Assembly (NCBI GenBank): GCA_017506865.1
Contig: JAFCMP010000057.1
Location: 1,054,001-1,118,000 of the forward strand
DNA: 64,000 bases
Source: Tribonema minus
Taxonomy: Eukaryota > Sar > Xanthophyceae > Tribonematales > Tribonemataceae
Direction: 5' to 3'
Shown here in pieces: positions 1 to 64,000 of the stretch (positions within the stretch are counted from its first letter, which is position 1; each line of letters opens with the position of its first letter). Both the position numbers and the translations under genes were made by a program. The notes below the pieces were generated by a model. The model did not search any database. It saw only the letters and a program-made list of their open reading frames with translations, and was not told the origin of the DNA.

Positions 1-1292
1 GCTCTGAAGTTTGCAGCACTAGCACAACCAGTAATGTAGTCGGTAAGCTGCAGCTGCGTGCTTGCCGAATTTCGGCTCTGTTGTCTCAGACGGTTGCTCG
101 TCGTGAAGGCTTGCAACGATGGTTTCATCCGTCCTGGTTGTAACAGCGACATCAATTGGTCATTGCACTCAGTGACAGATTCTGGTGCGCGCAATATCGC
201 GTTCAATGAAGGTTTGAACCTGAAGAGTGAGCACCTTGTGCACTCGACTGATCTTCCCCTCGCCGCTGACAAGTGTAGTCTAGGCTCATACACCACGACA
301 TTATGCACCGGTTCGCACCTTTTTGAACAAGACGACATCAACCAGACTATACAACGCTTTTATGAACAGTGCAGGGGCAACAGCAATTCACGGCACGCTG
401 CCATCATTGCTTAGCCCGCAAACAGTGATCACAGGACGCGATCACTGCAGCGAGAGCACCATCCTTGAGAGGAAACCATAAGATGGGTTATCAATGAAAA
501 CCAATGCAGGGGGGGGGGGGGGGGGACTGGGGTAACACATGAATGGTCCTTTACCCCGCCATGAAACTCAGCGGTACCCTGGAAGTTTCTGTTTTGCTCA
601 CCACATTATCGCAACGGGTGGCCCTTTTTATGCGAAATGTGTAATGATGCACGACAAGCACAGTGTGTAAAGCAGGCAATCCTGCTAGTCCTTGCGCCCG
701 CGAAGCAATGTCAGCTGTGACCCTGACACAGGAACAGTTACGCTTGAGAAGTTAGCTCCACCACACAGGCCGCACACTGACACCAGCTGACATGCGCTCG
801 GTCCCCTGACACCAATCACTATAACGCCGCTCACTGTAGCACATACATGGCGATGCAGCACAGAATCTATGTAGCAGCCTATCACTATTGCTTTGGCAGC
901 GGCAACATTGCACATGCTGGATTGGACTGTGCTGCAGCTTCCGGATGAAGAGTGGAACACATTATGAGGTCGCTGCCGCGAAAATGGCAGGTGGGTGCTG
1001 TGGAGTCTTATGCCCATGGTCGTGGCAAATCTATGCAGCAGGCTGCGATCACAACGCAATGCTCGCTCTTAACAGGCATTTCTACAATATTGAGTTACGC
1101 GAAGGCACAGTCTTCGTCTGTGGCCGACCGCCTGCGCGTTGCACGTTTGACGGTTCAACTTATTATACAGCAGGGGTTACAGCACATTCGCTTTACAAGT
1201 GTGCTGCCAAAGCTGTGCGTGTCACGCTATCAACCCTGACCATGCTGCCCTCCGCGCAAATTGCGCACCGCCCTGCCTGCGGCTGCGGACAG
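1..1292. other. No gene resolved; probable 5' flank or intron of the ankyrin gene
   Basis: I see no recognisable protein here. A 118-codon open frame at 58-414 (+) has no family signature. A run of about 17 G lies at 509-525. The first ankyrin-coding exon that I can read starts after an AG at 1291-1292 with the last base of a split codon, so at least one upstream coding exon of that gene should lie in this stretch. I could not choose it. Confidence 0.4.
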
Positions 1293-3739
1293 GATTGCGG
1301 CCGGCGACGGCAATCTGGAGCGGGTGCAGCACTTGGTGGAGCAGGGGCAGTCTGTGAATGCCGCGGACGACATGGGGTACACGCCAATGTGAGCAACTTC
1401 AATACTGACTTGAAGTATTGCAAGTTCAAGCGCACACTTTGCAGAAGGGACTGTGGACAGGTCGCACCTCGATACGAGGCGCATGAGTGCTAGGCGCTGC
1501 TGATAAACATTAGTGTCCGCAATACGTTCAATGGTGGATGTACATGTATGTACCCTTCATTTAGTTTTGCTCAGGGCGCGAAAAGCACAAAAATGGTGGA
1601 TGTACTTCAGAGTGCTGGAAGTGTGAGTACGGGCGCTCATGACAGCCACAGACGCCATCGCATTGCTCAGCAAGTTCTTGCCGTGGGCACCCTGCTCTTG
1701 TCGGCATGGGCATTGCTGGTAGACATGAAAGCGCTGTTAGAGCATGGGTTTGGTTTACCTTACACATATGGCGGTCTCTAGAGTCTCACACGGCCCTCTC
1801 TGCACACCTCCAATGTGCCACATCGGCGCACTTTTGCCCAGTGCCAAGCGCAGCTCTCGCCCCCCCCCCCTACAAACCGCGCGCGGGTGCGGCCACATTA
1901 CCACTCCAAAGTGCCTTTCTGCCACAGCTCAAACCCCATCAATGACCACACATCAGTGCTCAGTGCCCGCCGCCGTCATCCCGCCCTCGCCACGTCGCAC
2001 ATACACCAGGACGTTGTGACGTGGCTGCTGGCGCGTGGCGCAGACATCAATTGAAGTGCCATTTCTTCGCAGCTTGAGCCCGTTGATAAGCGTGCGCATC
2101 AGTGCTCAGCGCCCGCCTCCGCCGCCCCCGCCCTCTCGCCGCCTCAGGCACGCCGCGGCGTCATACGGCCACGCAGACGCCATGACATGGCTGCTGTCGC
2201 GCGACACGGACGTCAACTGCGTTAGCCCGATTGGCAAGCTACTCTACATCATCACAGTATGCAAGCACACGCACCAGTGCTCAGCACCCGCCGTCTCCGT
2301 CGCTGCCGCCCCCGCCGCGCAGGCACGCCCAGGCATCATGCGCCCACCAGTCGGCATGACAGGGCTGCTGGGACGCGGCGCAGTCTTCGACTGAAGTGCC
2401 ATTTCTTCACGGCTTGAGCTCTGTCAGCAAGCACGCATTAGTGCTCAGCGCTCGCCTCCGCCGCCCCCGATGCGCAGGCACGCCGCGGCGTCATACGGCC
2501 ACGCGGACGTCATGACGTGGCTGCTGGCGCGCGGCGCAGACGTCAACATCCGCGACAGCGACGGCGACACGCCGCTGCACCACTGCGACACCGCCGCCGC
2601 CGCGCGCTTCCTGCTGGAGCGCGGCGCCGACGCCGCCGCCGTCAACGCGGAGGGCATGACGGTGCGTCAATTTTAACTTCTGCCAACTTCCGGGTGCGCC
2701 GAAAGAGAGTCGTCGGAGCTGCGCCCCTGTTCGTGTTCACAAAAGCTGGCCCCTGTTCGTGTCCACAAAAGCGCTTGGAGCGTTCCCGCTGCTCAGGTTC
2801 GGTCAGCAGCGTCCGCCGCGTGCGCGTTGGAGGATGAGAGCTGCCGCCGCTGCTGTCTCCAGTGTCTCGGCCTGTTGAGAGCCGTAGCGCTGTGCTGCGA
2901 TGACTGTGACGTGCACCCAAGCACGCCCGTTCACAGCCTGTTTTGTCTTTCAAGACTGGGGCTGACTGCTCTCACTTAGCGGCACGCGTGCACCCAGGCA
3001 CACTGGATACCTCTCCGCTATTTGTTGTTGCCGGCTCCGGCTGATGTGGCGTGCCCATTTGATGAGCTTTGTGCAGGTGGCCTGAACGGCTAGCATTGCA
3101 TGCGAGCATGATTCCTCATGGGCCCTCGCCACCCCCCCCTAACCTTGCACGTGCAGCCATTGTGGCGGTTTCATTTCTCGTGTCGACTTCGCCGTGCCCT
3201 GTTGAGATGAAGCTGCAGCGCGCAACGCGCACACCGGACCATGAGGTTGAGACGGCGCTCGCGACTTGCACTTGGAACGTCACTAAAGCTGTACCACGAT
3301 GCATTCCCCCCCTTTCTCCCCCCCCCTCACCGCCCTCCCCCCCCCCTCCGCTCTCCCTCACCTCACCTTCTCTGCCTGACAAATATAAACACCACACTAG
3401 AAGTAGGGCTCACCTGCCAGATCAAGAGAGCCAAGCTTTCAGTGCACTGACTGCATGCACCCTCCCCCCCTTCCCGGGCCCTTCCACTACATTCTGCTGC
3501 GCCACGCACTCTCACTGCGCCCCACCTGACCCCCTTCCACTCCATTCTCTTGCTGCACGCCCCCCCCCCCTCGCATCCCCCCCGCGCAGCCCGCCATGGT
3601 CGCGGCGGACGACGACAACGAGGAGCTGTGCGCACTGTACGGCGTCGCGCCGCAGCCGCAGGACGAAAACACATTGCCCCTCGGCACGCACGCCGAGGGC
3701 GGCAGCGACGACGACGAAGCCGAGAACGACCCCCCGTAG
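1293..3739 (+). CDS. Small ankyrin-repeat protein (YAR1-like), 5' end not resolved
   Basis: Three coding exons are readable: 1293-1388, 2478-2661 and 3590-3739 (TAG stop 3737-3739). The splices keep phase: exon 1 ends two bases into a codon that the first G of exon 2 completes as Met, and exon 2 ends in phase 0. The joined protein has an ankyrin unit starting around AAGDGNLERVQHLVEQG, then a consensus repeat with YTPM joined to HAAASYGHADVMTWLLARG, then a repeat starting DGDTPLHHC, and an acidic tail beginning PAMVAADDDNEEL and ending AENDPP. The order (three ankyrin units, then a short acidic C-terminus) resembles small YAR1-type ankyrin proteins, which act as binding scaffolds; the partner here is unknown. 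Intron 1 carries decayed copies of the start of exon 2. The gene is convergent with the globin gene at 5327. The ankyrin identity is firm, the 5' boundary is not. Confidence 0.75.
1928..2470 (+). repeat. Tandem pseudo-exon array: copies of 3' splice site plus 5' part of ankyrin exon 2
   Basis: Three decayed copies precede the real exon (2478). Each starts near a 'cagtgctcag' block (1951, 2097 and 2272; the real one is at 2436), runs through a C-rich tract and AG, and then copies about 75 nt of the exon encoding ASYGHADVMTWLL. The copies at 2140-2217 and 2310-2390 carry substitutions. Two copies end in the same tail, 'tgaagtgccatttcttc'. Unit length is about 146-175 nt. Confidence 0.85.
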
Positions 3740-5326
3740 CACGGCTCAGTTAACTTCAAATCACAGCAGCGGGGGCATCATCGCGATGCCGATCGTTACT
3801 CGTGATGCTGATTCATATTCGGGCGCCATGCTCGCTGTGCGAATGCGCCTGCCGCTGTCGTAAGGCGCCCGGCGGCGCGCAGCGCGCGTGCGCGCGATAT
3901 CGCCGAGTACAACAGTCGCGTGTGGAACCGCCACGTGTGGAACCGCCACGTGCGGAACCTAGGTGTCCTCATTGTCCCTGAGTTCCCCTGCCGCCTGGGG
4001 GAAGGGGCACTGCAAGCCAGGGCGGCAGAAGAATTCTGCGGCCGTTCATCGGTACGCCGATGATAGCTCAGCGGCGGGGTTTACGCACGCGCGCCGTGCG
4101 CGTAAATGGTAACTTGCATTTCGTGGCGCTCGCCCGGACTCCACTTCTGCTGCGGTGTGTGCAATATTTATGCCGTATGGTATCTCTGCATGGCACTCTG
4201 ACGCTGATGCGTGTGAACAAAGCTGACATGCAGCACTGCGTGCAGTCTGAAGGTTGTTGTCAATTGTCCGTGCCTACCCCACTTCACACTTCCCTTCTTT
4301 ACACTTCGATTGTTGGTTGCCTGCTTGCGCGCTCAATGAAGTGCAAGGCTGTATGCGTGCAAGGGTCATGGTGCATCGCGGTTTCCATTGAACTTCAGTG
4401 GGGGTGCAAGAGAGCCCGTATTAATAGTACGATGCATTGGAATTGAAGGGAACAAGGCCTTGTCTTCAAAAGTGTTGCTGTGCCACAAGGCCATGGGCTG
4501 CAGCCTATTGCGCGCCCACTTCGGCACTTGGGCCGGCGGCATGGCCATTTTTTGATGTCACACAGCTCAACATCTGTGATTTCAACTGAATCGTGCTGCA
4601 ATGATGATGTTCTATGCCAGCGCCAACTGCGACTTATAGCACAGGGCAAATGTCATGCAATCATGGAGAGCAGACCATGCTGAGCAGCGCGCACGTTGCA
4701 CCAGCCTGTGTCAGCATGTTCAAACAGCAACGCAAGCACGCAAACACCCAAATAGAAAATGCCGGGTGGGCTAGAAGCTTGTTCATTCACGCTCATGTTC
4801 GTGCATTGAAAACACCACAGTAACTTCTACCGCAATGAGACAGAGCCTGCACGTGCGCCACGCGAAGTCACGTGCGCCATTGCACCGCGTCTTAACATAG
4901 ACAAACAAAGTGGGCTCAAATGAGTGCGGTGCGCTCCCTCCAACAGCAATATGTTGCTCTGCCCCTCAAACCTTCAACTTCACAAGGTGGTGCAAATACC
5001 CTAAGGCCAAGGCGAGACGGCTGCTGTCATGGCCGGCACCAATGACACCCTTGATGAAACACAAATATCACAGCTTCGTGCGCGCAAGAGCAAAGCTTTA
5101 TGCTCCGTGCGCGTCCCTCTAACACCTTAAGTGTCGCGATGCGGTCGCGTTTGAGCACTGCTGAATCGAACACATGCCTCAACGCTAGTTGAGGCGCTGC
5201 CAACATGTTCACCACCGCCTCGCATGAAACTGCCGGGGGGAAAGGCAGTGGGATACTCCCTGCTGCACGCGCGCACCCCTCATTACCTCCTCCCGCGCCC
5301 CCTCTTGCATGTACGTGTGCGCCGCT
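3740..5326. other. Intergenic, convergent; no gene seen
   Basis: This lies between the ankyrin stop and the end of the globin-type gene. There is a short direct repeat of 'gtggaaccgccacgtg' near 3920-3957. No open frame here shows a recognisable domain. Confidence 0.5.
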
Positions 5327-8300
5327 TTAGCCGACCAGTGCGCGCACACCGGTCAGCAGTGCTCCCCGTAGGGAGCCCGCACGCGCAGCACCATAAGCCG
5401 ATGCGGCACGCGGCTTGGGGCCACTGCCGCCCATGGTGCCATTCGCCGCTGTGCCAGTCTTGGTGGCGGCGGCAGCACTGGCGCCAGCTGCTGCTGGCTG
5501 GGCCCATGTCGCGGGGGGCCGCAGGCGCTCGAGCTGCGGCGGCGGCAGCACGTCGGTGTCCAGCAGCTCAAATGGTGCGGCGGCGGCGCCATTGCCGGCA
5601 GCGCGCGCCACTGCCGCCGCCGCCGCCGCCGCTGCTGCGGGCCGCGCCCGTAGCGGCGACAGCTGCTTGGGCGGCGTCGCGTCAGCGCCCGCGCTGCCGG
5701 CAGATGCAGGGCACTTTGGCGACGACAGGTGGCTAAATGGCGCCGGCACGAAGCGCTCCTCAAGTGCGCTAACAGTCATGACGGCGCGCGCCGACGGCGC
5801 CAACTCTATTTTTAAAGACGTCCTGGGCAGCGGCGTAGCGCCATTGCAGCGGCGCGCGGCGCCACGCTCCTGCTCAGCGGGGCGTGCGTAGGCGAGACGC
5901 GGCAGCATGTCCAGCGCCGCCGCCGCTGCCGCCGCGCCCCAGCCGCTGTCGGCCGAAGCAGAGGAGCACAGCAACGCTGAGCTCGAGCAGCGACTGATGG
6001 TCCTGACGTCGCTGTCCATGGAGGCCGATGCTGCCGGCTGAATCCATGCTGCAGGGGGGTGCAGGCGCTCGAGCTGCGGCGGCGGCACGTCGTCATCGTC
6101 ATCATCGAGCAGCTCAAACGGTGCGGCGGCGGCGCCGCTGCCGGATGCGCATGCTGACGCACGCAGTGGCGACAGCAGCTTGGGTAGCGCCACGCCAGCA
6201 TCCACATGGCCAACAGATGCGGGGGCCTCCGGCAAATGTAGGTGGCCAAATGGCGCCGGCGCGGAGTGCTCTGCAGTTACGCAGGCAGTGCCGCGCGCCC
6301 ACGCAGTAAGTTCAATTGTTGAAAACGTCATGGGCAGCACCGCGCCACTGCCGCTGCGGCGCGTAGCGCCGCGCCCCCCCTCGCTGGGCCGGGTGTGCGC
6401 GAGGCGCAGCAGCATCTGAGCGCTGACATCTGCCGCCGCCGCCGCCGTGCCCCAGCCGCTATTGGTGGAAGCAGAGGAGCACAGCGATGCGGAGCTGGCG
6501 CTGCGGCTGAGGGACTGCCCCCCACTGTCTGAGGAAGAAGAAGACGCCAATGAGCTGATCGAAGATGAGCTTGAGCAGCGGCTCATAGCCCCAAAGCCGC
6601 TGTCCGATGAAGGCGATGACGCCGCCGCCGGCGAAGCAGCGCTCCTGCATGCGCTGGCGGCGTCCCGCGCGGTGTCCAATGGGGAGAAGCCGCGCGCGCC
6701 AGCGCTGGGAGGCGAGCCCCAGCCACTGTCCGACGAGTCCGAGGCGAGCTGGAGTTCGCGCTGCGGCTGATGGCGCGCTTGCACGAGGCAGCGCTCGGCG
6801 CGCCGTCGTCAATCGCGACGGCGCACATGTCGCGCCCAAACAGCCACGCGGTGGCGCGGTCGCCGGCGCTGTCGGCGTAGCTCAGCAGCAGCGCGGCGAG
6901 GGCCGCGGCTTCACAAGAGCGCACAGCTCCTGTGGAGGTCTTTATTGGCGGCTGGCGCCCGCGGCGCTGCTGTGTCCGCTGGCGTTGCGGCAGCAGCAGC
7001 TGCTGCTCGCGGCGGCGGCGGGCCTGCTGCTGCTGCCGCCGCTGCTGCTGCTGCTGCGCGTGTGGCGATGCCGCCGCGCCGTCCGCCGACAGCGCAGCGG
7101 CAGCACCATCCTGATTACGCGGGGCCGGTGTCAACTGCTGCAGAGACTCCATGCGCTGCGCCACAATCATGTTGGGCGCCGCCGCTGAGGTATCAAGGTC
7201 TGAAGGGGGCGTTGGCATGTGCGACCGAACTGCTGCTGGCTGTAAGTCCTCCTGCTCTGCAACAGCCCGCGCAGAATGCGCTGGCACTGCCGCGCCCGGT
7301 GCCGCCAACTCTGCTGCCGCCGCTGCCGCCAATGGCCGTGCTGCCGCCTCCAGCTGCATGCGTGCAACACAGTAAGCACCGTTGCCGCCGCTGCTGCCAG
7401 AACTGCTGATGCGTGCGTCGCTGCCGCTGCTGCTGCTGCTGCTGCCGGCACTGGTGCTCCTGCTACGGCCGCCGACGTCGCTGTCACCGTCGCTGTCCTC
7501 TGCAGGGCTGCCGCGCACGCCGAGCGCTACTGCAGTGACCCCGATAGCAACGTTCATGAACACGGCAACCGCGTGGCGCCAGGCATCCGCCCCCGCAGGC
7601 GTCCAGGCCTGCGCGCCGAAGCAGCGCGGCAGCGCCAACAGCAGGGCACCTGCTACGGCGCCGTAGTGGTGGGGCCCGAGCCCCAGCTCGCTGTGCGCCG
7701 CCGCGACGTGCGCCAGGCCCGCAGCGCTGCTGCCGCCGGCAAGCGCCGCTGCGAGACCCGCGAGCTCGCCCAGCAGCGGCATGAGGGCGCGCGACTGGCG
7801 GAACATGCTGCCGCCGCCGAACGCACGGCTGCGCAGCTTGGGCGCCGCAACGTATAGCTCTGCATAAAAGGCGTCGTACAGGAACGACGCAGGGGACGCG
7901 CTCCCCCTCGCGGCGTTCTCCTGCGCCCAGGCCTCGTACGGCGGCGGGCGCCCCGCTATGAAGGCCTCGAAGCTGTCGTGCACCGCCTCCAGCTGCAGCT
8001 TGGTGACGGCAGCGCGGCGCTGGTAGCCGGGCGGCAAGTAGAGCGCGTGTGCGCGCTTGAGCGTCACTGTAAGAGCGGATGCGCGGCGGCGGCCACGGCG
8101 CACGCGCGCGGCAGCAGCAGCGGCACCCGCGCCCGCGTGAGACGTCGCCCGCGCCGCGCAGGCCCCTACCGCCGCCGCGCGCCGCAGCATGTTGCGGGCG
8201 GCGTTGCGCGGCACATGAGCGGCAGCGGCGGCAAGGCGCGGAAGCGCACCCTTGCGCAGTGCTCGAGGCGAAGTGTTCGCGGCGCTGGCGGCGCGCACCA

Positions 8301-11300
8301 TCGCAGCAGGGGCGAGCAGCGTGGCGCTAGGCGGCCGCACCACCACCGCCGCGCATGTGATCACGTTGCTGCCGCTGCTGCCGCTGTCGCTCGTGCTCGT
8401 GCTGCTGACGCTATCACCATCGTCAAAGCCGCTTGCGGCAGTGCGCGAGCTGGTGCTGCTGCCGCCGCCGCTGGCGTCGGGCTCGATGATGATGTCGATG
8501 CAAGAGATGATGCTGCTGTCGCCAGGTGCGCGCTCACCCGCAGCACCGCCGCCGCCGCCGAAAAGCGTCATGATTGAAGTTGACGTTTCGCCAAATGTCA
8601 CATCACTGTCCGTGAAGCCATGCTGCTGAAGCTCAGCGGTGGCGGCGCGCGGCACACACTCCGCAGGAGCGCTGTCATTAAAGGCGTCCGCCGTGGCAAA
8701 CGCTACAGCCTCCGTGCCGCTTGCCGTCTCGAGGTGCACTGGTGCTGCTGCTGCAGGGCTGCGTGGGCCCTTAGCTGCGCCAGCGGCAGCAGCGCACTCC
8801 TTCCAAGAAGAGCGCAGCGCGCTGCAGTGGAGAGGGTTGCACTCATCCACGCGCGCGACGGTGGGCTCAATGGTGTTGGTCGCGGTCGTTGTGCTCGTGA
8901 CGCTTGCAACAACGGCAGCTTGCACGTGCGGCACGTCACCCTCCTCCAGCGCTGCTTGAGCGCCAGTGCCGCCGCTGCTGCCGCCGCCGCCGCCGCCGCC
9001 ACTGCGCATGCCGGCGGCGGCGTTGCTGCTGCTGCGGGCGGTGATGGCCGTGCTGCTGCGCCGCCGTGCAGGCAAGCTGCTGCTGCCGCCGCTGCTGCCG
9101 CCCTCAGCGTCGCTGCCGCCGCCGCCGCGGCCGTCGATGGCGCCCTCGTCGCAGCAGCCGCCGCTGGCATTGCTGACACTGGCGCGGCGACGCACGCTCA
9201 TAATGTCGTTCCCGACGGCGCTGGCGCTGGCTCCTCCCTCGCTGCTGCCGCAGTCGCTGTCGCTGTCGTCGGCGTCGCCGCGGCTGCGCTTGTACGCGCC
9301 GTACGCCGCCAGGACGTCGGCGCGCGCCGCCTCATCGCAGCGCCCCGCCTGCTGGTACGCGTGCATGCTCTCCCACATTGTGACAACCTCCGCGTGGCAT
9401 GGGCAGGTGCGCACCCTCTTGCCGCGTGCGCGCTGTGCCTCCAGCTCGCTGACGCGCGGCGGCCATGCGCGGTGCCCGACGCCGCAGCCCGCTGGCACGC
9501 GCGGCGCCGCCGCCGCTGCTGCTGGCCTGGCGGAGGCGGCGGCGGGGGCTGCGCACATGAGCTTGACCCTGTTGCGGCGCGGTGCCGCCGCGGCAGGTGT
9601 GGCGTCGGCAACGGTGGCGCTCTCGCAAGCGGGGCACTGGGTATGTGCTGAGCGTTATGACAGAGCCGCGCTGCGCGGCAGAGCTGCTCACAAGGGTGAT
9701 CTCCGCCTCCGCCGCCGCCGCCGCCGCAGCCGCAGCCGCCGCCGCCGCCGCCGCCGCCGCCGCGCAAGTCGCCCCATGCATACCACTGCGCTCGCCGGTG
9801 GCAGCAGCGGCAGCAGCAGTGGCAGCGAAGACGCCGGCGGCAGAGGCAGCGTCGCAGAGAGCAGATCCGTCCACATCGCGCAGCTCCAGAGGCGCGTAGA
9901 CAGCGCTGCACGCGCTGGCAGCGCACTGCTTGCTCTGAGCGCTGCTGCCGCCGCCGCCGCCGGCTGCGCAGAAGGTGGCGCGCCGCGCGCGCGCCGTCTC
10001 CGTCGAGGCCGTCCTCGAGTGCGGAATGGCGGCAGGCGCGGCGCGGAACGCGGCGTGAGGCGGCGCGCGCGCGGCGCAGGCGCTGCTCGATCTGAGCGCT
10101 GCTGACGCCGCCGCCGCGACGGCGCCGGCATCAGCGAGGTCGCATGCGGGCGCGATGGTCGAAGCGGCGAGCGCGATGTGCAGCGCTGCAGCATTGCGTC
10201 CGATCACCGCCGCAAAAACGTGATCCACCACCTCTGCTGCGACGGCCTTGATCGCCGCTCCGCTCGCGGGCTCGGCGGCGGTGGCGGCAGCGGCAGCGGC
10301 AGCGGCGGCGGCGGCAGCGGCGGCGGCAGTCTTGCCAGCATCGGCGCACACGAGCGTCGTGGTGGAGGGCGTGGGGTTGGCATAGAATGCTGTCATGGCT
10401 GGAGTGGCGTCCGCTGTTGCGTCCAGCGTCTCCGGTGCAAGTACAGCTGACGCTGCTCCGCTCGCAGCAGCAGCTGCGGCGCCGGCATCGCGCACAAGCA
10501 CAGCGATGGGGGCCGCAGGTGCATCGTGCGGCGCCGCCATGATGACTGCCCCGCTGTCCGCCACGCCGCTTGCAGGGGAAGCGGGAAGAGCCGCAGCAGC
10601 AGCGCCAGCGCTGGCGGCGACGACGGCGTCAGCGACGGCGGCGGCGGCGGCGCTGATTCCGGTGGCGTCGTTGGTGATGTGGCCGTTCTCAGCTGACAGC
10701 GGCACGCACAGCGCGGCTGCGGCGGCAACGAGCGCGGGCTGCGCCGCCTGCGCCAAGGCCTCCGAGGCGCGCTCGCCCTCCACCGCGAGGGCCTCGGAAT
10801 CTATGCGCGCAATGTCGGCGGTGGCGTCAGCAGCACTGGCAGCCGTCTCTACGCGCGCGCTGCTCGTCTCGCTTATCCCGCAGCCGCTGAGCACTGGAAG
10901 CGCCGCAGAAGCGCCAGATGCAGTTGCGGCATCGGGGGCAGCGCTGGCGGCACTGCCGCCGGCCCCATGGTGGTGCTCAGCGCGTCGTCCGCGGCGGCAG
11001 CGCTCGGTGCGACCGCGCGCTCGCCCTCCGCGGCGCGCGCAGGAGGGATGCAGGCCGCGACGGCGGCGGCAGGCTCTGCGCTTGCCGCACCGCAGGATGT
11101 CTCCGTGACGCTGGCGGAGCCGCTCGCGTGCGCGGCGACGATGGCCACGGGAGCGTCAGCTGCAATTACGGCGTCGGCGGCAGCGATGGCTGCAGCAGCA
11201 GCAACGGCACCAGCGGTGGCAGCAGCGTCAGCTACGCCCGCGCAGCGTGTCTCGCATGCCGCGCCGTAGCCGAGCGCTGCTGCCGCCGGCCCCGCGCTGA

Positions 11301-11778
11301 TGCTCAGCGCGTCACACGCGGCAGCAGCGCTCAGCACCACTGCGCGCTCGCCCTCCGCGGCGCGCGCAGGCGTGACGCAGGCCGCGACGGCGGCGGCAGG
11401 CACTGCGCTTGCCGCACCGCAGGGCGCCTCGGTGGCGCTGGCGGAGGCGCTCGCGTGCATGGCAACGGTGGCCACGGGCGCGGGCGTCGCCGCGTCGACG
11501 GCAGCGGCAGCGGATGTGTAGCCGGCAGCGGCGGCGCCGGTGGCGGGCTCAGGCGAGAGTAGAGGCTCGCTGAAATCGGCGACTCTGGGGCTGCCGCGGC
11601 GCCGTCGCGGCGATGGGGTCTTGACCAGTTTTCTCCAGGGCCATGCGACGGCGGCGATGGGGTCTTGACCAGTTTTCTCCAGGGCCAATGCATGGTTTTG
11701 CAGCCTGCGCGCGGGGCGGGGGGGGGGGGGGGGGCGCACTTGAGTGGAGGTTTGTGGAGGATTTCTGAATGCGCACAC
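5327..11778 (-). CDS. Globin-domain, Ala/Ser-rich protein with DSGWG repeats, copy 1 (gene model approximate, possibly broken)
   Basis: Minus-strand coding runs in four overlapping pieces: 11778-10873, 10894-9692, 9636-6583 and 6784-5327. The join at 9637-9691 fits a 55-nt GT-AG intron that exactly corrects the frame and places a CPAC motif at the new exon start. A 53-nt intron near 6790 would fit the last join; the first join is unresolved. Domains in order: Ala-rich N-terminus, CxxC/CPCH segment, Ser/Gly-rich linker, globin domain (about 7520-8072), Gln-rich tract, then Ser-rich D-S-G-W/F-G motifs and two PPPQLERLxPPAxW modules. The globin keeps FY (Tyr at B10), a Pro at C2, Phe CD1 in RAFGGG, Gln at E7 in RQSRALM, the proximal His in AAAHSELG, then HHY and AW. 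This is the bacterial/flavohemoglobin pattern, so a haem-binding O2/NO sensor is the inferred role. A 44-bp tandem duplication disturbs the start that copy 2 uses. Confidence 0.55.
5400..6470 (-). repeat. Internal tandem duplication in the C-terminal region of globin-gene copy 1
   Basis: Two units of roughly 430-440 nt repeat in the same order: a Ser-rich S-G-W-G motif, an RLA(H/Y)(T/A)RP block, APF(G/S)HL, then the acidic block AAAAPFELLD, and PPPQLERL(H/R)PPA. The first unit has a run of six Asp that is only T-D in the second. The PPQLERLxPPAAW element occurs a third time in copy 2, near 17505-17545. Confidence 0.75.
11611..11687 (-). repeat. 44-bp tandem duplication at the start region of globin-gene copy 1
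   Basis: The block 'gatggggtcttgaccag' and its flank occur at 11611-11643 and again at 11655-11687, period 44. It encodes the P-W-R-K-L-V-K-T-P-S start peptide, which matches P-W-R-R-F-Y-K-T-P-S at the start of copy 2 (ATG at 21732-21734). Because 44 is not a multiple of 3, the homologous ATG (11691-11693) is thrown out of frame with the body of copy 1. Confidence 0.8.
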
Positions 11779-13250
11779 CAGAGAAACCCAGGCCTAAGTG
11801 TCAGTAAAATTGTGCTGACTACAATCTGAGGCTTCACTGTCATCTAAGCTCACCCAACTAGCTTTGGGCCTCATCTGAGCTGGCAATCCTTGTCGGCCCT
11901 GAGCATGTCAAGCCAGGGTCCTGGACCTAGCCAGAGGTTGGAGGCTCCGTCCCACCAGCTGCCAAGCTCCTCCACCAGGCAGATGGGCTAGAAACAGTTG
12001 CCTGCCAAGTTCTGTGACCTCACATGCTGCCTGAGACAGGCATGTCTAGGTGCAATCCTTGCAAACCTCAGGTGCAACGAGGCAAGCACGAAACCGCTTT
12101 CGCAAATTCACGCTCTACACGAGGGTTTCGGCTAGCCGCCAGCTGCCTGAGGCAGTGGGGGACGCCGTATAGGCGCCATCTATCGTCCTGCTGCCCCTGC
12201 TGCCGCTCGCCTGGCTCGCAGCGGCGTTGATGCCGTCCTGAAGGCAAACTGCTACCCGCTAGCCATTGACGATCTCGATGGAGCCTTCTACGGAGCGCTC
12301 AACGGAGCGCAGCGGCGCGGCTGGCGGTGATGCTGCGGTATGGCAGTGCTGCCATCTACCAGACGCATCGATCCCTCACCTTATGGCTGATCCACTGCGT
12401 CCTGTTACAGGTCACAGCGGGAGTGAAATTATCGTCGCTCAAAACAGGCTTTTCAGCGGCACCGATTTTGAGCCCCCCCCGACAAGGGGACGCGTTCGCA
12501 GATCTCTTGTATGCTTTGGCTCACAACACGCGCTGACAGCATGAGGACGACAGCGCCGCAAGTGGGCGACGGCCTGCTGGAGAGGAGGCGGCGTGCGCCG
12601 GAGGGACCCAGCGCTGGGATACAGGATCGGTGTTTGTCGGGGTGAGCGACGAGGGTTTGCTTCACTTCGCATGGTGTCGAGTTTGATGATGAGCAGCAAG
12701 GAAGCAGCACGGTGGGCCGATGGGTTAGGCGAGGCGAGGCTCCAACGCGCTGGCGCATCACCTCTGAGGCGAAAGGCTTAAGGTTGAACCCGTGTGTGTG
12801 CATGCAGGTTCGGGCATGTTTTGTGTCTGGCACAGCGTCGTGCATGCAGAGCAAACACATAATATGGGCTGGGACGCGTGCATGCAGAGCAGAGGCATTT
12901 CCTGTTGCGCAATCCCATCTCCTGTACTTTGCACGAAGGCGAACTTCCAACAGCCAACTTCTCAAGACACGCCAGCGCATAAGTTCGCGCCAAGAGAGGT
13001 GATTGACCAGCAGAGTGCTGTAGATGGAGCTTGCGGAGGCGCAGGAGGCTGAATGCTGCAGCAGTGCTACCTGTTGGAGATGGCCGTGCAAGGATTGGAC
13101 GAGGAGCAACACGAACGCAGAGCATCACTTAAAGCAAACAGGTGGCGACTGCAGCGTTGCATTGCTCGATCAGACACACCTTCAGGACTCAGAGGTATCA
13201 AATGAAGCAGCCAGATCGAGCAGTGAATGTGAAGCCGGCAGCTGAATACC
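11700..13250. repeat. Left copy of duplicated upstream region (partner about 21730-23170)
   Basis: Both copies follow a poly-G tract and share long stretches in the same order: 'cacccaactagctttgggcc', 'tgcctgaggcagtggggga', the frame segment VDAVLKANCYPL (near 12225-12255), 'gatcggtgtttgtcggggtg', 'tttgatgatgagcagcaagg' and 'cagcagtgctacctgttgga'. So the gene and its 5' flank were copied together. The conserved plus-strand frame DAVLKANCYPLA.DDLD.AFYGAL suggests that a divergent gene or its remnant was carried along, but stops interrupt both copies. Confidence 0.8.
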
Positions 13251-13559
13251 TTGCACATCATGAGAGCCATGATCAGTGGTCACGTCTTGTTGGCTATGGG
13301 ACTCTGACACAGGTGCACACCCTCGCCACTGTGACTTTTTGATGCAGCAGTGGTCATGATTACTAATTTACCCTGAACACAATGGTCATGACCACTAGAA
13401 CCTTGAGTCTTTGGAAGCACAAGCGTTGGAAGCATCGCGCACATAGCAAGGCGACATGCATGGCCCTAGCTCGACATCAGAGTCCCCAATGCTTGCCAGC
13501 TCGGCCAAGGCGCCCTCCCCCGCAGCGAGCATAATCTACTGCCGACTCTGCAGCCGAGG

Positions 13560-14426
13560 CCTGCGCGCCGCGGCATCGCGATGGAGCTCTGTGTACCCGC
13601 ACGCAGCCGGCCTTTCAGCGTAACTCCAGATGCTTCGCACTCTGACCGCAGCGCACTGGTGCCGCGCTCGACGCAAACGTCGCCGCAGCGCAGCAGCCCT
13701 GGCAGCAGCAGCACGCTACCGATCATTACAGCGTTTCCGTCTCGTGCGTGCGTGGCCACCTGATATCAGCCGTCTTCAGTACGCTGGCACGGCTCAACGG
13801 CTTTCTGTCACGTACGGCAACTTCCGCGCTCGCCGCCGCGTGCTGGTGCTCGCAACTGGCATGGAGCCTCGCGCCGATGTGCGCAGTAGCGCTGCCGCCG
13901 CCGCACGCCTCCGCAAACATGGTGAGCGCTGACGTGGTGCAAATGAGCGCTGCCGCTGCTGCTGGTGCTGCCTGTAGTGAGGTGGCGCGCGGCGTGTCGG
14001 TCAATGCAGCGCGCGTTTGTCGCCCATTACTGCGCCGGCGCGTTCTGGCAGGGCTCCGCTGCGCACATCTGGAGTGCAACACCGCTCACCGGCGTGCTCA
14101 GCTGTGAGTAAAGCAGGCGCGCGCGGGGCCTCGCGCAGAAGTGCGCGCGTTCGGCGCCGCCTGCCGCCGCCGCCGCCTCCTCCCGCGCGCACCGCGAGGG
14201 CCGGCCCGTTCTCACCGTGACGCTAAAGCGCTCGCACGCGCGCCACCTGCGGCCTCTTAAATGCCGCCGCCGCGCCGCCGTCACCGTGCACCAGCTGGAG
14301 GCCGTGCGCGAGAGCTTCCGCGCCTTCATGGGGGGGTGTTCCACAGCGTTTGAGGCGTGGGTGCTGGAATATGATGCGCGGCGCAGCGCATCGCCCGCGT
14401 CATTCCTGCACGATGCGTTCTTAAAT
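13560..14426 (+). pseudogene. Truncated globin-gene copy, plus-strand arm
   Basis: This is homologous to the coding strand of globin copies 1 and 2, but on the plus strand. The 13930-14110 part matches the SADVV...AAAAAGAA region of copy 2 and, in a shifted frame, its GAFWQG segment. The 14215-14483 part encodes the globin N-terminal half, from TLKRSHARHL through FLHDAFLNALYAAAPKL. It then breaks off after the CD corner and lacks the E to H helices and the proximal His. Frameshifts separate the two parts. Confidence 0.8.
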
Positions 14427-14760
14427 GCGCTGTACGCGGCGGCGCCCAAACTGCGGCACCGCGTCTTCGGCGGCAGCATTTAAGAACGCATTGTACAGGA
14501 ACGACGCCGGCGATGCGCTGCCCCGCGCGTCATTCTCCCGCACCCACGCCTCAAAGGGTGGCGAGCGCCCCGCTATGAAGGCGCGGAAGCTCTCGGGCAC
14601 TGCCTCCAGCTGAAGCGCAGCGACGGCGGCGCGGCGCTGGCACCCCGGCGGCAGATAGCGTGTGTGCGAGCGCTTTAGAGTGACGGTGAGAGCTGCCCGG
14701 CCGGCGCGGTGCGCGGGAGGAGTCGGCAGCGGCGGCGGCGACGCCGAACGCGCGCACTGC
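14148..14760. repeat. Fold-back inverted repeat made of two globin-gene fragments
   Basis: 'cagcgcatcgcccgcgtcat' begins the inner left arm at 14384, which ends 'cttaaat' at 14426. The inverse arm begins 'atttaagaacgcattg' at 14478 and ends 'cgatgcgctg' at 14520. The loop is 51 nt (14427-14477). Similarity continues outward through the whole N-terminal globin segment on both sides, with mismatches, for roughly 280 nt per arm. A read-through RNA would form a long hairpin. Confidence 0.85.
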
Positions 14761-15600
14761 CGTGCGAGGTCCCACGCGGGGCGCGTAGGCCCCAACTGCC
14801 GCTGCGCGCCGCGCCGCACTGCGGCCGGTGGCTTGAGGCAAAAGCGCAGCGGCGGCGAGGCGCTACGTGCCCTTGCACAATGCCCTGCGCGCTCGAGGCG
14901 TAGCATTGGTGGCGGCGCCAGCGGCGCATGCTGTAGCAGCAGGGACGGGCAATGGGTTGCTGCGCAGCGGCGCTTTGCCTTCTGTCACATTGCTCCTCGT
15001 GATGCTGCCGCCGCCAGGCTCCATGCTGCGGGTGCTGTGGCTGCCCATAGAGCCTCAGCCGCGTCTCCTCCGCCAAATGCTGCTGCCAGCGCCGATGGTA
15101 CCAGGGGCATGGATGGTGCTGCGGACGACATTGGAACGGCCGCGTGCAGTGTTTTTTCCAGCGGTGGTGGCGACGCTCTCGGCGCTGCTCGTCACAGGCA
15201 TGCTGCGCGCCACGCGCAGAGTGGAATAGCGCCTGCCGTACTCAACGCCGATCACGCCGGTGAGCGCTGTTGCGCTCCAGATTTACGTGGCAGCGCCCTG
15301 CCAGAATGCGCCGGCGCGGCAGCAGGCGATGAACGTGCGCCGTGCGGATTAGCGCGCCGCACACGATCTACTGCATGCAGCAGCAGCAGCGGCAGCAGCA
15401 GCAGCAGCGCTCAACTGCGCTGCAGTGCTTGGCGGGCGAGCCCCGCGGCGACGGCGTGCAGCAGCGGAGGTGCTGCGCGGCGCACGAGTCTCCGCTCCCG
15501 GCAGCACGCGGCGGTCCGAGCGGCGTCGGCGTGGCAGCAAGCAGCCGCGCAGATGAGCGGGCGCTTGACGGAAGCTGCACAGCCATGATATTCTTCACAT
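14478..15600 (-). pseudogene. Truncated globin-gene copy, minus-strand arm
   Basis: On the minus strand this encodes LTVTLKRSHTRYLPPGCQRR through FLYNAFLNA, then runs into the palindrome centre. Further upstream (14780-15590) it follows the N-terminal region of copy 2 (20200-21030), including the QNAPARQ-type stretch and the region around 15340-15560, with frame breaks. It lacks the second half of the globin domain, so it cannot make a haem-binding globin. Confidence 0.8.
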
Positions 15601-17291
15601 GCACCTCACCGCTGACGCTGCAGCCCCTCTGTGCCTGGGACCACTTTAAGGTAGCTCGGGGGAAGGGGCACATGAGGTCAGGGGGGCGGGGACGTCTGCG
15701 GCTGTGCATTGGCGCGCCGGTGATTGAGGAGCCTGACGACGATGTTTGGCACGCGCAGTACACGTGAATGATTGGAAGCCTATCATTTCATGGCACACTC
15801 TCTCGGGGTGCAGTTCTGCTTTGATCATTGGAACGTACGCCGATGTACTCTTTTGTCTTGTGTGTACTGGGGTTGCTAGATTTCCATGGTGAATCAGTGC
15901 TGAATTTTTGAAACCGTGTCTAGCTTGCCATGTGCAGCACGCTCTTTGTACAGCACAGTCTTTATACTTAAAAAAACTACCGGTCGCATAGGCAACCCGG
16001 CCTCTCTCGGGGCGGTATGCGTTTCGTAACGCTCGCATGTGGAACTGTACATGCATACCCTCGTGGCAGCACCACGTGTGTCTCACTGTCCACAACATAG
16101 CACACTGGTACCAGCACACAAGGCTCCAGCGGTCGATCCCATGTGATTTTATGCTCTGGGTGCGGCTGTCATCGTCACGGCAACAGATACCGAAATAAGA
16201 GACTTTGCTCTCAAAACCAAACAGCCATCCGATGTCTTGTCATCCACGTACTTCCAAGGGAATAGAAGTGGTGACATGGTTGTTGAAATGGATTTTAACA
16301 AAGCAAGTCAAGGCTGTTTGTGTGCGTACACTTCACATTTCAAAGTGAAGTTTGGGTGTTCTGGAGCTCTCATCCTGAAACACCAACTTCACTTTTGAAG
16401 TAGTCAAATGCAAGTAGAAGTTCAACATTACAAATGTATCGTACACAGAACATGCATATTTAGGCCCTCCACTCCGTGAGCACTGCTGCCCCGGCAAGTT
16501 GACACCAGGCGCTGTGAAGATTGCCTCATGAATCAGCTGAAGCAGGACGAAGTCCTGCATGAGTCAAACGGCACAGAAGTTGGCTTTGCACATGAGTAAG
16601 GCACACAAGCCTACGAACATCACCACTAGGGCTCAACTGAGCGTAAGGTGCCTAGCTTGCGGTACATACACCTGTACAATTGTGGGCACAACAGCAGCAG
16701 CAAACGCGCAACAAACAAGCCAGAACACTTTGAAATGAAAAACATATCATTGAGAACATCGTGGCGTGGCTGTGTTGCACGACGCCTGTACCGCTCATGC
16801 GCCGGCAAATGGCTTCCGAGAGCCACAAGTAGGGACAGACTTAGATAACTCATGACAAATACGACTTCTTATGGAGCCTTTCTCCCACACAAACGTTTTT
16901 CAAAGGTACCGAACAGCGATGCCTTTCACAAGACACAGTGGCAGCTCACCATACCCAAATAGCGGGCAGCTTACACTTGGCCGCACCTTTAAGTCAGGAG
17001 GTCGTGCACTGCAAAAGCGTGCGGTGCCTGACAACAATTGGCACGCGCACTGCTGCGCAGCCGCCGGCAGCGCATTGAGCACTGCCACCCACTGACAACT
17101 TCAACTTGCACAAATTCTCTCGCCAATGGCCCTGCTTGATGCGCACATCCCTACAGCGTGCGCGCACTTGCATCCTTTACCGCAGGCGTCGGCGTGGCTA
17201 AGCACGCGCAGCAGCACTGCCCCATGCAAGTAGCTGTTCTCCCCGGCTTTCCCGCCCACGGAGCTTTCTAAACATCCTTGGTATTACCATT
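15601..17291. other. Intergenic; no gene seen
   Basis: No recognisable protein. A short hairpin-prone stretch lies at 16345-16395, where 'gaagtttgggtgtt' is followed by 'aacaccaacttc'. This stretch is less GC-rich than the globin genes on either side. Confidence 0.45.
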
Positions 17292-20200
17292 CTAGGCCCA
17301 CGTCTGGCATGCCGCGGCCACCGCACTCCACGCCGACGCCACCCACTCAGCGACGCTCGTGAACGCCGCGAGAATCTTCAAGCCATCGCTGCCGGTGCCG
17401 GCGGCGGCGGCGGCAGCGGTGGCAGTCTTGGTCCCGCCGATAGCGGCAGTCTTGACGTCGCCAGTGGCGGCAGTGGCTGCGCTGGAACCCATGCTGCACA
17501 GCCATGCTGCCGGCGGCTGCAGGCGCTCCAGCTGCGGCGGCGCGCACTCGTCCGTGTGCAGGACGTCCAGCAGCGCGGCGGCGCTGCCGCCGCTGCCGCT
17601 GCCGGAGGCGCGTATCGCCGCCATGCGCGCCCGCAGCAGCGGCGGCAGCGACTTGAGCTGAAGCGGTCCTGTTGCGCTGCCGCCGTCGGTGCCAGTGGCG
17701 GCGGCGTAGTCCAGCAGCGGTAGCGCTGCCGCCGCCGCCACGGTGCCCCATCCGCTGTCCGACGACGCGGCAGAAGGTGGCGAAGACGAGCTGGTGTAGC
17801 GGCTGGGGACCCCGAACCCGCTGTCGTAGGAGCTCTCTGATGAAACTGACGCCGCAGGGCTCGCGAAGTCCCAGAGCGCGCCGAAGCCACTGTCCGTCAA
17901 AGCCGAGGACACGGACGTCGAACGAGGGCGTTGCTGGCTCACTGCTCCCCGGTGCTGGCTCACTGCTCCCCACCCGCTGTCTGACGATGCCGACGCCGAT
18001 GATGCTGACGAAGCAGGGCTCAGGCAGGCGTCGGCGGCGGTCCCCCACCCGCTGTCGGAGGAAGCGGGGGACGGCGCACCGCCCACGGAGCTGAGCGTTG
18101 AGCACGGCGAGGCGCCCCCGCCGCGCTGCTGCCACGCGTCCCCGCGGCGCTCTGCATCGACGACAATGCTGAGGCCAGCGAAGGTGGGCTCCTTGAAGTA
18201 GTGCGATGCCGCTGCCACGACAGAGCCCCAGCCGCTGTCGGCGGAGGCGCAGGAGGACAGCGGCGTGGATCTCGCGCAGGGGCTGGTGACCTCCCAGCCG
18301 CTGGTGGCTGGAGCAATGGCAGATGCGCACTCCATGCTGAGCAGTGCGCACGGTGATACACCGCCATTACGCGCGTGCGCAATGTTGTCTTCTTGGACGG
18401 CAATGCTGAGTGCTGAGCGCTACAGCGGCGGCACGCTGAGCTGCAGCGCAGGTGCCGCCGCCGCCGCCGCCAAGCCCCAGCCGCTGTCGGACGACGCCGT
18501 TGACAGCTGCGACGCAGCGCTCGCAGAGCGTCTGAGCGCTGCCCACAGCGAGGCGGCGGTAGCTCGTGAGCCGCGCGCGCCGCCGCGCCGCCTGCTGAGG
18601 CCGATGGCGAGCGCTGGGGACAGGGGCTCGTCGACAAACGCCGCCGCCACCGATCCCCAGCCACTGTCAGCGGAGGAGGAGGACGAGCTTGACGTCAGGG
18701 ACGCGGCGCTGTCGCTGCGCGCGATGGCGCCCCAACCGCTGTCCGTCGAAGCGCGGGAGGCAGGCGATGCGGAGCTCATGCTGCTGCGCCGCACGGCAGC
18801 CTCCCAGCCGCTGTCGGGGGACGAGACAGACGCGCCTGCGCTCCCACCGCTGCGGACGCTCCTCCAGCCGCTGTTGCCCGGTGAAGTTGAAGTTGACGGC
18901 AAAGCGGCGATCGGACAGTAGCGCTCAGCAGCGTCAAAGCCGCTTTCGGAGGAGGCTGCGGAGGAGAGCAGCAAAGAGGGGGCGCGGCGGCCGGGGCCGC
19001 TGCTCAGCGAACTGTCTGTTGCGACGTCGCCATTGTCGCGTCCACGCAGCGCCACGAGAACAACAGCAGCGCGGCCGGCGGCGCTGCCGACGGCGGCGGC
19101 GGCGGCGGCGCCGCCAAGCAGGGGCTCGCCAGTGCTGCCGCGCTCGTGCTTCGCGACGACGCCGCCGTCGCTCACGTGCTGTCGACGGTGGTGCTGCTGC
19201 ATGTGGCTTTCTTGCGCAAGGCGCGTAGCCGTTGAGGAATCCAGCACAAACGCCACGGAGGCGGCGGCGGCGGCGGCGGCGGCGCCATCGTGCACGCGTG
19301 CGTCCGCTGATGCTGCCTCTTCTACTCCTCGTGCTGCTGTGGGCGGCGGAAACGGCGCTGCTGCCGCACTCGCTGCGGTGCGCCTGGCAGCGGCAGTGCG
19401 CGCTCGCGCGGACGCAGCAAAGAAGGAGCTGCTGCCGCCAGCGCTGCTGCTGCTGCCGCCGCTGCTGCTGCTGCTGCTCGCACCAGTGTCGCTGCCGCTG
19501 CCGCTGCTGCCGACGCTAGTGCTGCGGCTGCGGTAGCTGCCGCTGATGTCATCGTCGCCGTCGCCATCAGCCTTGCGCGCAGCTGCGGTGACGCGAATGG
19601 CAACGTTGACGAAGGCGTTGAGCGCGCTCTGCCACGCCGCCGCCGCCGCGGGCGTCCAGGCCTGCGCGCCGAAGCAGCGCTGCAGCGTCGACAGCAGCGC
19701 GCAGCTGAAGGGCGTATAGTGTTCAGGGCAGATCCGGATCTCACTGTGCGCCGCCGCAACTTGCACCAGGCCCGCAGCGCCGCTGCCGCCGCTGAGCGCT
19801 GCCGCGAGCCGCGCCAGCTCGCGCAGCAGCGGCATCACGGCGCGCGACTGGCGCACGATGTTGCCGCCGCCAAAGACGCAGTGCTGCAGCTCGGGCGCCG
19901 CCGCGTATAGCGCCGCGAAGAACGCGTTGTGCAGGAACAACGCCGGCGATGCGCTGCGGCACGCATCGTTCCGCCGCCATGCCTTAAACGGCGGCGAGCG
20001 CCCCTCTACGAATGCACCAAAGCTGGCACGCACCGCCTCCAGCTGGAGCGCGGTGACGGTGACGCGACGCTGGCACCCCGGCGGCAGGTGGCGCGCTTGC
20101 GAACGCTTCACCGTCACAGTGAGAGCGGGCCGGCTGGCGCGGTGCGCGCGGGAGGAGGCGGCGGCGGCGGCGGCGCCGAACGCGCGCACTGCTGCACGAG

Positions 20201-21734
20201 GCCCCGCACAAGCCGCGAAGGCCCCCGCCGCCGCCGCGCGCCGCGCCGCACTGCGGCCGATGGCGCGAGGCGCAAACGCAGCGGGAGTGAGGCGCGACAG
20301 CGTGCCCTTGCGCACTGTTGTGCGCTTTTGAGGCGCAGCGGCGGCGGCGGCAGAGCGGCATGTTGACGAAGTAGGGGCGGGCAGCGAGATGCTGGGCGGC
20401 GGCGCCTTGCCCTCTGTCGCAATGCCGCTTGTGGTGCTGCCGGCGCCAGGGCTGCTGCTGCCGCGGCTCGTAGTGCTCGCCCTGCTGCCGCAGGTGCTGC
20501 GGCTGCACAGCACTCTCCAGCTGCGCCTGCTCGCGTGAACGCTGCTGACAGCACCGATGGTGCCGGCGGCATGGACGCTGCTGCAGTTGCCGTCGGTAGC
20601 GCCATGCGCAGCGTGTGTCTCAGCGGCAGCGGCGACGATCAGGGCGCTGCTCCTCACTGGCGTGCTGCGCGCCGTGCACAGAGCGTCAAACCGCCAGCCT
20701 TGCTGAACGCTGATCACACCGCTGAGCACTGTGGCACTCCAGATGTACGGGGCGGCGCCCTGCCAGAACGCGCCGGCGCGGCAGCGGTCGACGAACGCGC
20801 GCCGCTCGGACCGCCGCGCCGCGCGCCACTCGTCGCGCGCCGCACCAGCAGCAGCAGCAGCGCTCAACCGTACTACGTCAGCGCTCGGCGGGGTCGCGCC
20901 GTCGCAGATGCAGGCGGCGGCGGCAGAGCTGCGGCGCCGAGGTTCTGCTCCCAGCGCGAGCACCAGCGCGCAGCAGTCCGTGCGGCGCGCGGTCTGGTCG
21001 GCGGCAGCTGCGCGGATGAGGCGCGCCAGCACACCGTTGTCGATCTCGGTGGCGATGTACACGCGCGCCGCCGCCGCCGGCGCCGCCGCGATGAGCGTGG
21101 ACGCTCCGCTGCTGCCGGGGATGCTGCACAGCGCCGCCACGTGCGGGCAGCAGCGCTCTGCGGCCGTAGCCATAGTGACGAGCTGGCTGCAGGCGGGTAC
21201 GCCGAGCTCCTTGGCGGCGCCGCGGCGCGCAGGCTCAGCGGCCGACGCGCTGCCGCATGCGTCGCTCGCTGCGCAGGACGGCGCCGCCGCCGCTGCCGCC
21301 GCAGCGCCGCAGGGAGGGGTGGTAGAAGCGGCAGATGCAGCGGCGGTGTCGTCACCCGTCGTCGCCGCAGCAGTGACGGGAGACGTGCTGATGCCGCTGG
21401 CCGCTGCGTCGCTGCCGCCACATGTGCCCACGCAGTCAGCGGCGGCAGCGACAGCGGCGCCGTACACGCCGATGACCAAGATGGTAATTGGACCACTGGG
21501 CGCCGCGACCGCGCTGGTCTCTGCGGCTCCACAGCTCAGCGGCGCAGCAGTGGCGACCGCTGAGGCGCTGGCGTGCAGGGCGATGGTGGCCACCGGCGCG
21601 GGCGCCGCCGCATCGCCGGCTGCGGCGGCGGATGTAGAGGGGGCGGTGGCGGCGGAGACGGCTGCAGGCTCGCAGCTGCTCCGGCGCCGCCGCAGGGACG
21701 GGGTCTTGTAAAATCTTCGCCATGGCGAATGCAT
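17292..21734 (-). CDS. Globin-domain, Ala/Ser-rich protein with DSGWG repeats, copy 2 (one in-frame TAG)
   Basis: A single minus frame runs from the ATG at 21734 for 1104 codons to a TAG at 18422-18420, then stays open in the same frame to 17292. Either the protein ends at the TAG, or a stop mutation, sequencing error or small intron hides about 375 more residues. The Ala-rich N-terminus starts MHSPWRRFYKTPS. The globin domain (about 19575-20127) keeps the C-helix Pro, Phe CD1 (CVFGGG), Gln E7 (RQSRAVM), the proximal His (AAAHSEI), EHY and the C-F-G-A-Q-A-W-T-P block shared with copy 1. B10 is Phe rather than Tyr. About twelve S-x-D-S-G-W/F-G motifs follow, six before and six after the TAG, then a PPQLERLQPPAAW module. 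The repeat tail looks disordered. Function is unknown; haem binding is inferred from the residues. Confidence 0.6.
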
Positions 21735-23170
21735 GGTGTCGCAGCCTGCGTACGTACGGGGACCGGGGGGGGGGGGAGGGGGGTCACACTTCAGTGGAGG
21801 CTGTGTGTTATGAGAGTGCTGCTGAGTGTTGTAGAGGATGCAACAAGAAAAAAACAGAAGAAAGTGTCAAGTATAATTGTGCTGACTGCAATTTGAGGCT
21901 ACACTGTCATCTAAGCTCACCCAACTAGCTTTGGGCCTCATCTGAGCTGGCAATCCTTGTCAACTCTGAGGCTTCTCAAGCCAGGGTCCTTGACTGGCAA
22001 AGGTTGAGGCTCCCGCCCACCAGCTGCCAAGCTCCTCCACCAGGCAGATGGGTTGAAACAGTTGCCTGACTTGCTCTGTGACCTCACATGCTGCCAGAGA
22101 CAAGCTTATACAGGTGCAATCCATGCAAACCTCAGGTGCAACAAGGCTAACACGAAACCACTTTCCGCAGTTTCACGCTCTACACGAAGGTTCCGGCTAG
22201 CCGCCAGCTGCCTGAGGCAGTGGGGGACGCCAGATAGGCGCTATCGATCGTCCTGCTGCCTCTGCTGCCGCTCGCCTGGCTCGCAGCGGCGTTGATGCCG
22301 TCCTGAAGGCAAACTGCTACCCGCTAGCCAGTGACGATCTCGATAGAGCCTTCTACGGAGCGCTGCACGGAGGCAAGCCGCGCAGCTGGCGGTGGCGCTG
22401 CGGTGCGGCAGTGCTACCATCTACCAGGCTCATCGATCCCTCACCTTATGGCTGATCCGCTGCTTCCTGTTACAGGTCACAGCAGAGTGGTGAATCGTCG
22501 CAAAAAAAAGGCTTTTCACGGCACCCGATTTGAGCCCCCGGCAAGGGGACGGCGTTCGCAGATCTGTGCCTTTCATTTGCATGGTTTACAAACACCCGAT
22601 GAGAGAAGCACTATAGCGACAGCGCCGCATGTGGGTGTCGGCCTGCTGGATTGGCGACGTGCGCCGGAGGGACCCAGCGCCGGGCTGCAGGATCGGTGTT
22701 TGTCGGGGTGAGCGAGGGTGTGCTTTCGAGAGCTTCATTAGCATTGGTGTCGAGTTTGATGATGAGCAGCAAGGAAGCAGCGCGGTGGGTGGGCCCGTGG
22801 TCAGGCGAGGCGAGGCTCCAACGCGCTGGCGCATCACCTCTAAGGCTGAAAGGCTGCTTGTTGAACCTGTGTAAGATTGCATGCGCAAATCTCTGTGTTA
22901 GCACGGTGATCTTGCATGAAAAGCTAGCACAAAAATCTGGGCTAGGCTGCGTGGATGCAGAGCAGAGCCATTCCTGTTGCATGTGCCATCTGCCTTCGCT
23001 CACGAAGGCGAACTTCCAACAGCTAACTTCTTCAGACACGCCAACATAAAGTTCGGGGCAACTGTGTGTGAGGTGATTGACACCAGCACATGGAGCTTTT
23101 GGAGGCGCAGGAGGCTGATTGCTGCAGCAGTGCTACCTGTTGGAGATGGCTGGCTGCCATGCATGGAATA
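21735..23170. repeat. Right copy of duplicated upstream region (partner about 11700-13250)
   Basis: This is collinear with the left copy: a poly-G tract (21766-21782), the AACTAGCTTTGGGCC block, the DAVLKANCYPLAS frame segment (near 22290-22330), the TTTGTCGGGGTGAGCGA block and the GAGTTTGATGATGAGCAGC block. Indels and substitutions differ between copies, and neither keeps a long uninterrupted frame. Confidence 0.8.
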
Positions 23171-26100
23171 AAAGAGAGCAATGGAGCGAGGCGAGGCGAC
23201 GCTGGCGGTGCGAAGCTCTGTGTGCTGAGCAAGTGAAAGGGCCTCTTGGGGCAACAAGCAAAGGTGATATACAGCAAATGTACTGCAGGAGCGTCTTGTC
23301 AACACGCTGTTGAGCTCTTGTCTCGAGCAATGTCTAAAAATTTCGCTCCAACAACTGGCGAACAATCAGCGCGTGGCATTCCAAAGCTGCAGAGTTTCGG
23401 AAGTAGCTACTCTCCTCGAAGAACAGCATTGGAGAATGCCCAGGCTCGAAGGCTGGTCTGGGGGCCAAGTTGTCTATGAAGCGAAGACGACTGGGGACTG
23501 ACACCATACGTGTTTCAGTTGTAGTGTTGGTGGTCCTTAACCTCATCTCAGTGTGCACGCCTGAGCATTTGTAGATTGCCCATGTCAAGGTGGTGGGCTT
23601 GCAGGACGCATGGTCAGAAACAGTATTACTTGCTACTGAGGCATGAGCAAGGGCCAGGTGAGAGGGTTGCTAATAGAGTTATGTACATGCCAGCAGTTCC
23701 TCCACACTTTTCAGCACAACACACAGCAATGGCAGTAGGTCAAGCAAGTGATCAGGTGACTGCAGCGCAGTTAGCTCGATTGGAGACACGGCCATGACGG
23801 CAGCCGTCTGCTGTAGCAGTCAAGCGAAGCAGCAACTGTTTCAACTGTCAAGCTGGATGCTGGACACCTTGCGCAGGCGTGTCGTGATCAGTGCAACGAT
23901 GTGCACAAGCTTTCAAACTCTCATGGCAGAAGCACGTTGCCGTTGACGCCTTTACCGCCACAAAGTTATGCCCGGGTGGTGGACAGTTTTGTCTATCCGC
24001 GCCGCGCACTGTGGTGAGTACCGCATTTCCCTGGATTGCGGTGCACAACACATGTCAGAGGAGCTTTTTGCAGAACGCATGATGGTGGATGTATGCAGGG
24101 GATCTGTCATTGCAGCAGCAGCAGCTTGTACAAACTCACAATTTCAGTTGCAGCAAGTGTTGCACAGTTGAAAATGGGGTGCATGACAAACAAGTTCTGC
24201 CAAGGCAGGTGCACATGTTCTGGCAGTTGTCACTGCCTCACACTACGAAGAAATGCATTCGCCGCCGTCTCTTTCAGTACGCAGGAGTGGGCAGTGTTGT
24301 TGACGATGGAGCTGTGCAAGCCTGCGCCAGGCGTTGGTGTTGACGAGTGCTTGGTATCACATGCAAATCGCAGGTATCTTGTTGCACTGGATCCATTCGG
24401 GTCTTCGCAACTGTCTAATCCACCATGAATCTCTTCATGTCACTTGCAGTAAGGGTCTCAGAATGGTGCACGTATGACTTTGCACGTGATATGCAGCACT
24501 TCACCCGATGTTCACAGCCGACGTGGCGAGAGCCGGCCGGTTTGGTGCAGATGCTTGTGCGTGCTTCTGTTGCATGGGCACCGCTCTGTGCTGCTGCACC
24601 AGGTGACATGCCGCATCCACGCCGCCACTGCCGCCGCGCGCCAACTTCGGCTGCAGTTACGAGGGCGGCGAGCTCACATGCACACAATCGCGACAAGGCC
24701 TAGTTCAACAGATGGGCTGAGCTTGCGGTGAAGCGGATTCGTACCCGCCTAGCAGCGCTGCTTGGCTGCGCAAAGCCACCTGCGGTCAATGGTGGCTTGC
24801 AGCTGCCCTGCCGCCACTCCAGTCCTCTTGTGCAACAGTCACGCACTAGCATTGATGGATCCTCATGGCTGTACTGGTAAATAACACTTTGCACAGTTGC
24901 ACACTCCTTCACTTACAGTATTGCTCATTCCTCTCGGCTTGGGCTCTGCTGCTGTGATGGTATATATGCAATCCACTCGCGCCTGCATGCACGTGTTACC
25001 CCCTCTTGCTGTGCACAATGTAATTGAAATGCTCAAAGCCTGCAGCAGCGCAAGGTGACAATGGCCATGTTGTCACATGCGTTGTGCATCACCAGCAAAC
25101 CTAGCGTGCCCGGCAATGAATTGGCACGACTTCACGCTTGTTGCGCCTTCGGCGCGCTTGGTGGCTCTCTTGAGGTCAGTCTGACTCACCGCATTCCGCA
25201 AAGTCAGCGTCAGGGAAGTGTATTGCCTGCATGCTAACACATGACAGCTTCAGAATGCGGCCAGCACGCTTGCCACAACATCGCATTCGCAAACACAAAG
25301 TATGTTGTGTGATGTACTGCCAGTGGTGGCCATGTGCACGCTGACGTGCCGTCGTTGGGGGGACACATCGCTGCATCAAATATGCATTCCAGTGCAAAGG
25401 GCTGGCTGTCCAGAAGGGGGGCATAATGTGGGCGTGCTGAGGAGCGAAAGATACTTGCATGAACACTGGTGGAGACCCAGAGGCTGCTCTGTGACGTGCA
25501 CGCCAGCAAGTGTGCTGCGCATGTGCACCTGTTGCGTCATCATGATCAGAATTGCCGCATTGTCGGCTATGCTTGGCAAGTAAATGAGTGTCAGCAATGG
25601 ACAAGTGGGCGAAGGCTGGTGAGTGCAGTGATGACAGCAATCCCAGCTGAATACAACTGCCTGGATCACCAAGGCGTCGGGCCCTGAAGGGCATAGCAAT
25701 GGGATGCATACATGCAGATCTGTCTGCGACGCTCCATCATGTATACGTAGCTATCCTCGGCGGGTAATGTACTCAGGACAACTTGCGGCGGCGAGAGGCG
25801 GTGGAAAGGTGAGGTTTTTGCGGAGGTTAGAGCACCGATCAGTACTAGCTATAGCTACATCTGCGGCGCCACTGTCGCTTGTACAGTTTGCAGCAGCGCC
25901 GCCGCCGCAGTCAGCCACGTCGTTGCTACTGCCGTGCTTATCATGTTGAGCTCTGTAGCCATGGCGCTCCTCCGCCTCGCTCGCCGCTGGCAGCTCTGAG
26001 ACGTTGCTGCCCGCCGTCTCCGCCTTCGCCGCTGCCGGCCGCCGGCCGCGCCGCCGCCGCCGCCGCCGCTGCGCAGCTGCGCTCCCCGCCGCCAAGTTGA

Positions 26101-26437
26101 TTGGCCCGACAGAAACCCTGCTTGTATACATTCCTGAGCCCAACAGCAAACCCTCGCAGTGTGTGAAGCCGTTGTCGAAGGAGCTGCTCACGGCACAGGC
26201 TAGAGCGGAGGTGCCGGCAGCAGGCCAATTGAGCTCACGCACAGCAGATCTGGTGGCCAATCTGCCCGCTGTGGTTGCCTGCGGCGTGAGAGGAGGAGCA
26301 GCACTGGGCAGAGACGGGCACCTCGGCAGCAGAGCGAGAGTGACAAGCTTAAAAGAAAGCTTGTGAAGGCGCAGGGCGTGCACTGCAATCTCAAGAGTGC
26401 TTGCACTGCTGGGCTCTAGCACGTGGGCCTTGGCGCC
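23171..26437. other. Intergenic, divergent between globin copy 2 and AP-1 mu; no confident gene
   Basis: No known domain is recognised. The best open stretch is plus strand 26088-26366, with peptide-like text around KLIGPTETLLVYIPEPN and a stop 72 nt before the AP-1 mu ATG. The opposite strand is also open for 223 codons (25751-26422), so GC content alone could explain both. A core promoter for AP-1 mu should lie within the last few hundred bases; I see no clear TATA or initiator. Confidence 0.35.
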
Positions 26438-27207
26438 ATGGTGGCCTCGGCGGTGTTCATCCTGGATGCGAAGGGGAAGATCATCATATCCAGGAATTTC
26501 AGGGGGGATGTGCCCATGAGCATAAGCGAGAGGTTCTCTCTATACATACAGGTGAGCAGCAATTTTCATGCAATCGCATTATGGCTCGTGCGCTCATTCG
26601 ACAAGCTCATCACCCAAGCCGTCGTAAGACATGCCCTGACAGGTCTTTCGTTTCTGAAGGTTCAGTGTGGTCATGGAAAAAAAAACCAGCTCATAGAATG
26701 TGCTAGAGAGTAGAGGATGCCAACAAAACTGGCTACCGCGTCCATTGCTTGTAGCAAAGTATTAAGTCACCACACCGCCCTCAATAAGCACAATTCCACT
26801 TGCAGCCTTTCTGAATCAAAATCTTTACTCACTGTCATGCATAAAGATGGACGAGAGCTATGTAAAGCGGTGTACATCGCTGACTGGGGTAGACGTTCAG
26901 TGACCAAGAGAGCACCTGCTGCGACTCCTGCAATCGATGCTGCACTACAAGTGCCAGTACCACCTCTGCCGCGTTCCCTGATACCAGTTGCTGAGGTGCC
27001 GCCCATTGAAAATGCTCAACAAGGACACATTTCAGATCTCTTGTGATGCAAGTATGCAGAATGCACTGCTTTTTGCAACGGCGAGCACGTAACATTTACG
27101 TAACCGCAGGCAGCGGCTCGAACCTCTGCAGTATCAGCTGTGGTGAGGATTGCCGCACTTTGGAGGTGAACATGAAAATGTTGGTCTGAGCTTCTCTGCA
27201 GTGACAA

Positions 27208-27239
<32 letters not shown>

Positions 27240-30200
27240 GCGATACTTAGGCAAACCTGACAATCATGCCAGGGACCGACGCGGTTTCACTGACAACGAA
27301 AACACACCCATTTTGGCAAGCGCACCACCACCAGATCAAAACATGCACAGGTCACCACCACATATGGTATATCAATTTTCATGGAATGCAGCACTTCTGT
27401 ATGGGTCGCCACATGGCCCTCACCAATTCTGGCAGCAGCGTTTCATTTTCACTCAATGGCAGCGCACAGCTCACAACGTCTGTCCAGAGTAGGTCCCACA
27501 ACCTGACGGCGTAGAGGCACAGGTAGACGCAAGACGTGCGGCAGCAGCAGCGAACCGGAGCGGCGGTGAATCTGTAGAATGGCGGCAGCATCAAGAATAG
27601 TGGCAGTTGAGCTCTAGCAAGCATGGAATACTTCAAAGTACAGTATAAACTCTAAGTGTAGTGCTTGTCAGCAGGGAACCGACACCTGGCATATGTCGTG
27701 GTATGGTGACAACGAGTCTCATGAATATGGCGCTCGGTCACGCTGGCATTTTCCTGCAGCCACCGGGCTCTTGCGGTCTAAGAAGCAAGTGCAGCAGTCA
27801 GGCGACTGAGCAGAAGTGATGTTACCTGACGCAGCTGTGTCAGGCGCAGGATGAGGGTACGTGTAGGGGACACGGTGTCGCAGTGCTCAGCAACCTGCAA
27901 CCGCAAGGTTCCGTCATCAACAGCCATGTTCGGAATGATATTCCTCGTCACTCGCCAGTTTAGGTATGGAGGTGACACTTGGCCTCTACTACATGTACGA
28001 GTCATGCTGCGGCAGCGCAAGGACGCGCTTGCAGCACCGTGTGCAGTCAACGCCGCTCGCAATCATGCAGGGCGCGCCAGCGGCTCAGCGGCTTTGTCGC
28101 GTCCGCGGGTCTTCTTGCCGAGCGCTGTGAGGCTCACAGGAACGTGCTTCGAGCGTGCGCGGTGCTCGCGCGATCAAAGGGCGCGCAAGCGCACGAGGCG
28201 CGCCAGCAGCCCACAGCAGCTTCGGCGCAGTTAGGGCCTGTCGCGCCTTGCGCTGCTCTGAACATCATGAGCGCACACTGCAAGCGTGTGCGGTCGCTCG
28301 TCGCACGCGCGCGCGCGCATCGCGGGCGCACGACAGCAATCCCAGAAGCCATGCAGATGCCACTGCGTCTGGGGTCCGGTATGCGCCGTGCGGCAATCAC
28401 GATGCCGGTGACGATGCTGATCAGACGATGCTGGTCATCGTCATTGAGAGCGCACCGTGCACCGCTGCGCGTGCGCGCAGCATTGCTGGCGCAGTGGCGG
28501 AAGCCACTCGTGCGCCAGCGATTTCAGGCTGCCGCACGGCGCCGATGATGATGTTGATGATGAATACTGACCCTCATCAACAGCTGCAACGCGGGAGCCG
28601 CGCACATTCTTTGAGAGGCGCGGGCGCGAGCTGAGCGGGCTGCTACGCGCGCTGTGCGTTGCACCAGTGGACTACAGTGGCGGCTGAATGTCTTGTTGCG
28701 TAACTGTTCCATCTTGAAGAAGCGCTGTAGCGGGCGCGCACTGCGTGTCGCGCGGGTGCGACGGCGATGCTGCGGCAAACATCAGCAGCGCTCAGCATCC
28801 TCACCGCACCTGCTTTGCGCGCGCGCGCCGTCGCGCCGTGGCAGCAGGAGCGGACACACCTTCGAAACACTTGCCGCTGATGCAAGAACCTTGATATCAC
28901 GCCGCGTCAGAAAATGTAGGCACGACTCGGTCTGTAGTCCACAACGTGCATCAACACAAGCGTCTCTGCGTACCGATTAACTTCACTTGACCGCCCGCGC
29001 ACTGTTACGCTTGCAGGAGCGGGAGGAGACGGACCAGCAGCCGGTGTTCACGGAGGAGGGGTACACGTTTGTGTACATCCGGTACAACAACCTGCTGCTC
29101 ATGAGCGTCACCAAGCGCAACAGCAACGTCGCGCTCATGCTCGTGTACCTGTACAAGCTCACGGACGTGTTCAGGGACTACTTTGGGGAATTAGAGGAGG
29201 TCAGTGGTCCGCGGCGACATGTGGAATTACTACGTTCCTTCTTGTACTCGAAGTTGTACTTGAAGTATATTGCACGAGAGGGTGTGAGTTTGGTGGGGGG
29301 GGGGGCTGATGCGTGGCAGTGCTGAGCAACGGTGCGCTCCACGTACGATATGGCACAGTCGCGCACGGAGACCTGGCTGGTCACATCACACCCGGTGCAT
29401 GTGTGCAGCGGCGGAGTTGAGGACTGCCTGCGGTGCTGCGTTGCAGCGCTCAACAGTTGCGATGTTGCGCTGCTCACGCCCATGTGCCTGTACCACTGTT
29501 GGCGGTGTTTTGTTATACATTGAAAGGCCCAGTGGTCCGCAGCCCTGTGCATGTCACTGTGGCGGCAGCTATGATGAGGCTTGTCACCCCTTCACGGATG
29601 GCTGGAGTGTACAGGGCGAGGTGTGGCCACCTTCGGTACTTCGAGATGCGCATCAATGCGGCTGATTGCCGCAGTTGCCAATGGGGACGTGGCGTACCTG
29701 CCGCCGCTTCTGGGCGCTTTCACCAGTGTGGCACTGCTCTTCACAGCAACAGACACAATAACATGCAGATGGCCGCCGCCCGCTGACGATGCGCATCAGG
29801 ACGTGCAGCGACAGGCACGCACAAACTACTTCTTCCGAAGCGCGTGTAGACGATCCACGGCAATACAGCGCTGCCTCTTATATGTGGTGTGCGTGAATGG
29901 TGCTGTCAAGCTCAAGGCTCTGCGGTGGCGCCGCTTTCCACCTATTACGCCCATTCTGGCGCCATTATACGATGCGACCGCTCACGCTGCGCCAATTCTA
30001 ACCCTGCCCCCCCCCCCCCCCCCCTTCAATGCTCCCCCCGTGCTCGTCCCGTGCGCACAGGAGTCGATCCGCGACAACTTTGTCATCATCTACGAGCTGC
30101 TGGACGAGACCATGGACTTTGGGTACCCGCAGACCATGGAGTCCAAAATACTGCGCGAGTACATCACGCAGGTGCGCGCCATCGCTGCGCGCTGCTGCGC

Positions 30201-33200
30201 TGGTGGACTCAATCGCACTGCCGGGAAAGCTGTATCGGTCGGTCAGGCGCGCCGCCTGTGTGGAGTGTGGTGCGCTACGTTTACTGCATATTCTTTGCTT
30301 CCCAGAGTTGAAGTTTCTACTGAAGTGGACTTGCAGTACCCGCAGATCATGGGAGTCCTAAATGCTGCGCGAGTACATCACGCAGGTGCGCGCCGTTGCC
30401 GGAAGCGCTGCTGCACGCTGGTAGACACTATCGAAATGACGGTAAAGCAGCATCAGTCAATCAGGCGTGATGTGTGTGTAGCGTAGACACAATTACAATG
30501 CCGGGAAAGCTGTATCAGTCGATCGGACGTGCCGCCTGTGGAGTGTCGCACTACGTGCGACTGCATTTCCCTGCGTCTTCCCAGAGTTGAAGTTGGTGTT
30601 GAAGTATTCTTCGCAGCCATTACATGCACAGACAGGGTTAGCTTTACCTGGTGGTGCTGACTCTGCCGCTGTGTGGCCATGCCATCGCGGTCGCGGCGGC
30701 ACGCGGGCGCTGCGGTCCGCCGCGCCACCGCCCAATCGACAACGCTAGCCCCCAAGGGCGGCGCAGGTGTCATGGTGGGGGTGCCAGCGCAGCGACTCTC
30801 CATTGTTGCAAACTTCAACTTTGGATATGAGCTCCATGGCTGTACTTCCTAAAGCGCGTGACTGTACCTCGGCATCAGAAATGCGCCTCGGCACCGGCTG
30901 CTGGCATTCGCGCAGCGAGTGACGGAAGCGGGCGGTGGCGGCTTCGCGCCCTTCAGCAGCGCTCTGAGACACCGTTCTACCGACGATGCTGCTCTCTGAC
31001 ACCGCTCTGCTGGCCACGCTGCCGCACCCGCGCGCCACCATACTTGTATATGACACCGCGCACTTATGGTGAACTCGTCGACGTCTGCAGGAGGGGAGAC
31101 GGCTGAAGGCTGCGTCGCGGCCGCCCAGCAGCGCTCTCGCAACACCGTTCCACCGACCATGCTGCTGCTGCACCTGCGCGCCACTAATACGCTCGCATGT
31201 TGAAGTTTGCGCACGGCCCGCACGCAGCGCTCTCACAACACCGAATCGCCGATTATGCTGCCGCACCCGTGCGCCACTACAGTATATACTTCAGAAGTAT
31301 GACTCCGCAAACTCATGTTGAAGTGAGCGCCGTGCACAGGAGGGAATGGGCTGGAGGTTGCACCGCGGCCGCCAGCAGCGCCCTCACACCACCATTTTGC
31401 CAACTATGCTGCTGCTGCACCCGCGCGCCACTATTTAGGTATGGAAATGAATCAAAAGGTAGTAGAGCTATATGATACCGCGTGCTCATTGAAACCGCGC
31501 ACTCATGCTGAAACTCGTTGTCATGCACAGGAGGGGAATCGGCTGGAGGTGGCGCCGCGGCCGCCGGTGGCGCTCACCAATGCCGTCTCGTGGCGGTCCG
31601 AGGGCATCAAGCACCGCAAGAACGAGATCTTCCTGGACGTTGTGGAGAAGCTCAACCTGCTGGTCAGCAGCAACGGCACCGTGCTGCACAGGTGCGTGTG
31701 GGCAGTTACGGACAGTTACACTGGTTGGCTGATGGGTTTCGGGAGGAGTACCGGGAGGTGGTGGAGATGCTTAGCCTGCTGGTCAGCATCAATGGGGCTG
31801 CACAGGTGGGTGTGGCAGTTGCAGACACTTACAGTGATCTGGGAGCAGCAAAGACAGCGCGTGTGGTGGGAACGCACGTCAAGCAGGCATTGATGAATCC
31901 TGAACGAGACAGGATAGGCTTAGTTCGCTGGCCGGCAACAAAGGCGCAGCGTGGCACAGACACAGTGGCAGTGTGTGCCTGCCAATGGTAAGGTCCGCCA
32001 ACAGGTTTGATGGGCCAGGAACCCACAGGGTCAGGGGTGGGGGTTTGGCACCAGCAGCGCATCATCATTTCCAGTGACAGGCACGTGAATGTGATGAGCA
32101 CTGTTAAAGCGCTCGTCAGCCACACCGACACATGGTCGCTCGCGTGACGTGCAGCCTCTGCATGCTATCAAAACGTGAAGCTCAGGCCTGGGGTGAGGGG
32201 CAGGCGTGAACGCTGTCACACGATGTGAGACTCGCGTTGCGGGGGCGTGAAACAGGCAATAGTCTGTTGGGCGAACATCATGGAATCCCTCTTTGACCGC
32301 AAACCCAGCGATGCTCATCCCTGCGCCTGCGGCGCGCTGTCTGGTCTGGCGCCAAGCTCCGCTTATTGGCATGCTTCAACTGCACCGTTTTTTCCGTCTC
32401 ATCTCGCCGCCGCCGCAGCGAGATGCCCATTGTGCGCTGTCAGGTCCGACGGTCACGCGCTGCTCACTTGCGTGCACCGCTCCTCTGTTAGCCCTTCTGG
32501 CGCTCATCTTTGTCGCAGGCGGCGGTCGTTAACAGTAACTTCACACCTCCTTCCATGTCACGCGCCGCCGCTGTCGCAGCGAGATTCTCGGCGCCGTAAA
32601 GATGAAGTCCTTCCTGAGCGGCATGCCGGAACTCAAGCTCGGGCTCAACGACAAGCTGCTGTTCGAGAGCACGGGGCGGACCTCCGGCAAGGTGAGCGCT
32701 GCCGCTGCTCGCTGCTGCGGGTGATGGCGCACGCCGCAGAGTCGAGTGCTGCTGCACGAGCGCTGTGCTGTGGTTCAAGTTGGTCGAGCTTTGCTGCACG
32801 AGTGCTGCCCTAAAAATCGGTGGAGCGCTAGAGCACGACAGCGCTGCTTTTAAAGTCGGTCAAGCGCTGCCGTACATGCAGTCGAACGCTGCTGCATGAG
32901 CGGTCGAGCGCTGCTGCATGAGCGGTCGAGCGCTGCCGCACAAGCGCTGCCCTGTGCTTCAACTCAATTGAGCACTGCTGCACGAGCGCTGCAGTATCAT
33001 TCAAGTCAGTCGAGCGGTGCTGCACGCGCGCTGCGCTGTGCTTCGAGTCAGTCGAGCACTGCTGCATGAGCGCTGCTGTACGGTCGAGCGCTGCTGCATG
33101 AGCGGTTGAGCGCTGCTGCATGAGCGGTCGAGCGCTGCTGCATGAACGGTACCCTGTGGTTTGAGTCAGTGGAGCGCTGCTGCGCACGAGTGCCGCCCTG

Positions 33201-34502
33201 TGCTTCAAGTCGAAGCCTGTGGCGGGCAATGTGACCATGGTGGCTGCTCTCAGTGAGGCTTTGAGATGTGGGTGACTTTCGATCATTGCGATGACGTGCA
33301 GCACTGTGGTCCCTTGCGTGCTGCGGAGGGCAATGGGAGCAACGCAGGCACAGGCCCAGGAAACGTCTGGAAACTTGTGTATGATCTGCAAGAGTTTCTG
33401 TCTCTTCCACTTTGGCACACCAGTTGCGGACGGCGGAGCTGGGAGACATCAGTCATCACCAGTGTGTGTGCCTTGAAGGGCTTGCACTTTCACTTTAAGT
33501 AGGTGCTCCTGCAATGCATAGTACTTGCTCGCATCCAACTGCAATCTCTCCTGCGCTCATGACCCCCCCTCCCCGCTCCCCCTCCGCCCCTCAGGGCAAG
33601 GCGGTGGAGCTGGAGGACATCAAGTTCCACCAGTGCGTGCGCCTCGCGCGCTTCGAGAACGACCGCACCATCTCCTTCATCCCGCCCGACGGCGAGTTCG
33701 ACCTCATGACGTACCGCCTCGCGACGCACGTCAAGCCGCTCATCTGGGTCGAGACGGTCGTCGAGCCGCACTCGCACTCGCGCATCGAGTACATGGTCAA
33801 GGCCAAGTCGCAGTTCAAGTCGCGCTCCGTCGCCAACAACGTCGAGATCGTGATCCCTGTGCCCGGCGACGTCGACTCGCCCGCGTTCAAGGCGAGCGTG
33901 GGGAGCGTCGCGTATCACCCGGAGCGCAACGCCGCCGTCTGGTCCATCAAGCAGTTCCACGGCTCGCGCGAGTACCTCATGCGCGCGCACTTCGGCCTGC
34001 CGAGCATCGCCGCGGACGACCAGGCGGAGTGGCGCGCGCCGATACAGGTACGTACTTCAAAGTTGAAGTGCATCGCGCAGCGCGGCTGCTGTCGGGGGAG
34101 CGGCGTGCTGTTAGCATGCGTACGGATGGTAGAAGCGCCAGGAGGAGAGGCGCGCACCCCCAGAGTGTGTGCGCATGCGCGAATGCATGACTGCCTTTTT
34201 TATAGGGTGTCTATGCATGCAACGTTGCATATTTAAGTTTGCGTAATTGTGCATTTGTTGAGGGATGCGCCGCTGCATAGCATCGCGTACATGCCAAGAA
34301 TCGATATCGGTTCCCTGACGGTGTACTGTTGCTGCTGCTGCTGCCATTGCTGCTACGTCAGGTGCGCTTTGAGATCCCATACTTCACTGTCAGCGGCATA
34401 CAAGTGCGCTACCTGAAGATCATCGAGAAGAGCGGGTATCAGGCGCTGCCGTGGGTTCGGTACATCACGCAAAACGGCGATTACCAATTGCGTATGGTCT
34501 AG
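26438..34502 (+). CDS. AP1M: AP-1 clathrin adaptor complex mu subunit
   Basis: This medium subunit of the AP-1 adaptor selects YxxPhi cargo for clathrin vesicles at the trans-Golgi and endosomes. Exons: 26438-26551, 29017-29199, 30061-30171, 31531-31691, 32580-32691, 33595-34047 and 34362-34502 (TAG). All join in phase, giving 424 aa against about 423 for animal mu1. The longin-type N-domain begins MVASAVFILDAKGKIIISRN. The linker contains DNFVIIYELLDETMDFGYPQ. The mu-homology domain holds TNAVSWRSEGIKHRKNEIFL, FLSGMPELKLGLNDKLLF, the KFHQCVRLARFENDRTISFI block and RVEYM-like text, and ends SGYQALPWVRYITQNGDYQL. The FENDRTISFIPPDGEF and QALPWVRYITQNGDYQLR signatures favour AP-1 over AP-2, AP-3 or AP-4. 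Intron 1 is about 2.5 kb. Introns 3, 4 and 5 carry tandem exon-edge copies. The ATG at 26438 is preceded by an in-frame GTG, not needed for the family start. Confidence 0.97.
27207..27241. repeat. CAG/CAA trinucleotide microsatellite
   Basis: A run of (cag)n interrupted by one caa, inside intron 1 of AP-1 mu. Confidence 0.9.
30126..30610 (+). repeat. Tandem copy of AP-1 mu exon 3 end plus donor
   Basis: After the real exon end (30171) the intron repeats 'ctgcgcgagtacatcacgca' plus 'ggtgcgcgcc' at 30366-30400. It follows a degraded copy of the PQTMES codons with a one-base insertion. The downstream intron text 'gccgggaaagctgtatc' also occurs twice (30221 and 30500), each followed by 'cccagagttgaagtt'. 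Confidence 0.85.
30890..31530 (+). repeat. Upstream tandem copies of acceptor plus start of AP-1 mu exon 4
   Basis: The real acceptor is at 31529-31530. Copies of 'cacaggaggg.aa..ggctgga' with a following G/C-rich 'ccgcggccgcc' block are at 31080-31125 and 31334-31375. Older copies are near 30900-30960, and a partial one near 31210-31270. Each is followed by a variant of 'atgctgctgctgcaccc' and 'gcgcgccact'. Confidence 0.8.
31441..31470 (+). repeat. Dispersed short repeat, copy 1 of 3 (encodes MEMNQKVVEL)
   Basis: It starts 'atggaaatgaatcaaaagg' and continues 'tagtagagct'. It matches copies at 37198-37230 (+) and 40513-40545 (minus). It lies in AP-1 mu intron 3, just before the true exon 4. 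Confidence 0.85.
31741..31816 (+). repeat. Downstream copy of AP-1 mu exon 4 end plus donor
   Basis: This codes for a degraded version of the exon end: V-V-E-M-L-S-L-L-V-S-I-N-G against V-V-E-K-L-N-L-L-V-S-S-N-G. It is followed by 'gcacaggtgggtgtggcag', parallel to the real 'gcacaggtgcgtgtgggcag' at 31686-31705. Confidence 0.85.
32401..32432 (+). repeat. Upstream copy of acceptor plus start of AP-1 mu exon 5
   Basis: 'gccgccgcagcgagatgccc' at 32407-32426 parallels the real acceptor and exon start, 'gctgtcgcagcgagattctc' (32570-32589). Confidence 0.65.
32735..33190. repeat. Minisatellite in AP-1 mu intron 5
   Basis: Tandem units close to 'gtcgagcgctgctgcatgag' repeat with variants (cacgag, gcacaag). 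A longer period of about 60-70 nt includes 'cctgtgcttcaagtcagt'. Confidence 0.85.
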
Positions 34503-35431
34503 GGCTTGGACAGAGCACTGCTGCATTAGAAGTGTCACACAAATTTATCAGCCAGCATCATCTTGGCGTTGCGTTTGCCTAGCTGCTCTGAATGCCCTGC
34601 GCTTGATTGTGGCAGCAGTTCAAGAGCGTCACACAAATTGTATGCTCTGTTCATTCCTGCTGTTGCGCTCAGTGCCCCTATGTGAATTGTGCTTCGGGTC
34701 ATGGCAGCACTTTGGCTGATGCCCCATCATGTCTTCTCATGTCATGTCCCAAGTTTTTTTTTCTGATGAGTGCTGCAGGTCATCATTGAGTCATCTGCCT
34801 CCATCTGCGCATTGCAGAGCATATGCAGAGCACATGCATGCTTGTCTCATTGTGTCATGCTCTGCACGCTGATTCTCGCCGTGGTGATTAGTCTTTGTAC
34901 AACTTGCACGCTAGGTATTGCAAAACTTCTGTCAGCAGGTCAAGTACCGCAAAGCTGATTCTTTCGTGGTGTTTGTCAAGCTCTGTAGAGCAATGTCATG
35001 AAGCACCATGCCTTCCATGCAGCACTTAATACACAAAGCCATGCGTCCCCATGCGGCGATGGCGACACCATCATAAAAGCGTCAAATTGCGTGACGCACG
35101 TAACGTGCAGTGCAGGGTTTCGAAGGCTTGAGTGCCTTGTGTGAGTACCTTTAAGAGGCACAGTATGCAAATGCACTGTCATGAGGTCACGGCGGATGTC
35201 ATCACGGGCATGTGCGGCTGTAGCAGGGGCTTGCGAAACACGCAGGACCGCAGCAGGTCCAGGCGCCACAGGATTTGGAGTGGCACTGGTTGCTTCGTTG
35301 CACATGTGACATGACCAACCTCAATGGTGAAGCTCAGCACAAAGTTGCTTGCAACAGCAGAATCTATTCAAGCCAACTGCCTTCAAATCAAAGACAGGCG
35401 ATACTTCGAAGTATGTACATTGACGCCGCCG
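34503..35431. other. Convergent intergenic region
   Basis: This lies between the AP-1 mu stop and the stop of the minus-strand Cys-rich gene. No gene and no strong repeat are seen. Presumed 3' untranslated regions of both genes lie here. Confidence 0.5.
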
Positions 35432-36916
35432 TCACAGCGCGAGCGTCAGCGCGGCGGTCGCCACCGCGGCAGCGGCGGCGGCAGCACCACGCACCAGCAG
35501 CGCCGCGGCGCCGCTGCAGTTCCCCGGCCCGCGGAACGCGACGCGGTACTGGTTGTACTCGAAGCGCGGGCACATGAAGTCGCCGACGCGGCACGCCCAC
35601 GTGCCGCACTGGTAGAAGGTCGCGCACAGGAGGCGCCCGCTGTTGTGCGCGCACCAGTCGCCGGCGGCGCGGTACGACGGCGCGCCCGCCTGCGTCGACA
35701 GCGCGAGGCAGTCGCAGCCGCACGCCGCCATCGCCGCGCGGCGCAGCGCGTCGCTCTGGACGCACTCGTCTGAGCACCTGCGGCGGCGGCGGCGGCGGCA
35801 GCAGCGGCGGCGGCAGCGGCAGCGGTGGCGGCAGCGGCGGAGGAGGTGGTGCGCGCAGCAGCGTGAGCGGATGTGCACCGGCTGGGTGTCGCCGTATGGG
35901 GGGGGGGGGGGGGGGATTGAGGGCGTGATAGCAACTGAACGCCTACAGAAGTGGCCGGTCGTTGAACACGTGTGTGCTTACAACACCTGTAATCCTGCCA
36001 TTACGTAACTATAATGGCATATCATACCAATGCGAATGCCCGGGGTAGTCCGGCATAAGAGAACAAGCTATTGAAGCATCAGCGCCTCAAGTTGACTGTG
36101 CTCTGTGGTGAATTACAAGCACGCAGTAAGAAGCGCGAGGATTTTGCGTGACTTGTGTTGAGTCTCTGACTCGCTCATGTGACGCTCTCAATCAGGCAGA
36201 TTGGAAACCGAGAAGGGCAGCGGCAGCGCGCGGCGCATGACATCGCTGCAAAAGCCAAGAACTGAACGCCTACAACATTATGTAGCATGCGCTCATAGTG
36301 AAACCTGACAAAATGGCAGCGGCAGTCTGATGAGCCCCCTGTGCAACAATGCACTCACATGACGTCAAAAATCCACCACTCCTCTACTGGCCCGTGCCGG
36401 CCAGCGCGGTCCAGCCGCAGCTGCTCGAGCTTCAACTTGCATTTGGTGGCCGCCTTCTCCATCGCCTGCCCGTTGCTCAGCTCAGCCGACGAGAAGATCC
36501 AAAAGTTGGGCGTGTTTTGCAGAGGCCCTTCGTATGCTTTGTTGTACCAGGCCTGGAATGGAAGAGAGATGGTTGCCATGTGCTGCTGTCAATTGCACAA
36601 GAATGGCATTGCCGTGTAGGTGTGATGTTGGTCTGGCAACTGTAGCTTTCATTCTGGAGTACATACGCAAGTCAAGTAATCGAGTCGCAATGCCTGCACT
36701 TCAGCTGGCAGTGCACTGCAGACTGATCATCAGTAACGTAGACTGTACACGCAAGCATACGCGCGAAACGAGGTCGAAATCTAAGCCCACCTGATACAAG
36801 TCTAGACTGCACGGTCCCGTATACGTCTCATCCTCTGTAGCCTGCGCGCTCAGTGTCGCCAGCAGCACCAGCAGCAGGGCTCCTCCCCTCTTCTTTCTCC
36901 GACAGTGCCACGGCAT
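35432..36916 (-). CDS. Secreted Cys-rich protein, probably GPI-anchored, function unknown
   Basis: Exons on the minus strand: 36916-36791, 36552-36359 and 35777-35432 (stop complement at 35432-35434). The donors are GTGGGC and GTGAGT, the acceptors CAG, and the phases fit, giving 221 aa. The N-terminus MPWHCRRKKRGGALLLVLLA is a basic n-region plus hydrophobic core, with likely cleavage after SAQA. The mature part starts TEDETYTGPCSLDLYQ, continues with AWYNKAYEGPLQNTPNFWIF, and has a Cys-rich block (CSDECVQSD, ACGCDCLAL, DWCAHNS, LLCATFYQCGTWACRVGDFM). A small-residue site near NCSG is followed by a hydrophobic Ala/Leu tail to the stop, typical of GPI attachment. I recognise no family. The paired cysteines suggest an extracellular disulfide-bonded domain. 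It is divergent from MCCB, with about 530 nt between the start codons. Confidence 0.75.
35898..35915 (+). repeat. Poly-G tract in intron 2 of the Cys-rich gene
   Basis: About 18 consecutive G on the plus strand, so poly-C on the coding strand, ahead of the acceptor of exon 3. Confidence 0.9.
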
Positions 36917-37445
36917 CTGTTTTACCGCTCCAGGCCAATCGCACTGCTTGTTCCTGGCATCTCACAACACACATTACAGTTCCAATTAAGTGCAACTGTT
37001 CCATCTGCAACTTGCAGTTGATGTTGATTTGTGTTTGCGCCACGAGCGCTAGAAGCTATTTGACTCTAATAGCTTCGCGCTTGGTGCAGCAAGTGGCCAT
37101 GTGGGGGCGAGCGTGCGCTGTCGTCAGGCAGCGCGCACATCCAGGTACAACATCCGACTGGGTGCGATCCTGGCAATACTGTTCTGATGCAGTTGATATG
37201 GAAACGAATCAAAAGATCGTAGAGCTTTAGGTGACAAAGGATGGTTTAGCCGCAAGTGCCTTCGATATTATGTGGCGCAAGATTGTCATCCCCATTGTCC
37301 ATTGTCGAAACCTCAATGGCAGGTCGTTGATGTGTTATGTTGACTCCGTGCCGGGCGCTGACTGGCTGCTCCCGGCTCATTTGCTCTGTTTTGCTGCCTT
37401 GCAGGCTTGAGGCTGCTGGTCGGCGGCACGGCCCATGCCGGGCGT
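36917..37445. promoter_or_regulatory. Divergent intergenic region between the Cys-rich gene and MCCB
   Basis: About 530 nt separate the two start codons, so this should hold both promoters. I see no clear TATA box. It contains the dispersed repeat at 37198-37230. It may also hold a 7-nt first coding exon of MCCB (37316-37322). Confidence 0.4.
37198..37230 (+). repeat. Dispersed short repeat, copy 2 of 3 (encodes [10 protein letters not shown] then stop)
   Basis: It starts 'atggaaacgaatcaaaagat'. Similarity with the minus-strand copy at 40513-40545 extends past the stop through 'taggtgacaa'. Confidence 0.85.
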
Positions 37446-40400
37446 ATGTCATCTTCGCTACAAGCAGCAGCATTTCCGGTGCTGGATGGTGCACTGGACC
37501 CACTGCAGAGGGCGACTGCGCAGGAGAACCAAGCTGCCATGGACGCGTTGGTGGCCGATCTCAACAGGCGCCTGGCGAAGGCAATGCAGGTTGTGCATCT
37601 ATTTTAAAGTCTATCAAATCAGACAACATTGCTTGAGCTCCCTTATGGTACGTGGACGTTGTATGCTGCCAAGCACTGGCAACGTCTGGCGTTGCTGTCA
37701 CGGAGTCATGTGCACAGCATGCGTCGCTCAGCCCTCACCTATACTAAAACGATCCTCGCAGTTTCCTGCGGCCGGATTCAAAATCAGCGTTGCAACACTG
37801 TCAACCGTGCAGTGCTGCTGCCATCTACCCAACAGCTGCTGTCATACATGACCAGATACATGCACCAGCTCCTGAAAGCGGTGCACGAGATTTAAGCACA
37901 TGTGTTGTAGGTCGAACAACGCCGCGCACCGCCTTGCCTCTCAAGAAGGTGCGAGGGCTTAGTGGCGGTCCGCCATCATAAAGAGAGGCGGCAATCACTT
38001 TCCTTTCTGCAGTGGGACTGCAAGTTAATATGATGCCTGCGAATTTTTACAAACCATGGCCCCGATGCGCAAGCCATTGCATGGAGCATCAGATAAACGT
38101 GTGACCCCCCGCATCGCGTCGCACGCTGCGCCGTCACTCGGCAGGGCGGCGGCGAGGCAGCAATCAGGCGCCACAAGGGCAGGGGCAAGCTGCTGGCGCG
38201 GGAGCGCATAGAGGCCGTGCTGGACGCGGGAACCCCCTTCCTGGAGCTCTCTCCCCTGGCCGGGGGCGACTCGTGAGTGCTGTTGCTACCGCGAACGTAC
38301 ATATGGCATTCCCTCAAAGCAATGAACATAGTATGCACTGTATTCACCGTTAGCTGCATACTCATACTGTGCCGGCGTGGACATACACATGGCACTCCTT
38401 AACGCACTTTGAATACACCGTTTCCTGTGACGTGCACTTCTCCGCCGATGCGGAGGCTGTACTGTAGACGTGTTGTGCTATGTGCCTCCATGTGTTAGAT
38501 GTGATGCAGTCATAAGGGGTCACGGGGACGCTTGCAGGACCACTCTTGCACGTGCAGCAGGGGACGCCACACGGCCACATGCAGGCGCACTGGCGAGGCA
38601 GTTGTATCCTCTGTTTGTGCATGAAGTCGACTGATGTCAGGCAATGCTGACGTATGTGTGGTAGCAGCGGTCTTGGACAGTGCTTTGTAGCGCAGTCGCA
38701 GCAGCTCAGCCAGCCTACGCTGTGCGTTGCGAGAGTAGAAACTTGAAGATCCTCAATTGCTCAACTCTGCTGGCCCCAGCAACGGAAGCTGGCAGCCAGA
38801 TGGAGAGGGGCTCCGTTGAACAGTGAGTGTTGACGAGCGCGCGTGCACGCTACACAGCGCCCCTGATGAACCTGCAATTTGCATGGTGCGAAGCTTTCAT
38901 TGTGGCTGGCAGGGTTGAATGACACCACAACGCACACGTCAACTTCAACTGGATGAACAGACGCCGCGGATGACGTGGGCGAATGCTGCGTAAGTGAGAC
39001 AGAGCAATGCCATTCACATGGAGCACTGATACACAAGGCTGTTGCGCCGCATTTGCAGAGATGAACGAGCGCTGCCATTTACACTGTGCGCTGACACACG
39101 GCGCTGCCGCGGAGCCCTGACACGCTGATTGCCGACGCACGCGACGCTACGGCGCTCTGTGTTTCTCAACCCACATTGAAGCTGCTGTTCATCGTGCGCT
39201 GACAGCAGCGCCGCTCCCGCGTGCCCCGTCTCTACGCAGCATGTATGGCAAGGGCGAGGATGCTGCTGAGCGCTGATGCACCCAATGCCGACGCACGCAG
39301 CGCTGCTGCGCTCCGCGCCTCTCAGCCTACATTGAAGCTGCTGTTCATTGCGCGCTGACAGCAGTGCCGCTCCCGCGCGTTCTCGCACAGCATGTACGGC
39401 AAGGACGATGTCGCGGCGGGCGGCGTGGTGACGGGCGTCGGCGTCGTGTCGGGCGTCAAGTGCGTCATCGTCGCCAACGACGCAACGGTGAGGGAGGCGC
39501 GCTTTGAGGTGTTGGGCGAGCATTGCGGCTGCTGCGCGAAGCGGAAGTGATGAGTGGCGTTGCAGTGTGCTGAGTTGGGAATCTTCAACTTCAACCCATG
39601 TACTTCAACGTGAACACTGTTGTGTTGGGCGTCAAGCGCGGCATCGCATCGTCGCCAACGACGCCACGGTGAGCGCTGTGGCTCTGTCGGCGACCGACGT
39701 CGCGCGATCGCGGCGTGCGGCGCGCAGCGGACACGATGCGCTGGTCTTGCGAGTTCAACAACTTCAGCTTCAACATAGGGACTTCAACTTTAACACACGC
39801 TTTTTGGGCGCCAAAGTGTGTCGACGTGGCCTTTTATGACGCCACGGAGAGGGGCACTGTTTGGTTTAGCGGGGGGGTCTGCGGTGTGCTGGCTGTCATG
39901 CGCGCGTGTGCGCTGCTGCCCCAGCTGTCGGGCGCAGCGCGCGGTGACGACAACCGCTTGGCCTTGCAAGGCCACTGCTTGGCAGCCTGCTTTGGCTGGC
40001 ACCTGACACCCCAGCTCACGATGTAGACTCTGCATGCAGCTCACGCGTGCATCTTACAGGTCAAGGGTGGCACGTACTACCCCGTTGCGGTGAAGACGCA
40101 CCTGCGCGCGCGGACGGGGGGAGGGGGGGGAGAGGAGGCGCTCCCCATGACGCAGACAGCTCACGCGTACACCTCACATACATCTCGCGTGACGCACGAC
40201 ACCACCGGCTCACAACTTAGACTGCGCGTGCATCTCGCGCGCGTGTCGCGCAGGTCAAGGGCGGCACGTACTACCCCATCACCGTCAAGAAGCACCTGCG
40301 CGCGCAGGAGGTCGCGCTCGCCAACGCGCTGCCGTGCCTGTACCTGGTCGACAGCGGCGGCGCGTTCCTGCCGATGCAGGCCGACGTCTTCCCGGACCGC

Positions 40401-43400
40401 GACCACTTTGGGCGGATCTTCTACAACCAGGCGCGTGCGCTCGTCTGTGGCGACGACGACGACGCCGCATGTTATTGGTGGAAGGCACTTGCCGCAAGCC
40501 ACTCCTTGTCACCTAGAGCTCCACGATCTTTTGATTCGTTTTCATGTACACAGGGGGTTTGTTTTCTGCAATCGGGCGCGTGCGGTGGTGGCGATGATGA
40601 TGAGGCTGACGCATGCGCGAACACAGTTCTTGTGTGTGCGTGCTCGTGCTTTTCAGGAATTGCGTGCGCTCGTGACCACGCCGACGCCGCACATGTAAAC
40701 AGGGTATTCTCCCTACGACCAGGCGTGTGTTTTGACGGCGATGACGACGACGCATATGAAGAGAGTCCTTGCTCCCGTGCTCACGCTTTCAAGCGGCGGT
40801 GGCGCACCGGAATCGCCTACGAGCGCCGTGCACAGGGGTAGGCGCAGAACGCGCGACACGAAGTGTCAGCTGGCATTCGGGAGGCGAACGGCGGCGGCAG
40901 CACATGCTGAGCGCTGCTGCGGCAGGCACTTGAAAAACCTCATGGCAGCGTTCAAACGTCCGTCTCAGCGCTCCCATAATAAACTTCTGCCCCAGTTGTG
41001 CAGGCGCTGACCTCTCTCCGCGCATTACCCCCCCCCCCCCCCTTCCGTGTGCGCTGCGCAGGCCAACATGAGCGCGGCGGGCGTACCTCAAGTTGCGGTT
41101 GTGATGGGCTCATGCACCGCGGGCGGTGCGTATGTGCCCGCCATGTCCGACGAGACCGTCATCGTGCGCGGCACAGGCACGTCACCGCAACATGTTGGAG
41201 TTTCTGCAGGACATGTTGAAGTTTTTGCAGGGCCCGTGTGCGGGCTGGCGCTGATTGTGAATGTGCCGTTGTGCGCATCGCGAGACTGTCATCGTCCGCG
41301 GCACAGGCGCATCACCGCTCAGTGTTGAAGTTTTCGCGGGACCCCCATGTGCGAGTGGGGCTGGTTGTGAATGTTACGTTGTGCGCTTGAAGAGGGGAGC
41401 AGGGGGTTTGATGCCAAATCAGGCTCGCCGCCCCCCATCGGCAGCGTCGCCAGACCTACTTGCACCCTCCGGGCGGCGGACTGATTTGTCACATATGCAC
41501 CGCGCAGCAGGATGAGCAATGTGGCGCGCTGCTCACTGCTATGCGCCTGTGACTAACAGCGTCAGTGTGCAGGTGTACGGATTGTATGTCGTTGCGGCAA
41601 TGCGCTGCTGGCTGTGGCAGTACTCCGCCGCGCGCCGCCGAACACGCCGACTGCGCCTCCCTCCAAAGTGCCCTGCGGCGCTGTGTGTTCGTGCGTTGCG
41701 CCCTCTGTCCGCGCGGCGCGCACCGTTGATGCTTACTCTACCTTTTCCCAGCGGAGGCGAGCGCTCTGGTGCGTGGGCCGGCGTCGTTTTGTACCTCTGA
41801 CTGTCTGCCTCCTTTTATCAGGTGCACGCAGGAAGCCTGCGCGTCGCGTGCGGACATCTGGGCGCGCTGTATGTGCGTATGTAAGATTTCGTAGGTACCT
41901 GTAGGGATGCCATCAACGGAGAGTTCACCAGCAGTGCATGGACCGCTGGGCTCTCCTCATGTGTACTGGTGCTGTACTCCATCCTGCACTGCTATTGTAC
42001 TGCGGGAGCAGGCACCATCTTCCTGGGCGGCCCGCCACTGGTGAAGGCGGCGACGGGGGAGGAGGTGGCGGCGGAGGACTTGGGGGGCGCGGACGTGCAC
42101 TGCAGCATCAGCGGTGAGCATCTAATGCATTACTTCAAGTACTTCAAAATTATACTTTTTTGAAGTAGGTACTTGAGTTGATGTACTTCAAAGTATAAAA
42201 ACATGTGTGGCGGGGACCTGGGGGGCGCGGACGTGCACTGCAGCGTCAGCGGTGAGCAATCGCATAATTTCAGGTGCTCCGAAGTATATATTCTGATGTA
42301 CTGCACAGCTGATGTATGTAAACTTGTGTGGCGAGGACCTGGGGGGCGCGGACGTGCACTGCAGCATCAACGATGAGCATCAAATCAAGTCAAATATATT
42401 CCTATTTGAAGTTCTTCAAAGTTGCTGCATATCAACGCATGTGGTGACGACTTGGGGAGCGCGGGCGTGCACTGCATCAGCGGTGACCGCCGGTGAGCAT
42501 TGTTTAATTTCAGGTATAAACTTGCAAGAGCTTCAACGGCAATGCATACCAACACATGTGGTGCCTGGGGCGCCGCGCACGGAGCGCTACGCAGCGCTAA
42601 CCCTAACCCTTAGGCGTCAACGTCCCGTTTTTCCTGCCCCCGGTGGCGCACTGCGGCAACTCGAAGATGAAATGTACGCGGCATAACGCTGTCAGCGACC
42701 CGCTCCAGTGCCTGCGCACAATGTTTTCCCGGCTACCGAAGCCTGCCGACGTGCCTGGCGCGCCCTGCCGCATTGCGCCCCGGCGCCGCTCACTAATACG
42801 TTGCGGCAGCACTCGGCGCAGCCCCCCCTCGCCGCGCAGCGCAGCGCTCGAGCGAACAGCAGTCGCTCTGCAACTCGCCTTGCGCTACCCAGCACTCGCA
42901 TGTCTGCATTGTGGCACTGGTGTGCTGTCGAGCATCACACCTCAGTCCGCTTCCGACTGCCGCCGCCGCCGCCTCCGCAGGCGTCGCCGACCACTACGCG
43001 GAGGACGACGCGCACGCGCTGGAGATTGCGCGCGGCATTGTGGCAGGGCTCAACGCGCCGGGCGCCGCCGCCGCCAGCGCCGCCGCCGCATACGACGAGC
43101 CGCTGTACGGCCCGCACGACATGGGCGCGGTGGTGCCGGTGGACCCCAAGCGGCCCTTCGACGTGCGCAAGGTATGTGGGTGCATGCTGAGGGGGGTGGG
43201 GTGTCTGGGGAACGGGGGGGGGGGGGGGGGGGGGGTAGTAAGCTGCGCGCGCACACGATCGGAGGCGGCGCCGAGGGCTCGCGCGGGCGCGCGGGCCGCG
43301 AGCGACGAGTGCTGCTGCTGTTGATGACCAGTGCCAATGAGCACTGCGCATCTCGCTTCGGGAAATGGGCTTTCAACGCTGCGCAGCAATGCTTTCCAAG

Positions 43401-46400
43401 AAACTCATCAAGTTCGTCGTCATTGCGCAGCGGCGGCGGGTGCTGCTGCGTGGCAATCAGCGCAAGTGCGTGAAATATGATGCCGCGCCGCTGCCCGCAC
43501 TGCTGTTGCAGGTGCTGGCGCGCGTTCTGGATGGGAGCAGATTCTCAGAGTTCAAGGCCAGGTTCGGAACCACCATCGTCACCGGCTTTGGGCACCTCTA
43601 CGGCCAGCAGGTGACGAGCGCTTGGATGACCGTGCGAGAAGTGCGCTAATAAGCGCTTCTCTGTTGAGCCTAGATTACGCTGAAGATACTTTGTAACGGA
43701 AGTGCGGGTTGTGCATATGTGGCGTGAAAAATGAGCCAGATGCCAGGGCTGATAGAGAAGTGGGCACTGAGCAGGTCAAGTCAGCACAAGTTGAAGTCAG
43801 CAGGGTTGGAGGCGTGGCTTGCAGCAGCGATCAGGCGGAGGTCGCGCGCCTCAGCATGCGTGCTGCCGCAATCCTAGCAGCAGAGCACCGTGCTTGAAGT
43901 TCACAGTTGGAAATGTCAAAGACATGACCAGAGCAAGTGAAGGTTCAAGGCGTCGCGCATGCCGTACTCTCCGTTCTTGAAGTTGCATGCCAGCATTTTT
44001 TGTATTCCCCTATGCTTTCTATCATTATGTGAACCAGCCATCCCAAACAAGTCTGCCCCCCCCGTTCCCTTCCCCTTTGTGCTCTTGAACTCAGAGGGCC
44101 ATCCAACAACTCCTCAGAAACGCACACAAGACGGTGCGCGTGTCTCATCGCTAACCACAGTGTTAAGGTTACGCTAACCCCAAACCCTAAGACCATACGC
44201 GTGCCTCACCGCAGCGCCGTGCCCTCCGTCCTGCGCAGGTGGGCATCGTGGCAAACAACGGCGTGCTCTTCAGCGAGAGCGCGCTCAAGGCGGCGCACTT
44301 TGTTGAGCTCTGCTGCCAGCGCGGCGTGCCGCTCGTCTTCCTGCAGAACATCACGGGGTTCATGGTTGGCAGGTGGGAGACGTGGATGTTATTTGCGGTA
44401 TTCATGGTGCAAGAATGCCTCGGGTTCTTGTCAGTGCTCCGAGGGCGCTGTGAAGGGGCGTGGTCGGGACTGCCTTATGCGATTGTTATCGCATGGTTAA
44501 ATGCCAGGTATGTTTGCTGACATGGGGTTGTCAGGGCTTCGGGGACAGACACCTCGCGCCGCTGGCGGGTGCTGCAGTTGTGTGTGCCAACATTACCTGG
44601 GAGGAGGGGGGGGGGGGGGGTAAATTCAAATTGTGCATGGACGATCATGATACCCCCTTTCACCGTGTTGTGGTTTCATCCATTTGCGTGTTGGCGATGA
44701 CGATGTGCGATGCTTGACCATGTCATGATGGTAGACACTTCTGCGCCAGCACACGACACATTGGCCTGGGAATGGCATCTTCAGCAGCACCGCAGCAAGC
44801 ATAGCAACGCGACTCCGCGCGCTCACTTCTTTGAGTACCCCCCCCCTCCACCCCCCCTCACAGGAAGCACGAAAACGAGGGGATCGCGAAGCACGGCGCC
44901 AAGATGGTCACCGCGGTCGCGTGCGCCAAGGTATGTATGTATGCATGTATGTTACATTGTACGCTCAACCTGTAATATCCGAGCACATACACCCTAGAAT
45001 GTAGGTACTGAATGTGCAGCGTCGACCAGTCCGATCGTTCAAGACAAGGTTAGGGTCAGCGTCGGGAGGGTCAGGGTCACCCGTGGTTGAGGTGAGCTCG
45101 GTCACGCCGCGGTGTGCGGCAGCTATGGCGCGGCAGTACACTGGCCTTGTAGGCAGGAGAACTGGCAGTTTCAAGGTGGTTGGTCACAGTAAGCTGAAGC
45201 ACAAAAACTTCGCTGCTCTACTGCGCATGGCGCTGCCGCCGCCCGCCGCACTGCCGCCGCCGCGGGTCCCGAGGATCACGCGCATGCTTGGCGGCAGCTA
45301 CGGCTCGGGCCTTCATTTCAGAGAACGGCAGTGTTGCACTGTTTGTAGTTCAGTGAACGGCAGTGTTGAAGTGGCGGTGTTGAAGAAAATCAGCCACCAA
45401 AGTAACGCGAGGCACAAAAGTCATGCTTCTGTACAATCAGCCACCAAAGCTACGCGAGGCACAAAAGTCATGCTTCGTTGTTCATTGCACTGACGCCTCC
45501 ACGCCGCCGCCGCCTTGCTGCAGGTCCCGAAGATCACGTGCGTGATCGGCGGCAGCTATGGCGCCGGCAACTACGGCATGTGCGGGCGCTCTATGTCGCC
45601 GCGCTTCCTCTTCATGTGGCCGAACGCGCGCATCGGCGTCATGGGCGCCGAGCAGGCGGCCAATGTGCTGACGCAGGTCGAGAAGGTGAGCGCTGCTGCC
45701 GCTTCTGCTGTTGCTGCTGCTGCTGACTTGTGTGCGTGTTGTGCCGCACGCGCGTCGGTGTCTCGATGGCGGAGCAGGCGCCGAACGTGCTCACGCAGGT
45801 CGAGAAGGTGAGCGCCGCTGCTGCCGCCGCTGCTGCTGCTGCTGCCGCTGCTGCTGCTGCTGCTGAGCGTTGTGTGCGTGTCGTGCGGCACGCGCGTCGG
45901 CGTCATGCTGGCGAAGCAGGCGGCCAACGTGCCGGTGGAGGTCGAGAAGATGAGCATCGCTGCTGCTGCCGCCGCTGCTGCTGCTCCTGCTGCGCGCTGA
46001 GCGCTATGGTTGTGTGGGCCCAGCACGTGCCTCGTGGCCGCACAGTGGACGGCCGCCAAACGTGCGACGCAGGCTGAGAGGGAGGGGATGAAGTGCTGAA
46101 GTGCGCTGCCGCTGAGCGCTGCTGCTGCGCATGCGCCCTTTGACAGCGGCGGCAGTGGCGCTTTCTTGGGGTCGAAATGCAAAACGTGGTGTTGTCGACT
46201 ACAGCGGTCGCGGCGCCGTCATGCGCTTGGCATGAGTTGTGGTGGCGTTCTGAGTGCAAGCCAGCGGCCGACATTGTGCTGATGCATGCTGGAAATGCGA
46301 GCGCGGTTGCAAGCTTGAAGTGAGATGACGGCCATGACAACTGCTGTAGTTGCAAACGGCGGCAGCGGCGGGGCTAGGAACTTCTGTCTGCAGCATGCAC

Positions 46401-47992
46401 TCACGTGAACTGAATATAAGATTGATTGAAGCTGAACGCGCAAACGCGCATGAGCGCTGTGTGCGCGCCTTACATGCATCGAGGCTGCATAAGAGATCAG
46501 GGCGTGCGGGCTCTCGCTGCTGTGGCGTGCACACGCAGCTGTGCGCTCTGCGGCATACAACAGGCGCCAACGAGCCACACACGCTTCTTGTTGCAACGTC
46601 GCGAGCTGCTGCTCACTGGCCTGTTGCTCCGCACCGACAGCGGTGGACACCAAGGTGACCAATGCAACAAAAGACCGACGCCAGTCGTGTGCGGCTAGAA
46701 GTGAATGCATTGTGGTCTGTGTACCGGCACGTGTAACTGCTGTGACCGCCAAGCTTGCTGACGGCAATGAGCATGTAACTGCTATATACTCCAACACTCC
46801 TACGTGCGTGAGCAGCACGCTTCTGCTTCAATAGACTCACACTGCACTCCGCCACCGCGCCGTGTGCTCGCAGGACAAGCGAGCCGCCAAAGGCCTCGCG
46901 CTGTCCCCAGAAGAGGAGGCAGCAATGAAGGCGCCGCTGCTGTCGCGGCTGGGCGCCGAGAGCAGCGCGTACTACAGCAGCGCTCGGCTGTGGGACGATG
47001 GCGTCATCGACCCGCGCGACACCAGGTGAGGCGCGGCGTCTGCAGTTCATGATGTGTGTGCGTGGAGGTAGCTATGAGTTTGTGGGCACCTGCCTTGGTG
47101 CGTCGTCGACATCGTGTGCGATCGCTGTTGCAACAGGGTGCGTGAGGCAGTTGCCAGTGCCGAGCAGGCTTGCGCGCGGTCGCTCTACGGACGGTTTTGA
47201 TTGGTCTGTGAGGCAGTGCCCACTTCTGACATTGTGGCTGTTGGAAAGACTGCTGCAACTGAGGGCGGCCCATAGCATCATTCACTGAGCTCTGATATAC
47301 TCTGTGGGTGAGGCTGGACATGGGCTTCTGCTGCGACAGCGGGTGACGCATGCATGCGGAGTGAGCACTGATGTGCTTGAATATCCGCGGCCATTTGCCT
47401 GCATGACGGACTCACCTTTCCCTCATACTGCTAGGTTCCTGGCGGCACTACATTGGGACACCAATGCCAGCATTTGCGCGCCCCCTTTGCCAGCGCCATG
47501 TGTCATGCAGCGCAGCAGACTGCTGCAAGCTGGTGACGTTCGATTTACATGTGCATGCGGGTGGCCACTGCCAAGGCGCCTGCACCAACCACCCTCATGG
47601 CCGCCTTCTGTGTAAGTGGCGCACTGCAGCTCAGAGCTGTACGGTGACTTGCAGATTTCAAAATCGGTACCGCTGGTGCCTTGTGCCTGTATCATTCAAC
47701 CTGATGTACTTTTTATTAATTCTCGCTCAGGGCGCGAAAAAGCCCAGATGATTGGCATCTAGCTGTAAGGAATCTACATGTCGTATGACAGTCTGAAAGT
47801 GTCGCAACGACAACCACTCAAACGCCGCCGCCGCCAAATGGCATCTCGCATGTACTTGAAGAAACGTGTCCCCTAATGCATCTCACGACCTGGGTCCTTC
47901 ATACGTGTTGCAGGCGGGTCCTGGGGATGAGCGTTGCTGCAGCCATGCAGGCGCCGCCCGAGCCCACCAAGTTTGGTGTGTTCAGGATGTGA
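37446..47992 (+). CDS. MCCB: Methylcrotonoyl-CoA carboxylase beta (carboxyltransferase) subunit
   Basis: This mitochondrial subunit carries carboxyl from biotin to 3-methylcrotonyl-CoA in leucine breakdown. Exons: 37446-37589, 38145-38272, 39391-39487, 40254-40430, 41062-41176, 42012-42113, 42981-43171, 43512-43610, 44239-44372, 44864-44930, 45524-45685, 46874-47025 and 47914-47992 (TGA). All phases join, giving 548 aa. Key blocks: [146 protein letters not shown] and the C-terminus TKFGVFRM. These separate MCC from propionyl-CoA carboxylase. A 7-nt exon at 37316-37322 spliced to 37405 would add MAGLRLLVGGTAHAGR, a transit-like start, for 564 aa. Introns 4 and 5 appear to use GC donors (40431 and 41177). 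Many introns contain exon-edge copies. Confidence 0.96.
39050..39390 (+). repeat. Upstream tandem copy of acceptor plus start of MCCB exon 3
   Basis: 'cagcatgtatggcaagggc' at 39237-39255 parallels the real 'cagcatgtacggcaaggac' at 39388. It is preceded by a shared long block that includes 'cattgaagctgctgttcat' (39175 and 39332) and 'gcgctgacagca'. The period is about 150-157 nt, with an older partial unit near 39060-39120. Confidence 0.85.
39611..39860 (+). repeat. Downstream copies of MCCB exon 3 end plus donor
   Basis: Copy 1 contains 'catcgtcgccaacgacgcc' plus 'acggtgagcg' at 39648-39676, against the real 'catcgtcgccaacgacgca' plus 'acggtgaggg'. Copy 2 (39806-39856) is more degraded: 'ggcgccaaagtgtgtcg' followed by 'gacgccacgg'. 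Confidence 0.85.
40056..40120 (+). repeat. Upstream copy of acceptor plus start of MCCB exon 4
   Basis: 'caggtcaagggtggcacgta' at 40057 and 'cacctgcgcgcgcgg' parallel the real exon start at 40254 (VKGGTYYP...KHLRA). The copy encodes [17 protein letters not shown] and then diverges into a G-rich tract. Confidence 0.9.
40513..40545 (-). repeat. Dispersed short repeat, copy 3 of 3 (encodes [10 protein letters not shown] then stop)
   Basis: This is the reverse complement of the motif, inside MCCB intron 4. The flank 'taggtgacaa' is shared with the copy at 37198-37230. Confidence 0.85.
40571..40757 (+). repeat. Downstream copies of the MCCB exon 4 donor region
   Basis: The donor context 'ccaggcgcgtgcgctcgt' plus 'ggcgacgacgacga' (40428-40470) recurs as 'cgggcgcgtgcggtggtgg' plus 'cgatgatgatga' (40573) and as 'ccaggcgtgtgttttgacgg' plus 'cgatgacgacga' (40719). 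Confidence 0.75.
41267..41345 (+). repeat. Downstream copy of MCCB exon 5 end
   Basis: 'gagactgtcatcgtccgcgg' plus 'cacaggcgcatcaccgc' (41280-41317) parallels the real 'gagaccgtcatcgtgcgcgg' plus 'cacaggcacgtcaccgc' (41151-41188). Both are followed by a 'gttgaagttt' block. Confidence 0.9.
42190..42500 (+). repeat. Three downstream copies of MCCB exon 6 end plus donor
   Basis: Copies of 'ggggggcgcggacgtgcact' with 'gcag' and 'gtgagca' occur near 42215, 42335 and 42450. The real exon end is 42113. All are preceded by 'tgtggcg.gga' or similar and separated by AT-richer spacers with TTCAAAGTA-like words. The third copy is the most altered. Confidence 0.95.
42597..42614 (+). repeat. Interstitial telomere-type repeat (CCCTAA)
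   Basis: 'gctaaccctaacccttag' in MCCB intron 6. Similar short arrays recur in other introns. Confidence 0.8.
43214..43235 (+). repeat. Poly-G tract downstream of MCCB exon 7 donor
   Basis: A run of about 22 G, roughly 45 nt into intron 7. Confidence 0.9.
45100..45312 (+). repeat. Upstream copies of acceptor plus start of MCCB exon 11
   Basis: The copy at 45262-45306 reads 'gtcccgaggatcacgcgc' then 'cttggcggcagctacggc', against the real 'gtcccgaagatcacgtgc' then 'atcggcggcagctatggc' (45524). An older copy with 'ggcagctatggcgcggca' lies at 45117-45134. Confidence 0.85.
45729..46075 (+). repeat. Downstream copies of MCCB exon 11 end plus donor
   Basis: 'gccgaacgtgctcacgcagg' plus 'tcgagaaggtgagc' (45779-45812) and 'ggccaacgtgccggtggagg' plus 'tcgagaagatgagc' (45921-45954) repeat the exon end ([16 protein letters not shown]). 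Each is followed by a (gctgctgcc)-type tract, as is the real donor. A third, decayed copy lies near 46018-46075. Confidence 0.92.
47712..47830 (+). repeat. Dispersed intronic repeat, copy in MCCB intron 12
   Basis: It shares 'tctcgctcagggcgcg', 'ggaatctacatgtcgt', 'tgacagtctgaaagt' and 'caacgacaaccactcaaa' in the same order with 59577-59706 in the last GH16 intron. The unit is about 110-125 nt. Confidence 0.9.
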
Positions 47993-49051
47993 TCGCGTGA
48001 CGATGCTACGCGGCGAAACAGCATCATCGTACATAAGTCATGTAAGCAGCTTTGGATGAGCATACGGACCCGTGGACTGGGCACTTCGGAGCATTGATAC
48101 CCCGTGGTGCACAAGGTCTCAGCAGATTGAGCCACGGTTTGTTGTATCCCAGGTAATAGAGTGGCTCTGCCTCGATACGGTGAGCCCCCCATAGCGGCAT
48201 AACCTCGGTCTGTGTCATGTGCATCGCGCTGCTCTTGCCGGCTCTTGCCCCTGTTGCTGCGCTTCACAGCGTTGACATTCTGGCAGCATGTGCCTGGCAT
48301 GCATTGCTGCTGGGGAGGTCGCCGCATCCCTTGATCATTGTTGATGCATGCCTTGCACTGTCCAAACTGCATCTTGCCATGCATTATGTGTTGCAACCAT
48401 TGTGCAGAGTCGTCGACAGTGACACCACACACCTGGTTCACGCAGCTTGATTGCATTCAGGCAGCATTTCCTGGTTTTCACTTGAATTCGGGCATCTTGT
48501 CTGAAATTGGCAGATGACAACAGCTAGCATAAAGTAGCACTGTACATGCACTGCACATGCACGTATACTCTTGAACTCGCACAATGAATGCACATGTACA
48601 TGCATGCGACATGGCATCTTGGTGCAGCATGCGGCGTCCGCTGCTTGTCCCGTCATGTCTGTTGCATGCGCATTGTAGGATGTCATCAACTTGCACGCTT
48701 CGAAGTATGAGAGATCGGCCAGTCGTAGTCAGGCTGTTCAGTTCTGTGCCGCTCAGCTACCTCACAGCTATCCTGTGTTATGCAGGCCGAATGCTCTACG
48801 TACCTGCAGCATGCAGGAGGCGCTCCACGCAACATTCGGTCCAGTGCAGAGCCTGCGGACTTTGCATGAACCGCTGAAACAGCATGACCGACCGCCGCCG
48901 CCCTCATGCTCTGCGCCGCCGCCGCCGCTGCCGCCGCCGGTGAGTGACGCACGCCGGGAAAGTTCTCGGGGGCCTGCGCAGTTCCTCGGATCTGTTGAAG
49001 TTGATTTTTTCGTTCGCGAGCGAGAGCTTGCAAGGAGGCAACAGGGCAGCT
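47993..49051. other. Intergenic between MCCB and GH16, same direction
   Basis: About 1.06 kb holding the MCCB 3' flank and the GH16 promoter. An alternating 'acatgcac'-like stretch lies near 48540-48610. No gene is recognised. An in-frame upstream ATG at 48944 could extend the GH16 start but would bury its signal peptide. Confidence 0.5.
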
Positions 49052-52000
49052 ATGCGGCAGTCCACCAGGTCTCTGCTCACAGCACTGCTGGTCTGGGGTT
49101 GCACCGTGGGGACGAGAGCTGAGGAGGTGCTGATCTTCGACGAGAAGTTCCACAACTTCGACCTTAGCCTTTGGCGACATGACATTACCATGGGTGAGTG
49201 AGGCACAGGCATGGCATGGACGCACGATGATGATGTTTTCCTGACCTGGGCTGTCTGGAATTACTCCACGTGTTCGAGTAACGATTGTCCGTCAAAGGCT
49301 GCCTCGACGAGGTACTTGACGATATGTAAACCCAGCAAATCTCACACAGGAATCTGTGTGCATTGTTGTAGTAGAGTTACGGTTGTGGCTACAGCAACAT
49401 GATAGGCACGCCTGCCATGCAATGTGCCTATGCGCAAGCAACCCCAGAGGCATGCCTGCTACCCATGTACACGGCTGTGGCCTGGCAAGCTGGAGCCGCT
49501 GCATCGGTTGCAGGAGGCCAGCATTATTTGCGTAGCAGGCTCCTCTATAACTTACTAGTAGTCAGCAACTGGCGGGCCTTGAACCGCCTCCGTCACCTGC
49601 ATCCTGTCTGCCTATTACGAGGTGGCCGGCTGTTCAGCACTGTTTGCAGCCAAATTGATGCCCGAGTTGACCAGTCTTCCGCATCTGCATTTGGCGTTCG
49701 AAGATCAGCTATTTGCTGACTGCGTGTGTTTAGGGTTGTTGCAATCTTAAATCGTAAAGTTACGCGTAACGTTTTATGCCGTAATTTATGCCGTAAATCA
49801 GAACGCATATCGTAAGACCGTAAGTTACGGTTCCATTAAGTTACGGTGCCGGTGCCGGAACTTGCGGCATACCCTGTATATATGTAGTAGGTAGTAGCCT
49901 GCTAGTAGGCTACTACTCCTGTTTCTCGGGTTTTTTCTGCACACGCACCCTCAAAAATCAGGTTGAAATGAAGTTGCGTGCGGGAGAGAACGAGAGTGCA
50001 GTGCTGCATGGGACTGGTGGCGATGATGCAATGAAGATGCAACGCTGTTGGACAGCGTGCGCCGACGAGCTTCTTTGCGTTGCGGAACAAATAATTGCTG
50101 ATGTGCATGTAAGCGCACAAAGCTTACACCGCAAAAGCAGAGCGGGAATTGGTGCGGGCGAGCTTGCAAAAGGAAGGCGGCTGCTAGATGCAACCACTAC
50201 GGCTAACACTTTTTACTGTCACTCCGGCAAGAACGATGCTGGGGTACCCCAAACGACCGCATGACAGGCCCAGATTGAGCTCAGGGCTTCGCCAGCACAT
50301 GTTCACGGTGGTCTCTCTGCACTGCTCTGAAGCAATAGACATATTGCATTGATCCTGATGTGTGAAGCATGTCTGGTTTGAGGGCGGGGGGTGCACATAT
50401 TACAAAAAACCTCATTTTTGAGCTCATTTACGACATTTACGGCTTTTACTATTTACGATTACGGCATACTTATGTTACAATTACAATTTACGATTAGCAG
50501 CTCTTTTACGGCTTACGATTACGGTACGTTACGTTACGATTACGATTTACGACTTAAATTTTCAAATATTGCGATTCCAACAACCCTACGTGTGTTGCAC
50601 CTGCTCGACGCTCGCGGCTGCGTGGCGGCGTTCGCAGGCGGCGGCGGCAACTGGGAGTTCCAGCTGTACCAGAACAACCGCACCAACAGCTACGTGGACG
50701 ACGGCGTCCTGTACCTGCAGCCCACCCTCACCTCTGACCGCATAGGTATGCAGGGCATGTGGGTAGGGGCACTTGACATTGCGCTTCGCACGATTGAGGA
50801 ATCATGATGACTCTGAATTCTGACCGCATAGGTACCAGGGGCACTTGACACGTGCGCTTCACACTGTTGAAGAATCATGGTGACTCTCACCTCTGACCGC
50901 ATAGGTAAGAGGGGCACTTGACGGTGCGCTTCACACTGTTGCCGAATCGGTATGTGGGTGCTTGAAGTGGACACGAGTGACCCAAAAAAGTCAGGTGCAG
51001 GGGTAGGCAGGTATGCATGTTGGTAGGACTAGGGTTGGGAGCACTGCTGGGATTTGTCAACAGGCTCAGAACCGCTTCTCAGCGCACGCCTTTTGAGCTC
51101 ATCGTCATTCGGTGACACGTGGCGCAGATGGCTGCGGTCAAATGTGCATGGGGAAGTGTAATTTTGTAGCTTTCCTTATGGCGCTGGTCTAGGGTTGGCT
51201 TGCGCACACCTTACCCCTGGCCCTGTCCTCAACACAATTGAACGGATGGGCGGGCACCAACAGTCTAACTCTGTAGTTCTGCTCATCTGCTGGTCCAGGG
51301 TCGGCCAGCGCAGCTTCAACCCCTGATCCTGGCCTGGAGAAGATGAGCACTGGGGCAGGCAGTTCTGCGCAAAGCGCATACACCACACCCTACATGCAGA
51401 CCATTACACAGGCGTTCTTGCTATGATGTCGCGTGGCGTCACTGCAAGCTCTGTGAGCCCGCCGTGCGACGCCCGCTTTTTCACGAGCAGCGCTGGGCGC
51501 GGGGGGGATGCAAGGTGCACGCTTGAAGTTGAAGTTGGGCCACAAATGCTGCGCTCTCGCGCCGCACGCTGCGGTTGTTCGCAACGCAGACGCTGCTGAA
51601 TGCGCCGCCGGCTCTCCAGTGCGGCAGCCTGGACATTCGCAGCGCTGCTCAACCGCCGCCGCAGCGCGTCATCTCAGCCCGCGCTCACACGCGACGCGTC
51701 TTTTTCTCCGTGCTCTCGCGCGTGCGTCGGCAGGCCGCGCGCAGGTGCTGGGCGGCTACACGATGGACATGTGGGGCCTCACGGCCGCGGACCAGTGCAC
51801 GTCAAACGCGTTCTACGGCTGCCTGAGGACCAGCGATGGCGGCGGACGGTGCGCGGCAACTTTAATTGCTGATTAGCTAGCTTTAGGAAATCGAATTGAC
51901 CGTACCGCTGCCTGAGGACCAGCGGCGGTGGCAGACGGTGCGCGCGCAAAGTGACCCATTCGCTTGTTAGCTAGCTTTAGGAAATTGGAAATGAACTACG

Positions 52001-55000
52001 GCTGCCTCAGGACCAGCGACGGCGGCGGACGGTGCGAATGCAGAGCAACCCGTTCGCTGATTAGCTAGCTTTAGGAAACCGGAAATGTCCGTACGGCTGC
52101 CCCAGGACCAGCGACGGCGGCGGACGTTGCGTGCAAGCGCAAGACGACCTGTTCGCTTATCAGCTGGCTTTAGGAAATTGGAACTGCCCTACGGCTGCCT
52201 CAGGACCAGTGACGGCGGCGGACGGTGCGGGACAACTTGAACTGCTTATTAGCTAGCTTCAGGAAATCGGAGATGTCCCTACGGCTGCCTCAGGACCAGC
52301 GACGGCGGCAGACGGTGCGCACAAGCGCAAGTCGACCCATTCGCTTGATAGCTGGCTTTAGGAACTCAGACATGTCAGCTGCAACCTCTGTGCGCGCTGT
52401 GCGTGCCAACAGTCAATGCTGGGAAGCGTAGTCATCATCAGGAAGCGGCTGGGTGCGATGCTAGAGATGAACTCACTGGTAATGCAGTACGTGTGGTGCA
52501 AGGAGCGAAGGGCACAGGGCATCTGGCCGCGGAACTGTTTTGACGCGGTGCACTCCGCGGGTGCCGCGGGGCCAGCGGCGCGGCAAACCTGCCCATAACC
52601 CTCACCCTAAGATTTGAGCGCACGGGCATGGTGTGACTTGTATAGTGCAGCAATTAATGCTCGTACCGAAGCTTGCGGGTATGGCGCGTTGCTGATCGCA
52701 ACAAACGCGGGCCTGGAGCCAGCAAATCTGGGATACTGCGCTCACCAGCGCTCAGCTGCGCTACCTCAAGTAGAAGTATGAACATGAACAGTGTAGCATC
52801 CATTCGTCTGGGGTGTTTGCATGCGGCAGTGCTCCTACCACTGCTTGTCTGCGGGAACAGGACTACATGCTTTGACCGGCGGCGCACAGTTGACGTCGAC
52901 TGCACCTTCGGTTCGCTTCGGGAGAGCCACGGACGCCGAGTGCTTCTGCATCGACCAGTGGCAGCAGCACGGAGCTGCATTCTCACATGTGCTTGATTAG
53001 CCCCTACCATAACCCTAACCCTAGGAAAGCTGACATACCACCGCATGTGTAGAGATTTGAAGACTGAAAAGCTGCATGCGCTTGTGCCGTGCTGCAGGCA
53101 CCCGATCAACCCCATCTCGAGTGCCAAGATCACTACCGCTGGGCGCTTCTCGTTCACGTACGGCAGGTCAGTGCCCCGCAACGCACTTGAATCTCAGCTT
53201 ATACAAAGCGCGCATGAGTCCTTGAGGTTTGTGGTTGAACTTTAAAGCTTCAGCTCTGGACGTGAACAAGTTAGTGCTTGGCGTTCTAATAGTTTGGTGC
53301 TCTGTATGTGTGTCTTGTTCTCGTGTTGAGTGAGTAAGCCGCTCGTGCACGCAGTTCCAAAGCCCTGCGGAGCTGACAGGCTATGATGCCGTGCGCCGTG
53401 TGTGCCATCCCTGTGCACGCATCGTGACGCACGTGTCCGCGTTGACCTTGCTGAGCGCTGCAGCTCGGGTGCACTGCCAGGGTGCCACAGTGGTGCCGTT
53501 CTAGGGCCAAATGGCTGGTTTTGTAATGGTGGCAAGTCAGCGTAAGCCTTGTTGGGATCCACGTGTGGGTGCAACTCTAGTCAAGAGTGATCGATAGTGG
53601 ATATCTTCCTGTGAAAAACGGACCCTTCAACTAGAGTTTTATGTGTGCTGCTGGTGCACGCCAAGGTGTCGCGCGGCGACTGACTGGCTCGTGAGGTTCG
53701 TCGCACATGACTCATGACTTGTGACTGATGACTCATTGCTCTCGCCTCGCCACGGCTTGCACGTGCGCAGGGTCGAGGTGCACGCCAGGTTGCCGCGTGG
53801 CGACTGACTGGCTCGTGACATTTGTCGCTCACGCCGCGTCATGTGCTCACGCAGGGTGGAGGTGCACGCCAACGTGCCGCGCGGGGACTCATGACTCCTG
53901 ACTCATGACACATTGCTCCCGCTCTTGCCGCGGCTTGCGCGCACTCAGGGTGGAAGTGCACGCCAAGGTGCCGCGTGGCGACTGGCTGTGGCCCGCCGTG
54001 TGGCTGCTGCCGCGCGACGAGGCCTACGGCACGTGGCCCGCGTCTGGCGAGATCGACCTGCTGGAGTCCAGGGGCAACGGGTGAGTATGTTCATGAATTG
54101 AATACCATGAAATTCAGAAACAATTAAAAAGGGAGCATGTGGCCCGCATCTGGCGAGATCGACCTGCTGGAGTCCAAGGGCAATGGGTGAGTCTCGTGTT
54201 CATGAATGAATATCATGAATTCATGGTAACGTTTCAGAAAGGGGCAACGGGTGAGTCGCCTGTTTATGAAAGAATATACTTCGAAGTAGGTAGTGAAATT
54301 TATGAAAAAAGGGCACTGCACGTGGTCGGTCTGGCGAGATCGACCTGCTGGAGTCCAGGGGCAACGGGTGAGTTGCTTGTTCATGAATGATCATGATTCA
54401 TCATGAATGTCATTTATCATGAAATTCATGGAGCGTCCAAACAAGGGGCACGTGGCCCGCGTCTGGCGAGATCAAGCTGCTGGAGTCCAGGGGCAATGGG
54501 TGAGTCGCCAGCAGTGGCTGGAGTCATGAAAATGTTTCAGAAAGGGGCATGCGGCCCGCATGCGAGATTGGCTTGCTCGAGTCTAGGGGCAACGGGTGAG
54601 TCTCGTGTTCATGATTGAACATCATGATCTTCATGAAAGCGTCCAAAGAAGGGCATTTGACCCCCATTCGAGATTGACTTGCTCGATTTCGTGGGTTACG
54701 GGTGAGTCGTCAGTTAATGAATGAAGTGCATAGATTCATGTTTGAGGAAGGGGCATGTGACCCGCCATGCAAGAGTGACTTGCTTGAGTCCGGGTGCATT
54801 GGGGATTTTCCTGTTTGTGAATTGAATACATTTCATGGAAACATTTAATAAAGGGGCAGGTGACCTGCATGCGAGATTGACTCGCACATCCTCCTTGGCG
54901 CTTTGCGCTTCTAACCCTATGAGTATCGCTGCTCTGTCATGCTTTCCCTGTGCGAGTGCAGCGCCAACTATCCACCGGGGGGGTCTGACACCATGAGCAG

Positions 55001-58000
55001 CTGCCTGCACTGGGGCCCGTACATGGGTCTGGACAGGTGATGATGTTACGTGTCATGTATGCATTCCACTGTGTTCTTCAAGTATACTAGAACCTTACAC
55101 AGTTGGGGTTGTCAGAGCTCCTAACGTCTAGTAGCTACGCCGCCTGCATACTTCAAGCGAGACACCACATTGGCACATTGTGCTTGCGGGTGACACCAGT
55201 GGGCCTTCGTGCACCACCGAGTGATTTTCTTACGACATGCGGAAGGACATGGCGTGATGCGAATCTCCTTGAACTGTGGGTCACTGCCCCAAGATACTTG
55301 TTCCCTTTACCCTAACCCTGACTTAAGCATGGGACACACTCCGATTTGCCTTGCGGCAAGCGCACGACTGCTCTGCGTGTGACGGGAGCAGTAACAGTTT
55401 TAACGGCCTGCACTGCCTGGCGATTTTACAAAGGGCAGGGCACTGCGCATGCCTTTCACTGGTGTGCTTAGGTTCACAAGACTGTCTAAACTTAGTGTTG
55501 TGTACTGAGGTATGCACCAAGACGCTCCTCACACCTGCAGCACAGTATACTTGGATCGGTGGGAAGGGCTTTAGATGGAGGGGTTCGCTTGCATAACGGC
55601 AAATGCGCACGTGAACGACTCTGTTTTCTTCTGAAAGTACGCGTCGCGTTGTGCCGCGCCATGTTGCGTGGCGCAGGCATGAGACACCTTTACCCCGGCC
55701 GACCAGTTTACGAATGCCTGTCGCCTGCTCAACATGAATGCACTGCATACACTTGGGGTTAGGTGTACGTTTTGGTTTAGGGTCAGGGTTAGGGTTAGAG
55801 TGTACGGTTAGGGTTAGGGTTTTGTACGCACATGCAGTGGACGCTATGCAGGTTCCTTTATCCGACGTCGATATTGTGCCGCGCCGCAAGCTGCAGCATG
55901 GCGCCGGCTTACGTCACCCTGACGAATGTGCGCGTGATGTCGGCTGACGCGATGGCAGGTTCGAAGACACGTTTGCGGCCAAGAAGGCTGAGGCGGGGAC
56001 CTACAGCGACGACTTCCACACGTACGGGATGGTGTGGACGGAGGAAGGGTGAGCGGAGAATTGGCGTCACTTCAACTCAAGCCCATTTAAGTTCAAGTCA
56101 AGCGCTCCACCAGCACCTTGCCCCCCCTAGCTCGCTCCCCATTGCTTGTCGTTCACGGCGCCATTGTGAGGCGCCATTATGACCTAAGCACTGCTGGCAT
56201 CGCGCCTTGCGCATAGCGGCAGGCACAATGGGCGTATTCGTTCTTTGCGCGCGGCTCATTCGCGTCTTTGCGCTGGTGCTGCCACTTCCACACTCCATCG
56301 GCACTTTGGCGCGCTGCACAATCATCAATACAACAGTGGCTGCCCTGATCCGATCCTTGTCCCTTGGAAGCGCAATTCATCACGTCTTTCATGTACCCGC
56401 CCTCTCCCCCCTGTCGCTTGGACGTGCAACAACCCCTGCACACAACAAACGCACCGCGGCAATGCAGCCGGCACCGTATCACCGCGCATGCACAACTGCT
56501 AACAGCAATCCTGCTCTCGTGCTGCTGAACCGTGGCAGCATCACCACGTACGTCGACAATGAGGACAACGTCGTGCTGCGCGTGCCGTTCGATGCGCCGG
56601 CCTGGGAGCGCGGCCGTTTCGGCGCCGTCAAGGGGACGGCGGACCCCTGGACGGGCGCGCAGAGCGCCGCGCCGTTCGACCAGCCCTTCTATATTATCAT
56701 GAATGTGAGTGGGGGACCGCACAGCTCACGATACACAATAATAGGCTTGTTGCGTTGTGGTTCTGGCTTCTGGCAGCGTTCAGGAGAGAGAGAGAGAGAG
56801 AGAGAGAGAACCTCTGCAAAGTGGGGCAGGGGGGTGCTCCTACGGCGTTGGGTAAACGCTGGGTGCTCCTGCGGTGTTTAGTTTTTTTTTTAAGCGCTTG
56901 TCTGAAGCGCGACGGTGCTTATTAAGAAGCGAAGCAGTCCATGTGCGACTGGCGAGGGGAGGGTCACAAAAGGCACTGAATACACCACATGCCTCATCCA
57001 ACGTACACCGGACCAGCGTACACTGCAGCATCATCGGCGGCGTCAGAAGGCACTGCCGACCATGCAGGCGCGAGCAGTGCTGCTGAGCAGTGCTGCTGAG
57101 CAGTGCTGCTGCGCCATCCAAATGCCGTCATGCGCTACATCTGCCACGCACGCGCTTGAAGACGTGGCGCAGGCAGGACCGTGTGTGCTAACGGTGATAT
57201 AATCTGCAAGTACTTGCAGTTGGCCAGACCGGGCCGCAATCCTCTGCACGCGTCGTTGTGAGATGATTGCGCGCTTTGCCCTGGCAGCATCCCTTGACTC
57301 GTGGGCATCGCGGCAATGCACGGCGCGCGGCGCCGGCGCCGTGCAAGACCCGCTCCAGTCCACGAGCGCACGCTCCGTTAACTCAAAAGTTCAGTGCCTT
57401 GCAAGCAAAATGCGAGACATGGGTGCCGAGAATTGTGGTCCTCAGGGCAGAATATAAAAGCACTGGAACCGACCAGTACGCGCTGCATCGCTGCCCACCG
57501 GCTTGCGCGGGTCCAACTTGTCAGCCGTCTGCCGAGCGGAGAGCGTTGCGACTGCAGTCCTGCGACGCACGTCGGCGGCGTGCCTGCGGCCTGCGCCCGC
57601 CGCTGTGCGCGCGAGGCAAGCGGCGGCGTCGCCGAGATCCACCAGCCGTTCAGGCGCGCCTCAGCGCTGCTGCGTATTTTGTCTGTCGCCGCGGATTGAT
57701 TTGCGTCGGCCGCGACTCTCCTGCAGCGCAGCGCACGCGCCTGCGGCTCGTGCAGTGCCCGTCGGCGATGCCTGACCCTAACCCCAAGTGATGCGGGGTT
57801 GTCTTACTTTGTGTCATTCTCCAATCATTATCAGCATTACCTGTTATGAAACCTGAAGAACATGAAACTTCTACAAAGTCGGTGACGTGCCGCCGCTGCT
57901 GCCACGGTCCGTTGCGCGCGCGCAGGTCGCGGTGGGCGGCGTGGGAGGGTACTTCCCCGAGGGCAGCGGCAAGCCGTGGACCAACAAGGACCCAGACGCC

Positions 58001-60041
58001 GCCATGAAGGTGACACCGCTCAACCCTAGCCCTATCTTGACCGCCTCATACCACCTAGCCCTAGCTTCACCCGTAATGCTGGTCCTGACCTCAAGTTTCA
58101 ACGATGGCCCTCACTTCTGCCATGATCGTGATGTTGAAGGTGACTGCGTGCTGCATGACGCGCAGCACGCGATGACACCACGGCGACGCACGGCTGCTGA
58201 GGTTGATGTCTGTGACCCGTTCTCGCCTGCGGGCTGCCAGGAAGACACCCACTTTTGCATACTGCACTCCCTCAGTCTACGGGGGGCACAGGCCCGGCAA
58301 CCATTACGCGGAGCGTCATCACGTGGAGTACCCTCCATGCGCCGCTCGCTGCAGTTTGCGCAGTGTGTGCATGTTGTTCTGAGAAGCAGCAGCGTTGGCA
58401 TGGACTTGGCAGCCACAACTATCTACGGTCGCCACACTTCAAATGAGCTTGTTCATTGAAGCAAATCGCACTTGGAGGACGCTCTTGCTCTCTGCGTGCA
58501 GCTGTCGAAGCACAGCGTGCTCTGCAGCATTTGCTTAGCCATTCGGCGCTGAGCACTGACCCCGTCTCGTGCACCTCGGTTCGGTTCCCCCCCCACGGCT
58601 GGGGTGGGGCCTGTGCAGAACACCGCATGCGTTGAAATACTAGTACATGCCTTATTACTGCTTCTCCTCCATCGAATCGATATGCAACACGCCTGCTTCT
58701 CCTCCATCGAATCGATATGCAACACGCAACGCTGATCCCGTGCATCCTCCCACATCAAATTGACATGCAACACGCAACACTGATCCCGTGTGTTGTGTTG
58801 TCTCAGTTCCTGGAGGCGCAGAACCAGTGGTACCCCACGTGGCAGCTCGACAGCGGCAGGGGCTCGGCACTCCAAGTCAAGTCTGTCAAGGTGTGGCAGC
58901 AGGCAGACAGGTGCGCGATCGCGTGGTCCAAAGCTGCGCTCAATCGGTCGAGGGCTATGGGCCCGTGCGTCTTTGGCAATGAGAGTGTACGAGTGACTTG
59001 CGCGAGGTGCAGCTCGTTTGTTTCAGAGTCTAACTCAGTCATCTGATGTACTGGAAGCTGAACTTGCGCGCGTGCATACGCACATACATGTCGAGTCTCG
59101 GTGCGCGCGCGCGGTCACGGCCGCGCCGCGGTCAAAGCGCGCCTGAAAGCGAAATGCGCTTGTACATGACGCCTCAAGCAAGTGAAGAATACTTCTACTA
59201 CTTTTTGATTTTCACGTGTACTTTTAGTAGGCTAGACTCGAAGAAGCCCACTCACAGCAGGTGCGTACAGGACAGCGCACCGCACGCACGACTGAGCCGC
59301 AGGCGCTGCTGCCGTGCCCGCAGGCTGAGCTATGCGTGTGCATCACCGGAGCACTGCCCCGCACTGTCCAAGCCGGCGGTGGCGCCGCCGCCGCTGCCAC
59401 CGCCGCCGCCACAGGGCGGCCACGCCAACGACGTCGTGCCACCGCCGCCATTGGCGCCGCTGCCGCCGATGAAAGATAGTGGCGCCTCAGCGGCGCCCCC
59501 GCAGTGCGTGAACGATGACGCGGAGGCGTTGCATGACAAGGTGAGCCCCCTCTGATGAGGTGTGGCTTGTGTACATTTCATTCATTCTCGCTCAGGGCGC
59601 GGAAAAGCCCAGATGAATGGCATCTAACTTGAAGCTGCTGTACGGAATCTACATGTCGTGTGACAGTCTGAAAGTATCTCAACGACAACCACTCAAAAGC
59701 CTCGTGTACTTTGCCGTACATTAGAGAGTGTTTGCTTGGATTGCATACTTTCTTGCGGCACCCAAATCTGGCTACCACAGCCTGCAAGGACAACACCAAA
59801 CCATCTGATGGTCACATCGCACGTGCACTATGCTGCGTGCCAATCGTGCTCGCGACAGGTGGCGCTGCTTACGGGCGTCAGCGCGGCACTCGGGACCACG
59901 GTGCTGGGGCTGCTGGCCCTGGTGCTGAAGCTGCAGACGGGCGAGCGCAGCAGCAGCGGCGCCGCGTACGCGCGGCTCGACCGCAGCGGCCACGGCGCGG
60001 ATCCGCGCAGAGAGGTCGAGCTCGAGGGCGTGCGCCGCTAG
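49052..60041 (+). CDS. GH16 beta-1,3-glucanase / beta-glucan-binding protein, secreted with C-terminal membrane anchor
   Basis: Exons: 49052-49193, 50638-50745, 51734-51848, 53098-53166, 53949-54080, 54962-55036, 55959-56048, 56539-56704, 57926-58009, 58807-58910, 59324-59540 and 59859-60041 (TAG). The phases join to 494 aa. The signal peptide starts MRQSTRSLLTALLVWG, with cleavage likely after TRA. The GH16 fold follows: DEKFHNFDLSLWRHDITMGG, NWEFQLYQNNRTNSYV, CTSNAFYGCLRTS, RVEVHAKVPRGDWLWPAVWL and the catalytic SGEIDLLES. The last keeps both Glu and the Asp of E-I-D-x-x-E, so it is probably active, unlike insect GNBPs. Then come HWGPYMGL, the FHTYGMVWTEEG block, PFYIIMNVAVGG and NQWYPTWQL. 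A Cys/Pro-rich stalk precedes the helix VALLTGVSAALGTTVLGLLA and a short cytoplasmic tail. The likely substrate is laminarin or wall beta-glucan. The exon 11 start is ambiguous (59261, 59303 and 59324 all keep frame). Confidence 0.93.
49731..50588. mobile_element. hAT-like MITE (858 bp) in GH16 intron 1
   Basis: The ends are TAGGGTTGTTG (49731-49741) and its exact reverse complement CAACAACCCTA (50578-50588). The element is flanked by an 8-bp direct repeat CGTGTGTT (49723-49730 and 50589-50596). An 8-bp target duplication with TAGGG-type ends is typical of the hAT superfamily. The sub-terminal regions are inverted arrays of a TTACGR-like word: CGTAA on the left (49750-49860) and TTACG on the right (50420-50560). 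The interior has no transposase frame, so it is non-autonomous. Confidence 0.88.
50745..50945 (+). repeat. Downstream copies of GH16 exon 2 end plus donor
   Basis: 'tctgaccgcataggta' occurs at the real exon end (50733-50748) and again at 50818 and 50892. Each is followed by 'ggggcacttgac' and a shared 'gcgcttc.cac..ttg' spacer. Period about 74 nt. Confidence 0.95.
51848..52330 (+). repeat. Five downstream copies of GH16 exon 3 end plus donor
   Basis: 'cggctgcctcaggaccagcg' plus 'acggcggcggacggtgcg' variants occur near 51905, 51998, 52095, 52192 and 52282. The real exon 3 end is 51848. A conserved spacer, 'ttagctagctttaggaaat', separates units. Period about 93 nt. One copy has lost the GT of the donor ('cggacgttgcg'). 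Confidence 0.95.
53650..53948 (+). repeat. Three upstream copies of acceptor plus start of GH16 exon 5
   Basis: 'gtgcacgccaaggtg.cgcg' variants with 'ggcgact' occur near 53652, 53779 and 53861, before the real exon at 53949. The later copies include 'cgcaggg' acceptors. They alternate with a 'gactcatgactc'-rich spacer. Confidence 0.93.
54081..54900 (+). repeat. Seven or more downstream copies of GH16 exon 5 end plus donor, decaying with distance
   Basis: Copies of the segment coding WPASGEIDLLESRGNG plus gtgagt start near 54137, 54240 (partial), 54325, 54450, 54548, 54655, 54750 and 54855. Each ends in a '..gggtgagt' donor followed by 'ttcatgaat'-type spacer. The first copies are nearly exact over this segment; the last keeps little beyond 'gcgagattgact'. 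Confidence 0.95.
55300..55830. repeat. Interstitial telomere-type repeats in GH16 intron 6
   Basis: 'taccctaaccctgac' lies near 55308, and 'ggttagggttagggtttt' plus 'gtcagggttagggttag' lie between 55780 and 55825, in opposite orientations. They are degenerate TTAGGG arrays within one intron. Confidence 0.8.
56784..56809. repeat. GA dinucleotide microsatellite
   Basis: An uninterrupted (ga)n run in GH16 intron 8. Confidence 0.95.
58650..58806 (+). repeat. Tandem repeats ahead of GH16 exon 10 acceptor
   Basis: 'cttctcctccatcgaatcga' plus 'tatgcaacacgc' occurs twice, and 'caacac.gatcccgtg'-type units occur twice more, running into the acceptor 'gttgtctcag' (58797-58806). These duplicate the polypyrimidine region without exon sequence. 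Confidence 0.8.
59577..59706 (+). repeat. Dispersed intronic repeat, copy in GH16 intron 11
   Basis: This is the partner of 47712-47830. It has an additional 'gaagctgctgtac' insertion relative to it. It starts about 37 nt after the donor at 59541. Confidence 0.9.
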
Positions 60042-61601
60042 CCCTAAAGCTAGGGTTTGAGCTGCACGCCTTGGAGCAAAGGCTCCGCATGTCTGGAGGG
60101 CACGCATGGGCTGTGAACGCCTGGGACGAATGCTGCCAGGTGTAGCCTTGAACACATGCTGCTGGCAGTTGTTGAGGCGCCGACAATGGCGTGGATTTCG
60201 GTTGACGGCTCCAATGTTCTACCAGTCGGCTACTGCTAGGTAGCGCGCTGCCTGAGAGGAAGTCTGCAGCTGTGCAGCAGTCACTCGCCAGAAGTCAAGC
60301 CGAGATGCAAGCCCAGCCTTCCCGGCAGCAGCGGCGGCGACTGATTGGCTCACGTGCCACATGCATCAAGCAACGCGCGCTATGCGGCGGCTGCATGGAC
60401 ATCAATGATGTCACATGATGAGTCTCGCCTCATCGCTGCCACCCCCTCCTGCCCCCCCCCACCCCCCCCCCCCCACCCACCCAAACCCTCACCCACACCC
60501 GTGCACCTACAACACACAATTCCACACAGAGACCATTGTGATGTACAGTTTGCTGTCCAGTACAGTTCCGGGTGCCAGTGCGAGTGTGTATACTTTGTAC
60601 AACAAAAAGTCCAGCCTGAGCGTGGGCGCGTGCAGTCTCGAAGTGCTAACGCGCAATGGCGCGACCTGCTCAAGCATATACCCCAGCTTGGGCGTGCTTT
60701 TAACGCGTGAAAGAGGGTAATGCACACACAATACATACATGCGCAGCACCGGCGATGCTTGAGATCATGCTCCTGTGTGTGTATACTGCTGACTGAGCGG
60801 GAGAGCACAGGCGGGGACATGCCGATGCGCGCGGCTCTCACACGGATTGCACTTCTCGATTGTGGCTGATCAACAGGCGGCACTGTGGATCAATCCCACA
60901 ACATGCCCATCAGTAGCTGAGCCATGTTGCATTTGCTTGATTGCGCTGCCTTCGACGCTCAGGCGCGTAATCGGCAGCGGGCAATGACCAAAACATGCAC
61001 TCCTACCGTGCACATCGCTCGCAACTCCAAACAGTGCTCAAGGCGGACGGCGGAGCTGAGCTTTGCAATGTGACAGTGCTCTGCATGACTGGTATACATG
61101 CACGCAGGACGAAAGGTATGCACTGTCATGAGGCACAATTGGTGCATCAACACGGGGATTGTGCCGTTGCATGCGGGTGCCGTGTTGACTAGGCAAGAGC
61201 TGCCGCAACCTCACAGGGCCTATAAATTGCAGACGGTACCCATCGTGCTGCCACACCGCAGAGAACATTTCGGTGATCTGGCTGCATTTGATTGCTGCTG
61301 CAAAGCCGCTGCACCCGACAGATACAGTGATGGAGCTCGGGAAGCTCGCTGCAACTGGCTGCTGTGCTGCCTTGGCGTTTCAGAGCTTGCGCAGTCACAC
61401 CCCTTTGCCTGCCAAAAAACTGCTGCCGTGAGCGTCGCTGATGCCAGTGAGGCGAAGGCAGCGTGGTGAAGACGGGAAAGCGCAATGACTGCGCACTTGC
61501 CCCCGCGCGCCCATCCGGGTGCGCGCACATCGCGAACCGCAAAGTGCGAGTCATTGGACGCCGCCACGAACTTAGGTCGTTCTGTGCGCCTGCAAATGCC
61601 G
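60042..61601. other. Convergent intergenic region
   Basis: This lies between the GH16 stop and the stop of the DUF4079 gene. No gene is seen. It holds C-rich tracts around 60439-60500 and 'agccctaaagctagggttt' just after the GH16 stop. Confidence 0.5.
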
Positions 61602-63641
61602 TCACGGCAGCTGGAAGCCCAGTGTGAGGCCAAGCGCTGTGTGGCCCAGCAGCCATGCCACGAGCGCGGTGCCAGCGGCGGTGTGCGCTAGCCGCGCCGC
61701 GCCGTTACCGCCCATGCTGGTGCCCAGGAAGCCCTGGACGGAGGAGGAGGGGGGGGGGGCAGAAGGGGGGGGGGTGTACGTGTGTGGGGGGGGTGACATT
61801 CAGCATGAGCAGATGTGCACAGAACGAGCGGATGAAATGCGCGCAGCAACTACTTGAGCAACCTCATTGTGTAGTTTGTCGTTGGAGCGGCTGAGTATGG
61901 AAGGATGGGTTGGCGGCAAAAACACATCCACTTTTAAGTTCAACAAAATGCTAATGTGGGCATGATGTCGGTGCGCTGCTTCGAAGCACTGGACGCTGCC
62001 GCAGGGTGACAGCCTCAGATGCTGCCGACATGAAGCAGCCTTGCGGATGACTTTTCAGCTGTACAACTCGAAGCGCCAGAAGCGCACTCGCCATGTTCGC
62101 ACCATCAAACGGTCAGGAGCTTTCCCATGCGTTGCGCTAGTCTCGACTGCGTGTGATGATTCTTGTAGGAGCCTGATCCACGTCTGGAGGCTTGCTTCAG
62201 CTTGCATGCAAAAAGACTCACTCACTCACTTACTCACTCAACTCTACTCCCTGCTCACCTGCGCAGCGTAGAGCGCCAGCAGCGCGCCTGCCGTCTTTGC
62301 GTGCGCGCTGTCCAGCAGCGGCTGCCCCTGCATCAGCAGCGACGCGATGCCGCTCTGCACGCCAAACACGAGCAGCACGCCTGCGGCAACAGCGGCAGCG
62401 GCGACGGTGCGATGCGCGACGCGACGATGAGCAACGAGGCAGAAGCGGCACCCCCTCGCAGCAGCTCGATGAGGTGCGCAGCTGCGAGCGTGTGTGTGCG
62501 GCAGACGCGCAACGCCCTAGGCTAACGATAACCCTAACCTTACCTCTGACCCCATATCCAAGCGACACGGGGCTCCGAGCAAAGGCGACAACATTGTGAT
62601 GGGCCACGCTGTCTTGTGTACGATTGTAGCCCTCGGGAGAGCTTGGCAGATGCTCTTAGCACGAGGTCTGTCGTCATGAGCTCTGTGTGAACCGAGGCGC
62701 AGATAAGCAGCGACGTGCATTTGCGGCGCTTCACAATGTGCCTGCCACGGCAATGAGGCCTGCATCTGCAGGCATGTCGCAGTTCTGCAGTTCTGCTGCC
62801 TGCGCCGGGTGCTCCACCATCGGCAGCATGGCTCAGCAGTGCTGAGCATAGCAGCAGACCGCACAAGCTGCAAACGCGCCAGGACTCATGTACACACCTG
62901 ATGTTCTGCATATATATGCTATTGATGCTCTGCGTATGATACTGGCAACGAATTATTGGGGACAATGATCTTGTGCCTGTTCGCCATCTCCAGACACGCA
63001 CAGCAGAGGATATATTTGGGGCGGAGTTACAGTCATCTTGGCTGATACCCTAATCTGCGTTCCTGCCCTGGCTAAAAAGATCTCATGCTATTTAGTTCAC
63101 AACGACATTTTGATCCCAGCGGTCATGGTCAAGGTGCTGCAGCTTGCATCAATCTTGGTGTGTACTCGAGCGTACTGTGTGTCCATGGCATACCTGCTGC
63201 AATCATGAGTGGCGGGTGCAATGCCCTGGCCCTTTTAACCCCCTGTGGATCTGCGCCTTCGTTTCCCAGCTTTATCTGCCAGCCGAGGTACGCCCCTCCC
63301 AGTGCTAGCGGCAGGGTCAGCAGCAGCATAGCAGCCGGATGTCCCCAGTGAAACAGCGCCTCTGGCAGCTGCGCCCTCCTGACGTTGTCCAGCAGCAGCT
63401 GCTCCAGGCACACCTGCGGAGGGCATGCTTCACGAGCCTTGACCAGCGATACCAGGGCCTCGAAGGGACCTCCACCCGCTGACATTCGGAGTGGGTCCAC
63501 AGAGCGACTTCGTAACAATGGCGATGTGGCAGTCGTGAGACAGGGAGCGAAGCCATGACATTGTGGCCACACCGCAATTCCCACGAGCGCCAGAAGTGCG
63601 AGCTGAAGCAGCGTAGACCGCATGGCACAATGGCCTGACAA
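61602..63641 (-). CDS. DUF4079-family plastid membrane protein with bipartite targeting signal
   Basis: Exons on the minus strand: 63641-63194, 62380-62259 and 61733-61602 (stop complement 61602-61604). The donors are GTATGC and GTGAGC, the acceptors CAG, and the phases fit, giving 233 aa. The N-terminus is a signal peptide (hydrophobic LLQLALLALVGIAV) ending CHG before FAP. A Phe directly after the signal cleavage site is the plastid-import hallmark of complex red plastids. The DUF4079 core follows: FHWGHPAAMLLLTLPLALGG, AYLGWQIKLGN, RALHPPLM, then VFGVQSGIASLLMQGQPLL and AARLAHTAAGTALVAWLLGH with the final helix. Three to four membrane helices carry conserved His. The family is found in cyanobacteria and plastids; its biochemical role is not established. 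An alternative start is Met7 (63623). Confidence 0.92.
61740..61792. repeat. G-rich tract near the exon 3 acceptor of the DUF4079 gene
   Basis: Repeated runs of 6-10 G on the plus strand give a C-rich polypyrimidine tract on the coding strand, directly before the acceptor at 61734-61735. Confidence 0.85.
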
Positions 63642-64000
63642 GGTTTCGGGTGCGCCACGTACGTGAAGTTCCTATATTCAACTTCAACCGTTTATTCCTG
63701 ACAAAAGGAAAGAGCATCTCAGTGCCCACCGCTGCTTACGGTCATGATCGACCAACTCCTCATGACCCTACATAGGATTTGCTGAACTTTCAAGAAACAA
63801 TATGGCCGCTGGTGCCGTCAGCATGATGATGATTGGATCGGGAGGTCGCAAGCTATGTTGAATTGAAGTTTGACGATGTCACAGCCTGCACTTGCTAGCG
63901 TGCTGAGTGACTTCAACACTGCTGCAGAAGTGATGGTTCTGCTATGCATACATGTCAACCGTCCCCATCGCAATTCAAAAAGTTCTGGTGAGCCAGGGCA
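63642..64000. other. 5' flank of the DUF4079 gene; no other gene seen
   Basis: Presumed promoter side. It includes 'tattcaacttcaaccg' near 63674. No recognisable coding sequence reaches the window edge. Confidence 0.45.

Follow-up and report, generated by a model that had tools for sequence, protein, structure and literature searches.

Tandem copies of exon edges and their splice sites in the introns of Tribonema minus

Introns of Tribonema minus hold tandem arrays that, in the sample analysed, cross exon edges in excess over a neutral model of array placement. This sample, one 264-kb stretch out of the 158-Mb genome (0.17%), includes the 64,000-nt stretch of DNA referred to here as the window. 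Across this sample, 40 of 53 arrays (0.755) in 117 introns cross an exon edge, with crossing defined as reaching at least 10 nt into the exon. We consider it roughly two-thirds probable that the arrays reflect frequent local tandem duplication that is mutationally biased towards exon-intron junctions, with junction-straddling units being tolerated, decaying neutrally, and lengthening introns.

The exons of three genes in the window, AP-1 mu, MCCB, and GH16, were set from exact spliced alignments of P0001, P0241, and P0121, the public T. minus proteins, giving 7, 13, and 15 exons, respectively. The intron set is completed by predicted genes, with 85 of the 117 introns coming from an ab initio gene finder of moderate accuracy written for this analysis. 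The training set of the gene finder was partly AP-1 and MCCB. Its first setting yielded 1168 predicted exons, a large number of them tiny, and was dropped for a stricter one that recovered all seven AP-1 exons.

26438-34502, + strand: AP-1 complex mu subunit gene; spliced model identical to the public protein
26438-26551, 29017-29199, 30061-30171, 31531-31691, 32580-32691, 33595-34047, and 34362-34502, + strand: AP-1 mu exons
37539-47989, + strand: methylcrotonoyl-CoA carboxylase beta gene (MCCB); Pfam PF01039
48906-60038, + strand: GH16 / concanavalin A-like glucanase gene; exon number per the public protein

Arrays at the exon edges of these genes had been proposed in a sequence-only reading of the window, and self-comparison of the window finds them there. 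An ankyrin gene had been named as well, and the array in a predicted kinase-ankyrin gene fits.

30113-30605, + strand: donor-crossing array, AP-1 exon 3 (donor after 30171)
30937-31573, + strand: acceptor-crossing array, AP-1 exon 4 (exon start 31531)
31632-31836, + strand: donor-crossing array, AP-1 exon 4 (donor after 31691)
32740-33211, + strand: array in AP-1 intron 5, entirely intronic
39105-39408, + strand: acceptor-crossing array, MCCB exon 3 (start 39391)
39443-39814, + strand: donor-crossing array, MCCB exon 3 (end 39487)
40005-40305, + strand: acceptor-crossing array, MCCB exon 4 (start 40254)
41151-41386, + strand: donor-crossing array, MCCB exon 5 (end 41176)
42070-42486, + strand: donor-crossing array, MCCB exon 6 (end 42113), original plus three copies
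45226-45568, + strand: acceptor-crossing array, MCCB exon 11 (start 45524)
45619-45993, + strand: donor-crossing array, MCCB exon 11 (end 45685)
50724-50948, + strand: donor-crossing array, GH16 exon 2 (end 50762)
51813-52376, + strand: donor-crossing array, GH16 exon 4 (end 51848), about six copies
53653-53988, + strand: acceptor-crossing array, GH16 exon 6 (start 53949)
54026-54885, + strand: donor-crossing array, GH16 exon 6 (end 54080), about eight copies (counted by eye)
54446-54499, + strand: annotated GH16 exon 7, a copy of the exon-6 edge inside the public gene model; its 18 residues are missing in six homologues
1947-2547, + strand: acceptor-crossing array at an ankyrin exon of the predicted kinase-ankyrin gene

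The repeat units in the three genes are 62 to 257 nt long. Both flanks of AP-1 exon 4 carry copies, and the edge of MCCB exon 6 with its donor region is repeated three times in the intron, with the GT mutated in one repeat. The claim that units span the splice junction holds for 14 of the 15 intron arrays in AP-1 mu, MCCB, and GH16, which are the same genes that prompted the finding; the AP-1 intron 5 array is the sole exception. Within the genes between 26 and 60 kb, a single pair of repeats lies more than 3 kb apart (47705 and 59570). Introners and transposable elements were rejected as a source, with the array copies in the window self-comparison being each gene's own edge rather than one element at many sites. 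The sequence-only reading had described the same geometry in independent genes, and similar arrays are present on other contigs: CCT loci on three of them (C51, C135 at 207901-209200, and C5) carry arrays of the same build, and mu segments are repeated on contigs C116 and C346. Among 27 matches in an Adaptin_N search there was no clear repeated edge and only one overlapping pair, on C224.

Local repeat pairs in the 264 kb are overwhelmingly direct, with 189 direct versus 8 inverted pairs after a low-complexity filter and 229 and 23, respectively, before it; a permissive BLAST scoring, in which alanine-rich coding sequence swamped the output, was replaced. The exon part of the 40 crossing arrays is mostly 20-90 nt long and is shorter than 100 nt in 37 of them. 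Three arrays reach further: 17723-18821, with coding repeats; 54026-54885, which extends across the false GH16 exon; and 90142-91031, where predicted exons are near-repeats. In 46 of the 47 copy-bearing junction windows, the copy is on the intron side. These figures bear out the earlier description of the units as intron-side copies of less than a whole exon and, with indels in the exon part of 22 of 51 copies, led us to reject whole-exon tandem duplication and mutually exclusive exons. Tandem repeats cover 15.3% of intron bases versus 3.2% of intergenic bases, the latter from a callable intergenic sequence of only 42.5 kb, and no conclusion is drawn from the difference. The word TTGAAGT is overrepresented and denser in introns and arrays, and was considered as a possible break motif.

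Of the 15 arrays in AP-1 mu, MCCB, and GH16, 14 cross an edge, as do 26 of the 38 in predicted genes, compared with a total of 19.5 ± 3.1 of 53 expected from unit and intron lengths. In 56 neutral simulations the mean crossing fractions were 0.31-0.35 (largest single run 0.457), and in 36 variants with heavy indels, deletions, and fixed exons they were 0.27-0.41 (largest single run 0.585); four pilot simulations, which reached up to 0.545, were set aside as having too few arrays. Copy frequency in individual windows shows no junction peak, with copies at 47 of 252 junction windows versus 61 of 337 intron-interior points, and coverage per position is likewise flat across the junction. Neither test distinguishes where arrays start from how long they are, and arrays were therefore counted as events and compared with simulation. 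Because window rates and coverage are flat, the preference rests on this count of events and on the random-placement model. The exonic share of the unit is smaller than uniform, but exon length limits this share and it is not used as evidence.

Duplication without any junction bias could still favour crossing arrays if selection cleared copies from exons, short introns made crossing more frequent, and exon conservation kept crossing copies visible for longer. Similar copy rates at junctions and intron interiors, flat coverage, and neutral-looking decay all fit such a process, and roughly one array in three would be expected to cross in any case. We nevertheless regard it as unlikely, if worth keeping in view, because simulations with such features fall short of the observed fraction: across all 92 runs the means were 0.27-0.41 and none exceeded 0.585. 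Random placement, which the sequence-only reading had set against its own claim, is thus not what is found in this sample. The bias is also stronger, not weaker, among arrays that contain a repeat pair with 80% identity or more (25/30 crossing), and with all exons masked 25 of the 40 crossing arrays are still detected versus 13 of the 13 interior ones. Errors in the gene models could also create apparent crossing, if predicted exons were array copies or had wrong edges. On the MCCB-GH16 stretch the gene finder placed 12 of 20 exons exactly and 30 of 40 edges correctly, called the MCCB copy at 45778-45871 an exon, and fused MCCB, GH16, and later genes into one. The public GH16 model holds a copy-derived exon too: in an alignment with six homologues nothing matches exons 3, 7, and 11, and the annotated exon at 54446-54499 is itself an array copy. 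Such errors are an improbable explanation for the excess, however, as homology-supported edges in the three genes, with each array counted once, give 14 crossing arrays versus 1 interior, and Pfam-supported predicted genes give 12 crossing and 2 crossing at an unsupported edge versus 5 interior. Moreover, a false exon derived from a copy still implies that a true edge was copied. That the arrays are artefacts of assembly, from merged haplotypes or read errors, is hardly credible given repeat-pair identities of 65-98%, periods that differ among loci, copies on the intron side, and a neutral pattern of differences.

The copies decay in a roughly neutral-looking way. Identity in 41 copies is 0.903 in the exon part and 0.856 in the intron part. 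In a pooled set of 51 copies, which omits three junctions of predicted gene g10 (near-repeat exons) and copies with more than 8 gaps, and which comes from a search in which self-matches masked approximately 100 nt at the start of each intron, with copies starting there missed or cut, differences by codon position number 66, 57, and 120. Third-position differences in single alignments had raised coding constraint on the exon parts of copies as a candidate, which was rejected: the pooled counts fit a neutral copy compared with a constrained exon. The sequence-only reading had suggested that copies might supply decoy splice sites, and selection on them as decoy or back-up sites, or as alternative exon ends, would be in keeping with the GT or AG retained in 43 of the 51 copies. 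In well-aligned copies the dinucleotide is kept in 35 of 41, above the 29.7 expected from a cruder two-lineage decay. The single-lineage expectation, arithmetic from copy identities, is the fairer one because the original dinucleotide is fixed, and at ~35 of 41 it equals the number kept. In ten of the 51 copies the exon part is kept but the intron part has become hard to align, a pattern not predicted by one neutral clock and one that would also suit a function. Set against the codon-position pattern and the frequent exon-part indels, these points lend a functional role little credence, and retention of the splice dinucleotide is about what neutral decay in a single lineage would predict.

The same reading had linked the arrays to intron gain or growth by tandem duplication, and the two fare differently. 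Copies of the exon end are found in the following intron for 26 of 106 introns, and copies of the exon start in the preceding intron for 16 of 106, each with 0.5 expected and 1 in a reverse-complement control. The median length of introns with crossing arrays is 880 nt versus 501 nt otherwise, and 576 versus 496 nt once extra copies are subtracted; the greater length fits intron growth. If introns had instead been gained through tandem duplication of AGGT-containing exon segments, a model made attractive by how common tandem duplication that includes splice signals is here, the start of an intron should resemble the start of the next exon and its end the end of the previous exon. The first signature exceeds the 99.5% null in 2 of 106 introns and the second in 1 of 106, with 0.5 expected in each case, and one of the first two is the GH16 intron at 54081, where the next annotated exon is an array copy. 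Gain by this route is accordingly very improbable as the source of the arrays, and the process appears to be a lengthening of existing introns.

In the explanation we favour, T. minus would undergo frequent, and possibly ongoing, local tandem duplication of segments of ~60-260 nt. Duplications within coding exons would be purged by selection, and those straddling a donor or acceptor would be tolerated, since normal mRNA could still be made from the original splice sites at the outer ends. Each event would add a unit of exon edge, splice site, and intron to the intron, and this unit would decay neutrally and might be amplified into an array. The bias of duplication towards exon-intron boundaries would probably arise in the mutational process itself, with candidate causes including breaks coupled to splicing or transcription and shifts in nucleosomes or base composition at exon edges; repair slippage and R-loops, both named in the sequence-only reading, are further candidates. 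More tentatively, and at rather less than even odds, exon-intron junctions may be tandem-duplication hotspots through a splicing- or transcription-coupled process, and recurrent duplication of junctions with subsequent decay may be a main engine of intron lengthening, such that much intron sequence would be worn-down exon edge.

To our knowledge, intron growth other than by transposon insertion is poorly understood, and the arrays point to an overlooked route of intron lengthening. In housekeeping genes the step of growth can be seen in copies of many different ages, and the original edge serves as an internal reference, which makes copy rate, placement bias, and fate measurable. The arrays also raise the question of how the spliceosome settles on the outer site when several nearly identical sites are present. 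In practical terms, both a gene finder and public annotation mistook copies for exons (the MCCB copy and GH16 exon 7).

Tandem duplication has been connected with introns before. Hellsten in 2011 and Gao and Lynch in 2009 reportedly dealt with intron gain by tandem genomic duplication, and Zhuo et al. in 2007 reportedly traced new, alternatively spliced introns in humans to tandem arrays; the human case resembles T. minus in linking tandem arrays to introns. In the intron-gain model, duplication of an AGGT-bearing exon segment creates a new intron (PMC3443670), with an RdRp gene of potato as a case (PMC4974935). That model and the arrays share the tandem duplication of a gene segment with splice signals, tolerated since splicing removes the extra copy (PMC3443670), but in T. 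minus it is an existing exon-intron junction that is duplicated, repeatedly, and an old intron that grows. For Drosophila, a handful of novel intron positions have been attributed to tandem duplication or sliding at proto-splice sites within coding exons (PMC2891723). These are likewise regional duplications involving splice signals, yet they concern new intron positions, and the portion of that account considered here describes no exon-edge arrays inside old introns like those of T. minus (PMC2891723). Another related case is that of the arrays of 90-bp exons in a Tetrahymena LRR gene family, where whole coding exons are duplicated and a cycle of intron length is described (PMC6564038). Both systems have intragenic arrays of exon-plus-intron units that are tied to intron length (PMC6564038), but the copies in T. 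minus are partial exon edges, non-coding, and located in housekeeping genes.

The introns of this stretch contain tandem copies of the exon edges that adjoin them. Self-comparison of the window yields 53 direct repeat pairs, 42 of which are spaced less than 3 kb apart. In 264 kb, made up of the window and 100 kb on each side (0.17% of the 158.18-Mb, 554-contig assembly), local pairs are direct in 189 cases and inverted in 8 after a low-complexity filter, and 229 and 23, respectively, before it. The following intron holds a copy of the exon's last 80 nt in 26 of 106 introns and the preceding intron a copy of the exon's first 80 nt in 16 of 106, with 0.5 expected and 1 found in the reverse-complement control for each. 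These counts establish that the exon-edge copies described in the AP-1 mu, MCCB, GH16, and ankyrin genes are real. Other repeats in the window include a pair of duplicated stretches in predicted alanine- and serine-rich genes (7383-8341/19454-20406 and 11656-13084/21697-23150, 71-81% identical) and a dispersed repeat of ~130 nt whose two copies, 85% identical, lie close to where MCCB and GH16 end (47705-47826 and 59570-59701).

Exons in three genes were fixed from public proteins of the yellow-green alga T. minus. The AP-1 mu model derived from the window, with seven exons and GT-AG introns, is matched by a public protein identical across 424 residues, while the public proteins for MCCB (P0241) and GH16 (P0121) were located with hand-assembled queries. 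Exact spliced alignment of the public proteins gives 7, 13, and 15 exons for AP-1 mu, MCCB, and GH16, respectively, and two GC-AG introns in MCCB, with GC donors after 40430 and 41176. In the public GH16 protein, residues 181-198 (18 residues, exon 7, 54446-54499) duplicate the exon-6 end and have no counterpart in six aligned homologues; this exon is one of the intronic array copies of that edge. The six homologues likewise have nothing corresponding to residues 54-79 and 310-332, and the public GH16 model is therefore partly wrong. The array count is unaffected by the false exon because the array at 54026-54885 crosses the true exon-6 donor. Outside the three public genes, we used a custom gene finder whose training drew in part on AP-1 and MCCB. 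It recovers 7/7 exons of AP-1, and of the 20 exons that it predicts in the MCCB-GH16 stretch, 12 are exact, with 30 of 40 edges correct and the array copy 45778-45871 taken for an exon. From its 16 predicted genes, five were compared with Pfam, three of these as fragments; the matches are to TRIC, to a kinase carrying ankyrin repeats, to a kinase joined to Mre11 (probably a merger of two genes in the prediction), to glycosyltransferase 92, and to BT1.

Tests of junction preference depended on windows or on arrays. At z>5, copies occur in 47 of 252 junction windows and 61 of 337 intron-interior windows, giving no junction excess, and in 5 of 90 exon-interior and 9 of 150 intergenic windows; repeat coverage from the junction into the intron is flat, with no peak. 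In 46 of the 47 copy-bearing junction windows the copy lies on the intron side. When arrays are treated as events, there are 77 in total, with 53 lying within 117 introns of at most 2500 nt (32 public, 85 predicted). Counted as the sequence-only reading had suggested, splice-crossing against interior, 40 of these 53 cross a junction, reaching at least 10 nt into the exon, whereas uniform placement, given unit and intron lengths, expects 19.5 ± 3.1. Crossing is seen for 14 of 15 arrays in the three public models, which are the same genes that prompted the finding, for 26 of 38 in predicted genes, and for 25 of 30 arrays with a pair at least 80% identical. With each array counted once and edges backed by public proteins or Pfam, the public genes give 14 crossing and 1 interior; the corresponding counts for the predicted genes are 12 and 5, and 2 further arrays cross at an edge that lacks such backing.

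Conservation of exons could in principle preserve crossing arrays preferentially. In a forward simulation with random placement, exon-internal duplication barred, decay, and slowly changing exons, passed through the same pipeline as the real data, 56 runs gave mean crossing fractions of 0.31-0.35 and a maximum of 0.457. When indels were made heavy, segments were deleted, or exons were held constant (36 runs), the means were 0.27-0.41 and the maximum 0.585, and four pilot simulations, with only 11-21 arrays each, gave 0.26-0.55. With all exons masked, 13/13 interior arrays are still detected, and because 25 of the 40 crossing arrays also survive, exon conservation alone is not the source of the excess. 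In the 264-kb sample, then, arrays counted as events show an enrichment of junction crossing, with predicted models that are moderately accurate.

The same geometry recurs in independent genes elsewhere in the genome. A genome search for the Cpn60_TCP1 family (56 matches) revealed partial exon-edge repeats. Three of the loci were inspected; by eye and including the original, contig C51 has five copies of an acceptor and exon start plus one copied donor, C135 has six copies of another acceptor and exon start, and on C5 an exon end with its donor is present about eight times. Contig C116 has two matches to one mu exon end (model positions 32-104 and 81-103), and short mu segments are repeated in the mu paralogues on C116 and C346. 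Among 132 kinesin matches (122 of 191 candidates scored), an exon end is repeated in two genes, on C246 and C511; 27 Adaptin_N matches showed no clear exon-edge repeat. The loci inspected on other contigs were chosen for their repeats and indicate breadth, not frequency.

Tandem duplication had been proposed to underlie either gain or growth of introns. With gain, an intron's start should resemble the next exon and its end the previous exon; the start-type signature occurs in 2/106 introns and the end-type in 1/106, with 0.5 expected for each. Instead, the copied edge is the same-side exon edge together with its intron side, and therefore an existing junction was duplicated. The process is growth of introns, not gain. 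Introns with crossing arrays have a median length of 880 nt (n=36) compared with 501 nt for others (n=81), or 576 and 496 nt once extra copies are subtracted. Extra copies make up ~17% of intron bases, a slight overstatement because array spans take in exon parts.

Two short motifs also occur in these introns. TTGAAGT/ACTTCAA is fourfold overrepresented in non-coding DNA of the 264 kb (184 vs 44.8), at 1.22 per kb in introns and 0.47 in intergenic DNA; in introns the sense form TTGAAGT is favoured (95 vs 46), and 50 of 141 occurrences lie inside arrays. Short telomere-like TTAGGG tracts (n=27 in 264 kb, e.g. at 42597, 53011, and 55785) are intronic in 19 cases, in long predicted introns in 6, and intergenic in 2, and are possibly scars of break repair.

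The fate of the copies was followed in 51 copies from 32 junctions with an exon part of at least 20 nt, of which 43 retain GT or AG. In the 41 well-aligned copies, identity is 90.3% in the exon part and 85.6% in the intron part, for an exon/intron difference ratio of 0.67, compared with ~0.6 calculated for a neutral copy and a constrained exon. Differences by codon position in all 51 copies (66, 57, 120) are about as expected with constraint on the exon only. Of these 41 copies, 35 retain the splice dinucleotide, near the ~35 calculated for single-lineage neutral decay (29.7 for two lineages), and there is therefore no clear sign of selection for or against the decoy splice sites that the copies had been suggested to supply. 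In ten copies the exon part is conserved but the intron part aligns poorly, although 6 of them still have a similar intron-side flank (z>=4); a single neutral clock does not predict this pattern.

Together, the data show local tandem duplication, placement across junctions, and mostly neutral decay. The original outer donor and acceptor presumably remain in use, which would make junction duplications near-neutral and allow them to accumulate. Coupling to transcription or splicing, or chromatin or composition edges at exons, could cause the junction bias. A literature search covering mainly titles and abstract openings found neither recurrent exon-intron junction duplication within existing introns nor a report of it for Tribonema. 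In the literature so covered, the nearest counterpart is the gain of introns through tandem genomic duplication (PMC3443670, PMC4974935, PMC2891723). In that process the intron start should resemble the next exon, whereas in the T. minus arrays it is the same-side junction of an existing intron that is copied.
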